DNA from: Bdellovibrio reynosensis
GTDB lineage: Bacteria > Bdellovibrionota > Bdellovibrionia > Bdellovibrionales > Bdellovibrionaceae
DNA: 64,000 nucleotides
Assembly: GCF_022814725.1 (NCBI RefSeq)
Contig: NZ_CP093442.1
Coordinates: forward strand, 2,294,001 to 2,358,000
Reading direction: 5' to 3'
The notes below the pieces were generated by a model, which saw only the letters and a list, made by a program, of their open reading frames with translations, ran no database searches and was not told where the DNA came from. A program made the position numbers and the translations under genes. Positions 1 to 64,000 of this stretch are shown here, in pieces; within the stretch, counting starts at the first letter, position 1, and each line of letters opens with the position of its first letter.

Positions 1-1162
1 TAAACATGTGGCGGTTCCCTGGAAAGATCTTCCAAAGACCTTTAGCAGTTAAAGCTTTCTCTGCGTTTTCATCATTTAGCTCAAAGCTTTCTTTGCTTCC
101 ATCAGCCGACACGTGACTTAAAATATATCTATTTAGAAAGCCCCACTTTTTCCATTTCTCTGCAACCCAGAAAGAAGTGGATTCAGGCTCGCCGAAGACA
201 CTATAATCCTTCTTAAAGCCCAGGGGATGATTGATGGTAATATCCTTAATTGGGCTTTCCGGCACCATCAACGGTTTTAAACTCCATTTTTCATTTCGAT
301 CCAACCAATCACTGATCTTAAAACCGATGAATAGATTTTCAGTCACAAAAAAATCTGAAAATTGTTCTGTCTTGAAATTCATTTCTAAGGGCTTTAAATC
401 CATCTGTTCAGGCTGAACCTTGTAGGCAGCTACATTTCTTGATTCACCCGAAGAATAAGCAAGAATTCCTGACTCAATTCGCACCCGCGCTTTCGTATTC
501 ACGAACTGGTTCTGGCAGCTTTCAACCTTTAATACATTCCCGGTTTCAACACCCATTAATGTATCAGGAGATTTAGGCATCTCTCGAGGAATCAATTCTG
601 ACAAAGAACCAATGTTATAAAATCCCAAGCGTCCTTTGGAATCCCAAAGCACTGCTACTTTTTGATTAAGTCGGGTCAGTTTTGTTTCGTCTTCCCACTT
701 CGCACCACACAGACCCAAACTTGTGTGCATAGCGATCCTTCCGTCTTTAACTGAAACCGGTACTATTCGACCTTGCCCGGTTTTGACGAAAGCCCAATCA
801 TCATAATTGCCGATAAGTTCATAGGTGTTTTCACCCACCGCAGTTAAGTAATTTTCTTTAGTACTTAACGGTTCCAGATAAGGGGTGAAATCAGCGCTAA
901 AAAGAAATTTGCTAACAAGCCACGTGTCTTTTTTGGGATTCAACATCGCGGCTATATATTCACCGTTTTTATCTCTGAATAAATGACTGATTAGTGAGGC
1001 CTCTTTGAATTCACCGTGCTTTTGAATTTTGCAAGACTTTAAAGGTTTCTCTTCAGGCATTTCTTCAAAAAGAATTGTAAATACAAGGATCAAAGCCAAA
1101 AACCCTGCAGCAATTGCTGGGATTTTAATAAACAACGGAAGAGCATTCTTTGAAGTTGTCAC
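1..1162 (-). CDS. Membrane-anchored exported protein of unknown function (3' part beyond window)
   Basis: An open frame of about 387 codons runs from a GTG at 1162 to the left window edge without a stop, so the C-terminus is missing. The GTG overlaps the TGA of the VWA gene in a GTGA arrangement, which indicates translational coupling as the last visible gene of the surface operon. Residues 8-24 form one hydrophobic segment (PLFIKIPAIAAGFLALIL), followed by an acidic and then polar region, so the protein is probably anchored in the inner membrane with its bulk in the periplasm. No catalytic motif or family is recognised. A beta-rich, propeller-like fold is possible from the alternating hydrophobic pattern, but that is a guess. 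Confidence 0.7.
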   Translation of the reverse strand, partial: MTTSKNALPLFIKIPAIAAGFLALILVFTILFEEMPEEKPLKSCKIQKHGEFKEASLISHLFRDKNGEYIAAMLNPKKDTWLVSKFLFSADFTPYLEPLSTKENYLTAVGENTYELIGNYDDWAFVKTGQGRIVPVSVKDGRIAMHTSLGLCGAKWEDETKLTRLNQKVAVLWDSKGRLGFYNIGSLSELIPREMPKSPDTLMGVETGNVLKVESCQNQFVNTKARVRIESGILAYSSGESRNVAAYKVQPEQMDLKPLEMNFKTEQFSDFFVTENLFIGFKISDWLDRNEKWSLKPLMVPESPIKDITINHPLGFKKDYSVFGEPESTSFWVAEKWKKWGFLNRYILSHVSADGSKESFELNDENAEKALTAKGLWKIFPGNRHMF

Positions 1163-2589
1163 TTTTTCACCTTATCGCAGCTAAGCCTTACAAGATCTTT
1201 GTTTGATCCCATGATAACATCTTTAAAAACACAAGATTTGTCGACACGAATTTCGTAAACACCTTTGCCTAACACCACTGGAAAATTGGTCAGATGGTTT
1301 CCTAAAAGCGCGACCTTTCCGTCATACACATAGACCCCACGAACTTTGGGATCATCGACAATAGCGGCCCCCGCTTCTTCAATATTGTAAACATATTCGG
1401 CGTTGGGAATAATCAGGTAGTTATCGATGACTTTTTCAAAAAATGGTTCTCGGTAAAATCGCAAACTCCAGCGTCCTTGCGGCAAGGCGACGCGGACATC
1501 ACTGGTAAATTTTCGCACAGCTTTCTTATTTTTATCTAGAAGCTCAATCTTCATCAACTTTTGCATAAAATTGGCTTGAAAATATCCGTCCCCTTTTACC
1601 CTCAGTGTAATTTTCTTTTTTGCGGGGATTGTGAACTTTTGAAACTTGTATTTTGGCTTTAAGTTTACAATGGCGACGTAATCTCCTGGCGGCACTTCAA
1701 TACCTAGGTTGGCTGGGAACTTCCGATAGATAATATCAGGGGAACTTGCCTTAAATAAAAAAACCGTGGCTTTAGGTTCCGGACTTTCGACAAAAAGATT
1801 CTTATTTGGATTTAACTTCTTATCAAGATCCTGAAAAAGTTCATCCAGCTGTTCTTCATTATCTGCTTGGTTCATATCGCCAATGCAGGCTAATTTTTTT
1901 AAAGTATCCAGCTGATCACGCAGACCAAATGCGACCACAAAGAATTTTATATCAACTGTCGATGCTTTCAACTGCTCAACTGTCTTACACGGATCTTGCC
2001 CACAGGTTTCTTCACCGTCAGTAAAAAGAACAATTCTTTTTGGACCATTGTAATCTTTAAGATCCTTGGTAGCATCGCGAAGTGCAAACGCCAAAGGGGT
2101 CATGCCAACGGGTTCAAAGCCCTTTACCACACCTTCAATAGCGCCCAAATTTCCTGACTTTGGCGGAATTGCTAAAAAGTTATCCTTACAATCTTTTTTT
2201 CTTCTGCCACCAAAAACACGAAGTCCGCTGGCTGCTTTTTCAGTCCACTGAGCCATCAGGTATTTGTTTAAGATTTTCTTTAAAACATATATCTTAGTTT
2301 TTTTACCGGTAAGAATCTGTCCCATGGAACCCGAACTATCGATAACATATTCCACCAATGGCGGAACTTGCTCTTTAAGTTCCTCTGCCGCCACTTCCCC
2401 GGTTAAATTTGCAGGGACATCTATCGGTTTGAAATCCATCTTATCTAAAAGATCCGAAGACTTTAGTTGAATAATTCCCTGCGGATCCACTGGTTCATCG
2501 ACAGCGGGAATGTTTGCATCTGAGCCTTCTTGTGCAAAAGCCACTGGAATAAAAGACAATAGAAGAGGAATAATGAACCATGATTTCAT
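1159..2589 (-). CDS. Exported von Willebrand factor A (VWA) domain protein
   Basis: 476 residues with a Sec signal peptide (about 1-20, cleavage after VAFAQ or nearby). A VWA domain spans about 77-260. The metal-ion-dependent adhesion site is complete: D84-x-S86-x-S88 in DSSGSMG, a Thr in GMTPLAFAL near 163, and an Asp in FTDGEETCG near 190. VWA domains with a MIDAS bind protein ligands through a divalent metal. The remaining 200 residues are beta-rich and unrecognised. The start ATG overlaps the stop of the upstream gene by 4 bases (ATGA). Its neighbours are FG-GAP lipoproteins, so it may be the partner of their beta-propellers. The periplasmic or surface location is inferred from the signal peptide. 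Confidence 0.85.
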   Translation of the reverse strand: MKSWFIIPLLLSFIPVAFAQEGSDANIPAVDEPVDPQGIIQLKSSDLLDKMDFKPIDVPANLTGEVAAEELKEQVPPLVEYVIDSSGSMGQILTGKKTKIYVLKKILNKYLMAQWTEKAASGLRVFGGRRKKDCKDNFLAIPPKSGNLGAIEGVVKGFEPVGMTPLAFALRDATKDLKDYNGPKRIVLFTDGEETCGQDPCKTVEQLKASTVDIKFFVVAFGLRDQLDTLKKLACIGDMNQADNEEQLDELFQDLDKKLNPNKNLFVESPEPKATVFLFKASSPDIIYRKFPANLGIEVPPGDYVAIVNLKPKYKFQKFTIPAKKKITLRVKGDGYFQANFMQKLMKIELLDKNKKAVRKFTSDVRVALPQGRWSLRFYREPFFEKVIDNYLIIPNAEYVYNIEEAGAAIVDDPKVRGVYVYDGKVALLGNHLTNFPVVLGKGVYEIRVDKSCVFKDVIMGSNKDLVRLSCDKVKK

Positions 2590-3764
2590 CGCGGTTTTAA
2601 TGCCTTTCCAATATAGTCATCCATTCGCAATCCCAAGGTCAGCTTAATGAAGTTTTGAGTTTCATTATACGTTTGCCCCTCTGGAATTTGCGTGAATCCA
2701 TCCACCGGATCAACGGTAGGACCACTAAAGCTGAACTGGCTTTGATTGACTCCGGTGCTTAGATCCAAAGACCATCTTTTGAAAAACGGAATGAAGCGTA
2801 AATGAAATAAAAATATCACACCCGCCTTCATTTCAAGGGCTGTCCCCGATCCACTGTCACCGCGAGTGACGCCTGTGTCTTTCACGGTATAAGAAGGAAA
2901 GTACGCGAGTTCAAAATAAGTTTTATTAAGTGACCAATCAAATCTTTGAATGGATTTAAAAAGATTGTCATTAAAAAGATAATGGAAGTTCGTCCCGAAT
3001 CCCATGCCTGAAGCAGAAGAAGACATCACGTATTCATCATCATTTTCTGTAGTAAAAGTAGAATTCTTGGAAATTAATTTTAATGTGGGACGCAGTTCTT
3101 TCCAGATAGGTAAGAAACGGTAATGAATGGCTAAGGAGCTTTCCTTATAACTGGTAGCCTTTGAAACTCGATTATAGGATTTCACAGGAACGTTGCCACC
3201 AGCGGCCTCGTATTCAATTCCGTAGCGCCAGACAAAATCAAAGTACCAAAGAAAGTGCGTAGATACGAAATCGTTGTTAAATATTTTATATTGGTTTGCG
3301 CTGTTGGGTGATTGACTTTCAAATTTCCCTTGATAGGGACCAAAATCCAAAACCATATACCCTGGTTCATAGGGATCCGGAACATCCTCACGAATTTCTG
3401 GAGACTTGTCAGGAGGAGGCTCGTCAAAAACTTGTGGATTTAACTTTGCTAAGGAAACAACAAGGTCTTTTGCTTTTGGGAACTTCGTGACCGAAGCGCC
3501 ATCCAGTAAGATCAACAGCTCATTATTTTGGATGTTTTCAACACTTCCCCGAGCGATGACTTCGATGTTGTCTTCAGAGGGTCTTACAACAACAACGAGC
3601 TCGCCAACTTTAATAAGTTTGTTATTCGGAATGACCGCGACATCATCCATCATTCGACGGATAGGAACAGCATTTTTCTTAATAAAAGAGGTGTCCGTTA
3701 TGGGATTTGCAACGGCGGTGAAACTTAAAAAAATAAGAATGAAAATACAAAGAAGAGGCCTCAC
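2586..3764 (-). CDS. Exported protein, probable outer-membrane beta-barrel
   Basis: 392 residues with an N-terminal signal peptide (hydrophobic 4-18, cleavage near AVANP). The first 130 residues contain a short beta-rich module with the phrase GELVVVVRPSED, which suggests a small binding domain. From about residue 140 the sequence alternates aromatic and polar residues (for example FLWYFDFVWRYGIEYE), as in outer-membrane beta-barrels, and ends in a basic tail rather than the usual terminal aromatic residue. It is translationally coupled to the VWA gene downstream (ATGA overlap) and lies 42 bases after the giant lipoprotein gene. It could anchor or export the neighbouring lipoproteins. No named family was recognised. 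Confidence 0.65.
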   Translation of the reverse strand: MRPLLCIFILIFLSFTAVANPITDTSFIKKNAVPIRRMMDDVAVIPNNKLIKVGELVVVVRPSEDNIEVIARGSVENIQNNELLILLDGASVTKFPKAKDLVVSLAKLNPQVFDEPPPDKSPEIREDVPDPYEPGYMVLDFGPYQGKFESQSPNSANQYKIFNNDFVSTHFLWYFDFVWRYGIEYEAAGGNVPVKSYNRVSKATSYKESSLAIHYRFLPIWKELRPTLKLISKNSTFTTENDDEYVMSSSASGMGFGTNFHYLFNDNLFKSIQRFDWSLNKTYFELAYFPSYTVKDTGVTRGDSGSGTALEMKAGVIFLFHLRFIPFFKRWSLDLSTGVNQSQFSFSGPTVDPVDGFTQIPEGQTYNETQNFIKLTLGLRMDDYIGKALKPR

Positions 3765-3806
3765 TGTTTAATGGTATGAGGCCCCTATGAAAGAAACAAT
3801 GTGAAA

Positions 3807-6800
3807 TTAGCGAGCTTTGAAAATTCGGCCCTTGCCGCGACTGACAAGAACAAGTTGCCCTGAAGAATATGCGATAATACTATCCACAGGGTCTTGAACG
3901 GAATTTGTGTACACATTGAAATTTGTTAAATCAATAGTGAACACTTGGTTTGAATCGCGCATTGTGCCGATCACCAGACGATCGTCTGCTTTGACCACCA
4001 AACGTTTGCCTGCGCCCGGCACGTCAAATGGTGATGAACTAATTTCATTCACTCCCACAAATTGAATATCGCCAACAACCGGTGTTGTTGCACCGCTATC
4101 AGGGAAGGTCGCAACACCACCCGTTCCAGATAACAAAATGATCACACGATTGGTAACCGGATCAATGGCAATATCGGTGGGCTTACAATCTTCGTGGGCG
4201 GGCACACCGTCATAAATCGGCATTGATGATAGTAGTACAGCAGCTGCCCCTGAACGAAGTGGTGCGACATTAAAGACATAAATTTTATGCGCAATCGATG
4301 GTGCAGTTTGCTGGGTTGTTACGTACAGTCGATCTATCGCACGGTTTAATGCCATTCCAGAGACTTTTTCAGTACCGAAATTTCTAATCAGCACTGGCGT
4401 CGCTGGAGTCAAATAGTCGTAATAAAGTTTATCACGGGCATCATTAGCAAAAAACACGTATAACGAATCCATTGATGCTGTTAAGCGATCATCAGAGCTA
4501 GCGTCACTTGTATAAAGCTGCAATGGACAATCACCGGTACATTTATTACCGCTGCTTAAAGCTAAGGTGGTAAAATCTGTGGCTGGGATACGTAAGGCTT
4601 CAGTAGTAACTCCGAACGGACCCGCTCTAGGAACTTGCGAAGTTAAGATAACATCAAAAGTAGTTCCAGTGGGTACTATCGCCATTCGATCCGTTTTAGT
4701 TCCGCTTAACCATGGCAAGTCCTCAAAGAAGTTCCACGGTGGATTTGACAGCGAACCATTTGGCTTAGTTACAGTGCCGTTTACAATCAACAAGTCCCAA
4801 AGGAAATGTTTCACGAAGACGCCAATCTTATAACTTCCAGAAAAGATAAGATGATCCATGGAATCCGTTCCTAGTGTTGTCGAGTGGGCGACTTCTGCAA
4901 GCCAGCTTAACTCATACGGATTTTGCGATGGTAAGCTTTGTGGGCGCGCGGTGAAAATATCAAAAAGCGTTTCACCCAATAAATAAGTATTTCTGATACG
5001 AATATTCCAGGTGCGGGAAGTCATGAAGTTTCCATCTGTCACTTCAACGCGGATTTTATATTCTCCTACTTTTAGTGGACCCGTTCCATCTGGATCTGCA
5101 GAACCATCCGTATCAGAAGGCTTAAATGAGTAGGTTGAGCCTTCGTCCGATTTTAATTCGTCATTTACATACCAACGATAAAATAACGTGTCGTTTGGAT
5201 TTGGATCCGATGCAGTCACCGATAAATTTAATAATTCCTTTTCCGCTACTAAAACATCAGTGGTTGCTGGTAACACTGCAGATATAACCGGTGACTCTTC
5301 AAATGGAGTTAAAGGATTTTGAACTTTCAAATAGAAGTGCGCGATATCTGAATCGCCAGTCACTGTATCTCGGACCTTAACGCGCACTAGGTTTCCTACT
5401 CCGTCCACAGGTGTGATGTCCCCTGGGTAGGCAGGATTCCAAGTGATGATACCTTTCTGCGCGTCGATACACATTCCATTAGCTTCACCGCAAGCCCGTG
5501 GCGAGTTTAACAGTGTATATTCTAATGGATTTTTTTGCGAATTATTAGCGATCACTTCATAGCGGAAGGGGTTGCTAGCCATGTTCGCTGATGTATGAGG
5601 CATAAAGTGAACTGGTACATTTGAGATGTTCACTCTTGGGCTTTCTAAGAATACTGGTGAAATAATTTTAAACCGTAACGGAGTCGCACTGACAGCCCGT
5701 GATAATGCCAATCCATCACGATTCGTATCGCCATTATCATTAACAAAGATTTCAGCAGAAAACTCGCCGATATGATTTCTTTGAGGACACCATTCTAAAC
5801 GGTATTTTTGTTTTAGAACGCCATTTTCCACTTCCGTGGGCCCAATCGCACTTAATTTTGGAACTGCTAAGTCTGCAATGACAGCTCCGCCACTTGAACA
5901 CTGTGTGATCGACATATTTTTCTGATAGCCAGGCTCAAAGGTCGTAAGCTCTTCTGCCCAGTATGCTGAAGTCGCATGACACACAAATGGATCTGCCGAG
6001 GCACCATCTAAAGTGGGATGCAATACTGTATTAGAGTTTGAATCCCGACATAATGTTAGTTTTGTCGCAAAAGTTCCCGCATCAGGAATGTAGGCATCAT
6101 TGTCATAAAGATAAAAATCTTTAGTAAAATATGTATCAGCATAAATAGTGAACTTATTGTCGGTAGCGATGGCACCAATAGTTGGCACCTGGTTATTATT
6201 GATCACTTTTATTTTATAATACGCGTAAGTAAACGTTTGCGCGTCAGGCATGGTCTTAGCATCATAAACTTTTACTTTGATAACAAAACCGTCATTGCCA
6301 GCAAATTTTTTCGCGTCTGCATCCGTTGGCTTCCAGACGATCTTGGCCGTTGTTTTACTTCCTGATGAAGCCGTCAGATTTTCACGCTTTTCAATATCAA
6401 TTTTTAAACCTGCTGGGGTTGGACGCCAAGTGGACGTCTTTACATCCCATACTTGAGAATCCAAATCAAAGTTGACGGTTTTTAACTCGCCACCTTTATC
6501 TGTGTCTTTTACATAAATACTATAAAAAGATTCCGTGTTTTCACTGTACTCTCCGACATAGATCGGATTTGTGTGAACAGTTCCAACTCCACCACCATAC
6601 GCGTTGAATGCGGAATCTGTTATGATAGGCGTATCATTCACTTCTTTTACATAAAGAGTTAAATTCGTTGATGAAGTTGCACTTCCTCCGTAAGCAAAAT
6701 GCTCTCTTATGGTCATCTTAAAGCTAAATGTGCCAGAGTAGTCATTCACGTGCGGAACGTAGCGCATATAACATTTTGCACTTTTAAAAAAGAATCTCCA

Positions 6801-9800
6801 AGCGACCGCCGGTGGATTCACGTTACACGCCGTACAAGCAGCAGCAAAGGCCCCCGGTTCGCGACAAAATTTATATGTTCCTGACGGTGCCGTCCCTTGC
6901 GCGACGACATCAAAGCTATAGTAATCGACGCTGTCTTTGGGATACCAATACTCATCTAAACTTAATAACGGAACTGGGATAGCTTGCGATGAATCTGAAA
7001 CTTCAATTAGGCCACCGGTTAAATTCACTCCTTCAGAAGCCTCAATCACCGGAGTTGAAATTAAGCGCGTCGGATTGTTTGAATCAGTGAAGCGTACTGT
7101 GATCACTCTTGAGTTCGCGTAAGGGGTCGAGGTTGTTTGCGCCAAGTTATCAATACGGCGAACCCAGATGTTTTTTAAAGTTTCGCCTGCGTTCATGATT
7201 AAAGCTTCCGCTAACTCATATCTCGTCATGTTCGCAGTGCGAAGCACAGTTCCCACAGGCAAAGTAAATGACGTCGCCGATGATGTGCGAGTAAATCTAA
7301 CTTTACCTTCGTGAACTATGATTGCCGTGTTTGTAACTTTTAAGGTCGTCGCTTCAGGTGGCAGAGCTGCATCAAATAATGTGATCGAATTCGCGGGAGC
7401 TCGATATCCATCTAGGCCACGAATTCTTAAAAGTTTATTTATCGTCGAAGCCGCTGTGCCAGGATTTCCTTTGCTTTCATTAAAGTCTATAAGGCCAGAA
7501 ACAGTTCTAGCAGTCATTGCAGGGCCAGCTATCACAGCACCTAAATTTAAAAGCTTATCGGCAGTCAAATTTAAAGTTCTTCGCCATACAGGCACTTTCA
7601 TTTCTGATGCACCAGCTGCTGCAGCAAAAGTAAAATCTGTCGGCACTTCGAATTCTATGCTTGGGTTGTTATTCGTTTTAACTATTGTGCCTCTTGGAAT
7701 CGCGACGGCACCGCCAGCAACCGTACGATAGAATGTCACAAGTCCGCGATCATCAATATTAGCTTCATTTTTAACTTTTAAATTGGCATCGCTCAATGCG
7801 GGAGTAATTAGATTCACGTTATTCACTGTGGCCGTGCGGTTTTTGCCTTTCACCGGCACGTAAATATCTAGATCGCCTGGTTCTACGGTCACGGCATTCA
7901 TAGTCTCAAATTCCATGACATAACCATTTTCAGCAACAGTTGAAGATAAAACAAAACCTTTAGGAATTGTCCTGTTCGCCGTATCTTCAGTCAGACGCGA
8001 AAACTTGACGTAACCTGCAATTCCGCCTGCGTTTGTCTCTGTGTTATAGTGAGTTCTAAAACACATTGTTGCCGCATTTTTACGGAATGTTGGTTCTGAC
8101 ATCGTAATATTACGTTTTAAAGTAATCGGCTGACCCGCAGTACAATCTTCAATATGTTTAAGCGCATCTAAAGAATTGTTACTAACAAAGCCATAGTACT
8201 CTATCCAAACCGGGTCCCCGTCGCGGTCAGAGCTACTGAAGTTACCCTTATTATTGGGATTCAACTCATTCAGGCTTAAAAGGAAATCCGTCGCTACTAG
8301 ACAAGGCTTTGTATTTCTGTTTTCGGCTGTCAAAGATAAGCTAATCGGTGGAGTTACTCCACCATGATTATCCCTTAAACTGACGATGAAAGTTCCCTTT
8401 AATAAAGCATGGGTCGGCTTCCACATGAAAGTTTGACGGATACGATCGGCTAAAACTACGGGATCCCCGACTTTACTAATATTGGAGTTAAGATTTCCGC
8501 CAGTAGTAAAAGTAATCTGATCTGGTGGGTTTGACGGGATATCCGCGACATTATCGGGATCTTGAAAGTCTAAATAAAATTGATATGGAGCAAGTCCATC
8601 CGTACTTTGCAAAGCGCAGTAGTCAAATTCAACAGCGGCATCAGCAATTGGATTAACTCCACCCAATAGGATCGGTGACTTGTTACTGTCACTTACACTG
8701 ACTGCAAGAGTCGCCATTGTTAACCCGGCATTATCATCTAATAACTCTAAAATAATTGAATTTGATTTTTTGCGCGCGTCTTCATTGTTCGGAGTCCAGC
8801 GAACTTGGATCTGATTTTTTCCGGTAATTTCAACAGGGGCTGCTTGACCGTCGATGTAAACTGGATTTGAACCTGTAAGGGCATCAACTTTTAATTTTAT
8901 ACCATCACCATCTGGATCGCTGTAAGAAACACTGCAAGTCCACTCTTCATTTTCTAAAGCACTTAATGTACATGAATGGGAAAATACGGGACGACGATTT
9001 ACGTTTTCAACGAAAACTGGCCAGTCTACCCGGGCAATTTTACCGCCATCAGAAACCAACACGCTTAGTTCATAGTTATCCGCTTTGCCATCTTCATAAG
9101 ATGGTTTAATGCGAGCGACACCTTCTTTAGCATCCACCAATGCGTCATCCCACATCCACGCATAAAACACTTGATCCCCATCGGGATCACGGGCAGTCGC
9201 TTTGACTTCTAAAACTTTTTCTTCCTGAACACGTTGCTGAACTACGCGAGTGGTTGATTTATCATCTAAGATTGGAGCACGATTTAGAATTCCGAAAGGG
9301 TATGGTTCTGATAAAACATCACCATCAGTATTAAAATCATAATTCAGGCTGAATTTTTTTAGGAAAGTCAAAAAGCTGGCGTCATTAGAAAGGCCATTTC
9401 TTAAAAAACGATACAAATGATCAGGATTGTAATTTTGATCGATTCCAAATAAGGCCATTCTTGAAGACTTGAATTTTTCAATCTCTACTAGAATTTCACT
9501 TACTTCAGAAGCTGTGAAAGTAGCAAGATCCCGATCTGGATAGGAAGACAGAAGATTATAAACTAAGGTTGTCTCTAGGGTCGGCTTAATAATTTGTTCT
9601 GGATAAACTAGTGCAAACCACGGCGTGGTTCTATATTCCATGACGATTTTCGCGACTAGGGCTCCGCTGGGCTCAAGGCCTTTGGGCATAATCTGTTTAA
9701 TCAAACTTGGTTTGTTGTCAGTCGTAAGATCTAAAAGATTTTTTGTTTTCTTATCTGCTTGAACAAATTCAGTTAGATACAAAGAATATTTATTGTCACT

Positions 9801-9938
9801 GACTTTGTTCACCGTGGAAACATCAAGTTGAATGAGTCCGCCCGGAGGAATGACGATTTCACTCGACTTCCCCGATTCCTCTAGACACCCTGTTGTCGAC
9901 AGGGCTAATAAGAGTACGACCACCCATTTTCTTAACAT
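3807..9938 (-). CDS. Giant Ig/cadherin-like lipoprotein with C-terminal propeller-like region
   Basis: 2043 residues from the ATG at 9938. An in-frame GTG at 9968 is longer but leaves the signal peptide buried; the ATG is preceded by GGGGG at 11 bases. Residues 1-18 form a lipoprotein signal with lipobox STTGC. From about 230 to 1700 there are many Ig/cadherin-like repeats marked by DPDGD, DSDG-like and NxxP strands (SYSDPDGDGIKLKV, TASDPNPNDTLFYRWYV), typical of calcium-binding surface adhesins. The last 300 residues carry short repeats such as IDPVTNRVIIL, resembling a YVTN/WD-type propeller. It is the third gene of the minus-strand surface operon, directly after two FG-GAP lipoproteins. 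The adhesive role is inferred from architecture. Confidence 0.8.
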   Translation of the reverse strand: MLRKWVVVLLLALSTTGCLEESGKSSEIVIPPGGLIQLDVSTVNKVSDNKYSLYLTEFVQADKKTKNLLDLTTDNKPSLIKQIMPKGLEPSGALVAKIVMEYRTTPWFALVYPEQIIKPTLETTLVYNLLSSYPDRDLATFTASEVSEILVEIEKFKSSRMALFGIDQNYNPDHLYRFLRNGLSNDASFLTFLKKFSLNYDFNTDGDVLSEPYPFGILNRAPILDDKSTTRVVQQRVQEEKVLEVKATARDPDGDQVFYAWMWDDALVDAKEGVARIKPSYEDGKADNYELSVLVSDGGKIARVDWPVFVENVNRRPVFSHSCTLSALENEEWTCSVSYSDPDGDGIKLKVDALTGSNPVYIDGQAAPVEITGKNQIQVRWTPNNEDARKKSNSIILELLDDNAGLTMATLAVSVSDSNKSPILLGGVNPIADAAVEFDYCALQSTDGLAPYQFYLDFQDPDNVADIPSNPPDQITFTTGGNLNSNISKVGDPVVLADRIRQTFMWKPTHALLKGTFIVSLRDNHGGVTPPISLSLTAENRNTKPCLVATDFLLSLNELNPNNKGNFSSSDRDGDPVWIEYYGFVSNNSLDALKHIEDCTAGQPITLKRNITMSEPTFRKNAATMCFRTHYNTETNAGGIAGYVKFSRLTEDTANRTIPKGFVLSSTVAENGYVMEFETMNAVTVEPGDLDIYVPVKGKNRTATVNNVNLITPALSDANLKVKNEANIDDRGLVTFYRTVAGGAVAIPRGTIVKTNNNPSIEFEVPTDFTFAAAAGASEMKVPVWRRTLNLTADKLLNLGAVIAGPAMTARTVSGLIDFNESKGNPGTAASTINKLLRIRGLDGYRAPANSITLFDAALPPEATTLKVTNTAIIVHEGKVRFTRTSSATSFTLPVGTVLRTANMTRYELAEALIMNAGETLKNIWVRRIDNLAQTTSTPYANSRVITVRFTDSNNPTRLISTPVIEASEGVNLTGGLIEVSDSSQAIPVPLLSLDEYWYPKDSVDYYSFDVVAQGTAPSGTYKFCREPGAFAAACTACNVNPPAVAWRFFFKSAKCYMRYVPHVNDYSGTFSFKMTIREHFAYGGSATSSTNLTLYVKEVNDTPIITDSAFNAYGGGVGTVHTNPIYVGEYSENTESFYSIYVKDTDKGGELKTVNFDLDSQVWDVKTSTWRPTPAGLKIDIEKRENLTASSGSKTTAKIVWKPTDADAKKFAGNDGFVIKVKVYDAKTMPDAQTFTYAYYKIKVINNNQVPTIGAIATDNKFTIYADTYFTKDFYLYDNDAYIPDAGTFATKLTLCRDSNSNTVLHPTLDGASADPFVCHATSAYWAEELTTFEPGYQKNMSITQCSSGGAVIADLAVPKLSAIGPTEVENGVLKQKYRLEWCPQRNHIGEFSAEIFVNDNGDTNRDGLALSRAVSATPLRFKIISPVFLESPRVNISNVPVHFMPHTSANMASNPFRYEVIANNSQKNPLEYTLLNSPRACGEANGMCIDAQKGIITWNPAYPGDITPVDGVGNLVRVKVRDTVTGDSDIAHFYLKVQNPLTPFEESPVISAVLPATTDVLVAEKELLNLSVTASDPNPNDTLFYRWYVNDELKSDEGSTYSFKPSDTDGSADPDGTGPLKVGEYKIRVEVTDGNFMTSRTWNIRIRNTYLLGETLFDIFTARPQSLPSQNPYELSWLAEVAHSTTLGTDSMDHLIFSGSYKIGVFVKHFLWDLLIVNGTVTKPNGSLSNPPWNFFEDLPWLSGTKTDRMAIVPTGTTFDVILTSQVPRAGPFGVTTEALRIPATDFTTLALSSGNKCTGDCPLQLYTSDASSDDRLTASMDSLYVFFANDARDKLYYDYLTPATPVLIRNFGTEKVSGMALNRAIDRLYVTTQQTAPSIAHKIYVFNVAPLRSGAAAVLLSSMPIYDGVPAHEDCKPTDIAIDPVTNRVIILLSGTGGVATFPDSGATTPVVGDIQFVGVNEISSSPFDVPGAGKRLVVKADDRLVIGTMRDSNQVFTIDLTNFNVYTNSVQDPVDSIIAYSSGQLVLVSRGKGRIFKAR

Positions 9939-9967
9939 AAACTTGTAATCCCCCAAGTAACGTTCCA

Positions 9968-12900
9968 CTAATACAACATAAAGAAAGTACCTATATTGAT
10001 CCCTTTTAAAGGATCAAATCCATCATGGCGTGACGAAGGAACCATAATATCTAAAGTTCCATCCCCGTTAACATCACCCGAAGATGTATTTGAATAGAAA
10101 TATTCCGGCTGCACTTCTGTATCTTCAGATGAGATAATAAACGGCTTCACTTTACCTGAACTGTCAGTGACTACGACAGAGTCAGGATAATCTTCAGAGT
10201 GCAATCCTGAATTCGATCCAAAGAATACAACCCCACGACCTAAATTCGTGACAGAGTTTATTTGATCATCCCAACCCATTGCTCCTAAAATCAGGTCATC
10301 AAAACCGTCGCCGTTGAAGTCAGCTTTTTTCGCGCGACCACCAAATACGGTCAATCCGGTGTAATCGTATGATCTTGCATCCCAAGCATAGAAAGCTTGC
10401 GGAGCAGGCTTCGCAGTACCCGATGAACGCACGCATCCTGGCAGTGGTGAAACAGCAATATTAGGATCAGAAAACTCAAGCTGCTTATTAAGGTTATCTT
10501 CAAGATAATCCCACATGGTGGTTACGTTGTCAGAGCCACAAATCGGACCATAATAAACATAACCAGTTCCAGAGCGATCCAATCCCGCTTTAGGAGTTTC
10601 AAACGGAGCAGAGACGAAAAGATCTTCGTAACCATCGTTATTTAAATCGCCTGCGGCTGAAACTTTCCAACCAAAATGGCGTCTAGTTTGATTTTGAAAT
10701 AATGATCCATCAAATAAAGGTGGCATCAGTGCGCGCACACCATTTGATAAACCATCTTGATCTAAGGAAGCATCTAGGCTTTGCCATAGGTTATCGTCTG
10801 TACATGAGTTCGCATTATAATTGTTATTATAATATGAATCTCTGGAAGCAGCTATAAGACCATTTGCGCTTCCTTTATAAATGAACACGCGGCCATAGTT
10901 AAAACGCGCATCCGTGTCGATATCATAATAACAAGCGATATCTTCCCAACCTGGCGCTGAAACGATCATGTCATCATAACCATCCTTATCGATATCCAAA
11001 ATCGCTACACTAGCACCGAATTGATGTTTCATGCGGTGATAACCATAATCCACGTTTTTAATCATTGGACTATACAAGAATTGCATTTTACACGTGTTTG
11101 CTGGTGCACCACTGCACGGCTGACTTGCGACGGGAACGCCTTCAGTACCGTAAGTATCAATCATGTAAGTCGTATTTGTGGAAGCCAACGCATTCGTGAC
11201 CGAAGGTTCATCAGGATATGTTCCATTCGAATATCCCTTTGTGCGCGGAGTTTGCACCCCGTTAGTTGAACCATAATAGATCCACACACGTCCCATCTGG
11301 TGAGCATTAACTCCATTAAGACAGTCAGGATCCGCTTCGGGTAAACACATCCATCCAGAGTTTCCTGCCAATGCAGTGCCATCGGCTCCCGTCGTGTCTA
11401 CCCATCCACCAGTGCGATTCATATTATTAAATGCAGACGCTGTCGGATTTGTGATAACGATGTCAGAAACGCCGTCACCATTAAAGTCCCCAGCATAAAC
11501 GATTTCACGGAATTGAGGATCCAGATCATCTAAAAGATCCACGTCAGATCCCGTCATTCCCATCCAACGTTTAGAAATAATTTGCGGATCACCATAAGCT
11601 GGAACCCACTGAGGATTATTTACAGCTTGCAGGCCACCACGTGATCCGTAGTAAACCACTGCCTGCCCATTGGTATTATAATCAATGAACATAACATCAG
11701 CAAAACCATCACCGTTCGCATCGTTAACGTTAAAGGCTCTTTGCGCCCAGCTCGCTGACATATTGGTTGGTTTTGTAATAAGCTGAGGCAAAGCGATATC
11801 TTCTAACGTCACACCTTGCGCAGGAGCGCTAGAAGGGAAACAATACACATCACTTTGGCTTGTCGGCTTAAAGACGCGAGTCAGATTTTCTTTACAGAAT
11901 GACGTTGTCACTAAACCAATCTTTGAACCGTAAAACACAACAGCATCCGTCGTATAAGTAGTGCTGTTTGCTGACGGACGAGAAATCTTAGCAACAGCAT
12001 CTGCATAACCATCGCGGTTAATATCGCCTACGATTCGAATAGATTCATAACCCAGATTTTGCGAGCTTGCTAAACTATCAGTCAAAGTCACCGAAGGAAC
12101 CGAGTTTACCGACGACAGTGGTTGACCACTGCTATAATAACCATAAACTGCACCGCCACCATTTTTCGTAGACTTATCTAAAAACGCACCAGCCATAATA
12201 TCATTTAAAGGTGTCGTCCCTGTAAAGTCGCCGTCGAAGTTACCAACCGTCACCGAACGACCAAAGTAGTCGTAGGCTTTGGCGTTGGTATTGTAAGAAT
12301 GTAAGAAGTTCGATGTCAGACCCACACCAGTTAAACTTGTAAATGCAAATACCGCCCCTGAATTTGTCGCACGGGTAGCATCACCAACAGCCCCAACAAC
12401 AACGTCTTTAAGACCATCCCCAGTGATATCACCCACTGCCATGGCCTCTGGATCTTTTCCAAGAAGTGAATTGGCAGCAATGGAATTAGACCGAATCAAA
12501 GTAGGTGCACACTTCTGTTTTGTTGCGTTGTTATTCACAGTGAACGAATCACACTGTGCAATTGTATCGTTCCAATCCAAATCTTTGTTCGTCGGCGACA
12601 CCGCATCGATTTGATAGAAAGCATTGTAAGAATAATATTTCCACTGATTACCGAAATAAACCCACAAAGCGCCAGAGTTTGTCTTTTCAAAATTGCTAAA
12701 GTAGCTGGCAGAAACCACGGCTTCAGCAAATCCATCAGCGTTTGAGTCTGACTTATTAGTGATAGCTGTGTTCGTCGCATCAAAACGACTTGAATCACCC
12801 ACAAGGGCTACTGAAGTACCAAAGCCTGCACTTGTTAATTTTTTGCCAGTGCCATCATCTTTATAATAACTGCGTGGGAACAAGACGCGGAAGCTTGAAG

Positions 12901-15175
12901 GATCAACAAAACACGACAAGTGAGTTGGGGTATCCATCTTGCGCAATCCACACTTCCAGAAGTTAGCGCGCGATGGGGTTTCAATTGGATCAGCAGAACC
13001 CGTAGCACCACGTCCAAAATAAACATATGCGGCGCCAGGTGCAGTACCAATAGCTGAATTCGATCCATTCATCGGCATGCCATAGTAGTTGTTACCATTG
13101 GCAAAGGCGGTAGCGCCGTTCCAGCCACCATCAGCAGGCGTGATCGTTGTACAATTTGGACAGATGCCTTGAACTTTTAATTTGAAATTAGTTGCACTTG
13201 CATTTGGATAACGGTCGCCTGGTGCCCCAACGATAAAATCAGATCCACCAAAAAGTTTATTATCAGAACGGCGAACCCTGTAAAGGCCATCGACGTCAGC
13301 GCCGCCTGAAATAGAGTGACCAAAACGAGCCCCATTATGCGGAGCCGGAGCGTAGATCTTTAAGAAACGAAACTTTGAATCCGACCCAGACGGAATCCCT
13401 GTGGCAAATGGAGTTTCGTAACCTACACCATCTTTAGATCCAAAATACAACGCCACATAACCCGTTGCTAGTTCGTACTTCGCATCCCCTGGTAAACTTG
13501 GTGAAGCAACGCCATCCCAGTCGCCTTTAGGAACACCAATACCAATGTCATCATACCCATCGGCATTGATATCGCCGATAAAACTGACTGAATATCCAAA
13601 TTCAGGATCATCAGTGATTTGAACTTTTTTAGAATCATCCCAATAAGCAGCAGGATAAAGTTTCATGTTTGCCCATAGCTGAACTGCAGAACATGTCGCA
13701 CCTTCGACCAAACCGTTACATGTTTCTACGTTTTGCTGAAGATCCTTAATTCGATTCGGTGATTTTAAGCCTTGAGGACTACCGAAGAAGGCAAAGGCAG
13801 TACCATCATAACGAATATTATTGCCGGTGATATCAAAACCCGGAGCACCAACAAGCAAGTCTTGGCAAGCCTTACCTAAGATACTGTCGCCATTGATATT
13901 ACCGCTACCACTTAAAGACTTACCGAATTTTGAGCGATGGGTTAAATCTTCAAAAGTAATAACTTGCGGGTCTTCACCCGGCTTCACTGGATTTCGCGAC
14001 GGAGTCGGAGTTGTTTTCAAAGAAAACTGAGATGAACCACTTGGTTTATAAGAATAATAAATATAAACCGCACCCGCAGATTCTTCTTTTACGCCAAGGT
14101 TAGCAATTGAAACCGACGGAAGACCGACAGCCATATCAGGATAACCATCACAGTTAAAATCCCCAGAAGTCAAAGCCTCGCCCATAAATGAAATACCAGA
14201 GTCTGCAGCTGACATCGGTGGAAGTTCATTGAATGTCGGAATACCTTTAATATAAGTGCTTAAATTATCAAAAATCAGGGTTTCGTTTTTAACACCATCG
14301 TTATAATTTACATGGATTGAAAGATCATCCACTTTGCCGATGTTCAGATTTGCTGAAGAAGAAAAAACGATCGTTCCAGAACCCACCATAGGATCGGATA
14401 CAGGTGTAGAGCCTTTGTAAACACGGCTGGTATAAAATTCATTTTTATATTCTGTATTAACAACTGGAGTTACCTTTGCAAATGGCAACGACCCAATTGA
14501 AATCGGACTTAATTCATAAGCTGGGGTTGGGAACGATGAATTTGTCGAAGCTGTCACAACCTTCGTTGGACGTTCATAAGTTCCATCAAGATATTTAACT
14601 TGAACTACAAAGTGATAACGAGTTGAACCTTCTAAACCTCTGAATACATATTTTGTGTCAATCGCAGTCGCATCAGGGGTTGCCCAATTCGCCGTGTTGG
14701 TCGCAGTGGGATCTTCATACTTTTTATAAAAGATTTGATACTCTTCAACTTTATTTGGATAAACCCATGAAACCACCAGATTTCCATCTGAATCCTTGAT
14801 CACTGCATCAGAACCAGAAAAAGGAGTTAAAGTGATCGCACTTAGTTCTTTATTACCACCAACAGAAGTTGAACCATCCGTACCAACGACCTTGAATGTG
14901 TATGATGTGTTTGGATCAAGATCACGAATAATAGCTTCACTAAATGAAGTCGTCACTAAAGCTTCAGAGGAAAGATTATAAAAAACTTTATACTCTCTAT
15001 ACCGGATATGGTTATTCCAATAAACACGCACTGCTGTTGGCGATAACACCTCTACGCCTTCAACCCCAGAGAAATCCTTTAACAAGCTTCCGGTTTCAAT
15101 TTTTTCCGTACAAGCACCAGTAAAAATCAATGATATCAGTAACGCCAAGAGCGTGATATTTTTAGTAAAGGACAT
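9968..15175 (-). CDS. FG-GAP (integrin alpha-like) repeat lipoprotein, paralogue 2
   Basis: 1735 residues from the ATG at 15175, which has AGGAG six bases upstream; a TTG at 15193 extends the frame but lacks support. Signal peptide with lipobox IFTGAC. Residues about 35-215 hold two fibronectin type III-like domains (REYKVFYN, EEYQIFYKKY). From about 340 to the C-terminus there are a dozen or more FG-GAP repeats with calcium loops such as GDFNCDGYPD, GDINADGYDD, GDLNNDGYED and GDVNGDGTLD, enough for about two seven-bladed propellers. It is a paralogue of the upstream gene and overlaps its end by 14 bases. Surface display is inferred. The FG-GAP family mediates protein or cell binding in integrin alpha chains. 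Confidence 0.88.
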   Translation of the reverse strand: MSFTKNITLLALLISLIFTGACTEKIETGSLLKDFSGVEGVEVLSPTAVRVYWNNHIRYREYKVFYNLSSEALVTTSFSEAIIRDLDPNTSYTFKVVGTDGSTSVGGNKELSAITLTPFSGSDAVIKDSDGNLVVSWVYPNKVEEYQIFYKKYEDPTATNTANWATPDATAIDTKYVFRGLEGSTRYHFVVQVKYLDGTYERPTKVVTASTNSSFPTPAYELSPISIGSLPFAKVTPVVNTEYKNEFYTSRVYKGSTPVSDPMVGSGTIVFSSSANLNIGKVDDLSIHVNYNDGVKNETLIFDNLSTYIKGIPTFNELPPMSAADSGISFMGEALTSGDFNCDGYPDMAVGLPSVSIANLGVKEESAGAVYIYYSYKPSGSSQFSLKTTPTPSRNPVKPGEDPQVITFEDLTHRSKFGKSLSGSGNINGDSILGKACQDLLVGAPGFDITGNNIRYDGTAFAFFGSPQGLKSPNRIKDLQQNVETCNGLVEGATCSAVQLWANMKLYPAAYWDDSKKVQITDDPEFGYSVSFIGDINADGYDDIGIGVPKGDWDGVASPSLPGDAKYELATGYVALYFGSKDGVGYETPFATGIPSGSDSKFRFLKIYAPAPHNGARFGHSISGGADVDGLYRVRRSDNKLFGGSDFIVGAPGDRYPNASATNFKLKVQGICPNCTTITPADGGWNGATAFANGNNYYGMPMNGSNSAIGTAPGAAYVYFGRGATGSADPIETPSRANFWKCGLRKMDTPTHLSCFVDPSSFRVLFPRSYYKDDGTGKKLTSAGFGTSVALVGDSSRFDATNTAITNKSDSNADGFAEAVVSASYFSNFEKTNSGALWVYFGNQWKYYSYNAFYQIDAVSPTNKDLDWNDTIAQCDSFTVNNNATKQKCAPTLIRSNSIAANSLLGKDPEAMAVGDITGDGLKDVVVGAVGDATRATNSGAVFAFTSLTGVGLTSNFLHSYNTNAKAYDYFGRSVTVGNFDGDFTGTTPLNDIMAGAFLDKSTKNGGGAVYGYYSSGQPLSSVNSVPSVTLTDSLASSQNLGYESIRIVGDINRDGYADAVAKISRPSANSTTYTTDAVVFYGSKIGLVTTSFCKENLTRVFKPTSQSDVYCFPSSAPAQGVTLEDIALPQLITKPTNMSASWAQRAFNVNDANGDGFADVMFIDYNTNGQAVVYYGSRGGLQAVNNPQWVPAYGDPQIISKRWMGMTGSDVDLLDDLDPQFREIVYAGDFNGDGVSDIVITNPTASAFNNMNRTGGWVDTTGADGTALAGNSGWMCLPEADPDCLNGVNAHQMGRVWIYYGSTNGVQTPRTKGYSNGTYPDEPSVTNALASTNTTYMIDTYGTEGVPVASQPCSGAPANTCKMQFLYSPMIKNVDYGYHRMKHQFGASVAILDIDKDGYDDMIVSAPGWEDIACYYDIDTDARFNYGRVFIYKGSANGLIAASRDSYYNNNYNANSCTDDNLWQSLDASLDQDGLSNGVRALMPPLFDGSLFQNQTRRHFGWKVSAAGDLNNDGYEDLFVSAPFETPKAGLDRSGTGYVYYGPICGSDNVTTMWDYLEDNLNKQLEFSDPNIAVSPLPGCVRSSGTAKPAPQAFYAWDARSYDYTGLTVFGGRAKKADFNGDGFDDLILGAMGWDDQINSVTNLGRGVVFFGSNSGLHSEDYPDSVVVTDSSGKVKPFIISSEDTEVQPEYFYSNTSSGDVNGDGTLDIMVPSSRHDGFDPLKGINIGTFFMLY

Positions 15176-18100
15176 AGACCACTCCTGTCGCAAATGCTTT
15201 TCCAGATGGATGGCCCCGACCAGGCGCAGCCATTAGCAAGTCGGCAACTCCGTCGCCGTTGATGTCTCCACTCGCAGAACTTGAAATATAAGATCCTTCA
15301 AAAGCCACTCTTTCTGGCAAATAAATCAAAGAAGGCTCACACACAGGTGTTGAACCGCCATAACATCGTGGCGTCGGTGAAGCCGTAGCATTGATCTTAA
15401 GTCCCAATGGACCACCGTAATAAACAACGAATGCGCCAGTATCTTCTAAGATCTCTTCTAGATCATAATCTTTACCAGTCATATTCACGACGATATCGGC
15501 ATAACTGTCGTTATTGATGTCACCTACGGCAGCTACTCCATATCCAAAATAATCCGTAGCGGTCAGCGCACCTAAAGAGATCGGGGCAATTCGCTGAACT
15601 TTCGGTTGAGTACCAGTCGCGTGAAGAGTGTTTTCCCCAATAGGACTGCTAGCAAAGAAGTCAGAAGAAAGAATACTTGCAGCACCATAGAATGCATACA
15701 CAGTTCCCACTTGTGCCCCATAGAACGCATAAACCTTTGATGACGCGGGCCCAGAAACTACAAGGTCCGTCAATGTATCGCCATTGATGTCACCTGGAGC
15801 CACCACATCATAGCCGAATTTCTCTCCGGCTGTAGCAGGATCCATTTTTTGAAGTGGCGTATACACTAAACCTTTATTGCTTCCTTTAAATAAGTAAGCA
15901 CGGCCTTTGTTGGCGTTAAATTGAGGATCTCCAACGACGAGCTCATCGGTTTCATCACCGGCTAAATTGTCTAAAGATTTTAACCCAGTTAAGCTCCACC
16001 CAAACATCACCCCGATATCCGGAGAAGCAAGAATTTGAACTTTACAAACCTTTGGTGTCGTATCCGTGCAAGGGTTTTCTACAACGACATCCGCAGCACC
16101 CCCGGCACCATCATCCAATCTTAATGTTCCATTAGATCTATTCGTCTGAGGTCCAATATTTGAACCGTAGAACACATAAATACGGCCGTTATTTGAGTTA
16201 GAGAAATCAATTCCTACTGGAATTACGCCGGCAGCGGGTTCATCTGTTGTGTTAGTCGCAATCGCAAAATCGCTATAACCGTCTTTATTAAAATCACCAT
16301 AAGTAGCCGCGCGATTGCTTGTGCCGTAGTTAGTAATATTTAATGCCGAAATAGATGAAGAACCCATCATCACACCGGATGTGTGAAAGTTGGCCGTATT
16401 AGATCCGCCGGAAATCGCGAACTTCAGTGGATTTTGACCCACCGGCGCCAATGAAGGAGCATTACCTGATACAACCCCACTTGAAGATCCGTAATAGATA
16501 TATGAACCGTAATAGCCAATTATCAAAATGTCATCATAAGCATCGCCGTTCACACTGCCAATGCGATAGAACTCTTTACCAAATCCAGGATCAAGATCAA
16601 CAACAAGCTTTAATGGTTCACCAACAGCAGCTGGACTGCGTGCAGGATCCGGTGATGTCACTAGTCCCGAAGAGCTTCCATAATAAATTGCTAACTCTAC
16701 TGTGTTTGCGACAGAGATATGCGCTGCCATGTCGTCATATCCGTCACCATTCACGTCGCCGATAATTTTCGCACGTTCAAAGTGATAGTTTAACTCTTTA
16801 CCAAAGTTAACATTCAAAGTTTTATCTGGCACTGACACTGAAGAAGCAAACGAACCATTAGAATTAAAGATAAAACCAGCGCCGTTATAATAAGTCGGAC
16901 TTGATTGGAAAGGTGCAGAAGTAAATAGGTCACCGGTACCATCGCCGTTGAAGTCGGCTCCGCCAGCACCGCCAAAGCCAAACATCGCGCCTGCGGTTAA
17001 ATCCTTAGCATATATAATAGAAGCACCAAATGGATTTACGCCACCGCTATACCATGTACAGCCTGTAGTACATCCTAACGAATCATCATCAGATAATTGC
17101 GGAGAATCAATACGAGTTGCACCTTCATAACCTAAAGCTGAAACATCGGGCTTATAAAGATAAATCACACCGTGGTTCATCAGCTGTTTTTTACCATCAC
17201 TGCTAGCAACAGTGCGATAAGGTGCTGAAACGGCAAACGAAGGAAGTCCGCGGGAAACAGATTCAATATCATCCATTGTTCCAAGTGAATATCCAAATTG
17301 AACGCCAGATTCGGCAGGACTTGTGTGAATCACTTGATTTTCACAGTGCTGTAAAGCGCCTGTTGTTACGTTGGTATTCCGGGCGTTACAGGCAATACGA
17401 TTGACTGCCGTGATATCTTGTTGTGGAGCTAATATTCCTAATATGCCACCCGTTGTAAAATCATTCGAACGAGGAGTCATATAATAACCAAAAACCGCGC
17501 CCGCAGTAGTACTGCCAGACACTGTCGATCTTGGAGCTCCTACAAAAACAGCTCCAGAAATATTTGGTGTAGTATTAACCGCACCAATAATATTAGTTAA
17601 CGGATAACCGTTTTGGTTTGGAATACCTAAGATGCTTGCCCCATAACCAAGAACATTGATGTGAGTCGCTTCAGGGCTTCCGCCACCGGCAACGTCCGGA
17701 TAGGATTCTTTACAGGTCCAACCCAGGATTTTTTGCTTATCTGTACCTGAATCAAGCATGTCACCTTTACAGACAATAATCGAACCGCGACCTGCTGCTC
17801 TGTCAGGGACACCAATTACTAAGTCATCACACTTAGTAAAATCGTAACCTTTTTCGGCAGGAGCTGGAGTCGTACGGAACACCCAGCTTCCGTTGTTCAC
17901 ACATTTTCTAGAATTAAACGCAGTACCGATCGCGCCACCGAAATCTTCGGTGACACTTTTACCCACAAAGGTTCCATCAGTAAGATCACCAAGAGCCAAT
18001 GATTCTGCATCAATGATCGCATGAGTTTTGGCATTTGAAACTGGCAATAAACCAAAGCGGTCACCACGCAATACATGCACTTGGCGCACTGACGTGTTTA

Positions 18101-19823
18101 ATTGAACAGCCATTGCTAAATCGTCATAACCGTCGTTGTTGTAATCACCGAAAACGATGGATTCAACATTGTAGGTAGTTGAATTTTTATATTTAGCAGG
18201 ACGGCACTTAAACGACGTTGGATCACAGGTAGCTTCATTTAAACCATATGAATTGCCGCCAGAACCAGTCACTAAACCTTTTACTGGATCACCGAACACA
18301 ACAAAGACCGACCCTTCGGCAGTTTGGATTGCTAAGTCATCACAAGTGTAAATCTTTTTAATTTTATTAATATTCGCCGGTGGTGTCGCCGGAGTGAAAA
18401 GATCGTCACACAAACCGACGCGATTAGCTTTTGAATCGGCTAGATCTGTGTAACGGCTAAAACAGTCACCATTCACATTTCCTACCGACAAACGCTGCCC
18501 GAGACGAGTATTTGATGAAAGACCTGTATAATAGATCAACTGAGCATTCGGAAAAGAATTATCCGCACTTGGAGAAACATCAGTCTTTAAAGTGGGAGCC
18601 GGATCAATTGGATTTCCATTAGCATCAAATCCTGGAGGAGCATCGTAACCGTAGTAAACAACAACCGCACCGCCAGATTCATAATGGCGCTCACTAACAT
18701 AAGGGGTTGCTCGCGGTGCTGCCATTGCAACGTCTTTCAAACCATCACAGTTGAAATCACCAACAGACACATTATAACCAAGCTCTTGCATTCCTAAACC
18801 GCCACCCACGAGACGAGGAATGATCGGTGCTTTGGCACCAGCACCATCAAGACTGCGAATCAAAGGCTTCGTGATGCCCGAAGATCCATCCAACAAAACG
18901 TCAACGATAGTGACTTTGCCAGTCGTATCTGAAACCTTTGCATACATATTTTTAGAACCCGGCGAAATCGGGATGATCGAACGGAAATAATCATTGCCAT
19001 TCACAGTGGCTAAACGAATATCCGTAAAGCGCTCAAACACTTCCGTTTTATACGTGGTATCGCCACCTTCGGTCCAAAACCAAGGGAAGTTTCCGATAAA
19101 TGCTGAATTGATTTTTACTGTCGGTAAATTTGTTAATTGGGATTGAACCAAAACACAAGGGGCTTTGGTGTTGATGTAAGCTTCGGCCATATTTGTAGGC
19201 TCATAAGTTTCATCTTCATAGTGAGCCATCACCCAAAAACAGTATTTTGCACCACTAGCAAGAGACGTAACACCCACAGTGCTTTTATCAATAGCAGTTG
19301 CTGTCGGTGTTGAAAGATCCCACGTTTCACTTTCACGTTTGGTGTAAACTTTGTAAGTGACATCGTCACCGTTTTTAACCCAGTTTACCTCCACCGTCCC
19401 GTTGGCCTGTGCAGTTAAGCCCGAAGAAGGAACACCGGTGAAAGTCGCCATTGTTTTTACGGGAATAAAATTCTCAAAACCAAATTCTTCATCAGTTAAA
19501 GCATCAACACCCGTAACAGAAAAATCATAGTAAGTATCCGGGGAAAGGCCCGTGATATTCGTCGTCGCAAAAGTTTCAACCTTCACTGGCGTATTAAAGC
19601 CTTTGCGGTAAATTCGATATTCTTTAAAGCGCGCCTGAAGCGACCAAGAAAGTTTCACCGTCGTTGGTGAAATTGCTACCGCCGAACTAAGTCCTTCGAA
19701 CTTAGATGGTAACGTGGTTCCCTGCAGCCCTGCTTTTGAGCAAGATACTGCCGTCAATCCTATAACGATCCACAGTATTGTTAATAAGCACTTCATAGCT
19801 TTCATCAGTATATAGATCGGCAT
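15162..19823 (-). CDS. FG-GAP (integrin alpha-like) repeat lipoprotein, paralogue 1
   Basis: Up to 1553 residues. The start is uncertain: ATGs at 19823, 19805 and 19796 all precede the signal peptide and none has a clear Shine-Dalgarno. The lipobox is TAVSC. Two fibronectin III-like domains occupy about 40-215 (FKEYRIYRKG, VTYKVYTKRE). FG-GAP repeats follow from about 350 to the end, with calcium loops such as GDFNCDGLKD, GDYNNDGYDD, GADFNGDGTGD, GDVNGDGYDD, GDFNKDGYSD and GDINGDGVAD. It has the same order of domains as the next gene, so the pair arose by tandem duplication. It is the first gene of the minus-strand surface operon. A candidate promoter with a palindrome lies about 115 bases upstream. 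Confidence 0.87.
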   Translation of the reverse strand: MPIYILMKAMKCLLTILWIVIGLTAVSCSKAGLQGTTLPSKFEGLSSAVAISPTTVKLSWSLQARFKEYRIYRKGFNTPVKVETFATTNITGLSPDTYYDFSVTGVDALTDEEFGFENFIPVKTMATFTGVPSSGLTAQANGTVEVNWVKNGDDVTYKVYTKRESETWDLSTPTATAIDKSTVGVTSLASGAKYCFWVMAHYEDETYEPTNMAEAYINTKAPCVLVQSQLTNLPTVKINSAFIGNFPWFWTEGGDTTYKTEVFERFTDIRLATVNGNDYFRSIIPISPGSKNMYAKVSDTTGKVTIVDVLLDGSSGITKPLIRSLDGAGAKAPIIPRLVGGGLGMQELGYNVSVGDFNCDGLKDVAMAAPRATPYVSERHYESGGAVVVYYGYDAPPGFDANGNPIDPAPTLKTDVSPSADNSFPNAQLIYYTGLSSNTRLGQRLSVGNVNGDCFSRYTDLADSKANRVGLCDDLFTPATPPANINKIKKIYTCDDLAIQTAEGSVFVVFGDPVKGLVTGSGGNSYGLNEATCDPTSFKCRPAKYKNSTTYNVESIVFGDYNNDGYDDLAMAVQLNTSVRQVHVLRGDRFGLLPVSNAKTHAIIDAESLALGDLTDGTFVGKSVTEDFGGAIGTAFNSRKCVNNGSWVFRTTPAPAEKGYDFTKCDDLVIGVPDRAAGRGSIIVCKGDMLDSGTDKQKILGWTCKESYPDVAGGGSPEATHINVLGYGASILGIPNQNGYPLTNIIGAVNTTPNISGAVFVGAPRSTVSGSTTAGAVFGYYMTPRSNDFTTGGILGILAPQQDITAVNRIACNARNTNVTTGALQHCENQVIHTSPAESGVQFGYSLGTMDDIESVSRGLPSFAVSAPYRTVASSDGKKQLMNHGVIYLYKPDVSALGYEGATRIDSPQLSDDDSLGCTTGCTWYSGGVNPFGASIIYAKDLTAGAMFGFGGAGGADFNGDGTGDLFTSAPFQSSPTYYNGAGFIFNSNGSFASSVSVPDKTLNVNFGKELNYHFERAKIIGDVNGDGYDDMAAHISVANTVELAIYYGSSSGLVTSPDPARSPAAVGEPLKLVVDLDPGFGKEFYRIGSVNGDAYDDILIIGYYGSYIYYGSSSGVVSGNAPSLAPVGQNPLKFAISGGSNTANFHTSGVMMGSSSISALNITNYGTSNRAATYGDFNKDGYSDFAIATNTTDEPAAGVIPVGIDFSNSNNGRIYVFYGSNIGPQTNRSNGTLRLDDGAGGAADVVVENPCTDTTPKVCKVQILASPDIGVMFGWSLTGLKSLDNLAGDETDELVVGDPQFNANKGRAYLFKGSNKGLVYTPLQKMDPATAGEKFGYDVVAPGDINGDTLTDLVVSGPASSKVYAFYGAQVGTVYAFYGAASILSSDFFASSPIGENTLHATGTQPKVQRIAPISLGALTATDYFGYGVAAVGDINNDSYADIVVNMTGKDYDLEEILEDTGAFVVYYGGPLGLKINATASPTPRCYGGSTPVCEPSLIYLPERVAFEGSYISSSASGDINGDGVADLLMAAPGRGHPSGKAFATGVVYVLY

Positions 19824-19935
19824 CTATCTATGGAATTAAACTAAGGAATTACCTCTAAATGGTACAGTCTAGGTGTTCCCCTATTTCACAGGCCTTTCGT
19901 CCGTAGAAAGAGGCAGTGTCTCAAATGTGAAATCC

Positions 19936-19962
19936 AATATAGAAGATTACGTAATCTCTCAA
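19936..19962 (-). promoter_or_regulatory. Candidate promoter and 14-bp palindrome upstream of the surface operon
   Basis: On the minus strand TTGAGA (19957-19962) and TATATT (19936-19941) are separated by 15 bases, shorter than the usual 17. The spacer holds a perfect palindrome, AGATTACGTAATCT (19944-19957), which touches the -35-like box. This is a typical placement for a repressor or activator operator. The 286-base gap between 19824 and 20109 otherwise contains a weak hairpin in the would-be leader near 19892-19914 and the terminator of the chemotaxis operon. Confidence 0.3.
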
Positions 19963-20072
19963 GTATTTCGTCTAGTCTGTGATTGGGGTCCTTATTGGAA
20001 ATGTGGGGAACAGAAAGATTGAAGGTGAGATTAAAAGATCGCAAACAAACCAATTCCAAGCAAAAACCCGAT

Positions 20073-20105
20073 GACAGTGGAAGAGGCCCACCCTCTTCCA
20101 CTGTC
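20073..20105 (-). terminator. Terminator of the chemotaxis operon
   Basis: A perfect 14-bp stem (20073-20086 with 20092-20105) has a 5-base loop. On the minus strand it begins 4 bases after the stop of the STAS-CheX gene and is followed by GGGTTTTT within a few bases, so it fits a Rho-independent terminator with a slightly displaced U tract. Confidence 0.7.
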
Positions 20106-20109
20106 TTTG

Positions 20110-20961
20110 TTAACTGGCTTTTTTATTTTCAGCGGCGCTCGGGTCAACACCGATTTCAATATGAAAAACTCCAAAATCAGTTTCAATAGGAATAATCAAA
20201 ACAGGTTCACTGCTTTGACTTTTTACTTTGATTCTTTCACCGTAAATCACGGTCGGTAAAGCTTGTTGAATCTGATAATTTTTTTGGTTGAGCTGTTCTT
20301 TTGCTACGCCAAAAATAATATTCAAAAGTTCACCAGCCGCATCGGCATTGTCGTCACAAATGTCTTCGTATTTTTCGCCCAGCATTTGTTCAACAATCGA
20401 CAAAAACAACTGCTTAGGAAAACGCAAAGCAAAAGTTCCATCGAATTTTCCACTGACAATGCTTAACACCGCCGCGATTTCCGTATCAATAGTCGGGCCT
20501 TTGCCTTTTAAATAAATCGGCATAGAACGACAGTTGATCGAAGCTTGGAGTTTTAAGGTTTCCAATGCTCCGTGCACAAAAGGATTAATAATTTCTGTAT
20601 CAAACTTGATAGGCTTAACTACCGAATTGGCAAGTTCAGGAATGTCCTTCGCTTCTCTGTTCAAAATAGCCGTATCTAAACCTGATGCCCGTATACGCGA
20701 CACCAAACGCTTATCCATGTTAATCCCATACGTTGGAATATCATGGCTTTTAAGCGCCTTTGATGCCACCACAAGATCCGCAAGCGGAGCTTCGTGGATA
20801 TTGGGCGTATTTTCAAAATCGATCACAAAGGCCCTGAATGCGGGCTCTGCAGTCAACCCAGCTAACACATTTTTTAGCTCAGCACTGTCGGATCGATTTA
20901 AATCTTCAAGCGGGATCAGAATACAGGCCCCGCTCTTTTGAAGGACTTTTAATTTCGCCAT
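20110..20961 (-). CDS. STAS-CheX fusion protein, probable CheY-P phosphatase
   Basis: 283 residues. Residues 1-105 resemble a STAS (anti-anti-sigma) domain, but the usual phosphorylatable Ser of the DSxG loop is replaced by a NIHEAPLADL segment, so regulation by phosphorylation there is unlikely. Residues about 125-275 resemble CheX/CheC-type phosphatases and carry the ExxN signature as E211-L-L-N214. In that family the Glu and Asn dephosphorylate CheY-P. The gene is the last of the chemotaxis operon, four bases after the cheY stop, which supports a role in switching off the adjacent CheY. The STAS half may dock it to a partner. The domain calls are by motif only. Confidence 0.75.
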   Translation of the reverse strand: MAKLKVLQKSGACILIPLEDLNRSDSAELKNVLAGLTAEPAFRAFVIDFENTPNIHEAPLADLVVASKALKSHDIPTYGINMDKRLVSRIRASGLDTAILNREAKDIPELANSVVKPIKFDTEIINPFVHGALETLKLQASINCRSMPIYLKGKGPTIDTEIAAVLSIVSGKFDGTFALRFPKQLFLSIVEQMLGEKYEDICDDNADAAGELLNIIFGVAKEQLNQKNYQIQQALPTVIYGERIKVKSQSSEPVLIIPIETDFGVFHIEIGVDPSAAENKKAS

Positions 20962-20965
20962 GGAC

Positions 20966-21376
20966 CTAGCCAGCTTTCAAAGCAGGCGTTGCTTGCGCAA
21001 TCGCTTTGCTTAGTTTTTCCTTTAAACCTGCAGGAGTAAATGGTTTAGTTACATAGCCAGAAACACCAAGAACGACAGCCTCTTTCACTTGTGACGCTTC
21101 AGTTTCAGCAGTAACAAGATAAAAAGGAGTTTTAGCGATTGTTGGTGTAGAACGAACATGCTTAAGCAAGTCGATACCTTTCATCACTGGCATATTCCAG
21201 TCAGAAACTATCAAGTTATACGGCTTTCCTTCAGCGATTGCTTTTTGAACCAATTCCCAAGCCAAAGCACCATTTTCTGCTTCACTTACTTGGAAAGAAC
21301 CAAGTTCAGTCAGTGCCTTCATCACAATTTTTCTCATGGAGCGCATGTCGTCCACTACTAAAATTTTTAATTCCAT
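20966..21376 (-). CDS. cheY: CheY-type single-domain response regulator
   Basis: 136 residues from the ATG at 21376, which has a GGGGGG Shine-Dalgarno eight bases upstream; a TTG two codons earlier is less likely. The protein is a single receiver domain with acidic pair D9-D10, phospho-acceptor D59 in VSDWNMP, T89 and K111 in GYVTKPF, so all active-site residues are present and there is no output domain. It lies between cheR and the CheX fusion. It is expected to take phosphoryl groups from the CheA encoded 5 kb upstream in the same operon. The target (flagellar switch, gliding machinery or other) cannot be read from the sequence. Confidence 0.9.
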   Translation of the reverse strand: MELKILVVDDMRSMRKIVMKALTELGSFQVSEAENGALAWELVQKAIAEGKPYNLIVSDWNMPVMKGIDLLKHVRSTPTIAKTPFYLVTAETEASQVKEAVVLGVSGYVTKPFTPAGLKEKLSKAIAQATPALKAG

Positions 21377-21396
21377 ATTCAAAACCCCCCGGTTTT

Positions 21397-22230
21397 TTAA
21401 GCTGTTTTATTAAATACTGATTTAAGTTGATAAAAAATAGCGCCCATCGCGTCTTTTTGTTCGAAGTCCTGGGAAATGCCGATCATGCTTTCCCCAGCGC
21501 CCATCACAAGAAGACCATTGGACTCAAGTTGATTAGTCAGACGAGAAATAATCTCTTTCTTCGCTTCAACTCGTTGATAAATTAAAACGTTACGGCAAAG
21601 AATTAGATCAAACGTACCAACTTGACGGAAAGATTCACGCAAGTTCACGCGGCCCGTTTTTACCCTTGATCTTAAGTTAGTATTCACTCGGTAATTGCCA
21701 TCACCTACCGGTGTGAAATGCTTTTGCAATTGCGTTGGAGTCAAGCCACGGCCGACTTCCAAAGTGGAATAAGTAGCTTCTTCCACACGACGAAGTGCTT
21801 TAGCAGAGATATCACTGGCAAAGATTTCATAATCAAAGGTGCTGTTGGTTTTCGCGAACTGATCACAGATCATCGCCAAAGAATAAGCCTCTTGCCCCAT
21901 ACTGCTGGCAGCTGACCAGAAACGAAGCTTCTGACCGGGCTTTTGCTTTATAAGGTTTGGAATGATTTCCTGCTCAATAGCGGTGAACAAACGCGCATCG
22001 CGGAAGAATGAAGTTTCGTTGTTGGTCGCTGAATCGATCAACAATTGCTTCAACTGGCCAACCGCACCTTCTTGAACTTTACTGTAAAGTTCATCGATGC
22101 CGTTAAATTTCATCGTACGCACAATTTCTTCCAGACGATTCTGCAACTGAAAGTAATTTTCCTGGGAATAGATGATTCCCAATTCTTTTTCAATCCATTG
22201 TGCAAAATAGGATAAGCGAGGATCTGTCAT
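21397..22230 (-). CDS. cheR: Chemotaxis protein methyltransferase CheR
   Basis: 277 residues. CheR methylates glutamates of chemoreceptors with S-adenosylmethionine. The N-terminal helical CheR domain (about 1-70) is followed by the methyltransferase domain with ETSFFRDARLF near 73-83, the SAM-site segment FWSAASSMGQEAYSLAM near 103-119 and LILCRNVLIY near 207-216. The usual AxCSTGEE motif is changed to AASSMGQEA here. The start ATG shares one base with the stop of the upstream gene (TAATG), indicating coupling. It forms the adaptation pair with the CheB encoded two genes upstream. Confidence 0.9.
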   Translation of the reverse strand: MTDPRLSYFAQWIEKELGIIYSQENYFQLQNRLEEIVRTMKFNGIDELYSKVQEGAVGQLKQLLIDSATNNETSFFRDARLFTAIEQEIIPNLIKQKPGQKLRFWSAASSMGQEAYSLAMICDQFAKTNSTFDYEIFASDISAKALRRVEEATYSTLEVGRGLTPTQLQKHFTPVGDGNYRVNTNLRSRVKTGRVNLRESFRQVGTFDLILCRNVLIYQRVEAKKEIISRLTNQLESNGLLVMGAGESMIGISQDFEQKDAMGAIFYQLKSVFNKTA

Positions 22231-23069
22231 TAGGCCGCCCTAGGGACTGTTTTTCCCGGTTGATTTCTAGAGGTGATTTCATCTAAAGATGAATAAATTC
22301 GGTGGTATGTGCTTTTGTTTTCGGACCACCATGCTTCTTCACTTCCGTTGGCGCTGGTCTTATCAGCAAGATCCCAAAGAACTGTTAAAGACTCATCTGC
22401 AACTGGCCAAAGGTTATCCCAACCAGATTGCTCAGAGTTAGATTCAGCTTGAACCTGAATGGTAGAACAAATTTTTTCGACTAATTTTTCTGAAGCTTCA
22501 GCGCGGATAAATCTAAAGATACCTTTTAAGCAGCTAAGTTCCTTCACCAGGTTACTAGCATGCATGCGGCGATTCTCAGAATCTTCCTTCACTTGAGCCA
22601 TTAAAACTTGGATTTCAAAACGCGATTCATCCAAAGGCGTTGCGCTTAAACTATCAAAAAATGCTGGCTCTGATTTTTCGAATTTAAAATCATGGTCATT
22701 TTTCAATTGGTCCGCCGCAAGGTTATGAAAGAAATCTTGAAGAGCTTGGGTTAATTGGTCAGAGTCCATAAGACCCTTTTTTATGAAGATTTGTCCAATC
22801 GGTTCACGCTGCTCATCAACGATCTGTTGAACTTTGGCTTCAAGCTGTGCCGTCCAGATATTTAAAATGCGGCAAGCACGCACAAAATCAACTTTGTGTT
22901 TAGTTTGATATTTTAAAGCTTTTAATAAATCGGCGTGGCCTAATAATCCATGCTTGTGCAGCACTTCGGGAACAGAAGGCAACACGGACAATTGCTCGAT
23001 CACTGATTCAAGCAGTTGTTGTTCTGACAGAAGGCCTTTTTCTACTAGGAATTCCCCAAATAACTTCAT
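22230..23069 (-). CDS. GspE-N/MshEN-like protein in the chemotaxis operon
   Basis: 279 residues, no signal peptide, no membrane segment. Two copies of a helical motif like the N-terminal domain of type II secretion ATPases are visible: GEFLVEKGLLSEQQLLESV near 5-23 and GQIFIKKGLMDSDQLTQAL near 92-110. Related MshEN domains bind cyclic di-GMP through LGxxLVxxG...LxxxLxxQ halves. Here the Leu-Gly is partly altered, so binding is only possible. The C-terminal 150 residues are acidic and unrecognised. It sits between cheB (4-base ATGA overlap) and cheR (TAATG overlap), which points to a role in the chemotaxis array. Confidence 0.65.
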   Translation of the reverse strand: MKLFGEFLVEKGLLSEQQLLESVIEQLSVLPSVPEVLHKHGLLGHADLLKALKYQTKHKVDFVRACRILNIWTAQLEAKVQQIVDEQREPIGQIFIKKGLMDSDQLTQALQDFFHNLAADQLKNDHDFKFEKSEPAFFDSLSATPLDESRFEIQVLMAQVKEDSENRRMHASNLVKELSCLKGIFRFIRAEASEKLVEKICSTIQVQAESNSEQSGWDNLWPVADESLTVLWDLADKTSANGSEEAWWSENKSTYHRIYSSLDEITSRNQPGKTVPRAA

Positions 23070-24187
23070 GTAGCCTTCCTTTTTAAAATTGAACTTGATT
23101 GCTCAATTAAAAAACTTCTCATCTCTTCTAGACTCAATTGCTTATCAAAAGCGCCCGAGTCAGCGACCGCTTTAGGCATGCCATACACAACACAAGTTTC
23201 CTTGTCCTGAATTACCACGCCGCCACCCGCCTTCTTAATGGCTAAAGCACCTTCACGACCGTCCGCACCCATTCCGGTGAAAACAAAGCCCAGCAGGTTT
23301 TGACCGTAAATCTCTGCAGCACTTTCAAATAGATTATCGACGGCGGGACGAACCGACTGACGTTGGGGACCTTGATCTAATTTAATTTGTAAGTTTCCGC
23401 CTAAGCCCTTCACTACGCGCATGTGATAGTTGCCCGGAGCGATATACACGCGGTTAGGCTCTACCAGTTCTAAGTCTTTCGCTTCTGCGACTTTCAAACC
23501 CGAAAGCTCACTCAATCTTTCGCCCAATGCGGCGGTAAATACCGGAGGCATGTGTTGCACGATAAAAATAGGCACATTGATTTGAGTGTTAAAGTTGGTA
23601 AAAACTTTTTCAAGAGCCGTCGGACCACCCGTTGAGCTACCAATAACGATGGCTTTTGTTAAAAAGGTATTCCATCTAATTGGCGGATATGAAACTGGGG
23701 GCGGCGTACTTGATAAAGAATTAGGAGCCGCAGTACTTATTGTCGTCGTACTGCGGTCCGTGTGAATAAGCCCTGCAGAGAAGGCCAATTCAATTTTTGG
23801 TAATAATAGCGACCTGATTTTTTCACTTAATCCTCCAGGGGATTGAAGCTCCTCAGGGGTGAAGTTTGGCTTTTGCACGAAATCAAAAGCACCACGGTTT
23901 AAGGCTTTTAAGGATGCAAGGGCACTGCCTTTAGTAGCACCGGCAAACATAATCGTTTTCACTTTTATGTTGTGCTTATTCATAGCATCTAAAAGCTCTA
24001 AACCGTTCATTTCAGGCATTTCAACATCTACAATCGCAAGATCGATCTGCTTTTCCTTAAGCATGGTCAAAGCGATGGCACCGTTCTGGGCAGTACCCAC
24101 AACTTCAATCCCTGGGGCAGCCCTAAGGGCTGCCGACAACTGGGAACGCATCACTGATGAATCATCGACGATCAAGATCTTACGCAT
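23066..24187 (-). CDS. cheB: Chemotaxis-specific methylesterase CheB
   Basis: 373 residues. Receiver domain 1-120 with acidic pair D8-D9, phospho-acceptor D54 (AIVDVEMPEMNG) and K106. A Ser/Thr/Pro-rich linker (about 143-170) joins it to the methylesterase domain. The catalytic triad is visible: S185 in IGSSTGGPT, H212 in VQHMPP and D309 in TGMGADG. CheB removes methyl groups from, or deamidates, chemoreceptors and is activated by CheA-dependent phosphorylation. It lies nine bases after the MCP gene and is coupled to the following MshEN-like gene. Full length with no missing residue. Confidence 0.93.
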   Translation of the reverse strand: MRKILIVDDSSVMRSQLSAALRAAPGIEVVGTAQNGAIALTMLKEKQIDLAIVDVEMPEMNGLELLDAMNKHNIKVKTIMFAGATKGSALASLKALNRGAFDFVQKPNFTPEELQSPGGLSEKIRSLLLPKIELAFSAGLIHTDRSTTTISTAAPNSLSSTPPPVSYPPIRWNTFLTKAIVIGSSTGGPTALEKVFTNFNTQINVPIFIVQHMPPVFTAALGERLSELSGLKVAEAKDLELVEPNRVYIAPGNYHMRVVKGLGGNLQIKLDQGPQRQSVRPAVDNLFESAAEIYGQNLLGFVFTGMGADGREGALAIKKAGGGVVIQDKETCVVYGMPKAVADSGAFDKQLSLEEMRSFLIEQSSSILKRKAT

Positions 24188-24196
24188 AGTTTAGCC

Positions 24197-26137
24197 TTAA
24201 GCGGACTGAGCCTTGTTAACGATTGCTTTAAGTCTTTCAGCTAAGGCATTCAATTCTTGGGAAGCAAACAATGTTTGCTCTGCACTTGCCTTACTTTCGT
24301 TTGAAGCACCTGATACAACCTTGATGATTGTCGCGATGCTATCAACGCTCTTCGTTGACTCAAGAACAACACGTGATACTTCGTTCGTAGTTGCAGTTTG
24401 CTCTTCTACCGAAGCCGCAATCGCACCTGCGATTGAATTTAATTTATCCATTGCTTGAGAGATTCCAGAAATTGCTTCTACCGCATTTTTAGAATCACCT
24501 TGGATAGCACCGATTTTGTTCGTGATATCTTCAGTCGCTTTTGCAGTTTGTTTAGCAAGTTCTTTAACTTCATTCGCAACAACCGCGAAACCTTTACCAG
24601 CGTCACCAGCACGAGCCGCTTCGATCGTCGCATTTAGCGCCAACAAGTTAGTTTGTTGAGCAATGGAGCTGATCACTTTGATCACGTTGCCGATTTCCTG
24701 GCTGCTAATACCAAGTTGCATGATTGTTTTGTTAGTTTCTTGCGCGCGTTGCAATGTCATTTTAGACATTTCAGCAGATTCATTTGCTGAACGAGCGATC
24801 TCACGGATAGATGCAGCCATCTCTTCAGTGTTTGTAGCAACAGTCTTAACACCGCTAGCTACTTCACTTGCAGAGTTAGAAGCCAAGTGAGATTGTTCGT
24901 TCGTGTGAACTGCTGTGTTAGACATTTGAGTTGCAGTCGCTGTTAATTCACCCGCTGCTGCAGCCAAATTGTTTGCAGTTTCTTCCATAGACTTGATCAT
25001 CATCTTAACTTGAGTGATGTCAGTTGCGTATTTAACAACTTTATATGGTCTGCCGTTCATGTCGAAGATTGGATTATAGGAAGCTTGGATCCAAATTTCT
25101 TTACCACCTTTACCAAGGCGACGATATTGGCCAGCATCAAATTCACCATTGTTAAGTTTAGACCAGAAGTGACTGTATTCCATTGAATTCACCAAAGCTG
25201 GGTCGCAAAACATTTTATGATGTTTGCCTTGGATTTCTTTCATTTCGTATCCAAGAGTTTTTAGGAAGTTCTCATTGGCCGAGGTAATTGTGCCATCCAT
25301 GTTGAACTCAATAACTGCCTGAGCTTTATTAATGGCAGTAATTTTTCCTTCAAAATCCGCAGTCTTAAGTTTTTGCGCAGTGATGTCGACTGCGAACTTA
25401 ACTACTTTGAATGGTTTTCCATTCATATCATAAATTGGATTGTATGAAGCTTGAATCCAAATCTCTTTACCACCTAGGCCCACGCGTTTGTATTCACCTG
25501 AGTCGAATTCCCCGCGGTTTAACTTATCCCAAAGCATGCGATATTCAGGAGAGTTTGCATAGTTCGTCTCACAGAACATTCTGTGGTGTTTACCTTGAAT
25601 GTCGCGCAAATCATAACCAACTGTTTTGCAGAAATTTTCATTTGCTGTAATAACAGTACCATCCATATTAAACTCAATAACTGCTTGGGCTTTTGATATG
25701 GCTTGTACTTTTCCTTCATAATCAGAGTTCTTAAGCTTTTGCGCAGTGATATCTGTCGCAAATTTAACAACTTTAACTACCTTGCCATTGTCGTCATAGA
25801 CTGGGTTGTATGATGCGTGAATGTAAATTTCACGACCGCCATTTGCATAGCGTTTATATTCAGATTGTTCAAACTCTCCGCGATTCAACTTATCCCAGAA
25901 AGCGCGATATTCAAAACCGCTCGTATAGGCAGGATCACAGAACATTCTGTGGTGTTTACCAACGATGTCCTTAAGCTCATAACCCATAGCTTTACAGAAG
26001 TTTTCATTCGCCGTGATGATCGTACCATCCAAGTTGAACTCAATAACTGCTTGAACACGGTGAATTGCTTCTACCGTACTTTTAAGATCGTTAAAGCTCA
26101 TATCGTGGTTTAATTTCTCTGCTGTTGCCTTGCTCAT
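24197..26137 (-). CDS. Soluble methyl-accepting chemotaxis protein with three tandem PAS domains
   Basis: 646 residues with no transmembrane segment, so a cytoplasmic receptor. Three PAS units of about 123 residues (about 20-140, 141-263, 264-385) are close copies; each begins with QAVIEFN-DGT-I-ANENF and contains the HHRMFC or HHKMFC segment and the [11 protein letters not shown]-type segment with its PAC motif. The MCP signalling hairpin follows, with the conserved tip around [20 protein letters not shown] near 493-512. Methylation helices carry E/Q-rich heptads. It lies between cheW and cheB. Conserved His/Met/Cys in each PAS might bind haem or a flavin, but no specific ligand can be assigned from sequence alone. 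Confidence 0.9.
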
Positions 26138-26167
26138 ATCCGTTACGTCCTTTTGTTGTTAAAAATT

Positions 26168-26629
26168 TTAATTTTGTTCTTTAATGTTTAATTCTTGATA
26201 AATACGTTCAATACCAATCACGCTCAGAATCGAGTCGTGTGTTTTATAAACCCCATCCATAAATTTCTTTATAGAGTTGTCTACAGTGTCTGGCGTTGGT
26301 TCAAAGTCAGCTTGTGATACTTCCATCACATCGCCGATTCTATCCACCAGAAGCGACAGTAGATTCCCGTCAATACGGCAAACCACTGTCATCTTTTCAT
26401 CTGCATCATTTTTCATAAGTCCAAACAATTCGCGTAAACCAATCGCCGTAGCGATTTGCCCACGAAGGTTAATCAAGCCCTTAATAAAATCCGGCGCCAA
26501 ACGAATCAAAGTCAGAGGCATAGGTTTGGTAACCTCTTGCACTTGTGTGACATCGATTCCGTAAAGACGGTCGGCCAAATAAAACGTGGCGAACTGGCGG
26601 GTTTCTTCATGACGTAGTGTTTGTGCCAT
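26168..26629 (-). CDS. cheW: Chemotaxis coupling protein CheW
   Basis: 153 residues made of one CheW domain. Conserved features are FYLADRLYGIDVTQVQEV near 17-34, the LAPDFIKGLINLRGQI region near 44-59, and VDRIGDVMEVSQADFEP near 96-112. CheW links receptors to CheA. The gene starts three bases after the cheA stop and precedes the MCP gene, so the kinase, adaptor and receptor are expressed in order from one transcript. Confidence 0.92.
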   Translation of the reverse strand: MAQTLRHEETRQFATFYLADRLYGIDVTQVQEVTKPMPLTLIRLAPDFIKGLINLRGQIATAIGLRELFGLMKNDADEKMTVVCRIDGNLLSLLVDRIGDVMEVSQADFEPTPDTVDNSIKKFMDGVYKTHDSILSVIGIERIYQELNIKEQN

Positions 26630-26632
26630 TTA

Positions 26633-29446
26633 TTATCCTGCCTTCTTAAAAATGTGTTTATCGATAGCCTGAATCAAAGAGTCAGGATTTAGCTTTTCTA
26701 GATAAGCATTAAAACCAGCTTCCAAGCCTTCTTTAAGACTTCTATCGTCGTATTTCGTCGTCAGAGCTAAAAGAACGATGTCCTTCCAGCTTTCGTCTTT
26801 TCTGATTTTTCCTGCCAATTGAAGACCGTTCATTTTTGGCATTTCGATATCAGATATAATCAAAGACACTTCGTGACGTGGCATTTCTTCTAATTTTAAA
26901 ATTGCATCAGAACCGTCAATAGCTGTGATGACTGTATAACCCGCTTTTTCAAGGTGGGTTTTTACGTGCTTTCTAAAGAAAGCATTGTCTTCCGCATACA
27001 AGATGTTGTGGCGACGGCGTTGAATAGCATCAACCACAACTTCTGGAGTTCTAGCATCATGGCTTCTGGCTTGCGGGATAAGTTCATCAATAATTTGTAA
27101 GCTATCAACGATAACGATGATTTCTTTTTCAATTAGCACGTTACCAAGAATGCCTTTTTTATCAGAGAACGCAGATTCAACGTTCGCCTCCGTTTGCAGA
27201 ACATCTAAAATCTCGGTGACCTCGATACCGAAGTATTGGCCATTCTTTCTTGTCACGATCACCGGAAGGATTTCGCCTTCTGACTTTGATGGCTCTGCAT
27301 GATAGCCCAAAAAGCTATTCAATGAAATCAGAGGCAAAATAGATCCACGGTAATGAATAACTCGAGTATCCCCAGATTTTTGCACATCTGAAGTTTTAAA
27401 TTCTTCAAGACGGTGTACAAGGTCCAACGGAATAGCATGACGTGCTTGAGAATTAAGTCTGAACAACAAGAACTCTTGCGTTTCAACTCCACGAGTCCCT
27501 GCACTGATTGAGTTTTGGTTTAAAGCCTCGTGTTGGCTTGACATCAGGCTAAGGCGTTGAGCGATACCCATAACATCTAAGATTAAGGCAATCGAACCGT
27601 CACCAAGAACTGTAGCACCTGAATATACATTCACTGATTTTAGGAAACGAGCCAATGGCTTCACCACGATATCCGCAGTGTCCACGACTTCATCCACAAT
27701 CAAACCGAAAAGCTGTCTTTCAGCTCTTACGACGACGATGTTAATAACATCAGGAAGTGACTTAGCTACTTCATTTTTAGAGCAGAAGCCTAGCAATGAC
27801 TTCATGTTCACCAACGGCAATAAGTTGCCGCGCAAACGATAAAATGCATTGCCTTGAAGATATTCAATGTGGCTTTCAGAGTTTGAATTATCAACACGCA
27901 CTAATTCAACAAGCTTCACTTGCGGAATTGCGTAACGATCGTCATCGCAACGAACGATCATCGCTGGTACGATTGCCAACGTCAGAGGGATTTTAAGGCG
28001 AATCGTAGTGCCTGCACCTTGCGTACTATGAAGTTCTACGACACCACCGATTTTATCGATGTTACTGCGAACCACATCCATACCCACACCGCGACCTGAA
28101 ATATTGGTCACTTGGGCAGCCGTTGAAAAGCCAGGAGCAAAGATCAAGTTATGAACTTCTCTTTCGCTTAAGGCAGCCGCTTTATCCGGAGTAATAAGAC
28201 CTTTTTCTAAAGCCTTATTTAAAATTTTATCTTTGTGTAAACCACGGCCGTCATCGCTAATTTCGATGACAACTTGTCCACCTTCGTGGAAAGCGCGAAC
28301 TGTGATGTGTCCCGTCTCGGCCTTACCGGCTTGACGACGCTCTTCTGGAGTCTCCATTCCGTGGTCACAAGAATTTCTAATAATATGTGTTAATGGATCT
28401 TTCACAGCTTCAAGCAAAGTTTTATCTAATTCTGTTTCAGTACCTTGAAGGTGCAATTCCATTTTCTTATTTAGGTCACGGGATAAATCGCGCACCAGGC
28501 GTTGGAACTTATTTAAAATATTTCCAATCGGCTGCATGCGGGTCTTCATCATTTCGTTTTGAACTTCAGTAGTCACAACATCCAAGCGTTGGCTCAAGTT
28601 TAAAAACTCAAGATTGTCTTCTTTACTTGAATACTGAAGAACCTGGTTACGAACTAAAACCATTTCGCCCATTAAAGTCATAAGACGGTCTAACAACGAA
28701 ACTGGAACACGGATGCTGCTTGATGGATCAGAGCTATTTGCATCATCACCTTGAGCCGGGGCAGCACTTGCTGTCGGAGCCGCAGCTGCTTTTGTAGCAA
28801 CTGGTTTTGCAATTACAGCTGGCGCCGGTTTCGCTTCATTCTTAACCGGCTCATGTACTGGATTTGATTTCACCTCAGAAACTACAGTAGAGATCTGTGA
28901 AATCTCTGCTTCGATACTTTCAATCAGTGACGGATCAATAGATAAAGCAGAATGATGATCTTCGGCGCTTAGGTCAGACGCAGATGATTTTTCAACCATT
29001 TCGTTGAGTTCAGCGTTTTCTTTCATTGGATGAAGTTCGCCACCTACAGACTTGATTGATGAATCCACCATTTGCGGAACGATGGTTTCTACATCTTTTT
29101 GGCTCTTTTCAGTTTTCTCTCTGCGAAGCTCGACCATCTTGGCAATAACGTCGATCCCCTTATACAGAAGTTCGATTAGATCGTTACTCAAAGCACCGTG
29201 GTCATCACGTACCGGCTCCAATCGTGTTTCCATCACATGTGCGATGTTTCCGATTGGATTAAAGCCAAAAAGAAATGCGGATCCCTTTAATGTATGAATG
29301 TCACGATAGAGCTCGTCGACTACTGCATTTGTGAAGTCGCCTTTTTCCATTAGGGCGAGGTTAGAAGAAATTCGTTCTCCTAGGTCGTCACACTCCTGCC
29401 AAAATTCTTTCAGACCTAGCTCAAGATCGTCTTTTACATCCGACAT
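26633..29446 (-). CDS. cheA: Hybrid chemotaxis histidine kinase CheA with C-terminal receiver
   Basis: 937 residues. Domains in order: HPt with phospho-acceptor H51 (DIHTLKGSAFLFGF); a long Ala/Pro/Lys-rich linker where the CheY-binding P2 domain would sit, with no P2 recognisable; dimerisation helices near 240-300; HHPK-type ATPase with the N-box HIIRNSCDHGME near 352 and G-boxes DDGRGLHKD and GRGVGMDVV; two consecutive CheW domains (about 480-610 and 650-790); and a receiver domain from about 817, phospho-acceptor Asp in ISDIEMPKMNG near 863. Hybrid CheA proteins phosphorylate their own receiver as well as CheY. It is the first gene of the operon. A TATAAT box lies about 32-37 bases before the start codon. 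Confidence 0.93.
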   Translation of the reverse strand: MSDVKDDLELGLKEFWQECDDLGERISSNLALMEKGDFTNAVVDELYRDIHTLKGSAFLFGFNPIGNIAHVMETRLEPVRDDHGALSNDLIELLYKGIDVIAKMVELRREKTEKSQKDVETIVPQMVDSSIKSVGGELHPMKENAELNEMVEKSSASDLSAEDHHSALSIDPSLIESIEAEISQISTVVSEVKSNPVHEPVKNEAKPAPAVIAKPVATKAAAAPTASAAPAQGDDANSSDPSSSIRVPVSLLDRLMTLMGEMVLVRNQVLQYSSKEDNLEFLNLSQRLDVVTTEVQNEMMKTRMQPIGNILNKFQRLVRDLSRDLNKKMELHLQGTETELDKTLLEAVKDPLTHIIRNSCDHGMETPEERRQAGKAETGHITVRAFHEGGQVVIEISDDGRGLHKDKILNKALEKGLITPDKAAALSEREVHNLIFAPGFSTAAQVTNISGRGVGMDVVRSNIDKIGGVVELHSTQGAGTTIRLKIPLTLAIVPAMIVRCDDDRYAIPQVKLVELVRVDNSNSESHIEYLQGNAFYRLRGNLLPLVNMKSLLGFCSKNEVAKSLPDVINIVVVRAERQLFGLIVDEVVDTADIVVKPLARFLKSVNVYSGATVLGDGSIALILDVMGIAQRLSLMSSQHEALNQNSISAGTRGVETQEFLLFRLNSQARHAIPLDLVHRLEEFKTSDVQKSGDTRVIHYRGSILPLISLNSFLGYHAEPSKSEGEILPVIVTRKNGQYFGIEVTEILDVLQTEANVESAFSDKKGILGNVLIEKEIIVIVDSLQIIDELIPQARSHDARTPEVVVDAIQRRRHNILYAEDNAFFRKHVKTHLEKAGYTVITAIDGSDAILKLEEMPRHEVSLIISDIEMPKMNGLQLAGKIRKDESWKDIVLLALTTKYDDRSLKEGLEAGFNAYLEKLNPDSLIQAIDKHIFKKAG

Positions 29447-29477
29447 TTGTTATTCCCGTCGTCAAAGATTGAACAAA

Positions 29478-29483
29478 ATTATA
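29478..29483 (-). promoter_or_regulatory. Candidate -10 box of the cheA operon
   Basis: A perfect TATAAT on the minus strand lies 32-37 bases before the cheA ATG. No good -35 is found at 16-18 bases; the best is GAAACC or AGAAAC. The rest of the divergent gap (29484-29675) is AT-rich and should also hold the hpt promoter, but I see no convincing boxes for it. Confidence 0.35.
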
Positions 29484-29675
29484 CGGCAGAGAATTTTTCG
29501 GGTTTCTGTTTTAATACTTGAGTGCTAAGTATTCGCTTTTTAGCTTGGAAAACGTCGAACATTCATAACTAGACTTATGTTGGGCCTGTTAAAGATTAAT
29601 AAAAAGAAATGTTAGCCATCGTACTTTAGTTCCCCGAACATGTGTCCGATCCAGCTCTGGAGCAAGGGGACCAAA

Positions 29676-30320
29676 ATGAGTGCAGACAACGAAGAATTAA
29701 ATGAATTTTTCTTGGAAGCTCGCGAGCTATTAGATTCTGCTGAAGAGAATCTTTTAAACCTCGATGACGGCCAGGAATTCAATGTTCATTATGATGCGAT
29801 TTTCAGAGCACTCCACAATTTAAAAGGTTCAGCTGGTATTTTTGAACAGTTGACCCTTCAAGAACATGTGCATCTTATTGAGACAGCCTTCACACAGCAA
29901 AAGGAAGCAGGCTCACTTTCCCCTGAACTGGTCGATTATTTTCTTAAAGGTTGTGATCACGCCCGCAAAATTATTGATGATCCATCAACGGCATCGTTTG
30001 CTATGGCATGTCCCGATGGCAGCGGAGCGATGTTCTTTCAGCATGACACGGCACCAGCAGCAGTAGAAGAAGTCGCTGCTCCAGAATTAACTTTAGTAGC
30101 GACTGGAGCACCAAAGGTTGAAGCAGTTAAACCTGCTCAAGCAAAAACACCAGTAGCGCAAATCCATTCCGGCGATCCACTAAAAGCCGTGGTCGCATTA
30201 ATGTTTCGCTATTACCCTGAGCTAGACAGCCACTTTGCAAGTCATGGTCGCCATGAGGACCGCGAAGTTCTGCGCTTTGAACTTCAGGCCTTATTAAATT
30301 CTATAAAAAAATCTGCCTAA
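29676..30320 (+). CDS. Stand-alone histidine phosphotransfer (HPt) protein
   Basis: 214 residues from the ATG at 29676, which has AAGGGG eight bases before it; a longer in-frame start at 29640 has no such site. The HPt four-helix domain spans about 5-110, with phospho-acceptor H47 in ALHNLKGSAGIFE. The middle (about 120-170) is Ala/Pro/Val-rich and disordered. The last 45 residues form a separate small helical segment ending in QALLNSIKKSA. It lacks kinase domains, so it would relay phosphoryl groups, perhaps with the receiver of the divergently transcribed hybrid CheA. That partnership is inferred from position only. Confidence 0.8.
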   Translation: MSADNEELNEFFLEARELLDSAEENLLNLDDGQEFNVHYDAIFRALHNLKGSAGIFEQLTLQEHVHLIETAFTQQKEAGSLSPELVDYFLKGCDHARKIIDDPSTASFAMACPDGSGAMFFQHDTAPAAVEEVAAPELTLVATGAPKVEAVKPAQAKTPVAQIHSGDPLKAVVALMFRYYPELDSHFASHGRHEDREVLRFELQALLNSIKKSA

Positions 30321-30326
30321 TTCTTA

Positions 30327-30497
30327 TTACGGAGCTTGGGGTACGTAATCAACTTCGATCGTACCTTGATTCGTGGTGATGACTTCATCCCTCACCTTGC
30401 CTGGTTCTTCGGGATAATTTGAAATGTCGATTTGTACAGAGTCGACAGTGTTTTTTGCTTTCGGATTTTTGCGAGGACCTTGAACAATCACAGTCAT
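30327..30497 (-). CDS. Small protein of unknown function
   Basis: 56 residues from the ATG at 30497, which has an AGGAG Shine-Dalgarno five bases upstream; an upstream in-frame start would place this site inside the gene. The sequence is polar and mixed-charge (TVIVQGPRKNPKAKNTVDSV), with no membrane segment, signal or cysteine. The family is not recognised. It lies downstream of the terminator of the next small gene, so it probably has its own promoter in the short gap or depends on read-through. It converges with hpt, with 6 bases between the genes. Confidence 0.55.
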   Translation of the reverse strand: MTVIVQGPRKNPKAKNTVDSVQIDISNYPEEPGKVRDEVITTNQGTIEVDYVPQAP

Positions 30498-30512
30498 AAA
30501 AACTCCTATAAA

Positions 30513-30547
30513 AAAAGGGTCATCTACTTTCAGCAAATGACCCTTTT
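30513..30547 (-). terminator. Terminator of the small basic protein gene
   Basis: An 11-bp perfect stem (30513-30523 with 30537-30547) with a 13-base loop is followed on the minus strand by a T run. It begins four bases after the stop of the 61-residue gene at 30552. Confidence 0.7.
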
Positions 30548-30551
30548 ATAA

Positions 30552-30737
30552 TTAAACTTTGTGAGGATGGTCAGGATTGTCGTGCGATTTTTCCATCTTA
30601 TCGCCGGCATCATGGATTTTCTGACCAAGCTTGCCAGCACCCATATCAGAAAGTTTGTGCCCTAGTTTTTCTAAGGCATTGCCAACTTTATCTGCAAAAG
30701 AACTTTTTCGTGGTAGTGGTTGATTGGGATTAGCCAT
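30552..30737 (-). CDS. Small hydrophilic protein of unknown function
   Basis: 61 residues from the ATG at 30737, with AAAGGGGG four bases upstream; six extra codons to an upstream start are unlikely. It is rich in Lys, Gly, Asp and His, with a helical amphipathic middle (FADKVGNALEKLGHKLSDMG) and a charged tail rich in His and Asp. No family is recognised. Its composition resembles small stress-associated or DNA-associated proteins, but that is only a resemblance. It has its own terminator. Confidence 0.6.
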   Translation of the reverse strand: MANPNQPLPRKSSFADKVGNALEKLGHKLSDMGAGKLGQKIHDAGDKMEKSHDNPDHPHKV

Positions 30738-30866
30738 AAAACCCCCTTTCACCACTTATTTTCGCACTTGATCAGAGCGCATCAAACAAAGCAGTGCGGT
30801 TTCTTGTGAATCAGCACCTAAAATTTCAGTCACAAGTTAGACCATGATCTAATATTTTAATTTTTT

Positions 30867-31220
30867 TTAATAGCAGTGCCAGGTTTCAAAATCCGTGACT
30901 CGTTCTTCAGTGGCATCAATCTCAATGCGCATTCTGCAGTCGCCAGTATCATCGAAATAACTTAGCTCAACGACACCTTTTATGATTGCATGATTAGGAA
31001 GCTCACCAGCTGCTCCTTCTACGTTCGTGTTATCAGCAACACAAGCCATCAGAGTTTTACGATCTTTAATCGCCGAACAGCTTTGCACTCTTTGACCGTC
31101 ACCATTGGCAATCACTGTCTCAGCACCAAGCATAATGATGTGCTGTTTGGTTAAAGCGGCTGATGCAAAAGAGCCCAGGAATAAAGTCGCTGCACAGGCC
31201 AACGCAGAAATATACTTCAT
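30867..31220 (-). CDS. Small exported protein of unknown function
   Basis: 117 residues with a clear signal peptide (1-21, cleavage after SFASA) and a strong Shine-Dalgarno (GGGGAGGA, spacing about six). The mature protein has four cysteines (in SCSAI, LMACVAD, GDCRMR and WHCY), which suggests two disulfides in the periplasm. The C-terminal part is beta-rich and binds no obvious cofactor. No family is recognised. It is a single gene with its own flanks. The 284-base gap to the next plus-strand gene holds only a weak, unsupported open frame. Confidence 0.65.
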   Translation of the reverse strand: MKYISALACAATLFLGSFASAALTKQHIIMLGAETVIANGDGQRVQSCSAIKDRKTLMACVADNTNVEGAAGELPNHAIIKGVVELSYFDDTGDCRMRIEIDATEERVTDFETWHCY

Positions 31221-31504
31221 GGATTTTCCTCCCCGATGATTTTTTTAATTTTTAATTTCTATCACGAAGAAGAAAGGCTGATGCGCAGATTCAGATTTTC
31301 AGTAAAGATACAAATTTCAAAATTGCCCCTCGGTAATCTGGATTATTCAAAGCGCCATGTAACAAAAAAGAACGTCAATTCGCTAGTAGGCATAAGTCAA
31401 AATCTTCGTCATTCAATTGGAACTAGAAGCTTATAAGCAGGCCCCACCCTTGCAATACTCATCACGTAGAAACCATGAAGAGCATCATGGCTCAAGGGGA
31501 TACA

Positions 31505-32284
31505 GTGTTTAAGAGCTTATTACTTTTATCGATCTCAGTTCTTTGTCTCAATTTCGCACAAGCTCGTGTCCTGTGTTCTGCTACTTCTTGCAAAGCAGAA
31601 GCGATGCCCCTTTTAAATCAGATGGATAAATCGATCACAGCTAAATACAAAAATATGGGCTGCATTCCGACAGCCAGCGCTATGATCATGGAAGAAGTTT
31701 TTTCGACAAAAACAGATATTGAGGCGGGTACCCTTTTAGATCGTATGTATAAAGCCAATCCTTACCAAGAAACCCTATTGCTCGGTCAGGATATGAAAAC
31801 GACGGCAGTGAATGGCACTTACATGAATGATGCTGCTGAGACTTTTAAAAGAATTGCGACTCAATTTAAGCGCGATGCTGCTGCCGTTTACGTGCAAAGT
31901 AAAGATAAAGAAATTACTGCCAATGTTCTTTTTAGTGAAATGAAAAACAAAGCCGTATTACAAATTTCTCGTGGCCTTTATCAGCCTAAATGCACAGTGA
32001 TGGCAAGCGGTCGCAAGACTTGCAGTTTTACTCGCGATGGTGGGCATGGTCTAGCGGTTAAAGAAGCTTCTGCAACTCAAGTGACATTCCATGACCCAGG
32101 TAATTTCGCACCAGTTTCTAAATTGCCGCGTTTGACTGAAGATCCAGTCTTTAAAAATGTAACTTTGGTTATGTCGTACAGACACCCAAACAGTTCAGCA
32201 AGAATCATGTTTCCTGCTAATAAAGTTTATCCAAACAATCCTATTCGCTTAGTAGAAACTTATACTGGTATCAGAATTCGCTAA
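31505..32284 (+). CDS. Exported C39-like (papain-fold) protein, putative
   Basis: 259 residues from a GTG at 31505, which has AAGGGG five bases upstream and leaves an ideal signal peptide (to about NFAQA); longer ATG starts at 31475 and 31487 add a poor N-terminus. The mature protein has a possible cysteine-protease-like arrangement: Cys in MGCIPTASAM near 52, His in GGHGLAVKEA near 181 and Asp in TFHDPGN near 195. This is the Cys-His-Asp order and spacing of C39-type peptidases or peptidase-like proteins. Activity is not proven, and the family call is by motif only. The gene stands alone with no operon partner. Confidence 0.55.
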   Translation: MFKSLLLLSISVLCLNFAQARVLCSATSCKAEAMPLLNQMDKSITAKYKNMGCIPTASAMIMEEVFSTKTDIEAGTLLDRMYKANPYQETLLLGQDMKTTAVNGTYMNDAAETFKRIATQFKRDAAAVYVQSKDKEITANVLFSEMKNKAVLQISRGLYQPKCTVMASGRKTCSFTRDGGHGLAVKEASATQVTFHDPGNFAPVSKLPRLTEDPVFKNVTLVMSYRHPNSSARIMFPANKVYPNNPIRLVETYTGIRIR

Positions 32285-32299
32285 TTCCTAATCAGGATC

Positions 32300-33019
32300 T
32301 TATTTGCCTCTAAGGTCCCGATGAATTTCATCTGCTGACTGCGGGAAGACCGCATACAAAGTAGATACAAGGTTAGAGCGCATATTTCTGTTCTGCTGCT
32401 TTCGCAAAACTTCCTTCACTCCGGACGAACAAGACTTATAATCCTCGCAGTTCTTTAGATAAATCTCAAAAGCCACGACAATTGGAATGAAGCTAGGATC
32501 CGTTGATAAAGCTCTATTTTCCTCTGCCTCACTTGTAGCTTTTTCGGCGTCACCGGTATCAGGCGGTGCAAAAACAATAGTTTCTTTCAAAGCCGCATCG
32601 GCAATTTCTGGATCTTTGACATCTGAAACCATTAAATCTAAAACTTCCACTCGCTCAAAACTACCCGCACCCCTTGCTTGCAGCTCGCGATAATAATCCC
32701 AAAGTACTTCTTTATAATTTGGTAAAGATTTAAGTTCATCGCGCAAGGCCTGAGCCTCATCTGCTTTTTCTGGATTGTTAGTAAGACCGCGGGAAATAGT
32801 AATGAGGCTGATAAGTTTTTTTCTTTCTGAAGCGAATGGATGGGAAGGCGCAACTTCACGAACAGCGGAGGGAACGACTTGATCTTTATAATTCGTTTCT
32901 AAGACCGAGTTTTCCTCTGTAGATATTGAAGCTTGCGAAGATACGACCTCAGACTTAGGACGATTCCAAAAAAAATATCCAACCAGAAATATTACAATAA
33001 TGAAGACACTTATACGCAT
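32300..33019 (-). CDS. Membrane-anchored periplasmic protein of unknown function
   Basis: 239 residues. The N-terminal hydrophobic segment (3-18, ISVFIIVIFLVGYFFW) without a clear cleavage site suggests a signal anchor in the inner membrane. The rest is helical and charged, consistent with short alpha-helical repeats such as HEAT or TPR (for example LRDELKSLPNYKEVLWDYY). Two cysteines lie close together in NCEDYKSCSSG. No family recognised. It converges with the C39-like gene, with 15 bases between stops. It is divergent from the FAD/Rieske gene. Confidence 0.6.
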   Translation of the reverse strand: MRISVFIIVIFLVGYFFWNRPKSEVVSSQASISTEENSVLETNYKDQVVPSAVREVAPSHPFASERKKLISLITISRGLTNNPEKADEAQALRDELKSLPNYKEVLWDYYRELQARGAGSFERVEVLDLMVSDVKDPEIADAALKETIVFAPPDTGDAEKATSEAEENRALSTDPSFIPIVVAFEIYLKNCEDYKSCSSGVKEVLRKQQNRNMRSNLVSTLYAVFPQSADEIHRDLRGK

Positions 33020-33175
33020 AGCTCATTGTACGGATGAATCCTTAAGGCTCAATAAAATTTGAGCAGTAACAGTGTGCCTTTGTTGATATTTACCATCCGT
33101 AGCTTTGCAGCTGTGACTATTCAAAGCGACTTTCGGCATAATGGAACAGAGCGATCATCAACTTTAGGAGAAGCT

Positions 33176-34804
33176 ATGAATTCATCGAACTCAGGCAACA
33201 GCAAGTCCGTGTGGATGACCACACAGAAAACACCTAAATTCTCGAAATTGACCCAAGATCTCAGTGTAGATATCTGCGTGGTTGGCTCTGGAATTGCGGG
33301 TTTAACTTCAGCCTACCTCTTGATGAAAGAAGGTAAAAAGGTCTGTGTGCTTGAGTCGCTGGAATTAGCAAGTGGGCAATCAGCCAGAACGACTGCGCAC
33401 TTTGTAACAGCTTTAGATGATCGTTATTTTGAAATAGAAAAATATCATGGCGAAAAAGGCGCGCGCCTAGCTGCCGAAAGCCACAGAGCTGCGATAGCGA
33501 GAGTCGAAAAAATAGTCCGTGATGAAAATATTGAATGCGAAATGCAACATACAAATGGCTATCTCTTTGCACAAAATGATCCAGATACTGATGTGTTAAA
33601 AAAGGAATTAGATGCTTGCTTGCGCGCAGGTCTTAATGATGTGCAACTGGTCGACAGGTCCCCGATTGAATCCTTTAACACAGGCCCATGCCTTAAGTTT
33701 TCAAATCAAATGCAGCTTCATCCAATGAAATACCTATTGGCGTTAGCTGAAATCATTGTGAAAGGTGGCGGCCTTATTTTCACAAACACCCACGTTAAAG
33801 AAGTTCATGGAGGCGAAGAAGCCTTCGTAAGAACCGAGGACGGTAAACGCATTCTTTGTGATTCTGTTGTTGTCGCTACCAATACTCCAGTGAACGATCT
33901 ATTTGCCATTCACACTAAGCAGGCACCCTATCGCACCTACGTATTAGGAATGAAAGTTCCAAAGGGCTCAGTTCCACATGGACTTTACTGGGATACCCTA
34001 GATCCTTATCACTACATCCGCTTAGAAAAAGGCGAAGAAGCTGCAGAAGAAATTCTGATCGTCGGCGGCGAAGACCACAAAACAGGGCAAGATGATCACC
34101 CTGAAATAAGATTCCTGAATTTAGAATCTTGGACTCGCGAAAGATTCCCGATGGCCACTGATGTGGTCTACAGATGGTCGGGACAAGTCATGGAACCTGT
34201 CGATGGCATGGCTTATCTTGGCCACAACCCGATGGATAAAAACAACGTTTTCATCATCACCGGAGATTCAGGTAACGGCATGACCCACTGTACGATCGGA
34301 GCGATGCTGATTGCCGATCAAATCATGGAAAGAGAAAATCCGTGGGAAGACTTATACAAGCCCAATAGAATTTCTTTGAAAGCCACCCCTGAATTCTTAA
34401 AAGAGAACGGCAACGTGGCAGCTCAGTACGCTGACTGGTTTAAGGCAATGCCGATGCCGCACTTCAATGATCTTGCGCCTGGTGAAGGAACTGTTTTTCG
34501 AGACGGTTTAAGAATGATTGCTGCATACAAAACCGAAGACGGAAAAATGGAATACATGTCTGCAACCTGCACTCACTTAGCCGGAGTTGTTCACTGGAAT
34601 GGTGTAGAAAAGTCTTGGGACTGCCCGTGCCATGGTTCAAGATTTGATGCCCATGGAAATGTCATTGAGGGGCCCGCAATAAGTGATCTTAAAAAATTAG
34701 ATACAAGTCACGAAGAAGTGTTAAATGAAAAGGTTATCTCAAGAAAACAAAAAAGTAATGTCGAACAAAACATACAAAAAGATAAGCCAACAAATTTTCA
34801 CTAA
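33176..34804 (+). CDS. FAD-dependent oxidoreductase with C-terminal Rieske domain
   Basis: 542 residues from the ATG at 33176 (AGGAG five bases upstream); a start 39 codons earlier is not supported. Residues about 20-400 form a DAO-type FAD domain with the dinucleotide-binding motif VVGSGIAGLTSAYLL near 32-46 and a FAD contact VESLELAS-type segment after it. Residues about 430-520 form a Rieske [2Fe-2S] domain with ligand motifs CTH and CPCH in CTHLAG and CPCHGSRFD. The oxidised substrate is unknown; related fusions act on amino or quinone-type substrates. It is cytoplasmic, with no signal peptide. The last 20 residues are a charged tail. Confidence 0.88.
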   Translation: MNSSNSGNSKSVWMTTQKTPKFSKLTQDLSVDICVVGSGIAGLTSAYLLMKEGKKVCVLESLELASGQSARTTAHFVTALDDRYFEIEKYHGEKGARLAAESHRAAIARVEKIVRDENIECEMQHTNGYLFAQNDPDTDVLKKELDACLRAGLNDVQLVDRSPIESFNTGPCLKFSNQMQLHPMKYLLALAEIIVKGGGLIFTNTHVKEVHGGEEAFVRTEDGKRILCDSVVVATNTPVNDLFAIHTKQAPYRTYVLGMKVPKGSVPHGLYWDTLDPYHYIRLEKGEEAAEEILIVGGEDHKTGQDDHPEIRFLNLESWTRERFPMATDVVYRWSGQVMEPVDGMAYLGHNPMDKNNVFIITGDSGNGMTHCTIGAMLIADQIMERENPWEDLYKPNRISLKATPEFLKENGNVAAQYADWFKAMPMPHFNDLAPGEGTVFRDGLRMIAAYKTEDGKMEYMSATCTHLAGVVHWNGVEKSWDCPCHGSRFDAHGNVIEGPAISDLKKLDTSHEEVLNEKVISRKQKSNVEQNIQKDKPTNFH

Positions 34805-34869
34805 CTAAAGGTTGACCAAAGTAGGTTTACTAGGTGTGATTTATGTACTTTATAAAAAGGAGTTTTAGT

Positions 34870-35742
34870 ATGTTGCGTTCAATGGTTATCGCATCTTTGT
34901 TGTTATCTGCAGTTGCGCAAGCTGCTCCAGAAGAAGGTAGTTCCCACGGTCCTACAACTTATCAAAGCGAATTCTTTTTTCAGTCTCCAGCGGGTCACAG
35001 TGATATCACTCCAAAGATTGGATATACTGCTGCAACAACTGAAGAAGAAAATGCTACTGACGAAACCACGAGCTCGGGTTATTCATTAGGCGTAGCTTAT
35101 GAATACGGAATTAATGAAATGTGGGCTGTTGAGTTCGGTATTAATTATGCAACCGCAGAGTACGAAACGGGTGCAGTTAAAACAAAAAACACAGGCATAA
35201 TGAATCCAGAACTATTATTCAAAGGCACATCTGCAATGGGCTGGGGAAGCTTGCACTATGGAGTTCTAGCGGAATTTGCAATCGAAAATGCCAAGGCTGC
35301 ATCCGCATCAGATGATGGAAATCTTTCTACGGGCGGACATGCGCTAATGCCTTACGTGGGTGCTGCAATGGGCGTTGGCACTGGAATTCTTGGTGGTCGT
35401 TTAAGCTACGAATACAAGTTAGACAGAACCCTTGAGGATGCCGCTGGTAATGAAGTGACAATCAAAGATGGTCATGAACTTGGCTTGGCTGTTTTCTACG
35501 AACAAATGATGGCCGACGTATTGTTAGGTGCTGCTATTACGCAATTCTCAGAAGCCGCTATCAATGATGAGGATGGAAATGAACTTGAAGAGTCTGGCTC
35601 TATGACTCGCTTGTCATTGTATTCAAGAATCCCAATGGAAACTTGGTCACTGATTCCACGTTTTGATTATGACTTGTCAAAATCACACCACGACAAATAC
35701 AACGTAATGCTATTCACAGTAGCAGCACGTATCCCGCTATAA
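34870..35742 (+). CDS. Outer-membrane beta-barrel protein
   Basis: 290 residues from the ATG at 34870 with AGGAG seven bases upstream; nine earlier in-frame codons are not supported. Signal peptide 1-19 (cleaved after AVAQA). The mature protein shows amphipathic beta strands with aromatic girdles (GYSLGVAYEYGINEMWAVEFGI) and ends FTVAARIPL, compatible with an outer-membrane barrel of about 12 strands. Loops are acidic and contain DEDGNE-like stretches. The function (porin, sensor or structural) is unknown. A strong terminator follows within 30 bases. Confidence 0.7.
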   Translation: MLRSMVIASLLLSAVAQAAPEEGSSHGPTTYQSEFFFQSPAGHSDITPKIGYTAATTEEENATDETTSSGYSLGVAYEYGINEMWAVEFGINYATAEYETGAVKTKNTGIMNPELLFKGTSAMGWGSLHYGVLAEFAIENAKAASASDDGNLSTGGHALMPYVGAAMGVGTGILGGRLSYEYKLDRTLEDAAGNEVTIKDGHELGLAVFYEQMMADVLLGAAITQFSEAAINDEDGNELEESGSMTRLSLYSRIPMETWSLIPRFDYDLSKSHHDKYNVMLFTVAARIPL

Positions 35743-35766
35743 ATCGAAGAATATAATTAACGATCC

Positions 35767-35803
35767 AAAAGGAGCTGCATGGAAACTGCAGCTCCTTTTT
35801 TTA
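35767..35803 (+). terminator. Terminator of the outer-membrane protein gene
   Basis: A 12-bp perfect stem (35767-35778 with 35788-35799) with a 9-base loop is followed by a T run. It can also act for the convergent gene that ends at 35811 on the other strand. Confidence 0.85.
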
Positions 35804-35810
35804 TTTTTAT

Positions 35811-36326
35811 TTACTCGAAAAATTTATCCTTCACCCTAGGATACAACCCAAAGGAAGCACCAAACACTAAGTGCGCAGCCCAATCCCACATTAGCGGCAC
35901 TTCTTGATTCCAGAAGTCAGCTCCGTGCAAAGTCTTCATAAGAAACGGAATCAGAATAAAGGGTCCTACCATTGATATAACTCCGACTGTCAGTCCTAAA
36001 AATAAGGAAGTGCTGGGTGTATTGACTGAAAATTTCTTAGCTAAAAGGCCAAAGACAAATCCCCAGAGCAGCGCTGGTCCCGCTTGATGAAGAACTAAAC
36101 CCGCTAGCACAGCACCAAAGTGCAACCCCTCTAAGGCTGCTGACCCAACAGCCATAGAACCGATAACCTGCACTGGAAAAAGTGGCCCTTTTCCTAAAAT
36201 AAGAGTGAAGACAGCCATCACGACAACGGCCATTATTAATCCTGCGATTTGCCCTGTGATTATTCCCGATAGAATGCTCTTTGATTCTTCCCTCATTTCA
36301 GCGTGAGTCTTTAAAGTGTTTTCCAT
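35811..36326 (-). CDS. Polytopic inner-membrane protein of unknown function
   Basis: 171 residues with about five hydrophobic helices, beginning near residue 20 (GIITGQIAGLIMAVVVMAVF), then VIGSMAVGSAA, VLAGLVLHQAGPALLWGFVF, LFLGLTVGVISMVGPFILI and the WAAHLVFGASFGLYP end. No catalytic motif is seen. The His in LVLHQAGPALLWG and AHLVFGA could bind metal or haem, but this is uncertain. It is transcribed divergently from the cysteine-rich regulator at 36428, and the shared gap has an operator-like repeat, so the regulator may control this gene. Confidence 0.6.
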   Translation of the reverse strand: MENTLKTHAEMREESKSILSGIITGQIAGLIMAVVVMAVFTLILGKGPLFPVQVIGSMAVGSAALEGLHFGAVLAGLVLHQAGPALLWGFVFGLLAKKFSVNTPSTSLFLGLTVGVISMVGPFILIPFLMKTLHGADFWNQEVPLMWDWAAHLVFGASFGLYPRVKDKFFE

Positions 36327-36383
36327 TTTGAAATTCCTTTTTTATGTTGTTCTTTTCTTCCCCTATTTTCTGCTTTAGAATAA

Positions 36384-36410
36384 AAACAGTAAATCCTGTT
36401 TAAACTGTTT
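36384..36410. promoter_or_regulatory. Operator-like repeats between divergent genes
   Basis: Within the 101-base gap between the membrane-protein gene and the regulator, AAACAG (36384-36389) and CTGTTT (36396-36401) form an inverted repeat with six bases between. A second CTGTTT (36405-36410) follows as a direct repeat. This lies 17 to 43 bases before the regulator start, where an autoregulatory site is expected. The link to the regulator is inferred. Confidence 0.5.
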
Positions 36411-36427
36411 AAATAAAAGGGATGGTT

Positions 36428-37063
36428 ATGAGATCTCTGCATAAAAACCAACAGAGTATTTTACAGTTCTTACTTGCACATCGTACTGGTGCGACACTTG
36501 ATGAATTATCGGCGCACTTAAAAATCACGAATACAGCCACCAAAGAACACGTCCTGAAACTTTTAGATCAAGGCTACTTAACTTTTGAAGATTCCAAAGG
36601 AAGTGTAGGTCGACCACGCAGAAGATATTTGCTTTCAGAAGTAGGACACGACGCTTTTCCAAAACAATATTCGTGGTTATCAAATAGCTTACTAGCTCTA
36701 TTGGTTGAGGACATGGGTTCAGAGGGCACAAGCACCTTAATGAAATCACTGGCTGATAAAGTTGCTGTATCGATGAAAGATAAATTTGCGAATGCATCGT
36801 CCACTGCAGAGTTGTTAGCAAAAATAGCTGAGGCCATGAACGATTTAGGTTATCAAACGGTTTTAAAACAAAGTGATATCAGAAAAGGCGCTGTTTTAGA
36901 GGCGACAAACTGTGTTTATCACTCCGTCGCTAAACAGCATCCAGAGCTTTGCGCCTTTGATATTCAGCTATTAAAAAATGTTTCTAATCTTAACGTCCGA
37001 CTTGAAAAGTGTATTGCAAGAGGAAATGATGTCTGCCGCTTCTGCCTTACAAAAAATAAATAA
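36428..37063 (+). CDS. Winged-helix regulator with C-terminal cysteine cluster (SufR/COG2345-like)
   Basis: 211 residues from the ATG at 36428, with AAGGG six bases before it; the ATG at 36422 abuts the Shine-Dalgarno. The N-terminal 70 residues are a winged helix-turn-helix (LDELSAHLKITNTATKEHVLKLLDQG region, wing VGRPRRRYLL). The C-terminal part carries cysteines in TNCVYH, PELCAF, EKCIARG and DVCRFCL, the pattern used for an iron-sulfur cluster in SufR-type regulators. The cluster would make it a redox or Fe-S status sensor. No suf gene is adjacent; its likely target is itself and the divergent membrane-protein gene. Confidence 0.72.
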   Translation: MRSLHKNQQSILQFLLAHRTGATLDELSAHLKITNTATKEHVLKLLDQGYLTFEDSKGSVGRPRRRYLLSEVGHDAFPKQYSWLSNSLLALLVEDMGSEGTSTLMKSLADKVAVSMKDKFANASSTAELLAKIAEAMNDLGYQTVLKQSDIRKGAVLEATNCVYHSVAKQHPELCAFDIQLLKNVSNLNVRLEKCIARGNDVCRFCLTKNK

Positions 37064-37196
37064 GGCTTAAATAAACAGTGATCGGAGATGTTTTGTATCT
37101 CAATTTGGGAACATTATTGTCCCGAATTTAGAAGAAAACAGGAAAAAGTTTTAACCGCACTCCCCCTTTAGTATCCTAATTACTCTCGGGGGAAAA

Positions 37197-38744
37197 ATGT
37201 CATTTTTGCGCGTTTCAACAATGGCTTCGCTATTATTTACTCTATCAACCTATTCAGCTAATGCGTCACCTGCTTCAAAAATCATCGGCAGTATCACCTC
37301 ACTGACATCTCAGTCTGATGGCAGCGTTATCATTGCTGGTTGGGCCTGTGATATGACCATTGCTAAGAGCATTGATGTTCATGCCTATGCAGTGAATGCA
37401 GCTGGATATAAAGGTTCGGTTCTGATTGGCAATAGCAAAGCGAACTTACCTTCGGATGCTGCAGCTTCTACTGCTTGTAAAACTTTAAAAATTCCCCACG
37501 GTTTTCAAATCAAAGTGGAAAAATCAGTCGTTAAAAGTTACTTAGGAAAAAAAATATACGTTCACGGTCTTTCAGTATCAGGCGGACTGAACTATACAGT
37601 CTCTAGATCAGGCGGATATTCATTACCAACGAAAATTGTAGAAGCCCCAGCTCCTGCGCCAGCTCCTACACCGGCACCTGCCCCGGGCCCGGCTCCAGTT
37701 ATTAAAACTGGTACATTTGATGCTACTTGCTACTTAGCCCGTTATCCTGACGTGAAAACTTCAACCTATGCTAAAAATCCAAAACTTCATTGGGAAAAAA
37801 TCGGCCAAAAAGCTGGTCGTTACCCAGGTTGTGAAATTGGCGCTAGTGCAAGTAATTCAATGACAGTAGGAATTACACCAGGCCGTTTTGCTGGTTCAAT
37901 CACGTCATTAAAGTGGAACAATAAAGAGTTCATTAATATCTGGGACCACGGTCGTCAGCTGCAATCAGCTATGCAAGTAGATGGCTATGCAGAATGTAAC
38001 AACCCTACTGAAGCTGGTTCAGAAGCAGATCATAAAAAACAAACATCGACTTCAGTTCTTTCAAATATTTCGTTTGCTTCAGAAAAATCATTTACGACAG
38101 ACACAATGATGGCTTACTGGTCAGCCAAAAGAGTGACTGGCGCCTGTGTAAAAGGAAAAGATCCCCGTGTAACAACACCACTTTCAAAACACTCGCTGCA
38201 AAGAACAGTGACCGTCGGTTACAAAAACGATGAACAAATTGCAAAGATGTCGATGACTTTTAAAAGTCCACGCGAAGAAGTAACCAGCGGTTTCACTTAT
38301 GAGTTCTTAACAGGCTATCTAAATGATGAGTTCTCAGAATTCTACGCACTTAGCGGAGCTGAGTTATCAAAAGTAACAAAACTAAATGACATCTCTGGCT
38401 CAGGCTTTCCAAATGGTTCTTACCATACCGGCACTAAACTGCCATCAGCCATGGCTAACAAATCCGGAAGCCACGCTATGGGTGTCTACTTCCCAATGAG
38501 CCAGCTAGCAAAATGTAAAGTAGGCTTCCATGGTTACAACCTTTACCGCTTCAACCTTGGCGGCTCAGGCGCTAACGGCAACGGAACTAATAAATGGTCC
38601 CTAGCTGTGAACGAAAACTTAAATTCATCATGTATCGTCGCCGACGGCCCGAACTACAGCCGTACTTTTGATGTGTACGTAGTTGTAGGAACAATTGATC
38701 AAGTAAAAGAAAAGTTGATCAAACTAAGAACAGAACTTCCATAA
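37197..38744 (+). CDS. Secreted multidomain protein with Pro-rich linker
   Basis: 515 residues with a signal peptide (1-23, cleaved after SANAS or nearby) and a GGGGG Shine-Dalgarno four bases before the ATG. Residues about 25-150 form a beta-rich domain (ITSLTSQSDGSVIIAGWACD). A Pro/Ala linker (PAPAPAPTPAPAPGP) covers about 152-168. Next comes a short repeat with the motif YLARYPDVK and HWEKIGQKAGRYPGC, known from bacterial surface proteins. The C-terminal domain of about 320 residues (from about 195) is unrecognised, with about five cysteines. The function is unknown; an extracellular enzyme or adhesin is possible. Confidence 0.65.
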   Translation: MSFLRVSTMASLLFTLSTYSANASPASKIIGSITSLTSQSDGSVIIAGWACDMTIAKSIDVHAYAVNAAGYKGSVLIGNSKANLPSDAAASTACKTLKIPHGFQIKVEKSVVKSYLGKKIYVHGLSVSGGLNYTVSRSGGYSLPTKIVEAPAPAPAPTPAPAPGPAPVIKTGTFDATCYLARYPDVKTSTYAKNPKLHWEKIGQKAGRYPGCEIGASASNSMTVGITPGRFAGSITSLKWNNKEFINIWDHGRQLQSAMQVDGYAECNNPTEAGSEADHKKQTSTSVLSNISFASEKSFTTDTMMAYWSAKRVTGACVKGKDPRVTTPLSKHSLQRTVTVGYKNDEQIAKMSMTFKSPREEVTSGFTYEFLTGYLNDEFSEFYALSGAELSKVTKLNDISGSGFPNGSYHTGTKLPSAMANKSGSHAMGVYFPMSQLAKCKVGFHGYNLYRFNLGGSGANGNGTNKWSLAVNENLNSSCIVADGPNYSRTFDVYVVVGTIDQVKEKLIKLRTELP

Positions 38745-38765
38745 CAAGATTTTTGAACTTGAAGT

Positions 38766-38789
38766 AAGGCCCGCATAGCGGCGGGTCTT
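38766..38789 (+). terminator. Stem-loop downstream of the secreted-protein gene
   Basis: A 9-bp stem (38766-38774 with 38781-38789) with a 6-base loop and one G-T pair starts 22 bases after the stop. There is no U tract, so it may be a weak or Rho-assisted terminator. Confidence 0.35.
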
Positions 38790-38840
38790 GGCAAGCCGAA
38801 GCCCCTAGCGAAGGCTGCGGCTCTCTTCATTTTTGGATAA

Positions 38841-39374
38841 TCAAATTCCAAACTCCGGCGGGTACTCAACCTTACCACTGGCATCCTTAAGCGCCCCTTC
38901 AGTCAATTCAACTGCCATGAACGCATCATCAGGAACTTCAAACGGAGCAGTAATTCCAAACTGCGAAGCCTTCACATACCCAAAGCGAGGATAATACCCA
39001 GGATGACCAACCAAAATAACCGATGAGTATCCAAGCTTCTGAGCAAGACGATGACCTTCCTTAATTAAGGAAGCACCAATCCCCATCTTCTGATAACGAG
39101 GATGGACAGAAACAGGAGCAAGCGCCAACGAATCAACGACTTTCCCACCAGCACAATGAATTTTAATTTTAGTAAATAAGATGTGACCCGCAATCACCCC
39201 ATCAGCTTTAGCTACCAAAGCCAACTCAGGAATATAAGCCAATGAATCACGAAGTCGACGAACAAGATTATGTTCATCCCCATCAGTAAACTCAGCAGCA
39301 GAAAAAGCCTCTAGCACAAGTTTAGAAATACCTTCGTAATCAAATGGTGTTTCGGGATTGATTGTTAGTTCCAT
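38841..39374 (-). CDS. GNAT-family N-acetyltransferase (YhbS-like)
   Basis: 177 residues. The acetyl-CoA-binding signature appears in SVHPRYQKMGIGASLIKEG near 93-111 (motif Q/RxxGxG/A). The VILVGHPGYYPRFGY segment that follows is typical of the YhbS subgroup. The substrate is unknown; family members acetylate small amines or protein N-termini. No signal peptide, so cytoplasmic. No strong Shine-Dalgarno is seen before the ATG. The gene stands alone between the secreted-protein gene and the tRNA. Confidence 0.85.
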   Translation of the reverse strand: MELTINPETPFDYEGISKLVLEAFSAAEFTDGDEHNLVRRLRDSLAYIPELALVAKADGVIAGHILFTKIKIHCAGGKVVDSLALAPVSVHPRYQKMGIGASLIKEGHRLAQKLGYSSVILVGHPGYYPRFGYVKASQFGITAPFEVPDDAFMAVELTEGALKDASGKVEYPPEFGI

Positions 39375-39451
39375 GATTTATGTTAGCACTGGGGGCTTCT
39401 TCGAATGCAAATCAAAAAAAAACTAACAAGCCGCCAGGTCCGCCTCCGAAA

Positions 39452-39548
39452 GCTACGGCGGGACATCCTTCGCGTGCTAGACACTTCATGTATTTTAACT
39501 TTGAAAAACCCAGGGCTCGCCAAGCCGTAGCCCGCAGGGCGAAGGATG
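39452..39548. repeat. GC-rich short repeats flanking the tRNA gene
   Basis: Three related GC-rich words lie within 760 bases: 38791-38816, 39452-39473 (opposite sense) and 39520-39548. They share elements such as AAGCCG(T/A)AGCCC and GCGAAGGATG. They stand out from the AT-rich background and lie outside genes. They may be a small family of intergenic palindromic repeats. Confidence 0.35.
39504..39533 (-). terminator. Possible terminator of the tRNA gene
   Basis: Read on the minus strand, GGGCT (39529-39533) pairs with AGCCC (39513-39517) across an 11-base loop. TGGGTTTTT follows directly. It begins 14 bases after the tRNA 3' end. Confidence 0.45.
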
Positions 39549-39623
39549 GTAGGGGGCGAGGGACTTGAACCCCCGATCCGCCGGTTATGAGCCGGCTGCT
39601 TTAACCAACTAAGCTAGCCCCCC
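39547..39623 (-). tRNA. tRNA with CAT anticodon (elongator Met, or Ile2 with lysidine)
   Basis: 77 bases including an encoded CCA. The acceptor stem is GGGGGGC with GCCCCCT, the D-arm contains AGCTTAGTTGGTTAAAGC, the anticodon stem GCCGG/CCGGC encloses loop CTCATAA (anticodon CAT), and the T-loop is TTCAAGT on a 5-bp stem. The discriminator is A. The CTCATAA loop is used by both elongator tRNA-Met and the AUA-reading tRNA-Ile2, and the sequence alone does not decide between them. It is not the initiator, which usually has a mismatched first acceptor pair and a GGG/CCC anticodon stem. Confidence 0.9.
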
Positions 39624-39795
39624 AAAAAAGAGATAAACAAAGACTATCAAATCACAGAACTTCCCGCAACCACCCCAGCATGACTCTAACGCGCGCAAGC
39701 GCCAGAATTTAAGGCGCTGGTGATTGGATTTATGAAGCGATAACTCACGGGCGGATTGAACAAATTTAACTTTCTTAGATCGCAGCCTGAAACAA

Positions 39796-39951
39796 GGCTC
39801 TACGGTTTAAAAAGCAAAGGCCTTGCTAGGAGTCTTTCGCAAGCGACCTTCGGCCCCGCCTGGATGGCGGTATCGCGGCCGATTGAGCCAGGATGGCGTG
39901 TCGCTGAAGAAAGAGGCCTAGCAAGGCCTTTGCTTTTTAAACCGTAGAGCC
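39796..39951. repeat. 35-bp perfect inverted repeat with an 86-base spacer
   Basis: The arms 39796-39830 and 39917-39951 are exact reverse complements over 35 bases and continue imperfectly inwards. The spacer is GC-rich. Transcripts from either strand would fold into a very long hairpin. It lies 15 bases beyond the rpoD stop and so may act as terminator or mRNA stabiliser, or be a mobile miniature element. The 342-base gap 39624-39965 holds no gene I can support; a 63-codon open frame across it is part of the repeat. Confidence 0.75.
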
Positions 39952-39965
39952 GGCTTCGTTAAAGA

Positions 39966-41795
39966 CTAGCTATCTACGAAAGCCTTAAGTTTGTTCGAAC
40001 GAGAAGGATGACGAAGCTTTCTTAAAGCTTTCGCTTCGATCTGACGGATACGCTCACGTGTTACGTTGAAGTCTTGTCCCACCTCTTCAAGAGTATGGTC
40101 AGATTCTTCCCCGATACCGAAACGCATACGAAGGACTTTTTCTTCTCTTGGAGTCAAAGTCGACAATACACGGCGAGTTTGTTCAGCAAGGTTCAGGTTC
40201 ACAATCGCTTCTGCAGGATTGATAACCTTTTTGTCCTCGATAAAGTCACCCAAGTGTGAATCTTCTTCTTCACCCACTGGAGTTTCCAAAGAAATTGGTT
40301 CTTTGGCGATTTTTAGAACTTTACGAACTTTATCAACTGGCATGTCCATTTTATCTGCGATCTCTTCAGGGGTCGGCTCACGGCCTAGCTCCTGAATAAG
40401 GTAACGAGATGTACGAACAAGTTTGTTGATCGTTTCGATCATGTGAACAGGGATACGGATTGTACGAGCTTGGTCAGCAATCGCGCGAGTGATCGCTTGA
40501 CGGATCCACCAGGTCGCATAAGTCGAGAACTTGTAACCACGACGGTATTCGAACTTATCAACGGCTTTCATCAAACCGATGTTACCTTCCTGGATTAGAT
40601 CCAAGAATTGAAGACCGCGGTTGGTGTACTTTTTCGCGATCGAAACCACTAGACGCAAGTTTGCTTCTACTAGTTCAGATTTCGCGGCATCAGCTTCACG
40701 CTCACCTTTCCAGATGGCTGTGTAAGTTTCCTTAACCCAGTTGTGATTCATTTCTGTTTCAGAATCTAGGCGGCTGATACGTTTTTCAGCTTCTTGAGCT
40801 TGTAATACGTAGGATTTGAATTTTTGGTAATTCAAACCAGTATCACGAGTCATTCTTGTTAATTCTTTTTCGTTCGCATCGATCAACTTCATACGTTCTG
40901 CCATCGCAGTGACGTCTTTAGAGAACGTGCGCTCTACCCCGTCTTTAATACGACGGCGAAGAGTCCCGATACGGCTTACCAAGTTTTTGAACTTGATAAC
41001 GACACGGTTGATTGTCTTACGGTTGAAGTTCACTGATTCAAAGTTCGCCATAAGTTTGTCATTCATCGCGACAAGTTCTTTCATGGCAGCTTGACGAGCA
41101 GGAGTGTTCGTTTCTTCTTTACGAAGAACCGCGAACTGCTTTTCAGACGCTTTTTGGTATTCAGTTACTTTACCGATAAGCTCATGGATTTTATCGATGT
41201 ATTCTTTTTCGTCGTACTGAGTGTCTTCGTCCTCAAGACCACGGAAGATCGATTTAACTTTGATACGGCCTTCATCAAGACGTTTACCAAGTTGAATGAT
41301 TTCGTAAGTACCTAAAGGTGATAAAAGAATCGCGCGAACGATTTCACGCTCCCCTTTTTCGATACGACGAGCGATCTCAACTTCACCCTCACGAGTAAGA
41401 AGTGACACGCTACCCATTTTACGCAAATAAAGGCGAACTGGATCGTTCCCTTTTACATCTTCGCTTTCGGCTTTTTCTTCTTCATCGACTTCTTCGTCTT
41501 CGGAATCAACGCTTTCAAGGAAAGCGCCTTCGCCCTCTTCTTCTTTCGAAGTTTCAGACAAGTCTGAAATAACTACACCACCAGCCTCAAGTCCTTGCAT
41601 GAAGGAATCAAGTACTGAAGGGGCAATAATTTCCTGAGGCAGAAGGTCGTTGATCTCTTCGATCGTCAACGCACCCTTCTCTTTAGCAAGCTTCAGAAAC
41701 TTCTGAATTTCCTCTTTAATTAAGGATTCTTGCTCTTGCAGGGAAAGAACTTTTACCGGTTCATTCCCGTTTTTGTTTGGTAGGTTCGGTTTCAT
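39966..41795 (-). CDS. rpoD: Primary sigma factor RpoD (sigma-70)
   Basis: 609 residues. Region 1.1 at the N-terminus; region 1.2 near 118 ([19 protein letters not shown]); non-conserved acidic and helical insert near 190-370; region 2 with [20 protein letters not shown] and the -10 recognition helix [14 protein letters not shown] near 420-440; region 3; region 4 with [18 protein letters not shown] and the -35 recognition helix [18 protein letters not shown] near 565-595. It is the housekeeping sigma factor that directs RNA polymerase to most promoters. It is the last gene of the rpsU-yqeY-dnaG-rpoD operon, 19 bases after dnaG. A 35-bp inverted repeat follows its stop. Confidence 0.97.
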
Positions 41796-41814
41796 TAATA
41801 CCCCGCCTTTGACC

Positions 41815-43677
41815 CTATTTTTCTTTATTCAAAAAGATTCGATCTCTTTGAATATTCATAATCTGTTCCAACTTTTCCGAACTAGGTTCGTTATTAAGAC
41901 TTTTCATCAGTTGCTTTGCGCGCTCTTTTAAGAAATTTTCACGCACGCGTTTAAAGCAATCACGCAAGAGCTTCATTTCTATCTCGGCGTCGAACTCCTG
42001 GTCAGACTCGAGGCTTGGCCCAAGCTGAAAAAGAAATTCAGGATGATCGACGTATGAGACGAGGAGACTGGTCAATTTATCAAACTTATCGAGATCTTGT
42101 CCATATACATCCGTCGCCTTTTGTAAGATCTTTTTGACTCCTTCGTGAGCAACACTTTCCAGTATTTTTTCATTCACAAACTGATCAAAATTGGCACGAC
42201 TTTTGAGTACCAATCCTAATAGCAGAGCTTCCGCTTTAGAGGCGCCTTTGAGGCTGATTTTTCCTGCCTCTACAGTAGAAGACACCTCAGAAGTGGGCTT
42301 CTGGTTAACGGAAGGAGTTGGCTGCACCGTTCTAGTCATAGCCGGACGGTTCTGCGAATATACAGGTCCACTGCTTTGTAAGCCCACAGCTTGACGCAAC
42401 CAGGGAAGGGTAACACCCATCTTTTGCGCGGCTTCAGCGAGATACAAATCCCTTAAACGCAGATCCGGAATGACTTCAAAAAGAGGTTTCATTTTATCCG
42501 CAAGCTTCACTTTTTCAGAAGCTTCGCCCCGATAACCTTCCATCCATCGCGCTAAAATCATTACGAATAAATCCGGCGCCTTGTCGAGCTCTGCTTTAAG
42601 AGCCTCAGCTCCGTATTTCTTCACGTAATCATCAGGGTCCATGTTGTTTGGTAAAGTAAGACCTTTTGGATAAAGATCAGCCGCAAGCAAGATTGGAAGA
42701 CTGCGTTCTGCTGCTTCCATTCCGGCACTATCACCATCAAACAATGCCACCACGTTTTTCGTCATTCGCTTTAGCATTTTCCCGTGGTCCGGAGTCAGGG
42801 CAGTTCCCATGGTGGCAACCACATTGCGAATGCCTGCCTGATAAAGTGAAACTAAATCCATATAGCCTTCGACGATCAAAGCTATATCTTCGCTGCGAAT
42901 GTAACGAGCGGTCTGGGAAAGACCGTAAAGGACTTTGCCTTTAATAAACACCGGCGTTTCAGGCGAGTTTAAATATTTTGGTTCGTTTTCTTTTTTCTCT
43001 AAGTAACGTCCACCGAATGCAATGGGTTCACCCATCGGAGAAAAAATGGGGAACATCAAGCGGTCTCTGAAAATATCAAAGTAACCGGGTTTGTTTTGAC
43101 GAGCTTTTACTAAACGCACTTCTTCGGCAATAGCGATTGGAATTTGTTTTGAAAGCAGATGCTTTTCTAAACCATCCCATGCATCAATGGCGTAACCGAT
43201 ACCGAATGTTTCAATGACTTCCTTAGAAAGACCGCGGCTAGCGATGTATTTCTTTACCGGGTGATCGGAATGCATGCTGTGCAGTTGTTCTGAAAAATAA
43301 ATAGCAGCTAGCTTATTTGCTTTTAACAACAACTTCTTTTTTTCGACGGCTTGATCACGAACTTCCGGATTTTTTTCAGGAGCCGGCAGTGGAATGCTAG
43401 CGCGATCGGCTAGATATTCGACGGCTTCTGGAAAACTCATCCCTTGGTAGTCGCGCAGGAAACTAAAAATGTTTCCTTTTTTGTGGCAACCAAAACAGTT
43501 ATAGACTTGTTTGTGCTCTGAGACTGAAAAGGACGGCGTTTTTTCGACGTGATCAGGGAATGGACAGCGACCCATAAGGCCGGCCCCGGCTTGTTTTAAC
43601 TGAGTATATTGGGAAATAATGTCGACGATATTATTCGCCTCAGTCACTTTTCCAATAAAATCTTCAGAATATCTCAT
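41815..43677 (-). CDS. dnaG: DNA primase DnaG
   Basis: 620 residues from the ATG at 43677; an in-frame TTG 12 codons upstream adds a Cys-rich stretch not found in the family. The zinc-binding domain uses C38, H43, C61 and C64 (CPFPDH, CFGC); the CPFPDH spacing is two residues longer than the common CPFH. The TOPRIM catalytic core has IVEGYMDL near 269 and the DGD pair near 312. The C-terminal 150 residues form a DnaB-binding helical domain. It synthesises RNA primers at the replication fork. It lies between yqeY and rpoD in the macromolecular-synthesis operon. Confidence 0.95.
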
Positions 43678-43722
43678 GCCACATCCACAACAAGACGTTG
43701 AACTTAAGTCCAATTAAAAACA

Positions 43723-43773
43723 AAAAAGACCCATCTGTTTCAAAAGTTGCCTTTTTCACAAATGAATCTTTTT
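43723..43773 (-). terminator. Imperfect hairpin between yqeY and dnaG
   Basis: On the minus strand an imperfect stem (43759-43773 with 43723-43737) precedes a T-rich run. It could be a partial terminator that lowers dnaG-rpoD expression relative to rpsU-yqeY, as attenuation does in other bacteria. There is no direct proof. Confidence 0.4.
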
Positions 43774-43786
43774 ACGTCTTTATCGC

Positions 43787-44233
43787 TTAAGCAAGTTTAG
43801 ACTTAATAACTTCGCTAACGATTTTGTTGTCTGCGGTACCACCGGATTTCGCGATGACTTCTTTCATCACAGGACCCATGTCCTTCACGGTTTTAGCACC
43901 CAATGCTGCAATAACTTCTGTTACAAGAGCTTCGATTTGTTCACGACCCATTTGCGCTGGCAAATAAACTTCAAGAACTTTCAATTCAGCAGACTCTTGA
44001 TCAACTAGATCTTGACGTCCGGCTTGTTGGAATTGATCGATAGATTCTTTTCTTTGTTTAACTAGCTTCTTAAGAACTGCCATAACGTCATCAGCAGTGA
44101 TGGCTTCAGGGCGAACTTCGATTTCACGGTTTTTGATCGCAGCTTGGAGCATACGAAGCGCTCCCAATTTTGCTGAATCTTTTGCGATCATGGCAGCTTT
44201 AACGTCTGCGCTGATTTTTTCTCTGATTTCCAT
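43787..44233 (-). CDS. yqeY: GatB/YqeY domain protein
   Basis: 148 residues, helical, one YqeY domain. It resembles the C-terminal tail of GatB, the tRNA-dependent amidotransferase subunit: KSGGTADNKIVSEVIKSKLA near the end and the conserved LGALRMLQAAIKNREIEVR segment near 23-41. The exact role is unknown; a tRNA-binding or amidotransferase accessory role is inferred from the homologous domain. It lies between rpsU and dnaG, a gene order seen in many bacteria. RBS AGG lies 8 bases before the ATG. Confidence 0.9.
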   Translation of the reverse strand: MEIREKISADVKAAMIAKDSAKLGALRMLQAAIKNREIEVRPEAITADDVMAVLKKLVKQRKESIDQFQQAGRQDLVDQESAELKVLEVYLPAQMGREQIEALVTEVIAALGAKTVKDMGPVMKEVIAKSGGTADNKIVSEVIKSKLA

Positions 44234-44258
44234 TAAAACCTCCAGGTGCAGATAGAAC

Positions 44259-44281
44259 AGAGGCGACCAGTGGCCGCCTCT
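44259..44281 (-). promoter_or_regulatory. Hairpin between rpsU and yqeY
   Basis: A 10-bp stem (44259-44268 with 44272-44281, one G-T pair) has a 3-base loop and no U tract. In E. coli an intercistronic terminator limits read-through from rpsU to dnaG. A processing or attenuation role here is by analogy. Confidence 0.45.
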
Positions 44282-44312
44282 TAAAAAGTACTAAATCCCG
44301 AATAAACGGTAA

Positions 44313-44513
44313 TTAGTCGTTCCAGCCTTTTCTTGATTTTTTAACTGCGCGTTTACGAGCAGCGATAGACTTCTTTTTAAGTCTCACAGAGGGCTTTTCA
44401 AAGTGTTCACGTTTTTTAACTTCAGAAAGGATTCCTGCTTTTTCGCAAGATTTTTTGAATTTTCTGAAAGCAGATTCAAAAGACTCACCGTCTTTGATTC
44501 TAACCATTGCCAC
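44313..44513 (-). CDS. rpsU: Small ribosomal subunit protein bS21
   Basis: 66 residues from the GTG at 44513, which has AGGTG six bases before it. This start aligns with the family N-terminus ([16 protein letters not shown] compared with MPxIxVKEGESxExAL). The longer frame to 44564 and the GTG at 44522 are less likely. The core [16 protein letters not shown] and the basic C-terminus ([15 protein letters not shown]) are typical. It binds the 30S platform near the anti-Shine-Dalgarno and helps initiate translation. It is the first gene of the operon with yqeY, dnaG and rpoD, under a sigma-70-like promoter 42-70 bases upstream. Confidence 0.93.
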
Positions 44514-44554
44514 GACAATCACCTGCCCTTCTAATGTGGAAATAAGAACCAGAG

Positions 44555-44583
44555 TGTATAACAAAGCAGCATCTGGGGGGCAA
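44555..44583 (-). promoter_or_regulatory. Candidate sigma-70 promoter of the rpsU operon
   Basis: On the minus strand TTGCCC (44578-44583) and TATACA (44555-44560) are 17 bases apart, with the expected start point about 35 bases before the GTG. It is the best promoter-like pair in the 341-base gap from 44514 to 44854. Confidence 0.55.
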
Positions 44584-44725
44584 GTTTTGAGGTCTTAACG
44601 CATAGAGCTAATGGCGTTATAGGCCATTTTTTCAAGGTTACACCACGTATTTAAACCGAAAATCGACTGAAACGCCCGTCAATTAAGCCTAAAATATCGA
44701 AAACACAACTCAAACTCTAAACTCC

Positions 44726-44747
44726 TAAAAGGTGCCTGGCACCTTTT
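44726..44747. repeat. AAAAGGTGCC palindrome
   Basis: A 9-bp stem (AAAAGGTGC with GCACCTTTT) around loop CTG, ending in a T run. It is a hairpin of the GGTGCCTGGCACC type that recurs in intergenic DNA of many bacteria. It may act as a terminator; it lies about 105 bases before the TerC gene. The remaining gap from 44584 to 44854 holds no gene. Confidence 0.5.
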
Positions 44748-44854
44748 TCAGTCTACGGTGCAGCATTCTTGAAGGGCCTTCAGATGCCTTTATACCCATT
44801 TAACGGGGGATCGTTTATAAACGTAGGTTCCATGTTTAAAGGAGTTTTGAACAT

Positions 44855-45601
44855 ATGATGGAAGCTTTATCGAACCCGCAACTTTGGATCGCCTTTGCCA
44901 CTCTTTTTGCTTTAGAGCTGGTACTAGGAATCGACAATATTATTTTCATTTCAATTCTTTCTGGCAAATTGCCTGCCCATGAGCAGAAAAAAGCGCGTAC
45001 TACAGGCTTAGGCTTGGCAGTTGGAACGCGTATTTTGCTTTTGCTTTCTTTATCTTGGATTATTGGACTAACAGCTCCTTTATTTTCAATGGCGGGTCAT
45101 GAAATTTCGGGCCGCGATCTGATTCTTCTTCTTGGTGGTTTGTTCCTTATCGTCAAAAGTACGATGGAAATTCATCACAAGCTTGAAGGTGAGGCTGGCA
45201 GCACTTCAAAGGGAGTCGCTCATTCTTTTAGCGCCGTGATTCTGCAAATTTTGCTTTTAGATATCGTATTTTCTTTGGATTCTGTGATCACAGCAGTGGG
45301 TATGGTTGATAATATTACTGTGATGATCGCTGCCGTGATTGCATCAACCGCGGTGATGATTTTTGCTGCTTCGCCAATCAGCGACTTTGTAGATAAACAC
45401 CCTTCACTTAAAGTTTTAGCATTAAGCTTCTTATTAATGATCGGATTCACACTGATTGTTGAATCTTTAGAAGTTCACATTCCTAAAGGATATGTTTATT
45501 TCGCTATGGCCTTTTCTGTCTTCGTAGAGTTTCTTAACATTCGTATGCGTAAGAAAGCTGACCCAGTTAAGCTTCGCGAAATTGTTACCAAGGAAGACTA
45601 G
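44855..45601 (+). CDS. TerC-family integral membrane protein
   Basis: 248 residues with about seven hydrophobic helices. The family signatures are ELVLGIDNIIFISIL near 20-34 and DIVFSLDSVITAVGM near 138-152, each with an acidic residue inside the membrane. TerC-like proteins are associated with metal homeostasis, and some export manganese. AAGGAG lies 10 bases before the ATG. The stop TAG overlaps the GTG start of the TadA-Nudix gene, so the two are probably translated together. Confidence 0.88.
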   Translation: MMEALSNPQLWIAFATLFALELVLGIDNIIFISILSGKLPAHEQKKARTTGLGLAVGTRILLLLSLSWIIGLTAPLFSMAGHEISGRDLILLLGGLFLIVKSTMEIHHKLEGEAGSTSKGVAHSFSAVILQILLLDIVFSLDSVITAVGMVDNITVMIAAVIASTAVMIFAASPISDFVDKHPSLKVLALSFLLMIGFTLIVESLEVHIPKGYVYFAMAFSVFVEFLNIRMRKKADPVKLREIVTKED

Positions 45602-46530
45602 TGATTGATACCCGTGATGATGAACAATGGATGAGATTTGCTTTAAGTCTTGCAAAAAAGGCCGCCCACAAAGGGGAAGTCCCCGTGGCGGCACTTTTAG
45701 TAGGACCGGAAGGCTTAATTACCCAAGCGATCAACACACGGGAGCGTCAACAAACTCCCATTGGCCATGCAGAGCTTTTCTGTTTACATAAAGCCTCGCA
45801 AAAAAAAGGCAACTGGCGCCTAAACGAGTGCACACTTTACGTTACATTAGAACCTTGCGTGATGTGCGCAGGAGCCATTCAACAATCACGTGTTCAGCGC
45901 GTGGTTTATGGCGCCACGGATCCAAAAGGTGGAGCGGTAAAAAGCCTATTTCAAGTCCTAAATGATGATCGCCTTAATCACAAAGTTGATGTCACTTCGG
46001 GCGTTCTCGAAAAAGAATGCAGCGAACTTCTTCATGGTTTTTTCCAGTCCCGCCGCGATGAAGAAAAGGCAGAAAAAGCCCAAAAAGTTTATCGCAAACG
46101 AGCTTCCGTTATCGTTGTTCATAAAAATAAAATACTTGGCTTTAATGCCGTAGATCCCGTGTCCCAGGAACCCTACTTTTTCCTTCCTGGTGGCAGAGTC
46201 GAAGACGGTGAAACGCCAAAAGAAACTGCCGAGCGTGAATGCCTTGAAGAAACCGGGTACCGTGTGCGCGTTTTAGAAGAAACCGCGTTCGAAAGAAAAT
46301 ATGACTTTAATTGGAATGGTGAAATCCATGCCTGTGATACGGTTTTTTATGTCGCTCAATTAGATGAAGAATGGTCTGAACCTAAAGACGTTCGCGATAC
46401 TGATTATCACCAAGGTGTTGATTGGATTGAGGCTAAAAACGCTTCAGATGTTTTTTCGTATAATAAAGACATCCTGTGGGCCGTGCAAAAATTGCTGAAA
46501 ACCGCTCAAAAGAAATCCGCCTTGCGCTAA
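45601..46530 (+). CDS. TadA-type deaminase fused to a Nudix hydrolase
   Basis: 309 residues from the GTG at 45601 (AAGGAAG four bases upstream; overlaps the TerC stop). Residues about 1-150 are a cytidine/adenosine deaminase fold with H56-A-E58 in GHAELF and C86-x-x-C89 in EPCVMC, the zinc site of tRNA adenosine deaminase TadA, which makes inosine at the wobble base of tRNA-Arg. Residues about 165-300 form a Nudix hydrolase with a complete box (GGRVEDGE...REC-EETGY, 197-220). The Nudix target is unknown; it may sanitise nucleotides. Whether the fusion is the sole TadA cannot be told from the window. Confidence 0.88.
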   Translation: MIDTRDDEQWMRFALSLAKKAAHKGEVPVAALLVGPEGLITQAINTRERQQTPIGHAELFCLHKASQKKGNWRLNECTLYVTLEPCVMCAGAIQQSRVQRVVYGATDPKGGAVKSLFQVLNDDRLNHKVDVTSGVLEKECSELLHGFFQSRRDEEKAEKAQKVYRKRASVIVVHKNKILGFNAVDPVSQEPYFFLPGGRVEDGETPKETAERECLEETGYRVRVLEETAFERKYDFNWNGEIHACDTVFYVAQLDEEWSEPKDVRDTDYHQGVDWIEAKNASDVFSYNKDILWAVQKLLKTAQKKSALR

Positions 46531-46559
46531 AAATGGGGGGCTGTTACAACGAGCCTCTT

Positions 46560-47927
46560 ATGACTACGACAAAATTTACTGACCTCCCTTTGATTGCTCC
46601 CCTTCAGTTCGCTTTAAAAGAAGCAGGCTATGAACACCCAACACCAATTCAGTTGGCGGCTATGCCTATTGTTCTTGAAGGAAAAGATCTTCTTGGAATC
46701 GCGCAAACAGGGACTGGTAAGACAGCTGCTTTTTCATTACCTATCTTGCAAAACTTATCAAAGCATCGCACTCGCCCAGAAAGCAAATGCCCACGCGCTT
46801 TAATTCTGACTCCGACGCGTGAACTTGCGATTCAGATTCATGAAAATATCGAAGCCTACGGAAAGCACTTAAACCTAAAGCACGCCGTGATCTTTGGTGG
46901 TGTTGGCCAAAACCCGCAAGTGCGCGCACTTCAAGCTGGTGTTGATATTCTGGTGGCGACCCCGGGCCGTTTGATTGATTTGTTCCAACAAAAATTCCTG
47001 CGTTTAGATAAAGTTGAAATCTTCGTTCTTGATGAAGCCGATCGCATGCTTGATATGGGTTTCATGCAAGACATTAAACGCATCTTGCCTTTGCTTCCTA
47101 AAAAGCGTCACAACCTGTTTTTCTCGGCAACCATGCCGCCAGAAATTGCTAAACTTGCCCACAGCATTTTAGTGGATCCAGAAAAAGTGGAAGTAACACC
47201 GACATCATCTACCGCTGAAAAAGTGGATCAAAAGGTGATGTACGTTGAAAAGAAAGATAAGTTAGATCTTTTGATTCATCTTCTTAAAGACAACAATCTT
47301 TCGCGCGTTTTAGTTTTCGTGGCGATGAAACACGGTGCAAATCGTGTTGTTGATAAACTTGTAAAAGCTGGCATTGAAGCTGCCGGTATTCACGGTGATA
47401 AATCGCAGAACGCCCGTCAAAGAGCTTTAGAAGAATTCAAAACAGGCGATGTGCGCGTACTGGTAGCTACGGATATCGCTGCTCGCGGAATTGATATTGA
47501 TAACATCAGTCACGTGATCAATCTGGATGTTCCACATATTCCTGAAAGTTACGTGCACAGAATTGGCCGTACCGCTCGCGCTGGTGCAAGTGGTGATGCA
47601 ATTTCATTCTGTACTGCTGAAGAAAAATCGTTCATGTTCGCAATCGAAAAGGTGACTCGTCAAAAAGTCGAAGTGATTAAGGATCAGCCTTATCATTCAG
47701 TTGAAATTGAAAATGCAGCGGTTGTAAGCCCAGGTAAAGCAAAAGCGATGCTTGAAGGCCAACGCATGGAAAACAGAGCTAAGAACTATAAAAGAAAACC
47801 CCACAGAGGCCCTGCTGGTGGACCAAAACCTGGTCATGGTGGCGGTCACGGCAAAGGTGGCGGCGTCGGTAAAGGCAAAAGCGGCGGATTTAAAAAATTC
47901 GGCGGAAAGAAGCCTGCGGGCAAATAG
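46560..47927 (+). CDS. DEAD-box ATP-dependent RNA helicase (RhlE-like)
   Basis: 455 residues from the ATG at 46560; earlier in-frame starts overlap the Nudix gene. Motifs: Q motif (FTDLPLIAPL to PTPIQ), Walker A AQTGTGKT near 48-55, PTREL, DEAD near 157, SAT, and HRIGRTAR near 337. The C-terminal 45 residues are Gly/Lys/Pro-rich (HGGGHGKGGGVGKGKSGG), typical of RNA-binding tails of RhlE-type helicases. It remodels RNA in ribosome assembly or cold response in related bacteria. It follows the Nudix gene closely and ends at a strong bidirectional terminator. Confidence 0.93.
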   Translation: MTTTKFTDLPLIAPLQFALKEAGYEHPTPIQLAAMPIVLEGKDLLGIAQTGTGKTAAFSLPILQNLSKHRTRPESKCPRALILTPTRELAIQIHENIEAYGKHLNLKHAVIFGGVGQNPQVRALQAGVDILVATPGRLIDLFQQKFLRLDKVEIFVLDEADRMLDMGFMQDIKRILPLLPKKRHNLFFSATMPPEIAKLAHSILVDPEKVEVTPTSSTAEKVDQKVMYVEKKDKLDLLIHLLKDNNLSRVLVFVAMKHGANRVVDKLVKAGIEAAGIHGDKSQNARQRALEEFKTGDVRVLVATDIAARGIDIDNISHVINLDVPHIPESYVHRIGRTARAGASGDAISFCTAEEKSFMFAIEKVTRQKVEVIKDQPYHSVEIENAAVVSPGKAKAMLEGQRMENRAKNYKRKPHRGPAGGPKPGHGGGHGKGGGVGKGKSGGFKKFGGKKPAGK

Positions 47928-47955
47928 ATTCTAAAAAAACAGGAATCCAGAAATA

Positions 47956-47985
47956 AAAAAGGCCAAGATCACTCTTGGCCTTTTT
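47956..47985. terminator. Bidirectional terminator between convergent genes
   Basis: A 13-bp stem (47956-47968 with 47973-47985) includes A/T runs at both ends and a 4-base loop. It lies between the helicase gene and the response-regulator gene and can serve both. Confidence 0.9.
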
Positions 47986-48008
47986 CTTTTTAATATAAAA
48001 AACTAAAA

Positions 48009-48728
48009 CTATTCTTGAGATTCTAATCGGTAACCCAACGAAGGAACCGCTACGATACGACCGTTAAACTTATTGATCTTGCGTTTAAGGTAGTTGATTT
48101 GTGAATCCACGTTACGTGAAGTCACTTCTGTATCGCCCCAAATTTCAGTCAGACATTTTTCACGAGTCACTAGATTGTTTTTACCAGCAACAAGAAGTTT
48201 CAAAATATCGAATTGTTTTGGCGTTAAGTTTACTTCTTCTCCGTCAACGAAAACTTGGCGAGAAAGAAGATTCATACGCAAATTCGCAGCCGTTAATTCA
48301 GAAGCCATTTCTGGTTCTTTATCATTTAAGCGCGCTTTAATTCTAAGGATAAGTTCTTTCACGTGGAAAGGCTTAGAGATGAAATCATCAGCGCCTGTTT
48401 CAAACGCTTTAATTCTTTCATCAATAGTCGCTGCACCGGAAACGAAAATGATCGGCGTGTTTTTAGTGCTTTCGTTTTCACGAATAACACGGCAAACATC
48501 CACGCCCATCATGCCTGGCATTTTATAATCTAAAAGGATTAGATCCGGCTTCTTATCATTAATGAGCTTTACAGCTGCATTACTGTCAGATGTGTAAGAG
48601 CATTCGTATGTAGAACTAAGGATCTCTGCAAGCAACTTACAGCTTTCCTCGTAGTCATCTACAATCACGATTTTTTTGGCGGTCAAATCCTCACCTCTAA
48701 AAGGGGTTTCATTAATTAGTGCGTTCAT
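48009..48728 (-). CDS. OmpR/PhoB-type response regulator
   Basis: 239 residues from the ATG at 48728, with AAGGAG 11 bases upstream; an in-frame GTG at 48752 overlapping the previous stop is possible. Receiver domain about 18-135 with D24-D25, phospho-acceptor D67 in LLDYKMPGMMG and K119 in FISKPFHV. Winged-helix DNA-binding domain about 145-237 with the recognition helix region TSRNVDSQINYLKRKINK. No cognate kinase is adjacent. It ends the prkA-yeaH-spoVR-yciH transcript, so it may be expressed with the starvation-stress kinase. Confidence 0.88.
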   Translation of the reverse strand: MNALINETPFRGEDLTAKKIVIVDDYEESCKLLAEILSSTYECSYTSDSNAAVKLINDKKPDLILLDYKMPGMMGVDVCRVIRENESTKNTPIIFVSGAATIDERIKAFETGADDFISKPFHVKELILRIKARLNDKEPEMASELTAANLRMNLLSRQVFVDGEEVNLTPKQFDILKLLVAGKNNLVTREKCLTEIWGDTEVTSRNVDSQINYLKRKINKFNGRIVAVPSLGYRLESQE

Positions 48729-48748
48729 TCTTGAAACGTCTCCTTCTG

Positions 48749-49108
48749 TCACATACCTTTAAACTTAATCTGCTTTTGTTCAAGAATTCTTTTTAGTTGA
48801 TCCCTTTTATCACCTTGTATCTCAATTGTACCACCATTTTCAGAGATGGTATGAGTTCCTCCAACACCGCACTTTGCTTTCATTTCTTTACATAGGCCCT
48901 TAAGGAAATCTTCGTTTTTTGGAAAACCATCCATAACTGTAACGGTTTTCCCACCGCGCCCGTTTTTCTCAATGCGAAATTTAACAGTATATTGACCGGT
49001 CACTTGTTCTTGCGTGATACACTTGCAGTCTTCTTTTAGAACATTACACTTTTCACAACGAACCTGATCTTTCGGATCCGTACTATAAACTAACCTGGTG
49101 TTTTTCAT
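48749..49108 (-). CDS. yciH: SUI1/eIF1-like translation factor (YciH family)
   Basis: 119 residues. The C-terminal SUI1 domain (about 48-119) has KTVTVMDGFPKNEDFLKGLCK and the CGVGGTHTISENGGTIEIQGD signature region. The N-terminus has a four-cysteine knuckle (CEKCNVLKEDCKC), suggesting a zinc site. YciH discriminates start sites or initiator tRNA in bacteria in vitro. It is coupled to the spoVR stop by a TAATG overlap, and its own stop is next to the response regulator. Confidence 0.85.
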   Translation of the reverse strand: MKNTRLVYSTDPKDQVRCEKCNVLKEDCKCITQEQVTGQYTVKFRIEKNGRGGKTVTVMDGFPKNEDFLKGLCKEMKAKCGVGGTHTISENGGTIEIQGDKRDQLKRILEQKQIKFKGM

Positions 49109-50631
49109 TACCCTTTGCTTTCCTCAGTAGCTGCATTAGCGCTCGGTTCTTCCCCAAGCTTGTGGGTTGTATACTCTTTTCCATCGAATCTAAAAAGCTG
49201 CGGAGTTTCATCCATCAAAGTAGCTAAATTCACTGGACGTTTCCACATTTTATAAACGTTCTTCAGTGTCTCGCTCATGAAGTCAGGTTGCATATCAATG
49301 CCTTCATGAAGATGGGTTAGCAATAGCTCGCCGCGGTTCTCGAAATTCGCATCTTCAATGCGGATGATCGGCTGTCCAAAGTTAGTCATATGGAACAACA
49401 ATTGTGCTTTGATTGCCTTAAAATCCTTGGTATCAACCTCGAATTTTTGAGTCTTCTTATTAAATTTATAAACAAAGAGTTTATTTCTGACGCAGAAGTC
49501 CTCTGTTAAGAACTGGTCAATAAAAGTGACATCATTACAAACTTTGCGAACTTCAAAAATCTTATCGCGCCCGAGTCGTAAATCACGATTCCAGTTCTTT
49601 TTCTCGCGAACATCGTCGCACTGTTCCCATTCTCGTCCGAATTGTCCCTTGTTCCAACGCTCCTCGATATCACGGAAAAGCTCGATTCCCACTTTATAAG
49701 GATTGTATCCATTCGGAGCCATCGCCATTGTTCCGCTGTGATGATCAGCGAAATCAATAATCTCTGAATCATCTAGGATTTTGGTCGTCATTAATTTTGA
49801 ATGCCAATACGAAGCCCAACCTTCATTCATGGTCTTCGTCATTCCTTGCGGAGCAAAGTAGTAAGCTTCATCACGAATGATTGTAAGAACATCCACCTGC
49901 CAATCCGTCAGCGGAGCATGATGAATGAAGAAATTTAAAACATCTCTTTCTGGTTCACGTGGAAAGCGATTGGCTTTTTCAAAAGCTTCTTGTTCTGCTT
50001 TCTTTCTTTGTTCTTCGACAAATGAAGGCGGATTAATATAATCACGCATGTAAGAGCGGTCTACCCGTAGCAAATAATTTGCTTCTTGCGGGCGAGAGTC
50101 TTCCACTTTTACCACAGACTTTTCCACATACGGACTATAGCGATCGATCAGGTTTTCTAACGACAAACACACGTCGATAAAATTTTCGACGACATCAATT
50201 CCATAGCGGTCCATGTAGCGACGAATGCGAGTCGCATGATTCGCCATCTGATCCATCATCTTGCGATTGGTTTTAGAAAACCAAATGTTGTTCTTAAAGA
50301 AATCGCAATGCCCGTACACGTGGGCCATTACAAGTTTCTGATCCATCATTGCGTTTCCTTCCATCAGGTACGCGTAACAAGGATCCGTATTAATTACCAT
50401 TTCGTAAATTTTTGAAAGACCGTATTCATAGCTCTTAGAAAGATGTTCGTACTCCATGCCGAACTTCCAGTGAGGATAGCGCACCGGAAAACCGCCATAG
50501 GCAGCAAACTGATTGATTTGATCATAGGTAATCAATTCGAAAATAGTTTCGAAGCAATCAAGGCCCGCGTCTTTAGCAATCTGGCAGATTCTTTTTCTTT
50601 CGGCTTCTAATTCAGGTGTCAAGTTAGCCAT
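49108..50631 (-). CDS. spoVR: SpoVR family protein
   Basis: 507 residues. The SpoVR family is recognised by PVRYPHWKFGMEYEHLSKSY near 48-67 and the EMVINTDPCYAYLMEGN segment near 77-93. The Bacillus homologue is needed for spore cortex formation; the role in non-spore formers is unknown. It is the third member of the conserved PrkA-YeaH-SpoVR set, 15 bases after yeaH. It starts with GGGGG four bases before the ATG and shares one base with yciH. Confidence 0.93.
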   Translation of the reverse strand: MANLTPELEAERKRICQIAKDAGLDCFETIFELITYDQINQFAAYGGFPVRYPHWKFGMEYEHLSKSYEYGLSKIYEMVINTDPCYAYLMEGNAMMDQKLVMAHVYGHCDFFKNNIWFSKTNRKMMDQMANHATRIRRYMDRYGIDVVENFIDVCLSLENLIDRYSPYVEKSVVKVEDSRPQEANYLLRVDRSYMRDYINPPSFVEEQRKKAEQEAFEKANRFPREPERDVLNFFIHHAPLTDWQVDVLTIIRDEAYYFAPQGMTKTMNEGWASYWHSKLMTTKILDDSEIIDFADHHSGTMAMAPNGYNPYKVGIELFRDIEERWNKGQFGREWEQCDDVREKKNWNRDLRLGRDKIFEVRKVCNDVTFIDQFLTEDFCVRNKLFVYKFNKKTQKFEVDTKDFKAIKAQLLFHMTNFGQPIIRIEDANFENRGELLLTHLHEGIDMQPDFMSETLKNVYKMWKRPVNLATLMDETPQLFRFDGKEYTTHKLGEEPSANAATEESKG

Positions 50632-50646
50632 GGGGCCCCCTGTACT

Positions 50647-51744
50647 TTACTTTCCCTTACCAAGGAAATCTTTGATCGAATCAAGGATCTTATCGCGGTT
50701 TTCAACTTGGCTAAGGGTAAGTCTATCATCCGTGCCAAATTCTTTTTGCAGGTCTTTTAGGAATTGACCGCTGCCGTATTTACTTTCCACTTGCCCGTAA
50801 CTAAACACGTTACAATTCGGAAGAAAGAATTCAGTCAGCATCTTAATACATAATCTTGTGTCTTCACCGGACCAGTTATCACCATCACTAAAATGGAAAG
50901 GATAAATGTTCCACTCGTGAACCGGATAATCTTGCAAGATGATCTCTTGGCAAAGTTTGTATGCAGAACTGATTAAAGTACCGCCCGATTCACTGGTTCT
51001 AAAGAAAGTATCTTCATCCACTTCTTTGGCAGCAGCATCATGGATAATGAAACGAGTTTCTAAACCCTTATAATGTTTCTTTAGCCATGTATTGATCCAA
51101 AAACTTTCTAAACGAACGATTTCTTTTTGTTCATCACCCATTGAGCCCGACACGTCCATCATGTAGATCACAACTGCTTGCGTTTGCGGCTGGTGAACTT
51201 TCTTGAAGGACTTGTATTGCATGTCCCGACGGATCGGTAAAACCAAAGGCTCTTCAGCGTCGTAGGTGCCAGCACCAACCATACGCTTTAAAGCTCTTTT
51301 ATAGGAAGATTTAAAATGACGAAGCCCCTCAGGTCCCACCGGAGCAAGGCCTGTGAACTTCGTTTTCATGGAATCAATATTTTTTGCGCCTTTAGGTTCA
51401 ATGCGCGGTAGTTGCAACTTCTCACCAAGAATGTCGGCAAGTTCATCCATTGAAAGTTCAACTTCCAAAAGATGTTCCCCAGGTGCTTCACCAGCTTGGC
51501 CTTGACCGCCTTCGCCTGGGTCACCCACGTCTTGACCGGGCTGACCTTCACCTTGGCCGACCCCACCTTGTTGTTTGGGACCGTAGCGAAAATTAGGGAT
51601 ATCAATGCGTGGAAGTGGAATTTTCACAAATTCGTTTTCACGCTTCCCGATCATTTCGCCTTGAGAGACATACTTACGCAGGTCTTCTTTAACCTTGCCC
51701 TTTACGATCTCTCTAAATCTATTATGGTCTTCCCGTATAGACAT
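50647..51744 (-). CDS. yeaH: YeaH/YhbH family protein (DUF444)
   Basis: 365 residues. The N-terminal third is charged, with a Gly/Gln-rich low-complexity stretch ([16 protein letters not shown]) near 71-86. The C-terminal half is VWA-like, with [12 protein letters not shown] near 196 as a probable metal-binding DxSxS motif. YeaH is a partner of the PrkA-type kinase YeaG in enterobacteria and acts in nitrogen starvation and stress. It is the second gene of the operon; its start overlaps the prkA stop by one base. Confidence 0.92.
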
Positions 51745-53819
51745 TATTTATTCTTTACGTCCCCTCGGGCGAAGATACTTGCAACGTAGTGAAGCACGTC
51801 AGTTGCAGAAATTTCGTCATACCCGAAGTCCTTGATGAGACGAGTTTTAACGATATCAATTTTTTCTTGAGTATCTTTGTCAGCCACGTTGCTAACTAAT
51901 GTAGTTAACTTGATGCTGTCTTTCTGATCCTCAAATAATTTTAATTCGATCGCTTTATGAAGGCGTTCGTTCATTTTGTAATTGAACTTCTTACCTTCCA
52001 AAGCCAAGGCCCCGATGTAATTCATGATCTCGCGACGGAAGTCATCTTTGCGCGATTCAGGAATTTCGATCTTATCTTCAATCGAACGCATTAAACGCTC
52101 ATCCGGTTCCTCGTCGTTACCAGTAAACTGGTTACGAACTTTTTCACGTTGCGTGTAAGCTTTCACGTTATCGATGTAGTTCGCGCAAAGTCTTTGCATC
52201 GCACTTTCATCGGCACTGATTGCTCTTTGCACTTCGGCCTTTATGATCTCTTCGTATTCTTGCATCACCACGCCAAGAAGTTCCTTGAATTCCGTTTTCA
52301 ACTCTTCATTAGAAATGAGCGAGTGATTTTTTAAGCCGGATTCAAGTTCCTTAAACACCATGAACGGATTCACAGAGCCTTTGTTGGACTGCTGAGCCGC
52401 CACTAAAGCGTTTGACAACTTATCTTGGATATAACGAGCCGAAATACCTTCTAAACCTTCGCGGTTGGCTTCCTTACGAAGCTCACGCACGTTGTCTTCC
52501 GTGTAGTTCGGTAATGTTTTACCGTTATACAGTTTTAGTTTTTGCAAACGCGTTAGGTTTGCTTTCTTAGGTTTTTCTAAACGAGTTAAGATAGCCCACA
52601 TCGCTGCCATTTCAACCGTGTGCGGAGCGATACTGATTCCGCGAACTTTTTGGGAATTGAAATCACGCTTATAGATGTTGATTTCATCTCTCCAACGAGT
52701 GATGTACGGAATATCAATTTTCACAGTACGGTCACGAAGGGCTTCCATGAATTCGTTGTCTTGAAGACGACGGTACTCTGGCTCATTTGTGTGACCGATG
52801 ATTACTTCATCGATATGGGTTTGCGCGAATTTTTTTGGCTTCACGCGATGTTCTTGCGAAGCACCCAGTAGATCGTACAAGAACGCTACGTCAAGTTTCA
52901 GAACCTCAACGAACTCAATCATGCCGCGATTAGCGACGTTGAACTCTCCGTCAAAGTTAAACGCGCGAGGATCTGAATCAGAACCGTATTCAGCGATCTT
53001 ACGGTAATTGATATCACCAGTTAATTCTGTCGAGTCTTGGTTCTTTTCATCTTTAGGTTGGAAGGTACCAATACCAATACGGTCAGCTTCTGAAATGAAA
53101 AGTCTTTTCACGCGAACGTGGGAAAGAACTTGCATTAAGTTGCCTTCGTATTTTTCCATCAATGCTTTAAAAATGAACCTTGAAGGAGGACTTAGTTCAC
53201 CATCTACGTGAACACGGAAAGATCCGTCTTGGCCTTTGTTGATAGAGTCATAAACCGATTGGCGCATTTCTTCTGGAATCAAAAGAAGCGGCTCTTCGTT
53301 CATCGGTGAAGGGAAAGACTTAACACCTTTACCCAAGATACCATCAAGTTCTAATTTTTCATCAATCCATTCAAAAGTGTACACCGCACCTTGTTTTTGG
53401 TGAGAGTAGCGCTCTAAGCCTTTTTTAAGCATGCGGCAGATCGTTGACTTCGCACTTCCCACCGGGCCGTGAAGTAGGATCACACGTTTTTCCGTACCGT
53501 ATCCTAAAGCAGCGGCTTTAAGTACGTTCACCAGTTTCATCAACTGTACGTCCAAACCAAACACGGCATCTTTGCCGTTATTGAATTTATCATCGAAGAA
53601 TTTATAGCGAACGACTTCTTTTTTGAAATCGATGTACGTTTCAGTGCCTTCTTCAACGATCATGTCGTACATGCGCTGGTAAGCATTGCGCGTAATTTTT
53701 GGATTTTCTTTTACTAGATCGAGGTACTCCTCGAAGGTGCCACTCCAATGCTCTTTAGCTTGAGTGCTTGAGTTCTGCCAGTTAGTGACCAACGAATGAA
53801 GATCAATCTTAGAGGCCAT
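51744..53819 (-). CDS. prkA: PrkA-family serine protein kinase (YeaG-like)
   Basis: 691 residues. The N-terminal AAA-like domain (about 60-380) has a Walker [10 protein letters not shown] near 118. The C-terminal part contains the PrkA kinase-like domain. The family is a serine kinase or ATPase active in nutrient-stress responses; its substrates here are unknown. The gene is first in the operon with yeaH, spoVR, yciH and a response regulator. GGGAG lies six bases before the ATG. The absence of a signal peptide makes it cytoplasmic. Confidence 0.93.
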
Positions 53820-53893
53820 AATCTCTCCCGGTGATAAGGAAAAAACCTACTCTTCTTAGATTATGCCTCAAAGCTAGACGGTTAACGAACTAT

Positions 53894-54514
53894 TTAATTT
53901 ATTTGTATTGCTTTGAACCCCGTAGGCTGTTTCAAAGTGAACAGACCTTCCTTGAACTGGACTTCAGTCTGGGGAGCACTAAACTGCCACTGCATTTCTA
54001 ATTGCGGCGCCGTAATGACCACCTTCTTTTTACCTTCAGTTCGATCTGACCATTTAACACTGATATTTTTTTGTAAATTATCACATTGAGAAATCAGGCC
54101 TAGAGTATCAAGACTGCACTTCCATCCCATGCCACTTAACGGTTCATCAAAAGCAATGCGCGCAAGATTCATCGGGTGCAAAGATAAATTCAACACGCGA
54201 GAAATTGCAGCTTCGGTGTTCGCTCCGGAGTAAAAAGTTTTTTGTGGAAAGTTTATGTAAGAGATTTCAGATGGATTCACGACAACACTTGCCACTTGAA
54301 AACCCATCAACGCCGAAATTTCCAAACGCAGGCTTTGGTTTTTAACGGCATAAACATCAATAGTCAGAGATTGATTTTTATTCTGCTTTAAATTTTTAAC
54401 TAAGGCCTTGGTTTCCCATTGGGCCTGTTCATAGGGACCCTCTTTCACTGGCTTAGTGACACAGCTAACAGTTAAAAAGGTTAAAAAGAAAATTAGAAAA
54501 TAATTGCTCTTCAT
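53894..54514 (-). CDS. LolB/DUF4292-like outer-membrane lipoprotein, tentative
   Basis: 206 residues from the third of three tandem ATGs (54514), which puts AAGG eight bases upstream. Lipobox TVSC at about residue 18. The mature domain begins with a polar helix (AQWETKALVKNLK) and runs as an antiparallel beta sheet (SLRLEISALMGFQVASVVV, SYINFPQKTFYSG), the order of LolB/LppX half-barrels that carry lipids or lipoproteins. This is a fold guess, not a family match. Its start is 23 bases from the divergent membrane-protein gene. Confidence 0.6.
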   Translation of the reverse strand: MKSNYFLIFFLTFLTVSCVTKPVKEGPYEQAQWETKALVKNLKQNKNQSLTIDVYAVKNQSLRLEISALMGFQVASVVVNPSEISYINFPQKTFYSGANTEAAISRVLNLSLHPMNLARIAFDEPLSGMGWKCSLDTLGLISQCDNLQKNISVKWSDRTEGKKKVVITAPQLEMQWQFSAPQTEVQFKEGLFTLKQPTGFKAIQIN

Positions 54515-54537
54515 CATCATTGCCTTAGCATAGGGAA

Positions 54538-55155
54538 ATGAATTCTTTTAAACAAGCTCTGAATCAATTTAAGGCCACCTGGAAGCTAAGCCTTGCCTTT
54601 GGCGTCTTAGTGACTGCTTTTATCTTTTTAGTAAGGGACCTACCTTACGTCAGCGCTTTTTTAATTTCCTTAGGCTTTTTAATTTTTCAAGATGTCGCTA
54701 GTCATTTTATTACTGCAAAAAATTTTCAGACAAACTTTAGTTATCTTAAGACGCACCTCCCGGCATATATTATTACTTCATTCATTCTTTTGCCTACTAG
54801 CGTGCTCTTTGGATCGGCTTTAGGGATTTTACAAAGTCCCAACAATCTTTTTGTAACGGCCTCATTGGCATTAGGTTTATTGATCTTGGGTGTGTATTTT
54901 TATTTTGTTCTTAGCCAGTCACTACGTCGGCACATTGAAACAAAAGAAAGCCTGGCTAAAGCCATCGACGCTGTCGGACTGGCTTCGGTAAAGCAGTTTC
55001 AGCTATATTTACCTTTAAGTTTCTATTTTGGATTATTTATTCTAATAGCCGGAATGACATGGGGAGCGGGACTTATCGTCGCGCTCCCCATTATGTTTTA
55101 TGCTAATCACTTTTCTTATTTGGAATCTAAGGCTGCTGGTTTTCTGCAGCGATAG
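54538..55155 (+). CDS. Polytopic membrane protein of unknown function
   Basis: 205 residues with four to five hydrophobic segments (LSLAFGVLVTAFIFLV near 18-33, VSAFLISLGFLIFQDV, YIITSFILLPTSVLFGSALG, LGLLILGVYFYFVLSQ, YLPLSFYFGLFILIAGMTWGAG). AGGGAA lies directly before the ATG. Its 3' end overlaps the end of the TPR lipoprotein gene on the other strand by 29 bases. No family is recognised. It is divergent from the LolB-like gene and may form a functional pair with it. Confidence 0.65.
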   Translation: MNSFKQALNQFKATWKLSLAFGVLVTAFIFLVRDLPYVSAFLISLGFLIFQDVASHFITAKNFQTNFSYLKTHLPAYIITSFILLPTSVLFGSALGILQSPNNLFVTASLALGLLILGVYFYFVLSQSLRRHIETKESLAKAIDAVGLASVKQFQLYLPLSFYFGLFILIAGMTWGAGLIVALPIMFYANHFSYLESKAAGFLQR

Positions 55156-57001
55156 CGCCATCTACAGAAGCTGGCAAACGAGGATTTGCTAGCTCTTGTC
55201 TTTCGATCGCGAAGATCTTATTGCGGATTTCTTCTACTTTTTTCTTATCCGTCTCTAGGTCCGCGGCTTTGTGATACATTCTTTTCGCTTTTTCAACCAT
55301 GCTTTGCTTAAAGTAAGCATCACCCAAGTGTTCAGCAATAATACTTACTGTCGCTTGATATTTGTGAGCCGCTTCTAAGAACTTGATTGATTCAGCAAAC
55401 TTGTTTTGTTTGTATAAAATCCATCCCAAAGTATCTAAAACGTATCCATCTTTTGGTTCAATCGCTAATGCTTTACGAGCTAAACCTTCTGCTTCCGGCA
55501 GATGGACGTTCATTTCTGCATAAGTGAAGGCAAGATAGTTCATGCCTTGAACATGGTTTGGATCTACTTCTAAAACTTTTTTCATTTCACGAACTACGAT
55601 GTCTTTGTTACCAAGACGGTCGTTGATTGTACCAAAGTAAAAGCGCAGTTGAGCGTTTTCAGGAAACTTCTCTAAACCTTGCTCAAGCACTTTCGCAGCC
55701 GCTTTATAGTCATTCTTTTCATCAAGCAAAGACGCATAAATTGCATACACTTGCGGTTGGTCATGACGATCTTTTAAACCTGACTGAGCCACTTCGATAG
55801 CTTCATCAAGACGACCTAAACCTTTTAGCAAATAAGCTGCATGAACAACCGCTTCGCCAAAGTAAGTGCTTGATACCGGAACTTTGCGATATTCTTTGAT
55901 CGCCAGTTCAGATTTTTGCATCTCTTCATAAACAGCTGCTAAATAAAAACGAACCTTGTCTGAATCTGGTGCTTCTTTAAGAACTTCCTGCAATTTAACC
56001 ACTGCAGTATCAAAGCGCTTTTGTTCAATAAGGATCAAGGCCATCTTCATGCGCACGTTTAATGGTTCATCAGAATCAGCTTCCACGATTTCAAGTTGCT
56101 CGTAAGCTTTTTCGTAGTCACCTTTTTCGATATAATGCTGTGCTAAGATTTCAGCAATGCGTGAACTTGGCGAGTTTTCTTTTTGGAACTCACGGTACAT
56201 AGCCAAAGCTTTCGCTTCGTTTTTTTGTTTCGTATAAAGCATACCCAAAGAAATCACCGCATCTGAAAAATCAGGCTTTAACTCGATGGCCTTTTTGAAT
56301 GAAGCTTCAGCCGCTTTTTGGAATTTACCATCAGCTTGTTCCAAACGAACACGGCCAATATAGTAATGCGCCAAGTGTGGTGTCGCGTATTCAGAATTTT
56401 TCAATAAAGACTCAAAGTACTTTACTGCTTTGTCTGATTGCTTTTGCTCAGAATACAAAGCACCAATGTAAAGCGGGGCTTCCGTGTTTGACGGCTGCAA
56501 TTTCAAAACTTCAGAATATTCTGCTAATGCTTTAGGATAAATTTTTAAGGAAGAATAAAGACCACCTAACAACAAACGGGCTTCGATATTCTTTTCATCT
56601 TTCTTTACAGCTTCCTGAGCTTGAGTTAACGATTCAGAGATCATGCCTTGTTTAAGATATTCTGCCGCTAAACGCATGCTAACTGCTGGCGACTCTTGAT
56701 CGTAAACTAAAGTCATTTTGAAAGATTCGATCGCTTTTGCTGAATTGCCTTCAAGGCTGTACGCTTCACCGGCTGCAAAATAGTAATCAGCCTGAGTGCG
56801 CATATAAAGAGGATCTAACGTCGCTGTTCCATCTGCCGCAACAACTGCTGGAGCAAACGAAGCAGGAGCCCTGTTTTTATCATCAAAGGAGGCCTCATAA
56901 TACGGAGCTTTGTCGGCTTCATTGGTCGTGAAACTCGCACAGGCCGTGAGGTTTAATAAAAGTAACAGGATTGTCGCTGTCCTAGTTTTGGAAAGATGCA
57001 T
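55127..57001 (-). CDS. TPR-repeat lipoprotein
   Basis: 624 residues. Signal peptide with lipobox NLTAC. The mature part is almost entirely tetratricopeptide repeats (from about residue 70 to 590), marked by units such as YFAAGEAYSLEGNSAKAIES, LLGGLYSSLKIYPKALAEY and LDTLGWILYKQNKFAESIKF, about fifteen in number. TPR lipoproteins act as scaffolds for envelope complexes. AAGGAG lies six bases before the ATG. It is downstream of the pseudopilin-like gene (93-base gap), which suggests a role in assembling a pilus or secretion apparatus, but this is inferred from position only. Confidence 0.82.
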   Translation of the reverse strand: MHLSKTRTATILLLLLNLTACASFTTNEADKAPYYEASFDDKNRAPASFAPAVVAADGTATLDPLYMRTQADYYFAAGEAYSLEGNSAKAIESFKMTLVYDQESPAVSMRLAAEYLKQGMISESLTQAQEAVKKDEKNIEARLLLGGLYSSLKIYPKALAEYSEVLKLQPSNTEAPLYIGALYSEQKQSDKAVKYFESLLKNSEYATPHLAHYYIGRVRLEQADGKFQKAAEASFKKAIELKPDFSDAVISLGMLYTKQKNEAKALAMYREFQKENSPSSRIAEILAQHYIEKGDYEKAYEQLEIVEADSDEPLNVRMKMALILIEQKRFDTAVVKLQEVLKEAPDSDKVRFYLAAVYEEMQKSELAIKEYRKVPVSSTYFGEAVVHAAYLLKGLGRLDEAIEVAQSGLKDRHDQPQVYAIYASLLDEKNDYKAAAKVLEQGLEKFPENAQLRFYFGTINDRLGNKDIVVREMKKVLEVDPNHVQGMNYLAFTYAEMNVHLPEAEGLARKALAIEPKDGYVLDTLGWILYKQNKFAESIKFLEAAHKYQATVSIIAEHLGDAYFKQSMVEKAKRMYHKAADLETDKKKVEEIRNKIFAIERQELANPRLPASVDGAIAAENQQP

Positions 57002-57094
57002 TAGCTCTCCTTGATACTAGGCTGATCGGTCTTTCGGGGGATTTTCTTGATGAGACAGGACCTCATCGCGACTAAGAGCGGGAAGAGAAAGTGT

Positions 57095-57589
57095 TTAGTT
57101 CTGAGACATGCTCAAAAGAACTCCCATATCATCACCCGAGTAGAGTGGTGGATCTTTGATCGCTGACTCTTCATCTTCCAGGTCCAAGGACTCTAATTTT
57201 TGATTCGGACCCGTTGACCAAACCAAGATGCGCACCTTGCCTGAATGATCTTGCGAAAGAATGCGATACCGGAAAGGGCGTCCCCACGGGTCGTTGCCCA
57301 TGGTTCCAGTGGTTCTTAAATTTTCCATTGAAATGGCGCTGTCTGGCGCTACAGAAGCGATTTTGCGGCCACCCACAGATTCTGGTGGAGCAGCAGTCCG
57401 TGTCGCTTCGCGGTAAATTTGCACGATTTGGTACCCTACCACTTCAGCTCGCTGGCGGGCCGTTTCGACCTTAGAATCTTGCATATGACGATTCCAGGGG
57501 GTCGCAATGATGGCGAAAGAAAAACCGACTAGACCCAACAGAGCCAAAACGCTAGTGGACTTAAACTCTTGTTTTTCTTCGATTTTCAT
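57095..57589 (-). CDS. GspG/pseudopilin-like protein without canonical prepilin motif
   Basis: 164 residues. One N-terminal hydrophobic segment (about 14-30, SVLALLGLVGFSFAIIA) is followed by a helical stretch and a C-terminal domain with NDPWGRPFRYRIL, the segment that GspG pseudopilins share. The type IV prepilin peptidase site (G-F-T-L-x-E) is absent, so processing by a prepilin peptidase is doubtful. It may be an anchored relative of the major pseudopilin. A sigma-28-like promoter lies 37-64 bases upstream. The TPR lipoprotein gene follows. Confidence 0.65.
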   Translation of the reverse strand: MKIEEKQEFKSTSVLALLGLVGFSFAIIATPWNRHMQDSKVETARQRAEVVGYQIVQIYREATRTAAPPESVGGRKIASVAPDSAISMENLRTTGTMGNDPWGRPFRYRILSQDHSGKVRILVWSTGPNQKLESLDLEDEESAIKDPPLYSGDDMGVLLSMSQN

Positions 57590-57625
57590 TAAATTACATC
57601 CTACATTTGATATGGGTCCTTTTAC

Positions 57626-57653
57626 CTTTCGGCGCTAATCTGGGAAAACTTTA
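57626..57653 (-). promoter_or_regulatory. Candidate sigma-28 (FliA-type) promoter
   Basis: On the minus strand TAAAGTTT (57646-57653) matches the -35 consensus exactly. GCCGAAAG (57626-57633) resembles GCCGATAA at 6 of 8 positions, with a 12-base spacer rather than 11. It lies 37 bases before the pseudopilin-like ATG. Confidence 0.45.
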
Positions 57654-57740
57654 GACAAAGGTCTGTGAATTTTTAGAAAACACGCTCAAGTTTATGATTT
57701 TTGTAACGCTTAGAGTCTTTTCTTTTGATTTGAGGAGCCC

Positions 57741-57769
57741 TTGACAAGGGGTGGCGGCAGGGATAGGTT
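57741..57769 (+). promoter_or_regulatory. Candidate sigma-70 promoter of the PhaR-like gene
   Basis: A perfect TTGACA (57741-57746) is followed after 17 bases by TAGGTT (57764-57769), a weak -10. The leader to the TTG start would be about 75 bases. Confidence 0.5.
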
Positions 57770-57851
57770 GCGCCCATCTCAAAGGGAACGCTGAATCATA
57801 AAGCAGTTATCTCATTGAGACTTTGGGGAAATTTCAAATTGGGAGGCACTT

Positions 57852-58397
57852 TTGATCAACCAAAACGAAACAATGACATCGAAGCCAAATTCTAAAGTTA
57901 AAATCATCAAGCGCTATCAGAATCGCAAACTTTACGATACTCAACAAAGCTGCTACGTGACTCTTGATGATATCGCTAAAATGATCCGCACAAACGAAGA
58001 AGTAATGGTTATCGATAATAAGTCAAAAAACGATATCACTGCTGCTACTTTGACTCAGATCATTTTCGAAGCTGAAAAGAAAGCATCTCAATACGCTCCT
58101 CTTTTCACTCTTCGTGAAATCATCCAAAACGGAAACGGAAGCATTTCTGGTTACCTTGCTAAGCTTGGCGCGTTCCCTCAGGACTACATGACTAAGCAAC
58201 AAGTTAACACAATCGTTGAAAACGCTTCTACTGACAGCGTTAAACAAAACTTGGAAAACCGCGTTGCTACTGCTGCAACTCGCTACAACACAGACACTAC
58301 TGCTAAAGTAGCTGCTGAAAAAGCGACTGTTCTTCCTGGTCTTCAACAAGACGACGAAACTCCAAATCTTCCAGGAACATCTTTGTTGAATAACTAA
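57852..58397 (+). CDS. PHA accumulation regulator-type DNA-binding protein (PhaR N-terminal domain)
   Basis: 181 residues from a TTG at 57852, chosen because GGGAGG lies five bases upstream; the ATG seven codons later has no Shine-Dalgarno. The PHB/PHA accumulation regulator domain is at about 16-75, with the signature IIKRYQNRKLYDTQQSCYVT near 18-37. The C-terminal half is helical and Ala/Thr-rich. In PHA producers PhaR represses phasin genes and binds PHA granules. No PHA synthase is in the window, so it may be a broader regulator here. A strong terminator follows. Confidence 0.83.
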   Translation: MINQNETMTSKPNSKVKIIKRYQNRKLYDTQQSCYVTLDDIAKMIRTNEEVMVIDNKSKNDITAATLTQIIFEAEKKASQYAPLFTLREIIQNGNGSISGYLAKLGAFPQDYMTKQQVNTIVENASTDSVKQNLENRVATAATRYNTDTTAKVAAEKATVLPGLQQDDETPNLPGTSLLNN

Positions 58398-58434
58398 GAT
58401 CTTCTGAACAAGATTGCGAAATTCGCAAAAAAAG

Positions 58435-58462
58435 AAGGCTCTGTTTTTACAGAGCCTTTTTT
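58435..58462 (+). terminator. Terminator of the PhaR-like gene
   Basis: A 9-bp stem (58435-58443 with 58450-58458) with a 6-base loop is followed by a T run. It lies 37 bases after the stop and just before the convergent lipoprotein gene at 58488. Confidence 0.85.
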
Positions 58463-58487
58463 ATTTCCTAAAAATGATTCTTCAAGA

Positions 58488-59729
58488 CTATTTCAGAGAG
58501 CGCCAAACGATAAACTTCTTTTGACCCGCTTTAATCTCTACTTCTTTTTCTGCCAAGCCTTCACCCGTCATGTTTCCAGCCGAGTTTAGACCATCTAAAC
58601 GTACTTTGTATTTGCCTGCTTTAAGCGGCACACGAATGGTTTGAATCGTTTGTGGCAAAGTGGACCATTGACGTAAATCCGCACGGTCTGCCACGTTTAA
58701 GGCGATCCATGTTAAGTTACCCAACAATTCATTCTTTTGGCGAAGCTGATCTGAAAGCACTGCTTTTGTAGCAATACCACCCAAACGTTTCGCAACCAGG
58801 ATGCCTTGGTCTTCCTGCAAAGTCGCAATGGCAGCGGTTTGCACGTCATACACTTCACGGCTTAGGTAGCCCATGTCCTGGACAGTCGCTCTGGCCTTTT
58901 GCGTTTCACTTGGAACAGCCGTCAATGCCGGGAAACGATATTCGTTGGGACTATAGATCTTTCTTGGACCCCAGCCTTGTTGATAGATCACTACAAGTTC
59001 ACCATAGGCTTTATCATACCAAGCAGGATCTTCTTTAACGTCAGGGAATTTCTTTTTCCATTCGTTATAAGAATCCATGCGACGAGCCAGTTTTGCAGAG
59101 CGCACTAAATCTTCACCGATAGTAGCGATGCTAGGATCGATCTTGTAAGCCTCGTTATAAGCGATGTAAGCATCGTCATAACTGCGGCTGGCTTCCCACA
59201 CTAGAGCGGATAGATATTTACTGAAAGAATTTAGTTCGAACGCCTTTTTTTCATCTGCGCGATACTTGATGTACTTTTCGTTGATTCTTCTAGCTTCAAC
59301 CAACGCATCATCAAGCAGACCCATTTCTAAGAAATTCATCGCAAGATAAGCGTTTATGAAGATTTTTTCGAAAGTATCACCTTTGTACTGAACCATTTCT
59401 TCGTTTAAAGCCAAAGATCCGGCAAAGCGAGAGATGGACTGATAATCAACCATCTCTGCCAGGCGGTCTGCTTTAAGTAAAACAGTGTTACTTTCTTTAA
59501 GATTTCCAGAAAGCTGCAAAGCCACGGCATAATCCAAAAGGTAAACCAGTTGGTCATCGCTTTCTTTTTCAGCCAGGGGCTTTAATTCTGTGACGGCTTT
59601 TTCGAAGTTTTGTTGGACCAGAGCAGTCCGTGCCCCTTGAACTTTTGTCTGATAAGAGGCGCAACCGATAAGAGAAAGAGAAAAAAGAAGACCCACGCAA
59701 GGCGTGAGTCTTTTTAAAAAATCAAACAT
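58488..59729 (-). CDS. TPR-like lipoprotein (COG3014-like)
   Basis: 413 residues from the ATG at 59729 (an in-frame TTG lies just before it). Lipobox SLIGC near residue 23. Residues about 35-220 form helical TPR-like repeats (FEKAVTELKPLAEKESDDQ, YDDAYIAYNEAYKIDP). The last 90 residues are a small beta domain ending in KKFIVWRSLK. It resembles the COG3014 family, found next to LpoB-type lipoproteins. It lies directly after the LpoB-like gene, with its start three bases beyond the previous stop. Confidence 0.72.
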   Translation of the reverse strand: MFDFLKRLTPCVGLLFSLSLIGCASYQTKVQGARTALVQQNFEKAVTELKPLAEKESDDQLVYLLDYAVALQLSGNLKESNTVLLKADRLAEMVDYQSISRFAGSLALNEEMVQYKGDTFEKIFINAYLAMNFLEMGLLDDALVEARRINEKYIKYRADEKKAFELNSFSKYLSALVWEASRSYDDAYIAYNEAYKIDPSIATIGEDLVRSAKLARRMDSYNEWKKKFPDVKEDPAWYDKAYGELVVIYQQGWGPRKIYSPNEYRFPALTAVPSETQKARATVQDMGYLSREVYDVQTAAIATLQEDQGILVAKRLGGIATKAVLSDQLRQKNELLGNLTWIALNVADRADLRQWSTLPQTIQTIRVPLKAGKYKVRLDGLNSAGNMTGEGLAEKEVEIKAGQKKFIVWRSLK

Positions 59730-59732
59730 CAA

Positions 59733-60332
59733 TTAAAGACCAATAGTTTTCTTTTTGAATGTCTTACGGATTTGTTTTTGATCAGACCAAGTGATCATGC
59801 TTGTTTTTAAATTCGTAAGATTCAAAGTTAGTTTATAATAAACCGATTTATCTTTTCCAACTTCTTGTACGATTGAATCCAAACGACCGTTGATGATGAA
59901 ATCAGCGCCCACTTGGCCGCCTGGGCCTTTTTTAGAATCTTCAGCAACCATACCAGAATTTTGGTAATTGTATTCATCAGAGATATCTTGGCGAGCTTCT
60001 TTATCAATGAAACCCACTTTGCCAGATTTCATAAGCTCTACACGAACCATGTCCATGATGCTTTGAGTGTCGATATGCTCGCTGGTTTTATTTTGTAAAC
60101 CAGTCACCATAACTACAGGCATTTTTTTAGAAGCATTGATAGCCGGAGACGTCATCAAGCCAGCAACTAAATCTTGCACAGCTTTTTGCATATCAGTTTC
60201 TGACCACTGATCGTTCAAAAGGTTTTCGCGATTTACATCGTCGTATTGGCCTTTAACGAAAGCCTTCGGACCACAACTTGCCATCGCTAAAAATGAAAAA
60301 CAGACTGCTGCTAAAGTGATATTCTTTTTCAT
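59733..60332 (-). CDS. LpoB-like lipoprotein (PBP1 activator family)
   Basis: 199 residues from the ATG at 60332, with AGGAAGG four bases upstream; the longer frame to 60395 precedes the signal peptide and has no such site. Lipobox AMASC. The mature domain matches the LpoB fold by motifs: MPVVMVTGLQNKTSEHIDT near 75-93, IMDMVRVELMKSGKVGFID near 95-113 and ADFIINGRLDSIVQEV near 148-163. LpoB activates penicillin-binding protein 1b in enterobacteria. The name lpoB is not applied here because the partner PBP is not shown. It is the first gene of a pair with the COG3014-like lipoprotein. Confidence 0.82.
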   Translation of the reverse strand: MKKNITLAAVCFSFLAMASCGPKAFVKGQYDDVNRENLLNDQWSETDMQKAVQDLVAGLMTSPAINASKKMPVVMVTGLQNKTSEHIDTQSIMDMVRVELMKSGKVGFIDKEARQDISDEYNYQNSGMVAEDSKKGPGGQVGADFIINGRLDSIVQEVGKDKSVYYKLTLNLTNLKTSMITWSDQKQIRKTFKKKTIGL

Positions 60333-60431
60333 ACTACCTTCCTGTCCAACGAAGGACACAAGTGAAAGTTTATGTCGAGGACAGCGGACGCGCAAGTCCG
60401 AAACCGACTTTGAAAAAGCCTTTAATTTAAG

Positions 60432-60878
60432 ATGCGAATATCATCCAGGTTGCAGCCAAGACGTGCCATGACTGAAATCACCACAAGCAAAATTGCCTAT
60501 GAATGCCTTCGTGCACAAATTAACCCTTATGCAGAAGAATTATGGATTTATGCTCTTAGTTCCGAGCTAAAACTTATTAAATTAGAAATGGTCTTTCGCG
60601 GCACCGCAGACCATTGTCTGATACATCCTCGAGATATTTTTAGAATTCTTATCTTAAATAACGCCAGCTCTTTCATCATGGCGCACAATCACCCCAGCAA
60701 TAGCGCACTGCCATCAGAGCAAGACTTGATATTAACGCGAAAGATTCACCAGCTTGCAGTGCTTTTTCAAATTCCATTAAATGACCATTTAATTGTAACT
60801 ACAAAGGACTATTACAGCATGGCTGAACAGGGGCATTTTAAAAAATGGAAAAAGAATAGCAGTCGGATGCTTTATTGA
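60432..60878 (+). CDS. RadC-type JAB domain protein, short form
   Basis: 148 residues; an alternative ATG at 60468 would give 136 residues, and neither has a strong Shine-Dalgarno. The JAB/MPN fold shows HNHPSNSALPSEQD near 96-109, the H-x-H-x(n)-D metal site of RadC-type proteins. The N-terminal helix-hairpin-helix domain of full-length RadC (about 80 residues) is missing. Despite the radC name, the family has no established repair role; related JAB proteins act as deubiquitinase-like or anti-restriction factors. The 3' end overlaps the next gene on the other strand by 7 bases. Confidence 0.75.
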   Translation: MRISSRLQPRRAMTEITTSKIAYECLRAQINPYAEELWIYALSSELKLIKLEMVFRGTADHCLIHPRDIFRILILNNASSFIMAHNHPSNSALPSEQDLILTRKIHQLAVLFQIPLNDHLIVTTKDYYSMAEQGHFKKWKKNSSRMLY

Positions 60879-61468
60879 ACGTCTTGGCCTGAACCAAAAA
60901 GCTCCATGCTTTGACGAGAGCGTAAGGGCTGCACCGAAATCACGCGGCTTAGATCATCACTTAAAATAACTTTGTAACCACCACGACGGGCGTTTTCGAT
61001 AAATTGACGAGCATACTCTTCTTTATAGGCGCGAGAGTATTCATGACTTTGCTGCTGATTGAATAACTCTTTTTGCACGACTTCATCAGGAGTCATGGCT
61101 TGTTCTTCTTTTTGGCCGCCTCTTCCTAATTCATTGGCGATTTCAGCTGCGCGGTTTTCAACCGTAAGATCAAGTTTCGCATCATTGGTATAAGCTTGTT
61201 TCGGAGTCGTGGCATTAAAGTCAGAATTCAATAGCTTGGCATTTTCGACTTGCATGCGTTGACGTTCTAGTTCCATTTTTTCATTCGTGAACATCAGATG
61301 CTTATTAACTGCCTTTTCGTATTTTTCAGACTTCACAGTTGTCTCTATAACTTTTGCAGGCTTGCTATCTTCGCTGCCAAGATAAGCAAAGATAAGCCCC
61401 GCTGCTCCTATAAATAGAAGCAACGCTAAGAGCATTGGAGTTTCTTTTTTTTCCTGAGCGGAACTCAT
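60872..61468 (-). CDS. Membrane-anchored coiled-coil protein of unknown function
   Basis: 198 residues. One transmembrane segment (about 13-29, LLALLLFIGAAGLIFAY) is followed by a helical region rich in Lys, Glu and Gln (YEKAVNKHLMFTNEKMELER) with heptad-like spacing. The C-terminal 45 residues are mixed, with YKVILSDDLSRVISV. No family recognised; a periplasmic scaffold is likely. No clear regulatory element is seen upstream apart from the fimbrial promoter region. It is divergent from the pilin gene. Confidence 0.65.
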   Translation of the reverse strand: MSSAQEKKETPMLLALLLFIGAAGLIFAYLGSEDSKPAKVIETTVKSEKYEKAVNKHLMFTNEKMELERQRMQVENAKLLNSDFNATTPKQAYTNDAKLDLTVENRAAEIANELGRGGQKEEQAMTPDEVVQKELFNQQQSHEYSRAYKEEYARQFIENARRGGYKVILSDDLSRVISVQPLRSRQSMELFGSGQDVQ

Positions 61469-61551
61469 AGCTAACTTATCGGATTATGATGAAGAATTCT
61501 TGATATTACGGGTATGCAACAAAAGTCTAGATCAAACAATTTGCTGTTGCC

Positions 61552-61644
61552 TTAACAAGTTTTTAACTGGGTGTTTAACCTTTCAACAGTGGGAAAGCGT
61601 CCTATTCCATTTAATTGGATCCTGCAGATGGCACATTACATGCT
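61552..61644 (+). promoter_or_regulatory. Candidate sigma-54 promoter with upstream TTAAC boxes
   Basis: TGGCAC (61630-61635), five bases, and ATGC (61641-61644) give the GG-N10-GC spacing of the -24/-12 elements, one base off the TTGC consensus. Upstream, three TTAAC words begin at 61552, 61563 and 61575, about one helical turn apart, as expected for an enhancer-binding protein. The predicted start is about 45 bases before the pilin ATG. Confidence 0.55.
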
Positions 61645-61702
61645 TTAAAGATTCTGTGAAAACAACAATTTCAAGATTAATTAAATACGAAAGGTTATTC
61701 AC

Positions 61703-62188
61703 ATGAAAGCAAACAAATTGGTATTCGCGGTATTGGCTGCTCTAATGACTTCTAACGTGGCGCTAGCTGCGACTTCAGGCACAGTTCTTTTGCAAGGTAC
61801 TGTAGCTGCTGCAACTGATATTTCAGTAGTAGAAAACACAGCTAACAACACATCACTAAACATCGTTGATGGTGAGTCTAATAAGAACGTTGCAACGGCA
61901 ACTGAAACTTCAAACAACCTAGCTGGTTATAAAGTTAAAATCTCTTCAACAACTGCTGGTGAGTTAAGAAACTCTTCTGATGTTACTAAAAAGACTACTT
62001 ATAAAATTGCTTATGATGGTGCTGCGGCTGTAACTCCAACTGTTGCTGGTGTTGAAGTTAAGAACGTAACTTCTCTTAGCGGTTTGACAAGCGATTCTTC
62101 AAACGTAAACGTTGATGTAACTGCTTACCCAACGGCTCCTGCTGGTACTTATTCTGATACTTTGACTATCGCTATCGAAGCTAACTAA
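61703..62188 (+). CDS. Fimbrial subunit, major pilin-like
   Basis: 161 residues with a signal peptide (1-23, cleaved after NVALA). The mature protein is Thr/Ser/Ala-rich, has no cysteine and shows the C-terminal strand AGTYSDTLTIAIEAN, typical of chaperone-usher subunits (the G strand and donor groove). The N-terminal stretch GTVLLQGTVAAATDISV is a likely donor strand. Subunits of this type polymerise into adhesive fibres at the surface. It is convergent with the tip-type subunit and usher on the other strand. A strong terminator serves both. Confidence 0.8.
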   Translation: MKANKLVFAVLAALMTSNVALAATSGTVLLQGTVAAATDISVVENTANNTSLNIVDGESNKNVATATETSNNLAGYKVKISSTTAGELRNSSDVTKKTTYKIAYDGAAAVTPTVAGVEVKNVTSLSGLTSDSSNVNVDVTAYPTAPAGTYSDTLTIAIEAN

Positions 62189-62208
62189 TAATTTTTAGTT
62201 CAAAGTTT

Positions 62209-62240
62209 AAAAAGGCTCACCCGAAAGGTGGGCCTTTTTT
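62209..62240. terminator. Bidirectional terminator between pilin and subunit genes
   Basis: A 13-bp stem (62209-62221 with 62227-62239, one G-T pair) with a 5-base loop has a T run after it on the plus strand and runs of A before it, so it can end both convergent transcripts. Confidence 0.85.
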
Positions 62241-63163
62241 TATTCTGCGGATTGAACCGTTAATGTGATGGTGTCTTTGTATGTGCCTGAAGGTTTGACT
62301 CCGAAGCTGCCGATGGTTGCAGAAATTGGCACCACGCGACCACTTGCCGGAGAAACTCCGAGTTCACGAGCGATTTCCACTGGAGAACTAGCGCTACTGG
62401 AAAGATTGAATGACGTATTGTTAAATTTAATTGTGTAAGGAATCGTTGCACTACCCGAATCTTGCTTTAAAGAACTATTATTTGATGAAGAAGCGTAAAG
62501 AATATAACCGGCATTATATTTTAAAATTGCATCACAGCTGCGCACTGTTCCTGGAGATAACGTTCCAAAATTTAGAGTTTCAGTAAAATCGTTCACATCA
62601 AAGCTGCCGCCACTATTTGAAATCGAAATATCGACTTTTTTGGGTGCGGTATATTGGAAGGTCAAAGTTTTTGATTCTATAAATGTATAACTGCCACTTG
62701 CGGAACCAATATATAAGCTTGCAGTGAATGTGTCAGAAAATAAGCCATAATAAAGCCATGGGTTTTCCACGTTAAGAATACCAAAATAATTCACGTTGAC
62801 CTGGCGATTGCTGCTTCCTGCAGTCAATGTCCCTGACAAAACATCATTGGGCCCTGCTACATCAGGAATTTTTTTTAGAATCTGAGTACCAGTGGAATTT
62901 TTTGAAAGAGTAAACGGCCATGAATGAGGGCTGCGTCTTAGCGCCCGTCCTGTATAGGAACTTGCAAGCCCATAATCAAAAGTAATAAAGAAGTCACAAC
63001 CACCCGGACTGGTATTCGCTCTGACTGTGATCGTTGGGTTCACCGTCGTATTCGATGATAAATCGAACGTCGTCTGAGCTATTAACATCGTTGGATTATT
63101 ACAAACCGTCGCAAAAGTATCTAAGGAAAACAAAAATATAAATGCCATGATAAAGCTTTTCAT
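62240..63163 (-). CDS. Spore coat U/fimbrial-type subunit, probable tip adhesin
   Basis: 307 residues with a signal peptide (1-19). Two tandem SCPU-like domains: about 20-165 (Cys in TVCNNP and GGCDFF) and about 170-307 (Cys in RSCDAIL). The second ends PSGTYKDTITLTVQSAE, the donor-strand end of chaperone-usher subunits. Two-domain subunits are often tip adhesins. AAAGGAG lies seven bases before the ATG. It follows the usher gene by one base, so the two form an operon. The receptor is unknown. Confidence 0.75.
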   Translation of the reverse strand: MKSFIMAFIFLFSLDTFATVCNNPTMLIAQTTFDLSSNTTVNPTITVRANTSPGGCDFFITFDYGLASSYTGRALRRSPHSWPFTLSKNSTGTQILKKIPDVAGPNDVLSGTLTAGSSNRQVNVNYFGILNVENPWLYYGLFSDTFTASLYIGSASGSYTFIESKTLTFQYTAPKKVDISISNSGGSFDVNDFTETLNFGTLSPGTVRSCDAILKYNAGYILYASSSNNSSLKQDSGSATIPYTIKFNNTSFNLSSSASSPVEIARELGVSPASGRVVPISATIGSFGVKPSGTYKDTITLTVQSAE

Positions 63164-63164
63164 T

Positions 63165-64000
63165 TTAGTTCTCCTTTCCTACCGTAATAGTGCCCAGGTT
63201 CAGTTGGTTTGAAGATACTTCTTCAACTTTAAATTGCACTGACTCTAGATTAGGTTCTGATGTCGTCAAAGTGTAACTGCCAGGTTCAAGTCCTTCAATC
63301 ACGAAGCCACCATTTTTATTGGTGAAGAAGCTATTGTCGACAAGCTGGCCCTGGGAATTCACGATATCACCGGCGATAAATTGCAAGCCTTCGCCTTTAG
63401 CATCAACCAGTCTGCCTTTGACCAGGATGCGCTTTTTAAACACTAAATCCAACGCAATACCACTGCGATAAGTCGGTTGAGTGCCAAAATACTCGCGATC
63501 TAGTAAATAACCCATCGGCAAAGAGGTCGTATCAACACTTAGAAAATGTTTATAATAAGCAGATTGATCTCTTAAAACGACGGACGTGCCTGGACCTAAC
63601 TGCGCTTCCCCTTTTTCACCCGAAGGATTAATGACAATACTTCTGCCTGGCGGAAGTGAGTTCGTTCTTAGTAAAACGAAGCTATCATAAATTGGCTGGG
63701 TAAATGCTGCAGAATTACCTACCCACGCTAAACCCGTATTTAATCCCAAGCCCGTGGTATTTAAGTTGGCTTGTGAATAATGATCTAATCTTAAACTGAA
63801 CGCCTGGGATAGGTATTCGCCGGATAAAGACCCGGTAGTTTCATTATCTTGATTATGAACCGAGGCATTAAGCCTATAGTCGTCATACTTATAAATATTA
63901 TTGCGACTGACCGACACCGTAGAATTGCGTTGCGAACTATCATAGTAGGCGCTTGCGCTTAAACGACCTTGTCTTTCCGTCCAATAAAATGAAATCAGTC
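63165..64000 (-). CDS. Outer-membrane fimbrial usher, C-terminal part (5' end beyond window)
   Basis: The frame is open from the right edge at 64000 to a stop at 63165, giving about 278 C-terminal residues. The barrel strands (ISFYWTERQGRLSASAYYD, GEYLSQAFSLRLDHYS) are followed by the segment with GRSIVINPSG and a carboxypeptidase-like plug or C-terminal domain (ILVKGRLVDAKGEGLQFIAG, NGGFVIEGLEPGSYTLTT). These are hallmarks of FimD-type ushers, here of the archaic or alternative kind with SCPU subunits. The usher exports and assembles pilus subunits. The chaperone gene probably lies beyond the window. Confidence 0.82.
   Translation of the reverse strand, partial: LISFYWTERQGRLSASAYYDSSQRNSTVSVSRNNIYKYDDYRLNASVHNQDNETTGSLSGEYLSQAFSLRLDHYSQANLNTTGLGLNTGLAWVGNSAAFTQPIYDSFVLLRTNSLPPGRSIVINPSGEKGEAQLGPGTSVVLRDQSAYYKHFLSVDTTSLPMGYLLDREYFGTQPTYRSGIALDLVFKKRILVKGRLVDAKGEGLQFIAGDIVNSQGQLVDNSFFTNKNGGFVIEGLEPGSYTLTTSEPNLESVQFKVEEVSSNQLNLGTITVGKEN

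Follow-up and report, generated by a model that had tools for sequence, protein, structure and literature searches.

The locus described here has its closest known counterparts in the flagellar motor, in the Agl-Glt gliding machinery of Myxococcus with its VWA adhesin CglB, in T9SS gliding of Bacteroidota (GldLM motor and SprB track) and, for its surface proteins, in the integrins. In Bdellovibrio, both the gliding motor and the adhesins were called unidentified in a review of April 2026 (PMC13104615). An Agl-Glt-like locus, Bd0828-0838, has been proposed to serve Bdellovibrio gliding (PMC3169522), and aglQ bd1480 and the VWA gene bd3099 are induced on surfaces (PMC9140294). From gene number and position, we judge bd3099 to be different from the VWA gene of the present cluster. 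Among the motAB pairs of HD100, motA2-bd3021/motB2-bd3020 have been treated as flagellar stators, with bd3253/3254 also named; expression of motA2-bd3021/motB2-bd3020 was raised in a fliL mutant, and FliL-Bd1076 bound MotB3, not MotB2, in a two-hybrid assay (PMC11323537).

We conclude that the locus probably encodes an ion-driven motor of the cell envelope that derives from the flagellum and is coupled to a complex of surface adhesins. Like the flagellar motor, it has a MotA/PomA-type stator with the channel Asp, a MotB plug and a peptidoglycan-binding OmpA domain, together with FliF RBM3, TM2 and collinear FliG N, M, and C domains whose torque-helix charges are partly kept. In contrast to that motor, its RBM3 and FliG lie on a single chain that has a signal peptide. 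Of FliF, just RBM3 and one C-terminal transmembrane (TM) helix are present, RBM1/2 and the first TM helix being missing, and giant surface proteins are linked instead. FliM, FliN, rod, hook, and type III export genes were not recognised among the cluster neighbours scanned, which comprised part of the ORFs.

With Agl-Glt and CglB, the cluster shares a predicted ion-driven inner-membrane motor, outer-membrane barrels, TPR proteins, and a VWA protein (PMC13104615, PMC3169522), whereas its motor is of the MotAB/FliG kind and not AglRQS (TolQR type), and it adds FG-GAP and Ig-like giant lipoproteins. Glt families and CglB gave no match to cluster proteins among NCBIfam models, and the Bdellovibrio Agl-Glt loci are separate from the cluster (PMC3169522). 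T9SS gliding is alike in concept, in that a rotary ion-driven motor moves surface adhesins, but the stator and rotor of the cluster are flagellar relatives, and Pfam and NCBIfam scans of the main cluster proteins matched neither GldKLMN/SprB nor T9SS parts. The resemblance to integrins lies in FG-GAP propellers with cation-binding loops, nearest to integrin alpha in the PDB, and in a VWA domain with a full MIDAS on a partner protein. Unlike integrins, these are bacterial lipoproteins and an exported protein, and Pfam found VWA models only in the latter, with integrin-beta hybrid, PSI, and I-EGF domains absent. Because defining features that were looked for are lacking, we place the cluster outside the flagellar-motor, Agl-Glt, and integrin families. 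Sequence and fold together lead us to propose that it would work like a flagellar or gliding motor.

Surface operon and adjoining motor genes

The window, the whole stretch of 64,000 nucleotides analysed (G000:C1:2294001-2358000), comes from a genome of 3,582,323 bases that falls in a genus sampled here by 24 genomes. Gene calls place six close-packed genes on its minus strand, from 19823 down to 1; the initial annotation, which counted seven closely spaced minus-strand genes in 1-19823, was right about spacing and strand and wrong about the number. The features are as follows.

Upstream element CTGTACCA-N24-TTCCA, 19831..19867, minus strand: conserved ahead of FGA in 7 of 8 genomes of the genus
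FGA, 15162..19823, minus strand: 1553-aa lipoprotein with fn3 and 7 FG-GAP repeats, integrin-alpha-like propeller
FGB, 9968..15193, minus strand: 1741-aa lipoprotein with two fn3 stretches and 8 FG-GAP repeats
IGL, 3807..9968, minus strand: 2053-aa putative lipoprotein with weak PKD/cadherin/tandem-95 similarity
OMP, 2586..3764, minus strand: 392-aa outer-membrane beta-barrel of 10 strands with an N-terminal periplasmic beta domain
VWA, 1159..2589, minus strand: 476-aa exported VWA protein with a complete, invariant MIDAS
G6, 1..1162, minus strand: first 387 of 405 aa in the window, with an N-terminal membrane anchor

Gaps along FGA-FGB-IGL-OMP-VWA-G6 are only -32, -1, +42, -4, and -4 bp, so a single transcript from FGA to G6 is likely, as predicted from this spacing. 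The identical operon order occurs in six other genus genomes (fragments are present in a seventh), and the arrangement is therefore not due to chance. The element upstream of FGA is possibly an operator or promoter; scans for sigma-70 promoters and terminators stayed at chance level, and in the window Rfam returned one tRNA and nothing else. G6 has no known domain by domain scan, and its stop lies at G000:C1:2293945, 56 bases beyond the window.

Pfam bears out the annotated FG-GAP lipoproteins with fibronectin III modules: FGA has seven FG-GAP repeats (E=8e-40) and FGB eight (E=1.5e-49), each with fn3. Both N-termini are lipobox-like, and FGB Cys28 is invariant in 9 homologues. The best PDB matches to the FGB profile are integrin alpha-V/alpha-IIb (E=5e-14), and FGA orthologues occur in 8 genus genomes and in other families. 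The giant Ig/cadherin-like lipoprotein of the initial annotation stands as a putative lipoprotein of 2,053 aa, but the matches behind its Ig/cadherin label are all below threshold (PKD 6e-4, Cadherin_4 0.05, tandem-95 2e-7). The suggested outer-membrane barrel was recovered in the AlphaFold model of OMP (pLDDT 78), in which a 10-stranded barrel follows the N-terminal periplasmic beta domain; Foldseek comparison with known structures found OpcA/OmpT/FadL barrels. The exported VWA protein was likewise read correctly: the domain is found by Pfam (E=4e-8), and the five MIDAS residues (D84, S86, S88, T164, and D191) do not vary among ten homologues, one of which belongs to a second module class described below. 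The VWA profile has no significant match in the PDB.

The motor genes lie directly downstream of the surface operon and just beyond the window, at G000:C1:2286651-2293441. They encode MotA, MotB, p209, p193, a lipoprotein of the TPR/PEGA kind, proteins of 320 and 576 aa, and a SpoIIE phosphatase; judged by sequence, p209 and p193 are probable small outer-membrane barrels. MotA is of the PomA/MotA type and MotB has plug and OmpA domains. The pair keeps the SYAD channel Asp, the MotA prolines, the plug, and the peptidoglycan-binding motif.

The 576-aa protein begins with a signal peptide and continues through a periplasmic part and a TM helix to FliG N, M, and C domains (Pfam FliG_M 9e-9, FliG_C 3e-8, FliG_N 3e-7; profile match to Thermotoga maritima FliG, 1.8e-31). 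In its AlphaFold model, residues 15-147 resemble the FliF RBM3 S-ring (Z 11.0, rmsd 2.6 over 101 aa, 26% identity), with matches to the Vibrio and Salmonella MS-rings at Z about 10-11 and rmsd 2.4-2.9, and residues 267-575 resemble FliG (Z 10-14). These fold matches indicate that the C-terminal part of FliF is joined to FliG, and on the strength of the model the protein is a natural FliF(RBM3)-TM-FliG fused rotor. The sequence profile of its N-terminus matches Bdellovibrio FliF weakly (P=0.001), so the RBM3 identification rests on fold comparison; the pTM of the model is low (0.31), and our claim is accordingly one about domain folds and not about their relative placement. With residues numbered by the Escherichia coli contacts given in PMC12505986, the charge at the R281- and D289-equivalents of the FliG torque helix is retained in 12 of 12, the D288-equivalent is lost, and the MotA E98-equivalent is not conserved. 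The FliF and FlhA genes of the genome are found at sites away from the cluster. A chemosensory cluster adjoining upstream in G000 was rejected as part of the machine, being absent there in the stretches examined from relatives.

Co-inheritance across Bdellovibrionota

Of 369 Bdellovibrionota genomes, 26 have the fused rotor at full or nearly full length; these carriers span five families and seven genera. FGB occurs in 24 genomes, and every one of them (24/24) also has the fused rotor (Fisher p about 1e-35, phylogeny ignored). The two rotor genomes lacking FGB are one whose contig ends inside the cluster (G312) and one that is 84% complete (G310). VWA is found in 25 of the 26. Within the genus, FGB, IGL, VWA, the fused rotor, and a MotA2 orthologue are held by the same 9 of 24 genomes, and by genus comparison MotA2 orthologues (identity at least 63%) occur only in those nine. 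A contig scan with two short peptide patterns found rotor homologues only in Bdellovibrionota.

The co-inherited genes also stay together. OMP-VWA, FGA, FGB, MotAB, p209, p193, TPR, and the rotor lie within about 30 kb, with order and strand shuffled, and FGA-FGB-IGL, OMP-VWA, MotA-MotB, p209, TPR, p193, and the rotor recur in ten genomes (G004, G202, G205, G206, G243, G244, G305, G315, G316, and G319), some of them with assembly gaps. Synteny, the lack of which the initial annotation had listed among the grounds for refuting its proposal, is thus conserved in relatives. An earlier view that VWA is not part of the core came from a 40-kb stretch of family f22 and was discarded, as the VWA-OMP pair sat just beyond that stretch. 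Linkage that outlasts rearrangement points to a shared function of the surface and motor genes. That the surface proteins form one complex, as the initial annotation had it, is plausible because FG-GAP, VWA, and outer-membrane barrel genes are retained as a group throughout the phylum, even on opposite strands. The MotAB and FliF-FliG genes downstream, which it had missed, shift the likely nature of that complex from static adhesion to a motor-coupled one. The surface proteins thus appear likely to constitute a conserved adhesin complex with a flagellar-type motor as its defining partner.

A second module class comprises a TPR protein, a rotor of 575-627 aa, a protein of about 200 aa, MotA, and MotB, often with VWA and PP2C proteins. 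Its rotor, homologues of which occur in about 45 of the 369 genomes, is homologous to the fused rotor (hhalign 98.9%, E 3e-17, 505 columns), and one genome, G015, has three copies. In the MotA tree, the MotAs of the cluster group with those of the second class, in a clade separate from the flagellar MotAs of the genus. The large neighbours of second-class motors vary (He_PIG, fn3, fn3+TIG, Big_9, and a Peptidase_S74 protein). The paralogous VWA adjoins He_PIG/fn3/Big_9 proteins, and no FG-GAP was found among the neighbours scanned, so VWA proteins of this family need not be paired with FG-GAP. A constant motor beside changing surface proteins is how we would expect an adhesin-driving machine to look.

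A proposed machine and its alternatives

We picture a machine that spans the envelope, with the surface operon encoding its outer, adhesive half and the adjoining motor genes its inner half. MotA and MotB would be the ion-driven stator, with MotB holding peptidoglycan, and the FliF(RBM3)-TM-FliG fusion would assemble into an inner-membrane ring. Ion flow would turn MotA, which would push the FliG face of that ring; the periplasmic RBM3 ring, the TPR lipoprotein, and the small barrels might then hand force on to the OMP/VWA pair. The force path would end at the cell surface, in the FG-GAP and Ig-like lipoproteins that supply adhesion, and moving or tensioning these adhesins could let the cell glide slowly over a surface or make contact with prey actively. 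We put forward only tentatively, though as a real possibility, the fuller reading that a flagellar motor has been cut down to a stator and a fused MS/C-ring, without filament or export, and drives interchangeable adhesins for gliding or prey engagement in Bdellovibrionota. One class of module would use integrin-like propellers and VWA, the other fn3/TIG, He_PIG, or S74-fibre proteins. Agl-Glt is a rival candidate for the gliding machinery of Bdellovibrio. Because our cluster is absent from 15 of the 24 genus genomes, it is not a universal Bdellovibrio gliding engine, and it may be an additional one.

The alternative that survives best, although we consider it unlikely, is a static integrin-like adhesion complex in which ligand would be bound on the surface by a head made of the propellers and the VWA MIDAS, and the motor genes would serve another purpose. 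The nearness of the FG-GAP profile to integrin alpha-V/IIb, the invariant MIDAS, and the phylum-wide linkage of the OMP, VWA, and FG-GAP genes all fit such a complex. It does not account for a fused rotor and MotAB that track the FG-GAP genes almost one to one, nor for related VWAs that adjoin related motors with no FG-GAP in the scanned neighbours.

More doubtful again is an ion-driven export or assembly platform, in which MotAB and an RBM3-FliG ring would power insertion or translocation of the giant lipoproteins in a Tol/Ton-like manner and not serve motility. The core includes several probable small barrels as well as TPR/PEGA lipoproteins, which would suit this function, as would variable large cargo beside a constant motor, but the stator is of the PomA/MotA type with a FliG partner and not of the TolQ/ExbB type, and the layout of ring and stator is that of a rotary motor.

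Least probable is that MotAB2 is simply a third stator of the flagellum, the rotor a flagellar accessory or relic, and the adhesin cluster adjacent by chance: although the flagellar treatment of motA2-bd3021/motB2-bd3020, their upregulation in the fliL mutant, and the presence of flagella, judged by FlhA, in nearly all carriers speak for it, it is opposed by co-inheritance and a linkage kept after rearrangement in five families, by the separate MotA clade, by the binding of FliL-Bd1076 to MotB3 and not MotB2 (PMC11323537), and by a fused rotor that cannot enter a normal ring unless FliF and FliG are displaced. FlhA was found in 17 of 18 carriers tested. The assembly of the sole exception, G215, is 84% complete, and there is therefore no clean case of a carrier without a flagellum. 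The HD100 pair that we take to be bd3020/3021 is described as a flagellar stator that adds to swimming (Morehouse 2011, as cited in PMC11323537 and PMC12827227). Morehouse reportedly found that each motAB pair contributes to motility, and this counts against an exclusively non-flagellar role for MotAB2.

Candidate parts in the probable HD100 genome

If the locus is indeed a motor-coupled adhesin complex, it would show that FliF and FliG can be fused in nature and that a flagellar rotor and stator can be recruited for work outside a flagellum, and would bear on the evolution and reuse of flagellar motors. One of the three stator pairs regarded as flagellar in the literature would be reclassified, and such a motor would have been overlooked because its stator was filed as flagellar. 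Our search of the literature found no description of a FliF-FliG fusion in Bdellovibrio and, for HD100 locus tags near the cluster, nothing on the surface genes. The genome that we take to be that of the laboratory strain HD100 (G006) holds a complete and testable list of candidate parts. Its MotA loci lie at 0.13, 2.92, and 3.17 Mb, which fits the three motAB pairs of HD100, with bd3020/3021 as the probable stator of the cluster.

Upstream element and chemosensory genes

Two features precede FGA, the FG-GAP/fn3 lipoprotein gene that opens the surface-protein operon (FGA to G6), in B. reynosensis:
window 19831-19867, minus strand: element CTGTACCA, then TTCCA, upstream of FGA
window 20110-29446, minus strand: chemosensory cluster, directly upstream of the operon

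The element, with its TTCCA, is kept before FGA in seven of eight genus genomes, and CTGTACC is found again near the MotA/p148 divergent promoter region (in the MotA/p148 gap of genomes G002, G006, G011, G012, and G022). The two occurrences possibly represent a shared regulatory site. The chemosensory cluster, which comprises CheX, CheY, CheR, a 279-aa protein, CheB, a PAS-MCP, a 153-aa protein, and a CheA-response regulator hybrid, could control the motor in B. reynosensis; it does not adjoin the operon in the relatives examined.

Proteins encoded beside the motor genes

L015:6849-8600, plus strand: HAMP-SpoIIE phosphatase
L015:292-3534, plus strand: 1080-aa lipoprotein, RCC1-like in appearance
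L133:13832-18004, minus strand: 1390-aa Peptidase_S74 (fibre chaperone) protein

The phosphatase resembles SiaA, a biofilm regulator (6e-30). Within the genus it is found together with the rotor gene, and its relatives accompany several second-class (paralogous) motor modules. The lipoprotein, which appears RCC1-like from its sequence, lies at the distal end of the motor cluster; a protein beside the cluster in genome G004 is weakly similar to it (28% identity over 407 aa). The Peptidase_S74 protein adjoins one of the three second-class modules of genome G015, and its C-terminus is of the same kind as that of trimeric phage-like fibres.

SpoVR and PrkA

window 49108-53819, minus strand: SpoVR and PrkA genes, near each other with one gene separating them

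Follow-up and report, generated by a model that had tools for sequence, protein, structure and literature searches.

The window analysed here, a stretch of 64,000 nucleotides of the Bdellovibrio reynosensis genome (contig NZ_CP093442.1, positions 2,294,001 to 2,358,000 of the forward strand), carries a chemosensory gene cluster in the order cheA, cheW, a three-PAS chemoreceptor gene, cheB, X, cheR, cheY and a gene for a CheX-domain protein, where X stands for a protein of 279 residues. The X ORF is intact, running from an ATG at 23069 to a stop at 22230, and is present as a single copy in the host genome (one contig, 3.58 Mb). The features of the cluster, in positions of the window, are the following.

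26633–29446, minus strand: cheA, with an HPt domain (HTLKG, His51), a kinase, two CheW domains and a C-terminal receiver
26168–26629, minus strand: cheW
24197–26137, minus strand: chemoreceptor with three PAS domains
23066–24187, minus strand: cheB, with a 4-base overlap with X
22230–23069, minus strand: protein X, 279 aa, with an MshEN-like N-terminal half and a CheA-P1/HPt-like C-terminal domain (ORF, profiles, model and fold)
21397–22230, minus strand: cheR, with a 1-base overlap with X
20966–21382, minus strand: cheY of a DDM-MRK type, not the DDSKA-H type seen after X in relatives
20110–20961, minus strand: CheX phosphatase domain (E 2.6e-19), preceded by a weak STAS match (E 0.13, below the cut-off)

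The overlaps of four bases with cheB and one base with cheR bear out the coupling of X at both ends that the first-pass annotation had described. Elsewhere in the window, positions 15162-19823 encode a predicted lipoprotein-like surface protein of 1553 aa with FG-GAP-like repeats, as judged by eye.

The first 113 residues of X are MshEN/GspE-N-like. A search with an MshEN profile, which had been proposed in the first-pass annotation, gave a match to NCBIfam NF053729 (c-di-GMP_motif, MshE-related) at E=1e-8 and 34.8 bits, just under the curated cut-off of 38, while one homologue (L043, G053) reached 44.8 bits and passed it; at E<=0.01 the same profile matched 37 of the 43 homologues, the window included (best 4.4e-17). 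When the X family profile was run against solved structures, PilF was found at E 1.7e-7 and MshE (5htl) at E 1.6e-4. An AlphaFold2 model of X built from the 43 homologues (mean pLDDT 91.1, pTM 0.60) showed eight helices in the N-terminal half with an exact 29-residue period, the short helices beginning at residues 4, 33, 62 and 91 and the long ones at 16, 45, 74 and 103. The same spacing is seen in four MshEN half-motifs of 24 residues each, separated by 5-residue spacers and starting at residues 3, 32, 61 and 90, which match 8, 7, 1 and 6 of the 11 positions of the published motif, respectively.

22992–23063, minus strand: half-motif 1, residues 3-26, with Arg replaced by Leu3 and Leu by Phe4, and with Gly5 and Gln26 kept
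22905–22976, minus strand: half-motif 2, residues 32-55, with Arg replaced by Ser32, Leu by Val33 and Gly by Pro34, and with Gln55 kept
22818–22889, minus strand: half-motif 3, residues 61-84, nearly unrecognisable and identified mainly by the helix spacing
22731–22802, minus strand: half-motif 4, residues 90-113, with Arg replaced by Pro90, Gly92 kept and Gln replaced by Phe113

The best pair, residues 3-26 and 32-55, matches 15 of 22 motif positions (8+7), a score reached in none of 20,000 shuffles of X, for which the maximum was 13. The two half-motifs reported earlier are therefore real, but the 29-residue period puts their number at four. The structural match of X to MshE (Z 9.4 over 58 residues) lies in the range of chance helical-bundle matches, and the N-terminal claim thus rests on the sequence profiles. 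DUF4388, a weak, sub-threshold Pfam match overlapping the MshEN-like region (E 0.0014, 19.1 bits vs 25), was rejected as the main label, and the FumaraseC_C and BrnT matches were at chance level.

The first-pass annotation had gone on to suggest that X may be a cyclic di-GMP sensor connecting this messenger to receptor adaptation. In MshE, each motif carries Arg1, Leu2, Gly3, Leu17, Leu21 and Gln24, the G40I and G11L variants showed no stabilisation by ligand, and XpsE has lost binding, with G11, R38 and G40 among its altered positions (available text of PMC5013675). The previously reported changes of Arg9, Asp12 and Gln32 cost fivefold at most according to the same text, so that loss of the Arg alone is weaker evidence against binding. 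In X, the motif Arg (position 1) is found in none of the 43 homologues in any of the four halves (Leu3, Ser32, Asp61 and Pro90 in the window), and the motif Gly (position 3) in none of the 43 in halves 2 and 3 (Gly5, Pro34, Val63 and Gly92 in the window), which leaves no neighbouring pair of halves with both glycines; the Gly of half 2, at the place of which the window X has Pro34, is one whose replacement in MshE does away with binding. At position 24, Gln26 is present in 40/43 and Gln55 in 31/43 homologues (halves 1 and 2), and the leucine cluster of the window X is mostly kept and mostly aliphatic (L19, V23, V33; L48, L52, F4). In all 43, on the other hand, an aromatic residue, Phe or Tyr, takes the Gln position of half 4 (Phe113 in the window) and Phe occupies position 2 of half 1, which points to a conserved site of the X family's own and not that of MshEN.

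Cyclic di-GMP binding by X is thus unlikely, and the MshEN part seems no longer to serve as a nucleotide site, although with both Gln residues and most of the leucine cluster kept, weak binding is possible. It is accordingly as a rival, and a very improbable one, that we retain the reading of X as a cyclic di-GMP receptor reporting the cell's level of the messenger to the adaptation enzymes. The match to an MshE-related profile, the retained Gln26, Gln55 and aliphatic cluster, and a motif score that ties the best among the 43 (15/22) and exceeds that of the PilB of the same genome (14/22, itself with Lys for Arg) speak for it; the Arg and Gly losses, the behaviour of the MshE variants and of XpsE, and the even greater degeneration of the motif in most X relatives speak against it. 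As a control, this PilB has Lys in place of the motif Arg and Thr in place of the second Gly, and yet scores 14/22, so that the motif score alone cannot separate receptors from non-receptors. More generally, MshEN profile matches should not be taken for cyclic di-GMP receptors without checking the Arg and the Gly. Of the earlier interpretation, the MshEN kinship and the place in a chemotaxis operon, which is conserved across the phylum, stand, and cyclic di-GMP binding falls away. Two further matches were noted in the host genome. Its PilB-like ATPase (L126, G000:C1:1174258-1174413) passes the MshE-related cut-off with 54.7 bits, and with its Arg replaced by Lys and its second Gly by Thr, its own binding of cyclic di-GMP is doubtful; a frame of 654 residues with a receiver-like start (L127, G000:C1:415724-415873) has a sub-threshold MshE-related motif at 33.4 bits.

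The C-terminal half of X, in which the earlier reader had missed an HPt-like domain, has the CheA P1/HPt fold in the predicted model.

22260–22670, minus strand: CheA-P1/HPt-like five-helix domain, residues 134-270 (fold and profile)
22533–22535, minus strand: Ser179 at the phospho-accepting His position (SCLKG for HxLKG)

Among the top structural neighbours of this domain were the P1-CheY6 complex structures 3kyi and 3kyj (3kyi_A, Z 16.2, rmsd 2.4, with 128/128 residues of 3kyi aligned; 3kyj, Z 16.1, rmsd 2.4, 129 residues), and Salmonella CheA P1 gave Z 14.7. The first structural rows consisted of CheA P1 domains and designed bundles (BRIC, 3u3b, 2lch, 8tn1), while the best row outside these two groups had Z 10.6. 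Foldseek returned a probability of 1.00 with E-values all >0.05 (best 0.085); given these weak E-values, the case for an HPt domain rests on the probability, the Z scores, the coverage and the profile search. In the latter, the X family profile found CheA P1 (2ld6, CheA, E 7.9e-6; 1tqg, 1.6e-5). Pfam Hpt matched 6/43 homologues at E<=0.01 (best 2.7e-6), and a Pfam Hpt search of the window X gave no match.

In the window X, Cys201 lies at the partner-acid position, 22 residues after Ser179; the P1 domain of the window CheA has the same His/Glu+22 spacing, with Glu where X has Cys. With neither the His nor the partner acid present, the window X is most likely a pseudo-HPt. In the family, the His column is empty in six of the 43 rows (L043, L099, L101, L103, L106, which is at a contig end, and L122), and among the 37 homologues with the site the His is kept in 17. 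Glu or Asp at +22 accompanies the His in 17/17 cases and its absence in 8/20, an association with an uncorrected Fisher p of 7e-5. On a tree built without the His/acid columns, the His state changed at least 11 times; kinship-aware differing pairs all pointed the same way, with a median p of 0.06 over independent pairs, and the His/acid link is thus weaker once kinship is allowed for. From these residues, the HPt part seems to have given up carrying phosphate in the host genome and looks active in other genomes. A tie between the His and a downstream cheY was also considered, and the counts among the 37 rows do not support it: 11 rows with His have an adjacent cheY and 6 do not, whereas 15 rows without His have a cheY adjacent or fused and 5 are without cheY or unresolved.

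X was not found in any of 23 congeneric genomes, nor did these contain a cheR with more than 33% identity to the window cheR. A two-sequence profile found X in 4/140 genomes of the order and a three-sequence profile in 49/368 genomes of the phylum. Loci were retrieved for 40 of the 49 places in the phylum, in addition to the earlier ones, and five weak ones were left out (G136, G138, G140, G190 and G213). In a wider contig collection, a single-protein query gave no X relatives and an alignment-based scan gave eight, of which L078 and L085 were examined and most of the others came from the same contigs as loci already in the set; outside the phylum, the distribution of X was covered by the pattern-based contig scan only. 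Two records that carry X are titled Phyllobacteriaceae (L078) and Nitrosovibrio (L083). The gene order of L078, cheW-mcp-cheB-X-cheY-cheR, is of the Bdellovibrionota type, and both are probably mislabelled MAGs.

The cluster type to which X belongs in the phylum is cheA-cheW-mcp-cheB-X-cheY-cheR. X directly follows cheB on the same strand in 38 of the 42 placed homologues, the other four comprising two directly after cheW, one at a contig end and one that was unresolved, and it is itself directly followed by cheY in 25/42 and by cheR in 8/42. In one locus (L094:6235-7413), a fusion joins X to a receiver domain (Pfam E 2.5e-21) in place of the cluster's separate cheY, which is not found after it. 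X is thus a conserved, dedicated component of one Bdellovibrionota chemosensory pathway. The DDSKA-H type cheY of the relatives is missing from the host genome, where the best match has 30% identity, while the copies elsewhere have 34-52% identity to that of L086, the first of the two L111 copies being the exception. The host genome therefore lacks the receiver partner to which the relatives point, and the HPt-like domain of the window X could be a relic.

Three homologues of 122-129 aa (L099, L101 and L103) are without the HPt domain. An adjacent cheY was found in 0/5 homologues with loss of the whole HPt domain versus 26/35 of the others, the window included (Fisher p 0.003), in a count without L096 and L106, both at contig ends, and L107, whose neighbours were unresolved. 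L122 was dropped from it because the remainder of its X is open in another frame; the remaining four come from two lineages, and the concurrence of HPt loss and loss of the adjacent cheY is suggestive only. In L122 itself (6296-7170), the X frame breaks after 167 aa, through either a frameshift or an assembly error. Sixteen X homologues (L105, L106, L108, L112-L114 and L116-L125, L115 excepted) carry one to three copies of a short linker motif, AALESL(K/R)E, which no other ORF of the retrieved loci contains; a docking peptide is a possible identity for it.

Setting out from the observed domain kinships, the His/acid and Arg/Gly losses, the gene order and the one receiver fusion, we infer docking, the identity of the partner, and the effect on signalling and its direction as follows. 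X would combine a tandem MshEN scaffold, now degenerate, with an HPt domain like that of CheA P1. In the relatives this HPt domain, often His-bearing, may pass phosphate to the product of the adjacent cheY or park it there, while the window X would dock receivers (CheB, CheY or the receiver of CheA) without carrying phosphate, and once docked would compete with, recruit or buffer phosphotransfer from the CheA P1 domain. The MshEN-like half would hold X on the array or on a pathway component as a protein-binding module. Recognition of receiver domains is known for HPt domains and recognition of proteins for GspE-N folds, so that docking is the simplest function common to both, and it is on this ground that we tentatively favour X as a pseudo-HPt adaptor docking receiver domains with its MshEN-like part as a protein-binding scaffold, a reading whose chances we put slightly short of even. 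A broader version of it is more doubtful, namely that the X family is a kinase-less P1 on an MshEN-derived scaffold which, from its place between cheB and cheY/cheR across Bdellovibrionota, sets the destination of CheA phosphate (CheB adaptation versus CheY output) and has repeatedly turned from a carrier into a phosphate-free decoy, the window X being such a decoy.

Two other explanations were weighed against the pseudo-HPt adaptor. X may be a working phosphotransfer or phosphate-sink protein in the relatives and, in the host genome, a relic kept by operon structure, which we consider rather unlikely. The His and acid kept in 17/37 homologues, the phosphorylatable-type cheY adjoining X in 25/42, and the joint absence of the DDSKA-type cheY and the His from the host genome are consistent with it. 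However, the ORF of the window X is unbroken and shows translational coupling, the model still gives it an HPt fold with confidence, and His-less members are also found beside an intact cheY, which argues that His loss is not simply decay. Less likely again is a purely structural or localisation role in the chemosensory array, for instance as a link to a type IV pilus or pole component via the GspE-N-like fold, with the HPt-like bundle only a dimerisation module. GspE-N domains without nucleotide binding do bind partner proteins, as in XpsE/XpsL, and the homologues L099, L101 and L103, which are without the HPt domain, suggest that the N-terminal half can act alone; the receiver fusion of L094 and the co-variation of His and acid, in contrast, both point to receiver chemistry in the family.

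X resembles several known systems in part. With MshEN (Vibrio cholerae MshE 1-145; NF053729) it shares the 24-residue half-motifs, their 5-residue spacing, the helix pairs, and a profile and structural match, but it has four halves in a row, has lost the Arg and one Gly per pair, and is joined to an HPt-like domain instead of an ATPase. CheA3 P1 of Rhodobacter sphaeroides (3kyi) superposes on X over the whole five-helix domain, and many members of the X family share the LKG signature and the His/acid spacing of CheA P1; unlike CheA P1, X stands apart from any kinase core, and in the window copy Ser replaces the His and Cys the Glu. The AHP6-type pseudo-HPt proteins of plants likewise have an HPt fold without the phospho-accepting His, but belong to a eukaryotic cytokinin relay and are without an MshEN part. 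The N-terminal domain of XpsE/GspE (Xanthomonas) has the MshEN fold, cyclic di-GMP binding having been lost in XpsE through changes at Arg, Gly and Leu positions (available text of PMC5013675); XpsE is, however, part of a secretion ATPase, whereas X lies in a chemotaxis cluster. MshEN proteins carrying CheA or CheX domains were noted by Wang et al. 2016 (same text), and MshEN in chemotaxis is thus not new as an idea. A functional parallel is offered by Myxococcus PilB, which acts upstream of the Dif chemosensory proteins (available text of PMC5544727). No description of X was found in the available main text of the literature on MshEN/HPt, Bdellovibrio che genes and arrays (including PMC5013675, PMC10333796 and PMC5544727), nor were the four-half array, the HPt partner, the repeated silencing and the fixed cheB-X-cheY/cheR position found there.

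Chemotaxis in predatory Bdellovibrionota is little studied. X combines a fold that looks retired from cyclic di-GMP binding with a phosphotransfer domain that looks to have been often silenced, and the pseudo-HPt adaptor reading can be tested on homologues that naturally occur both with and without the His. If it is true, phosphate flow would be steered in a new way, by a conserved part placed between the adaptation enzymes and CheY.
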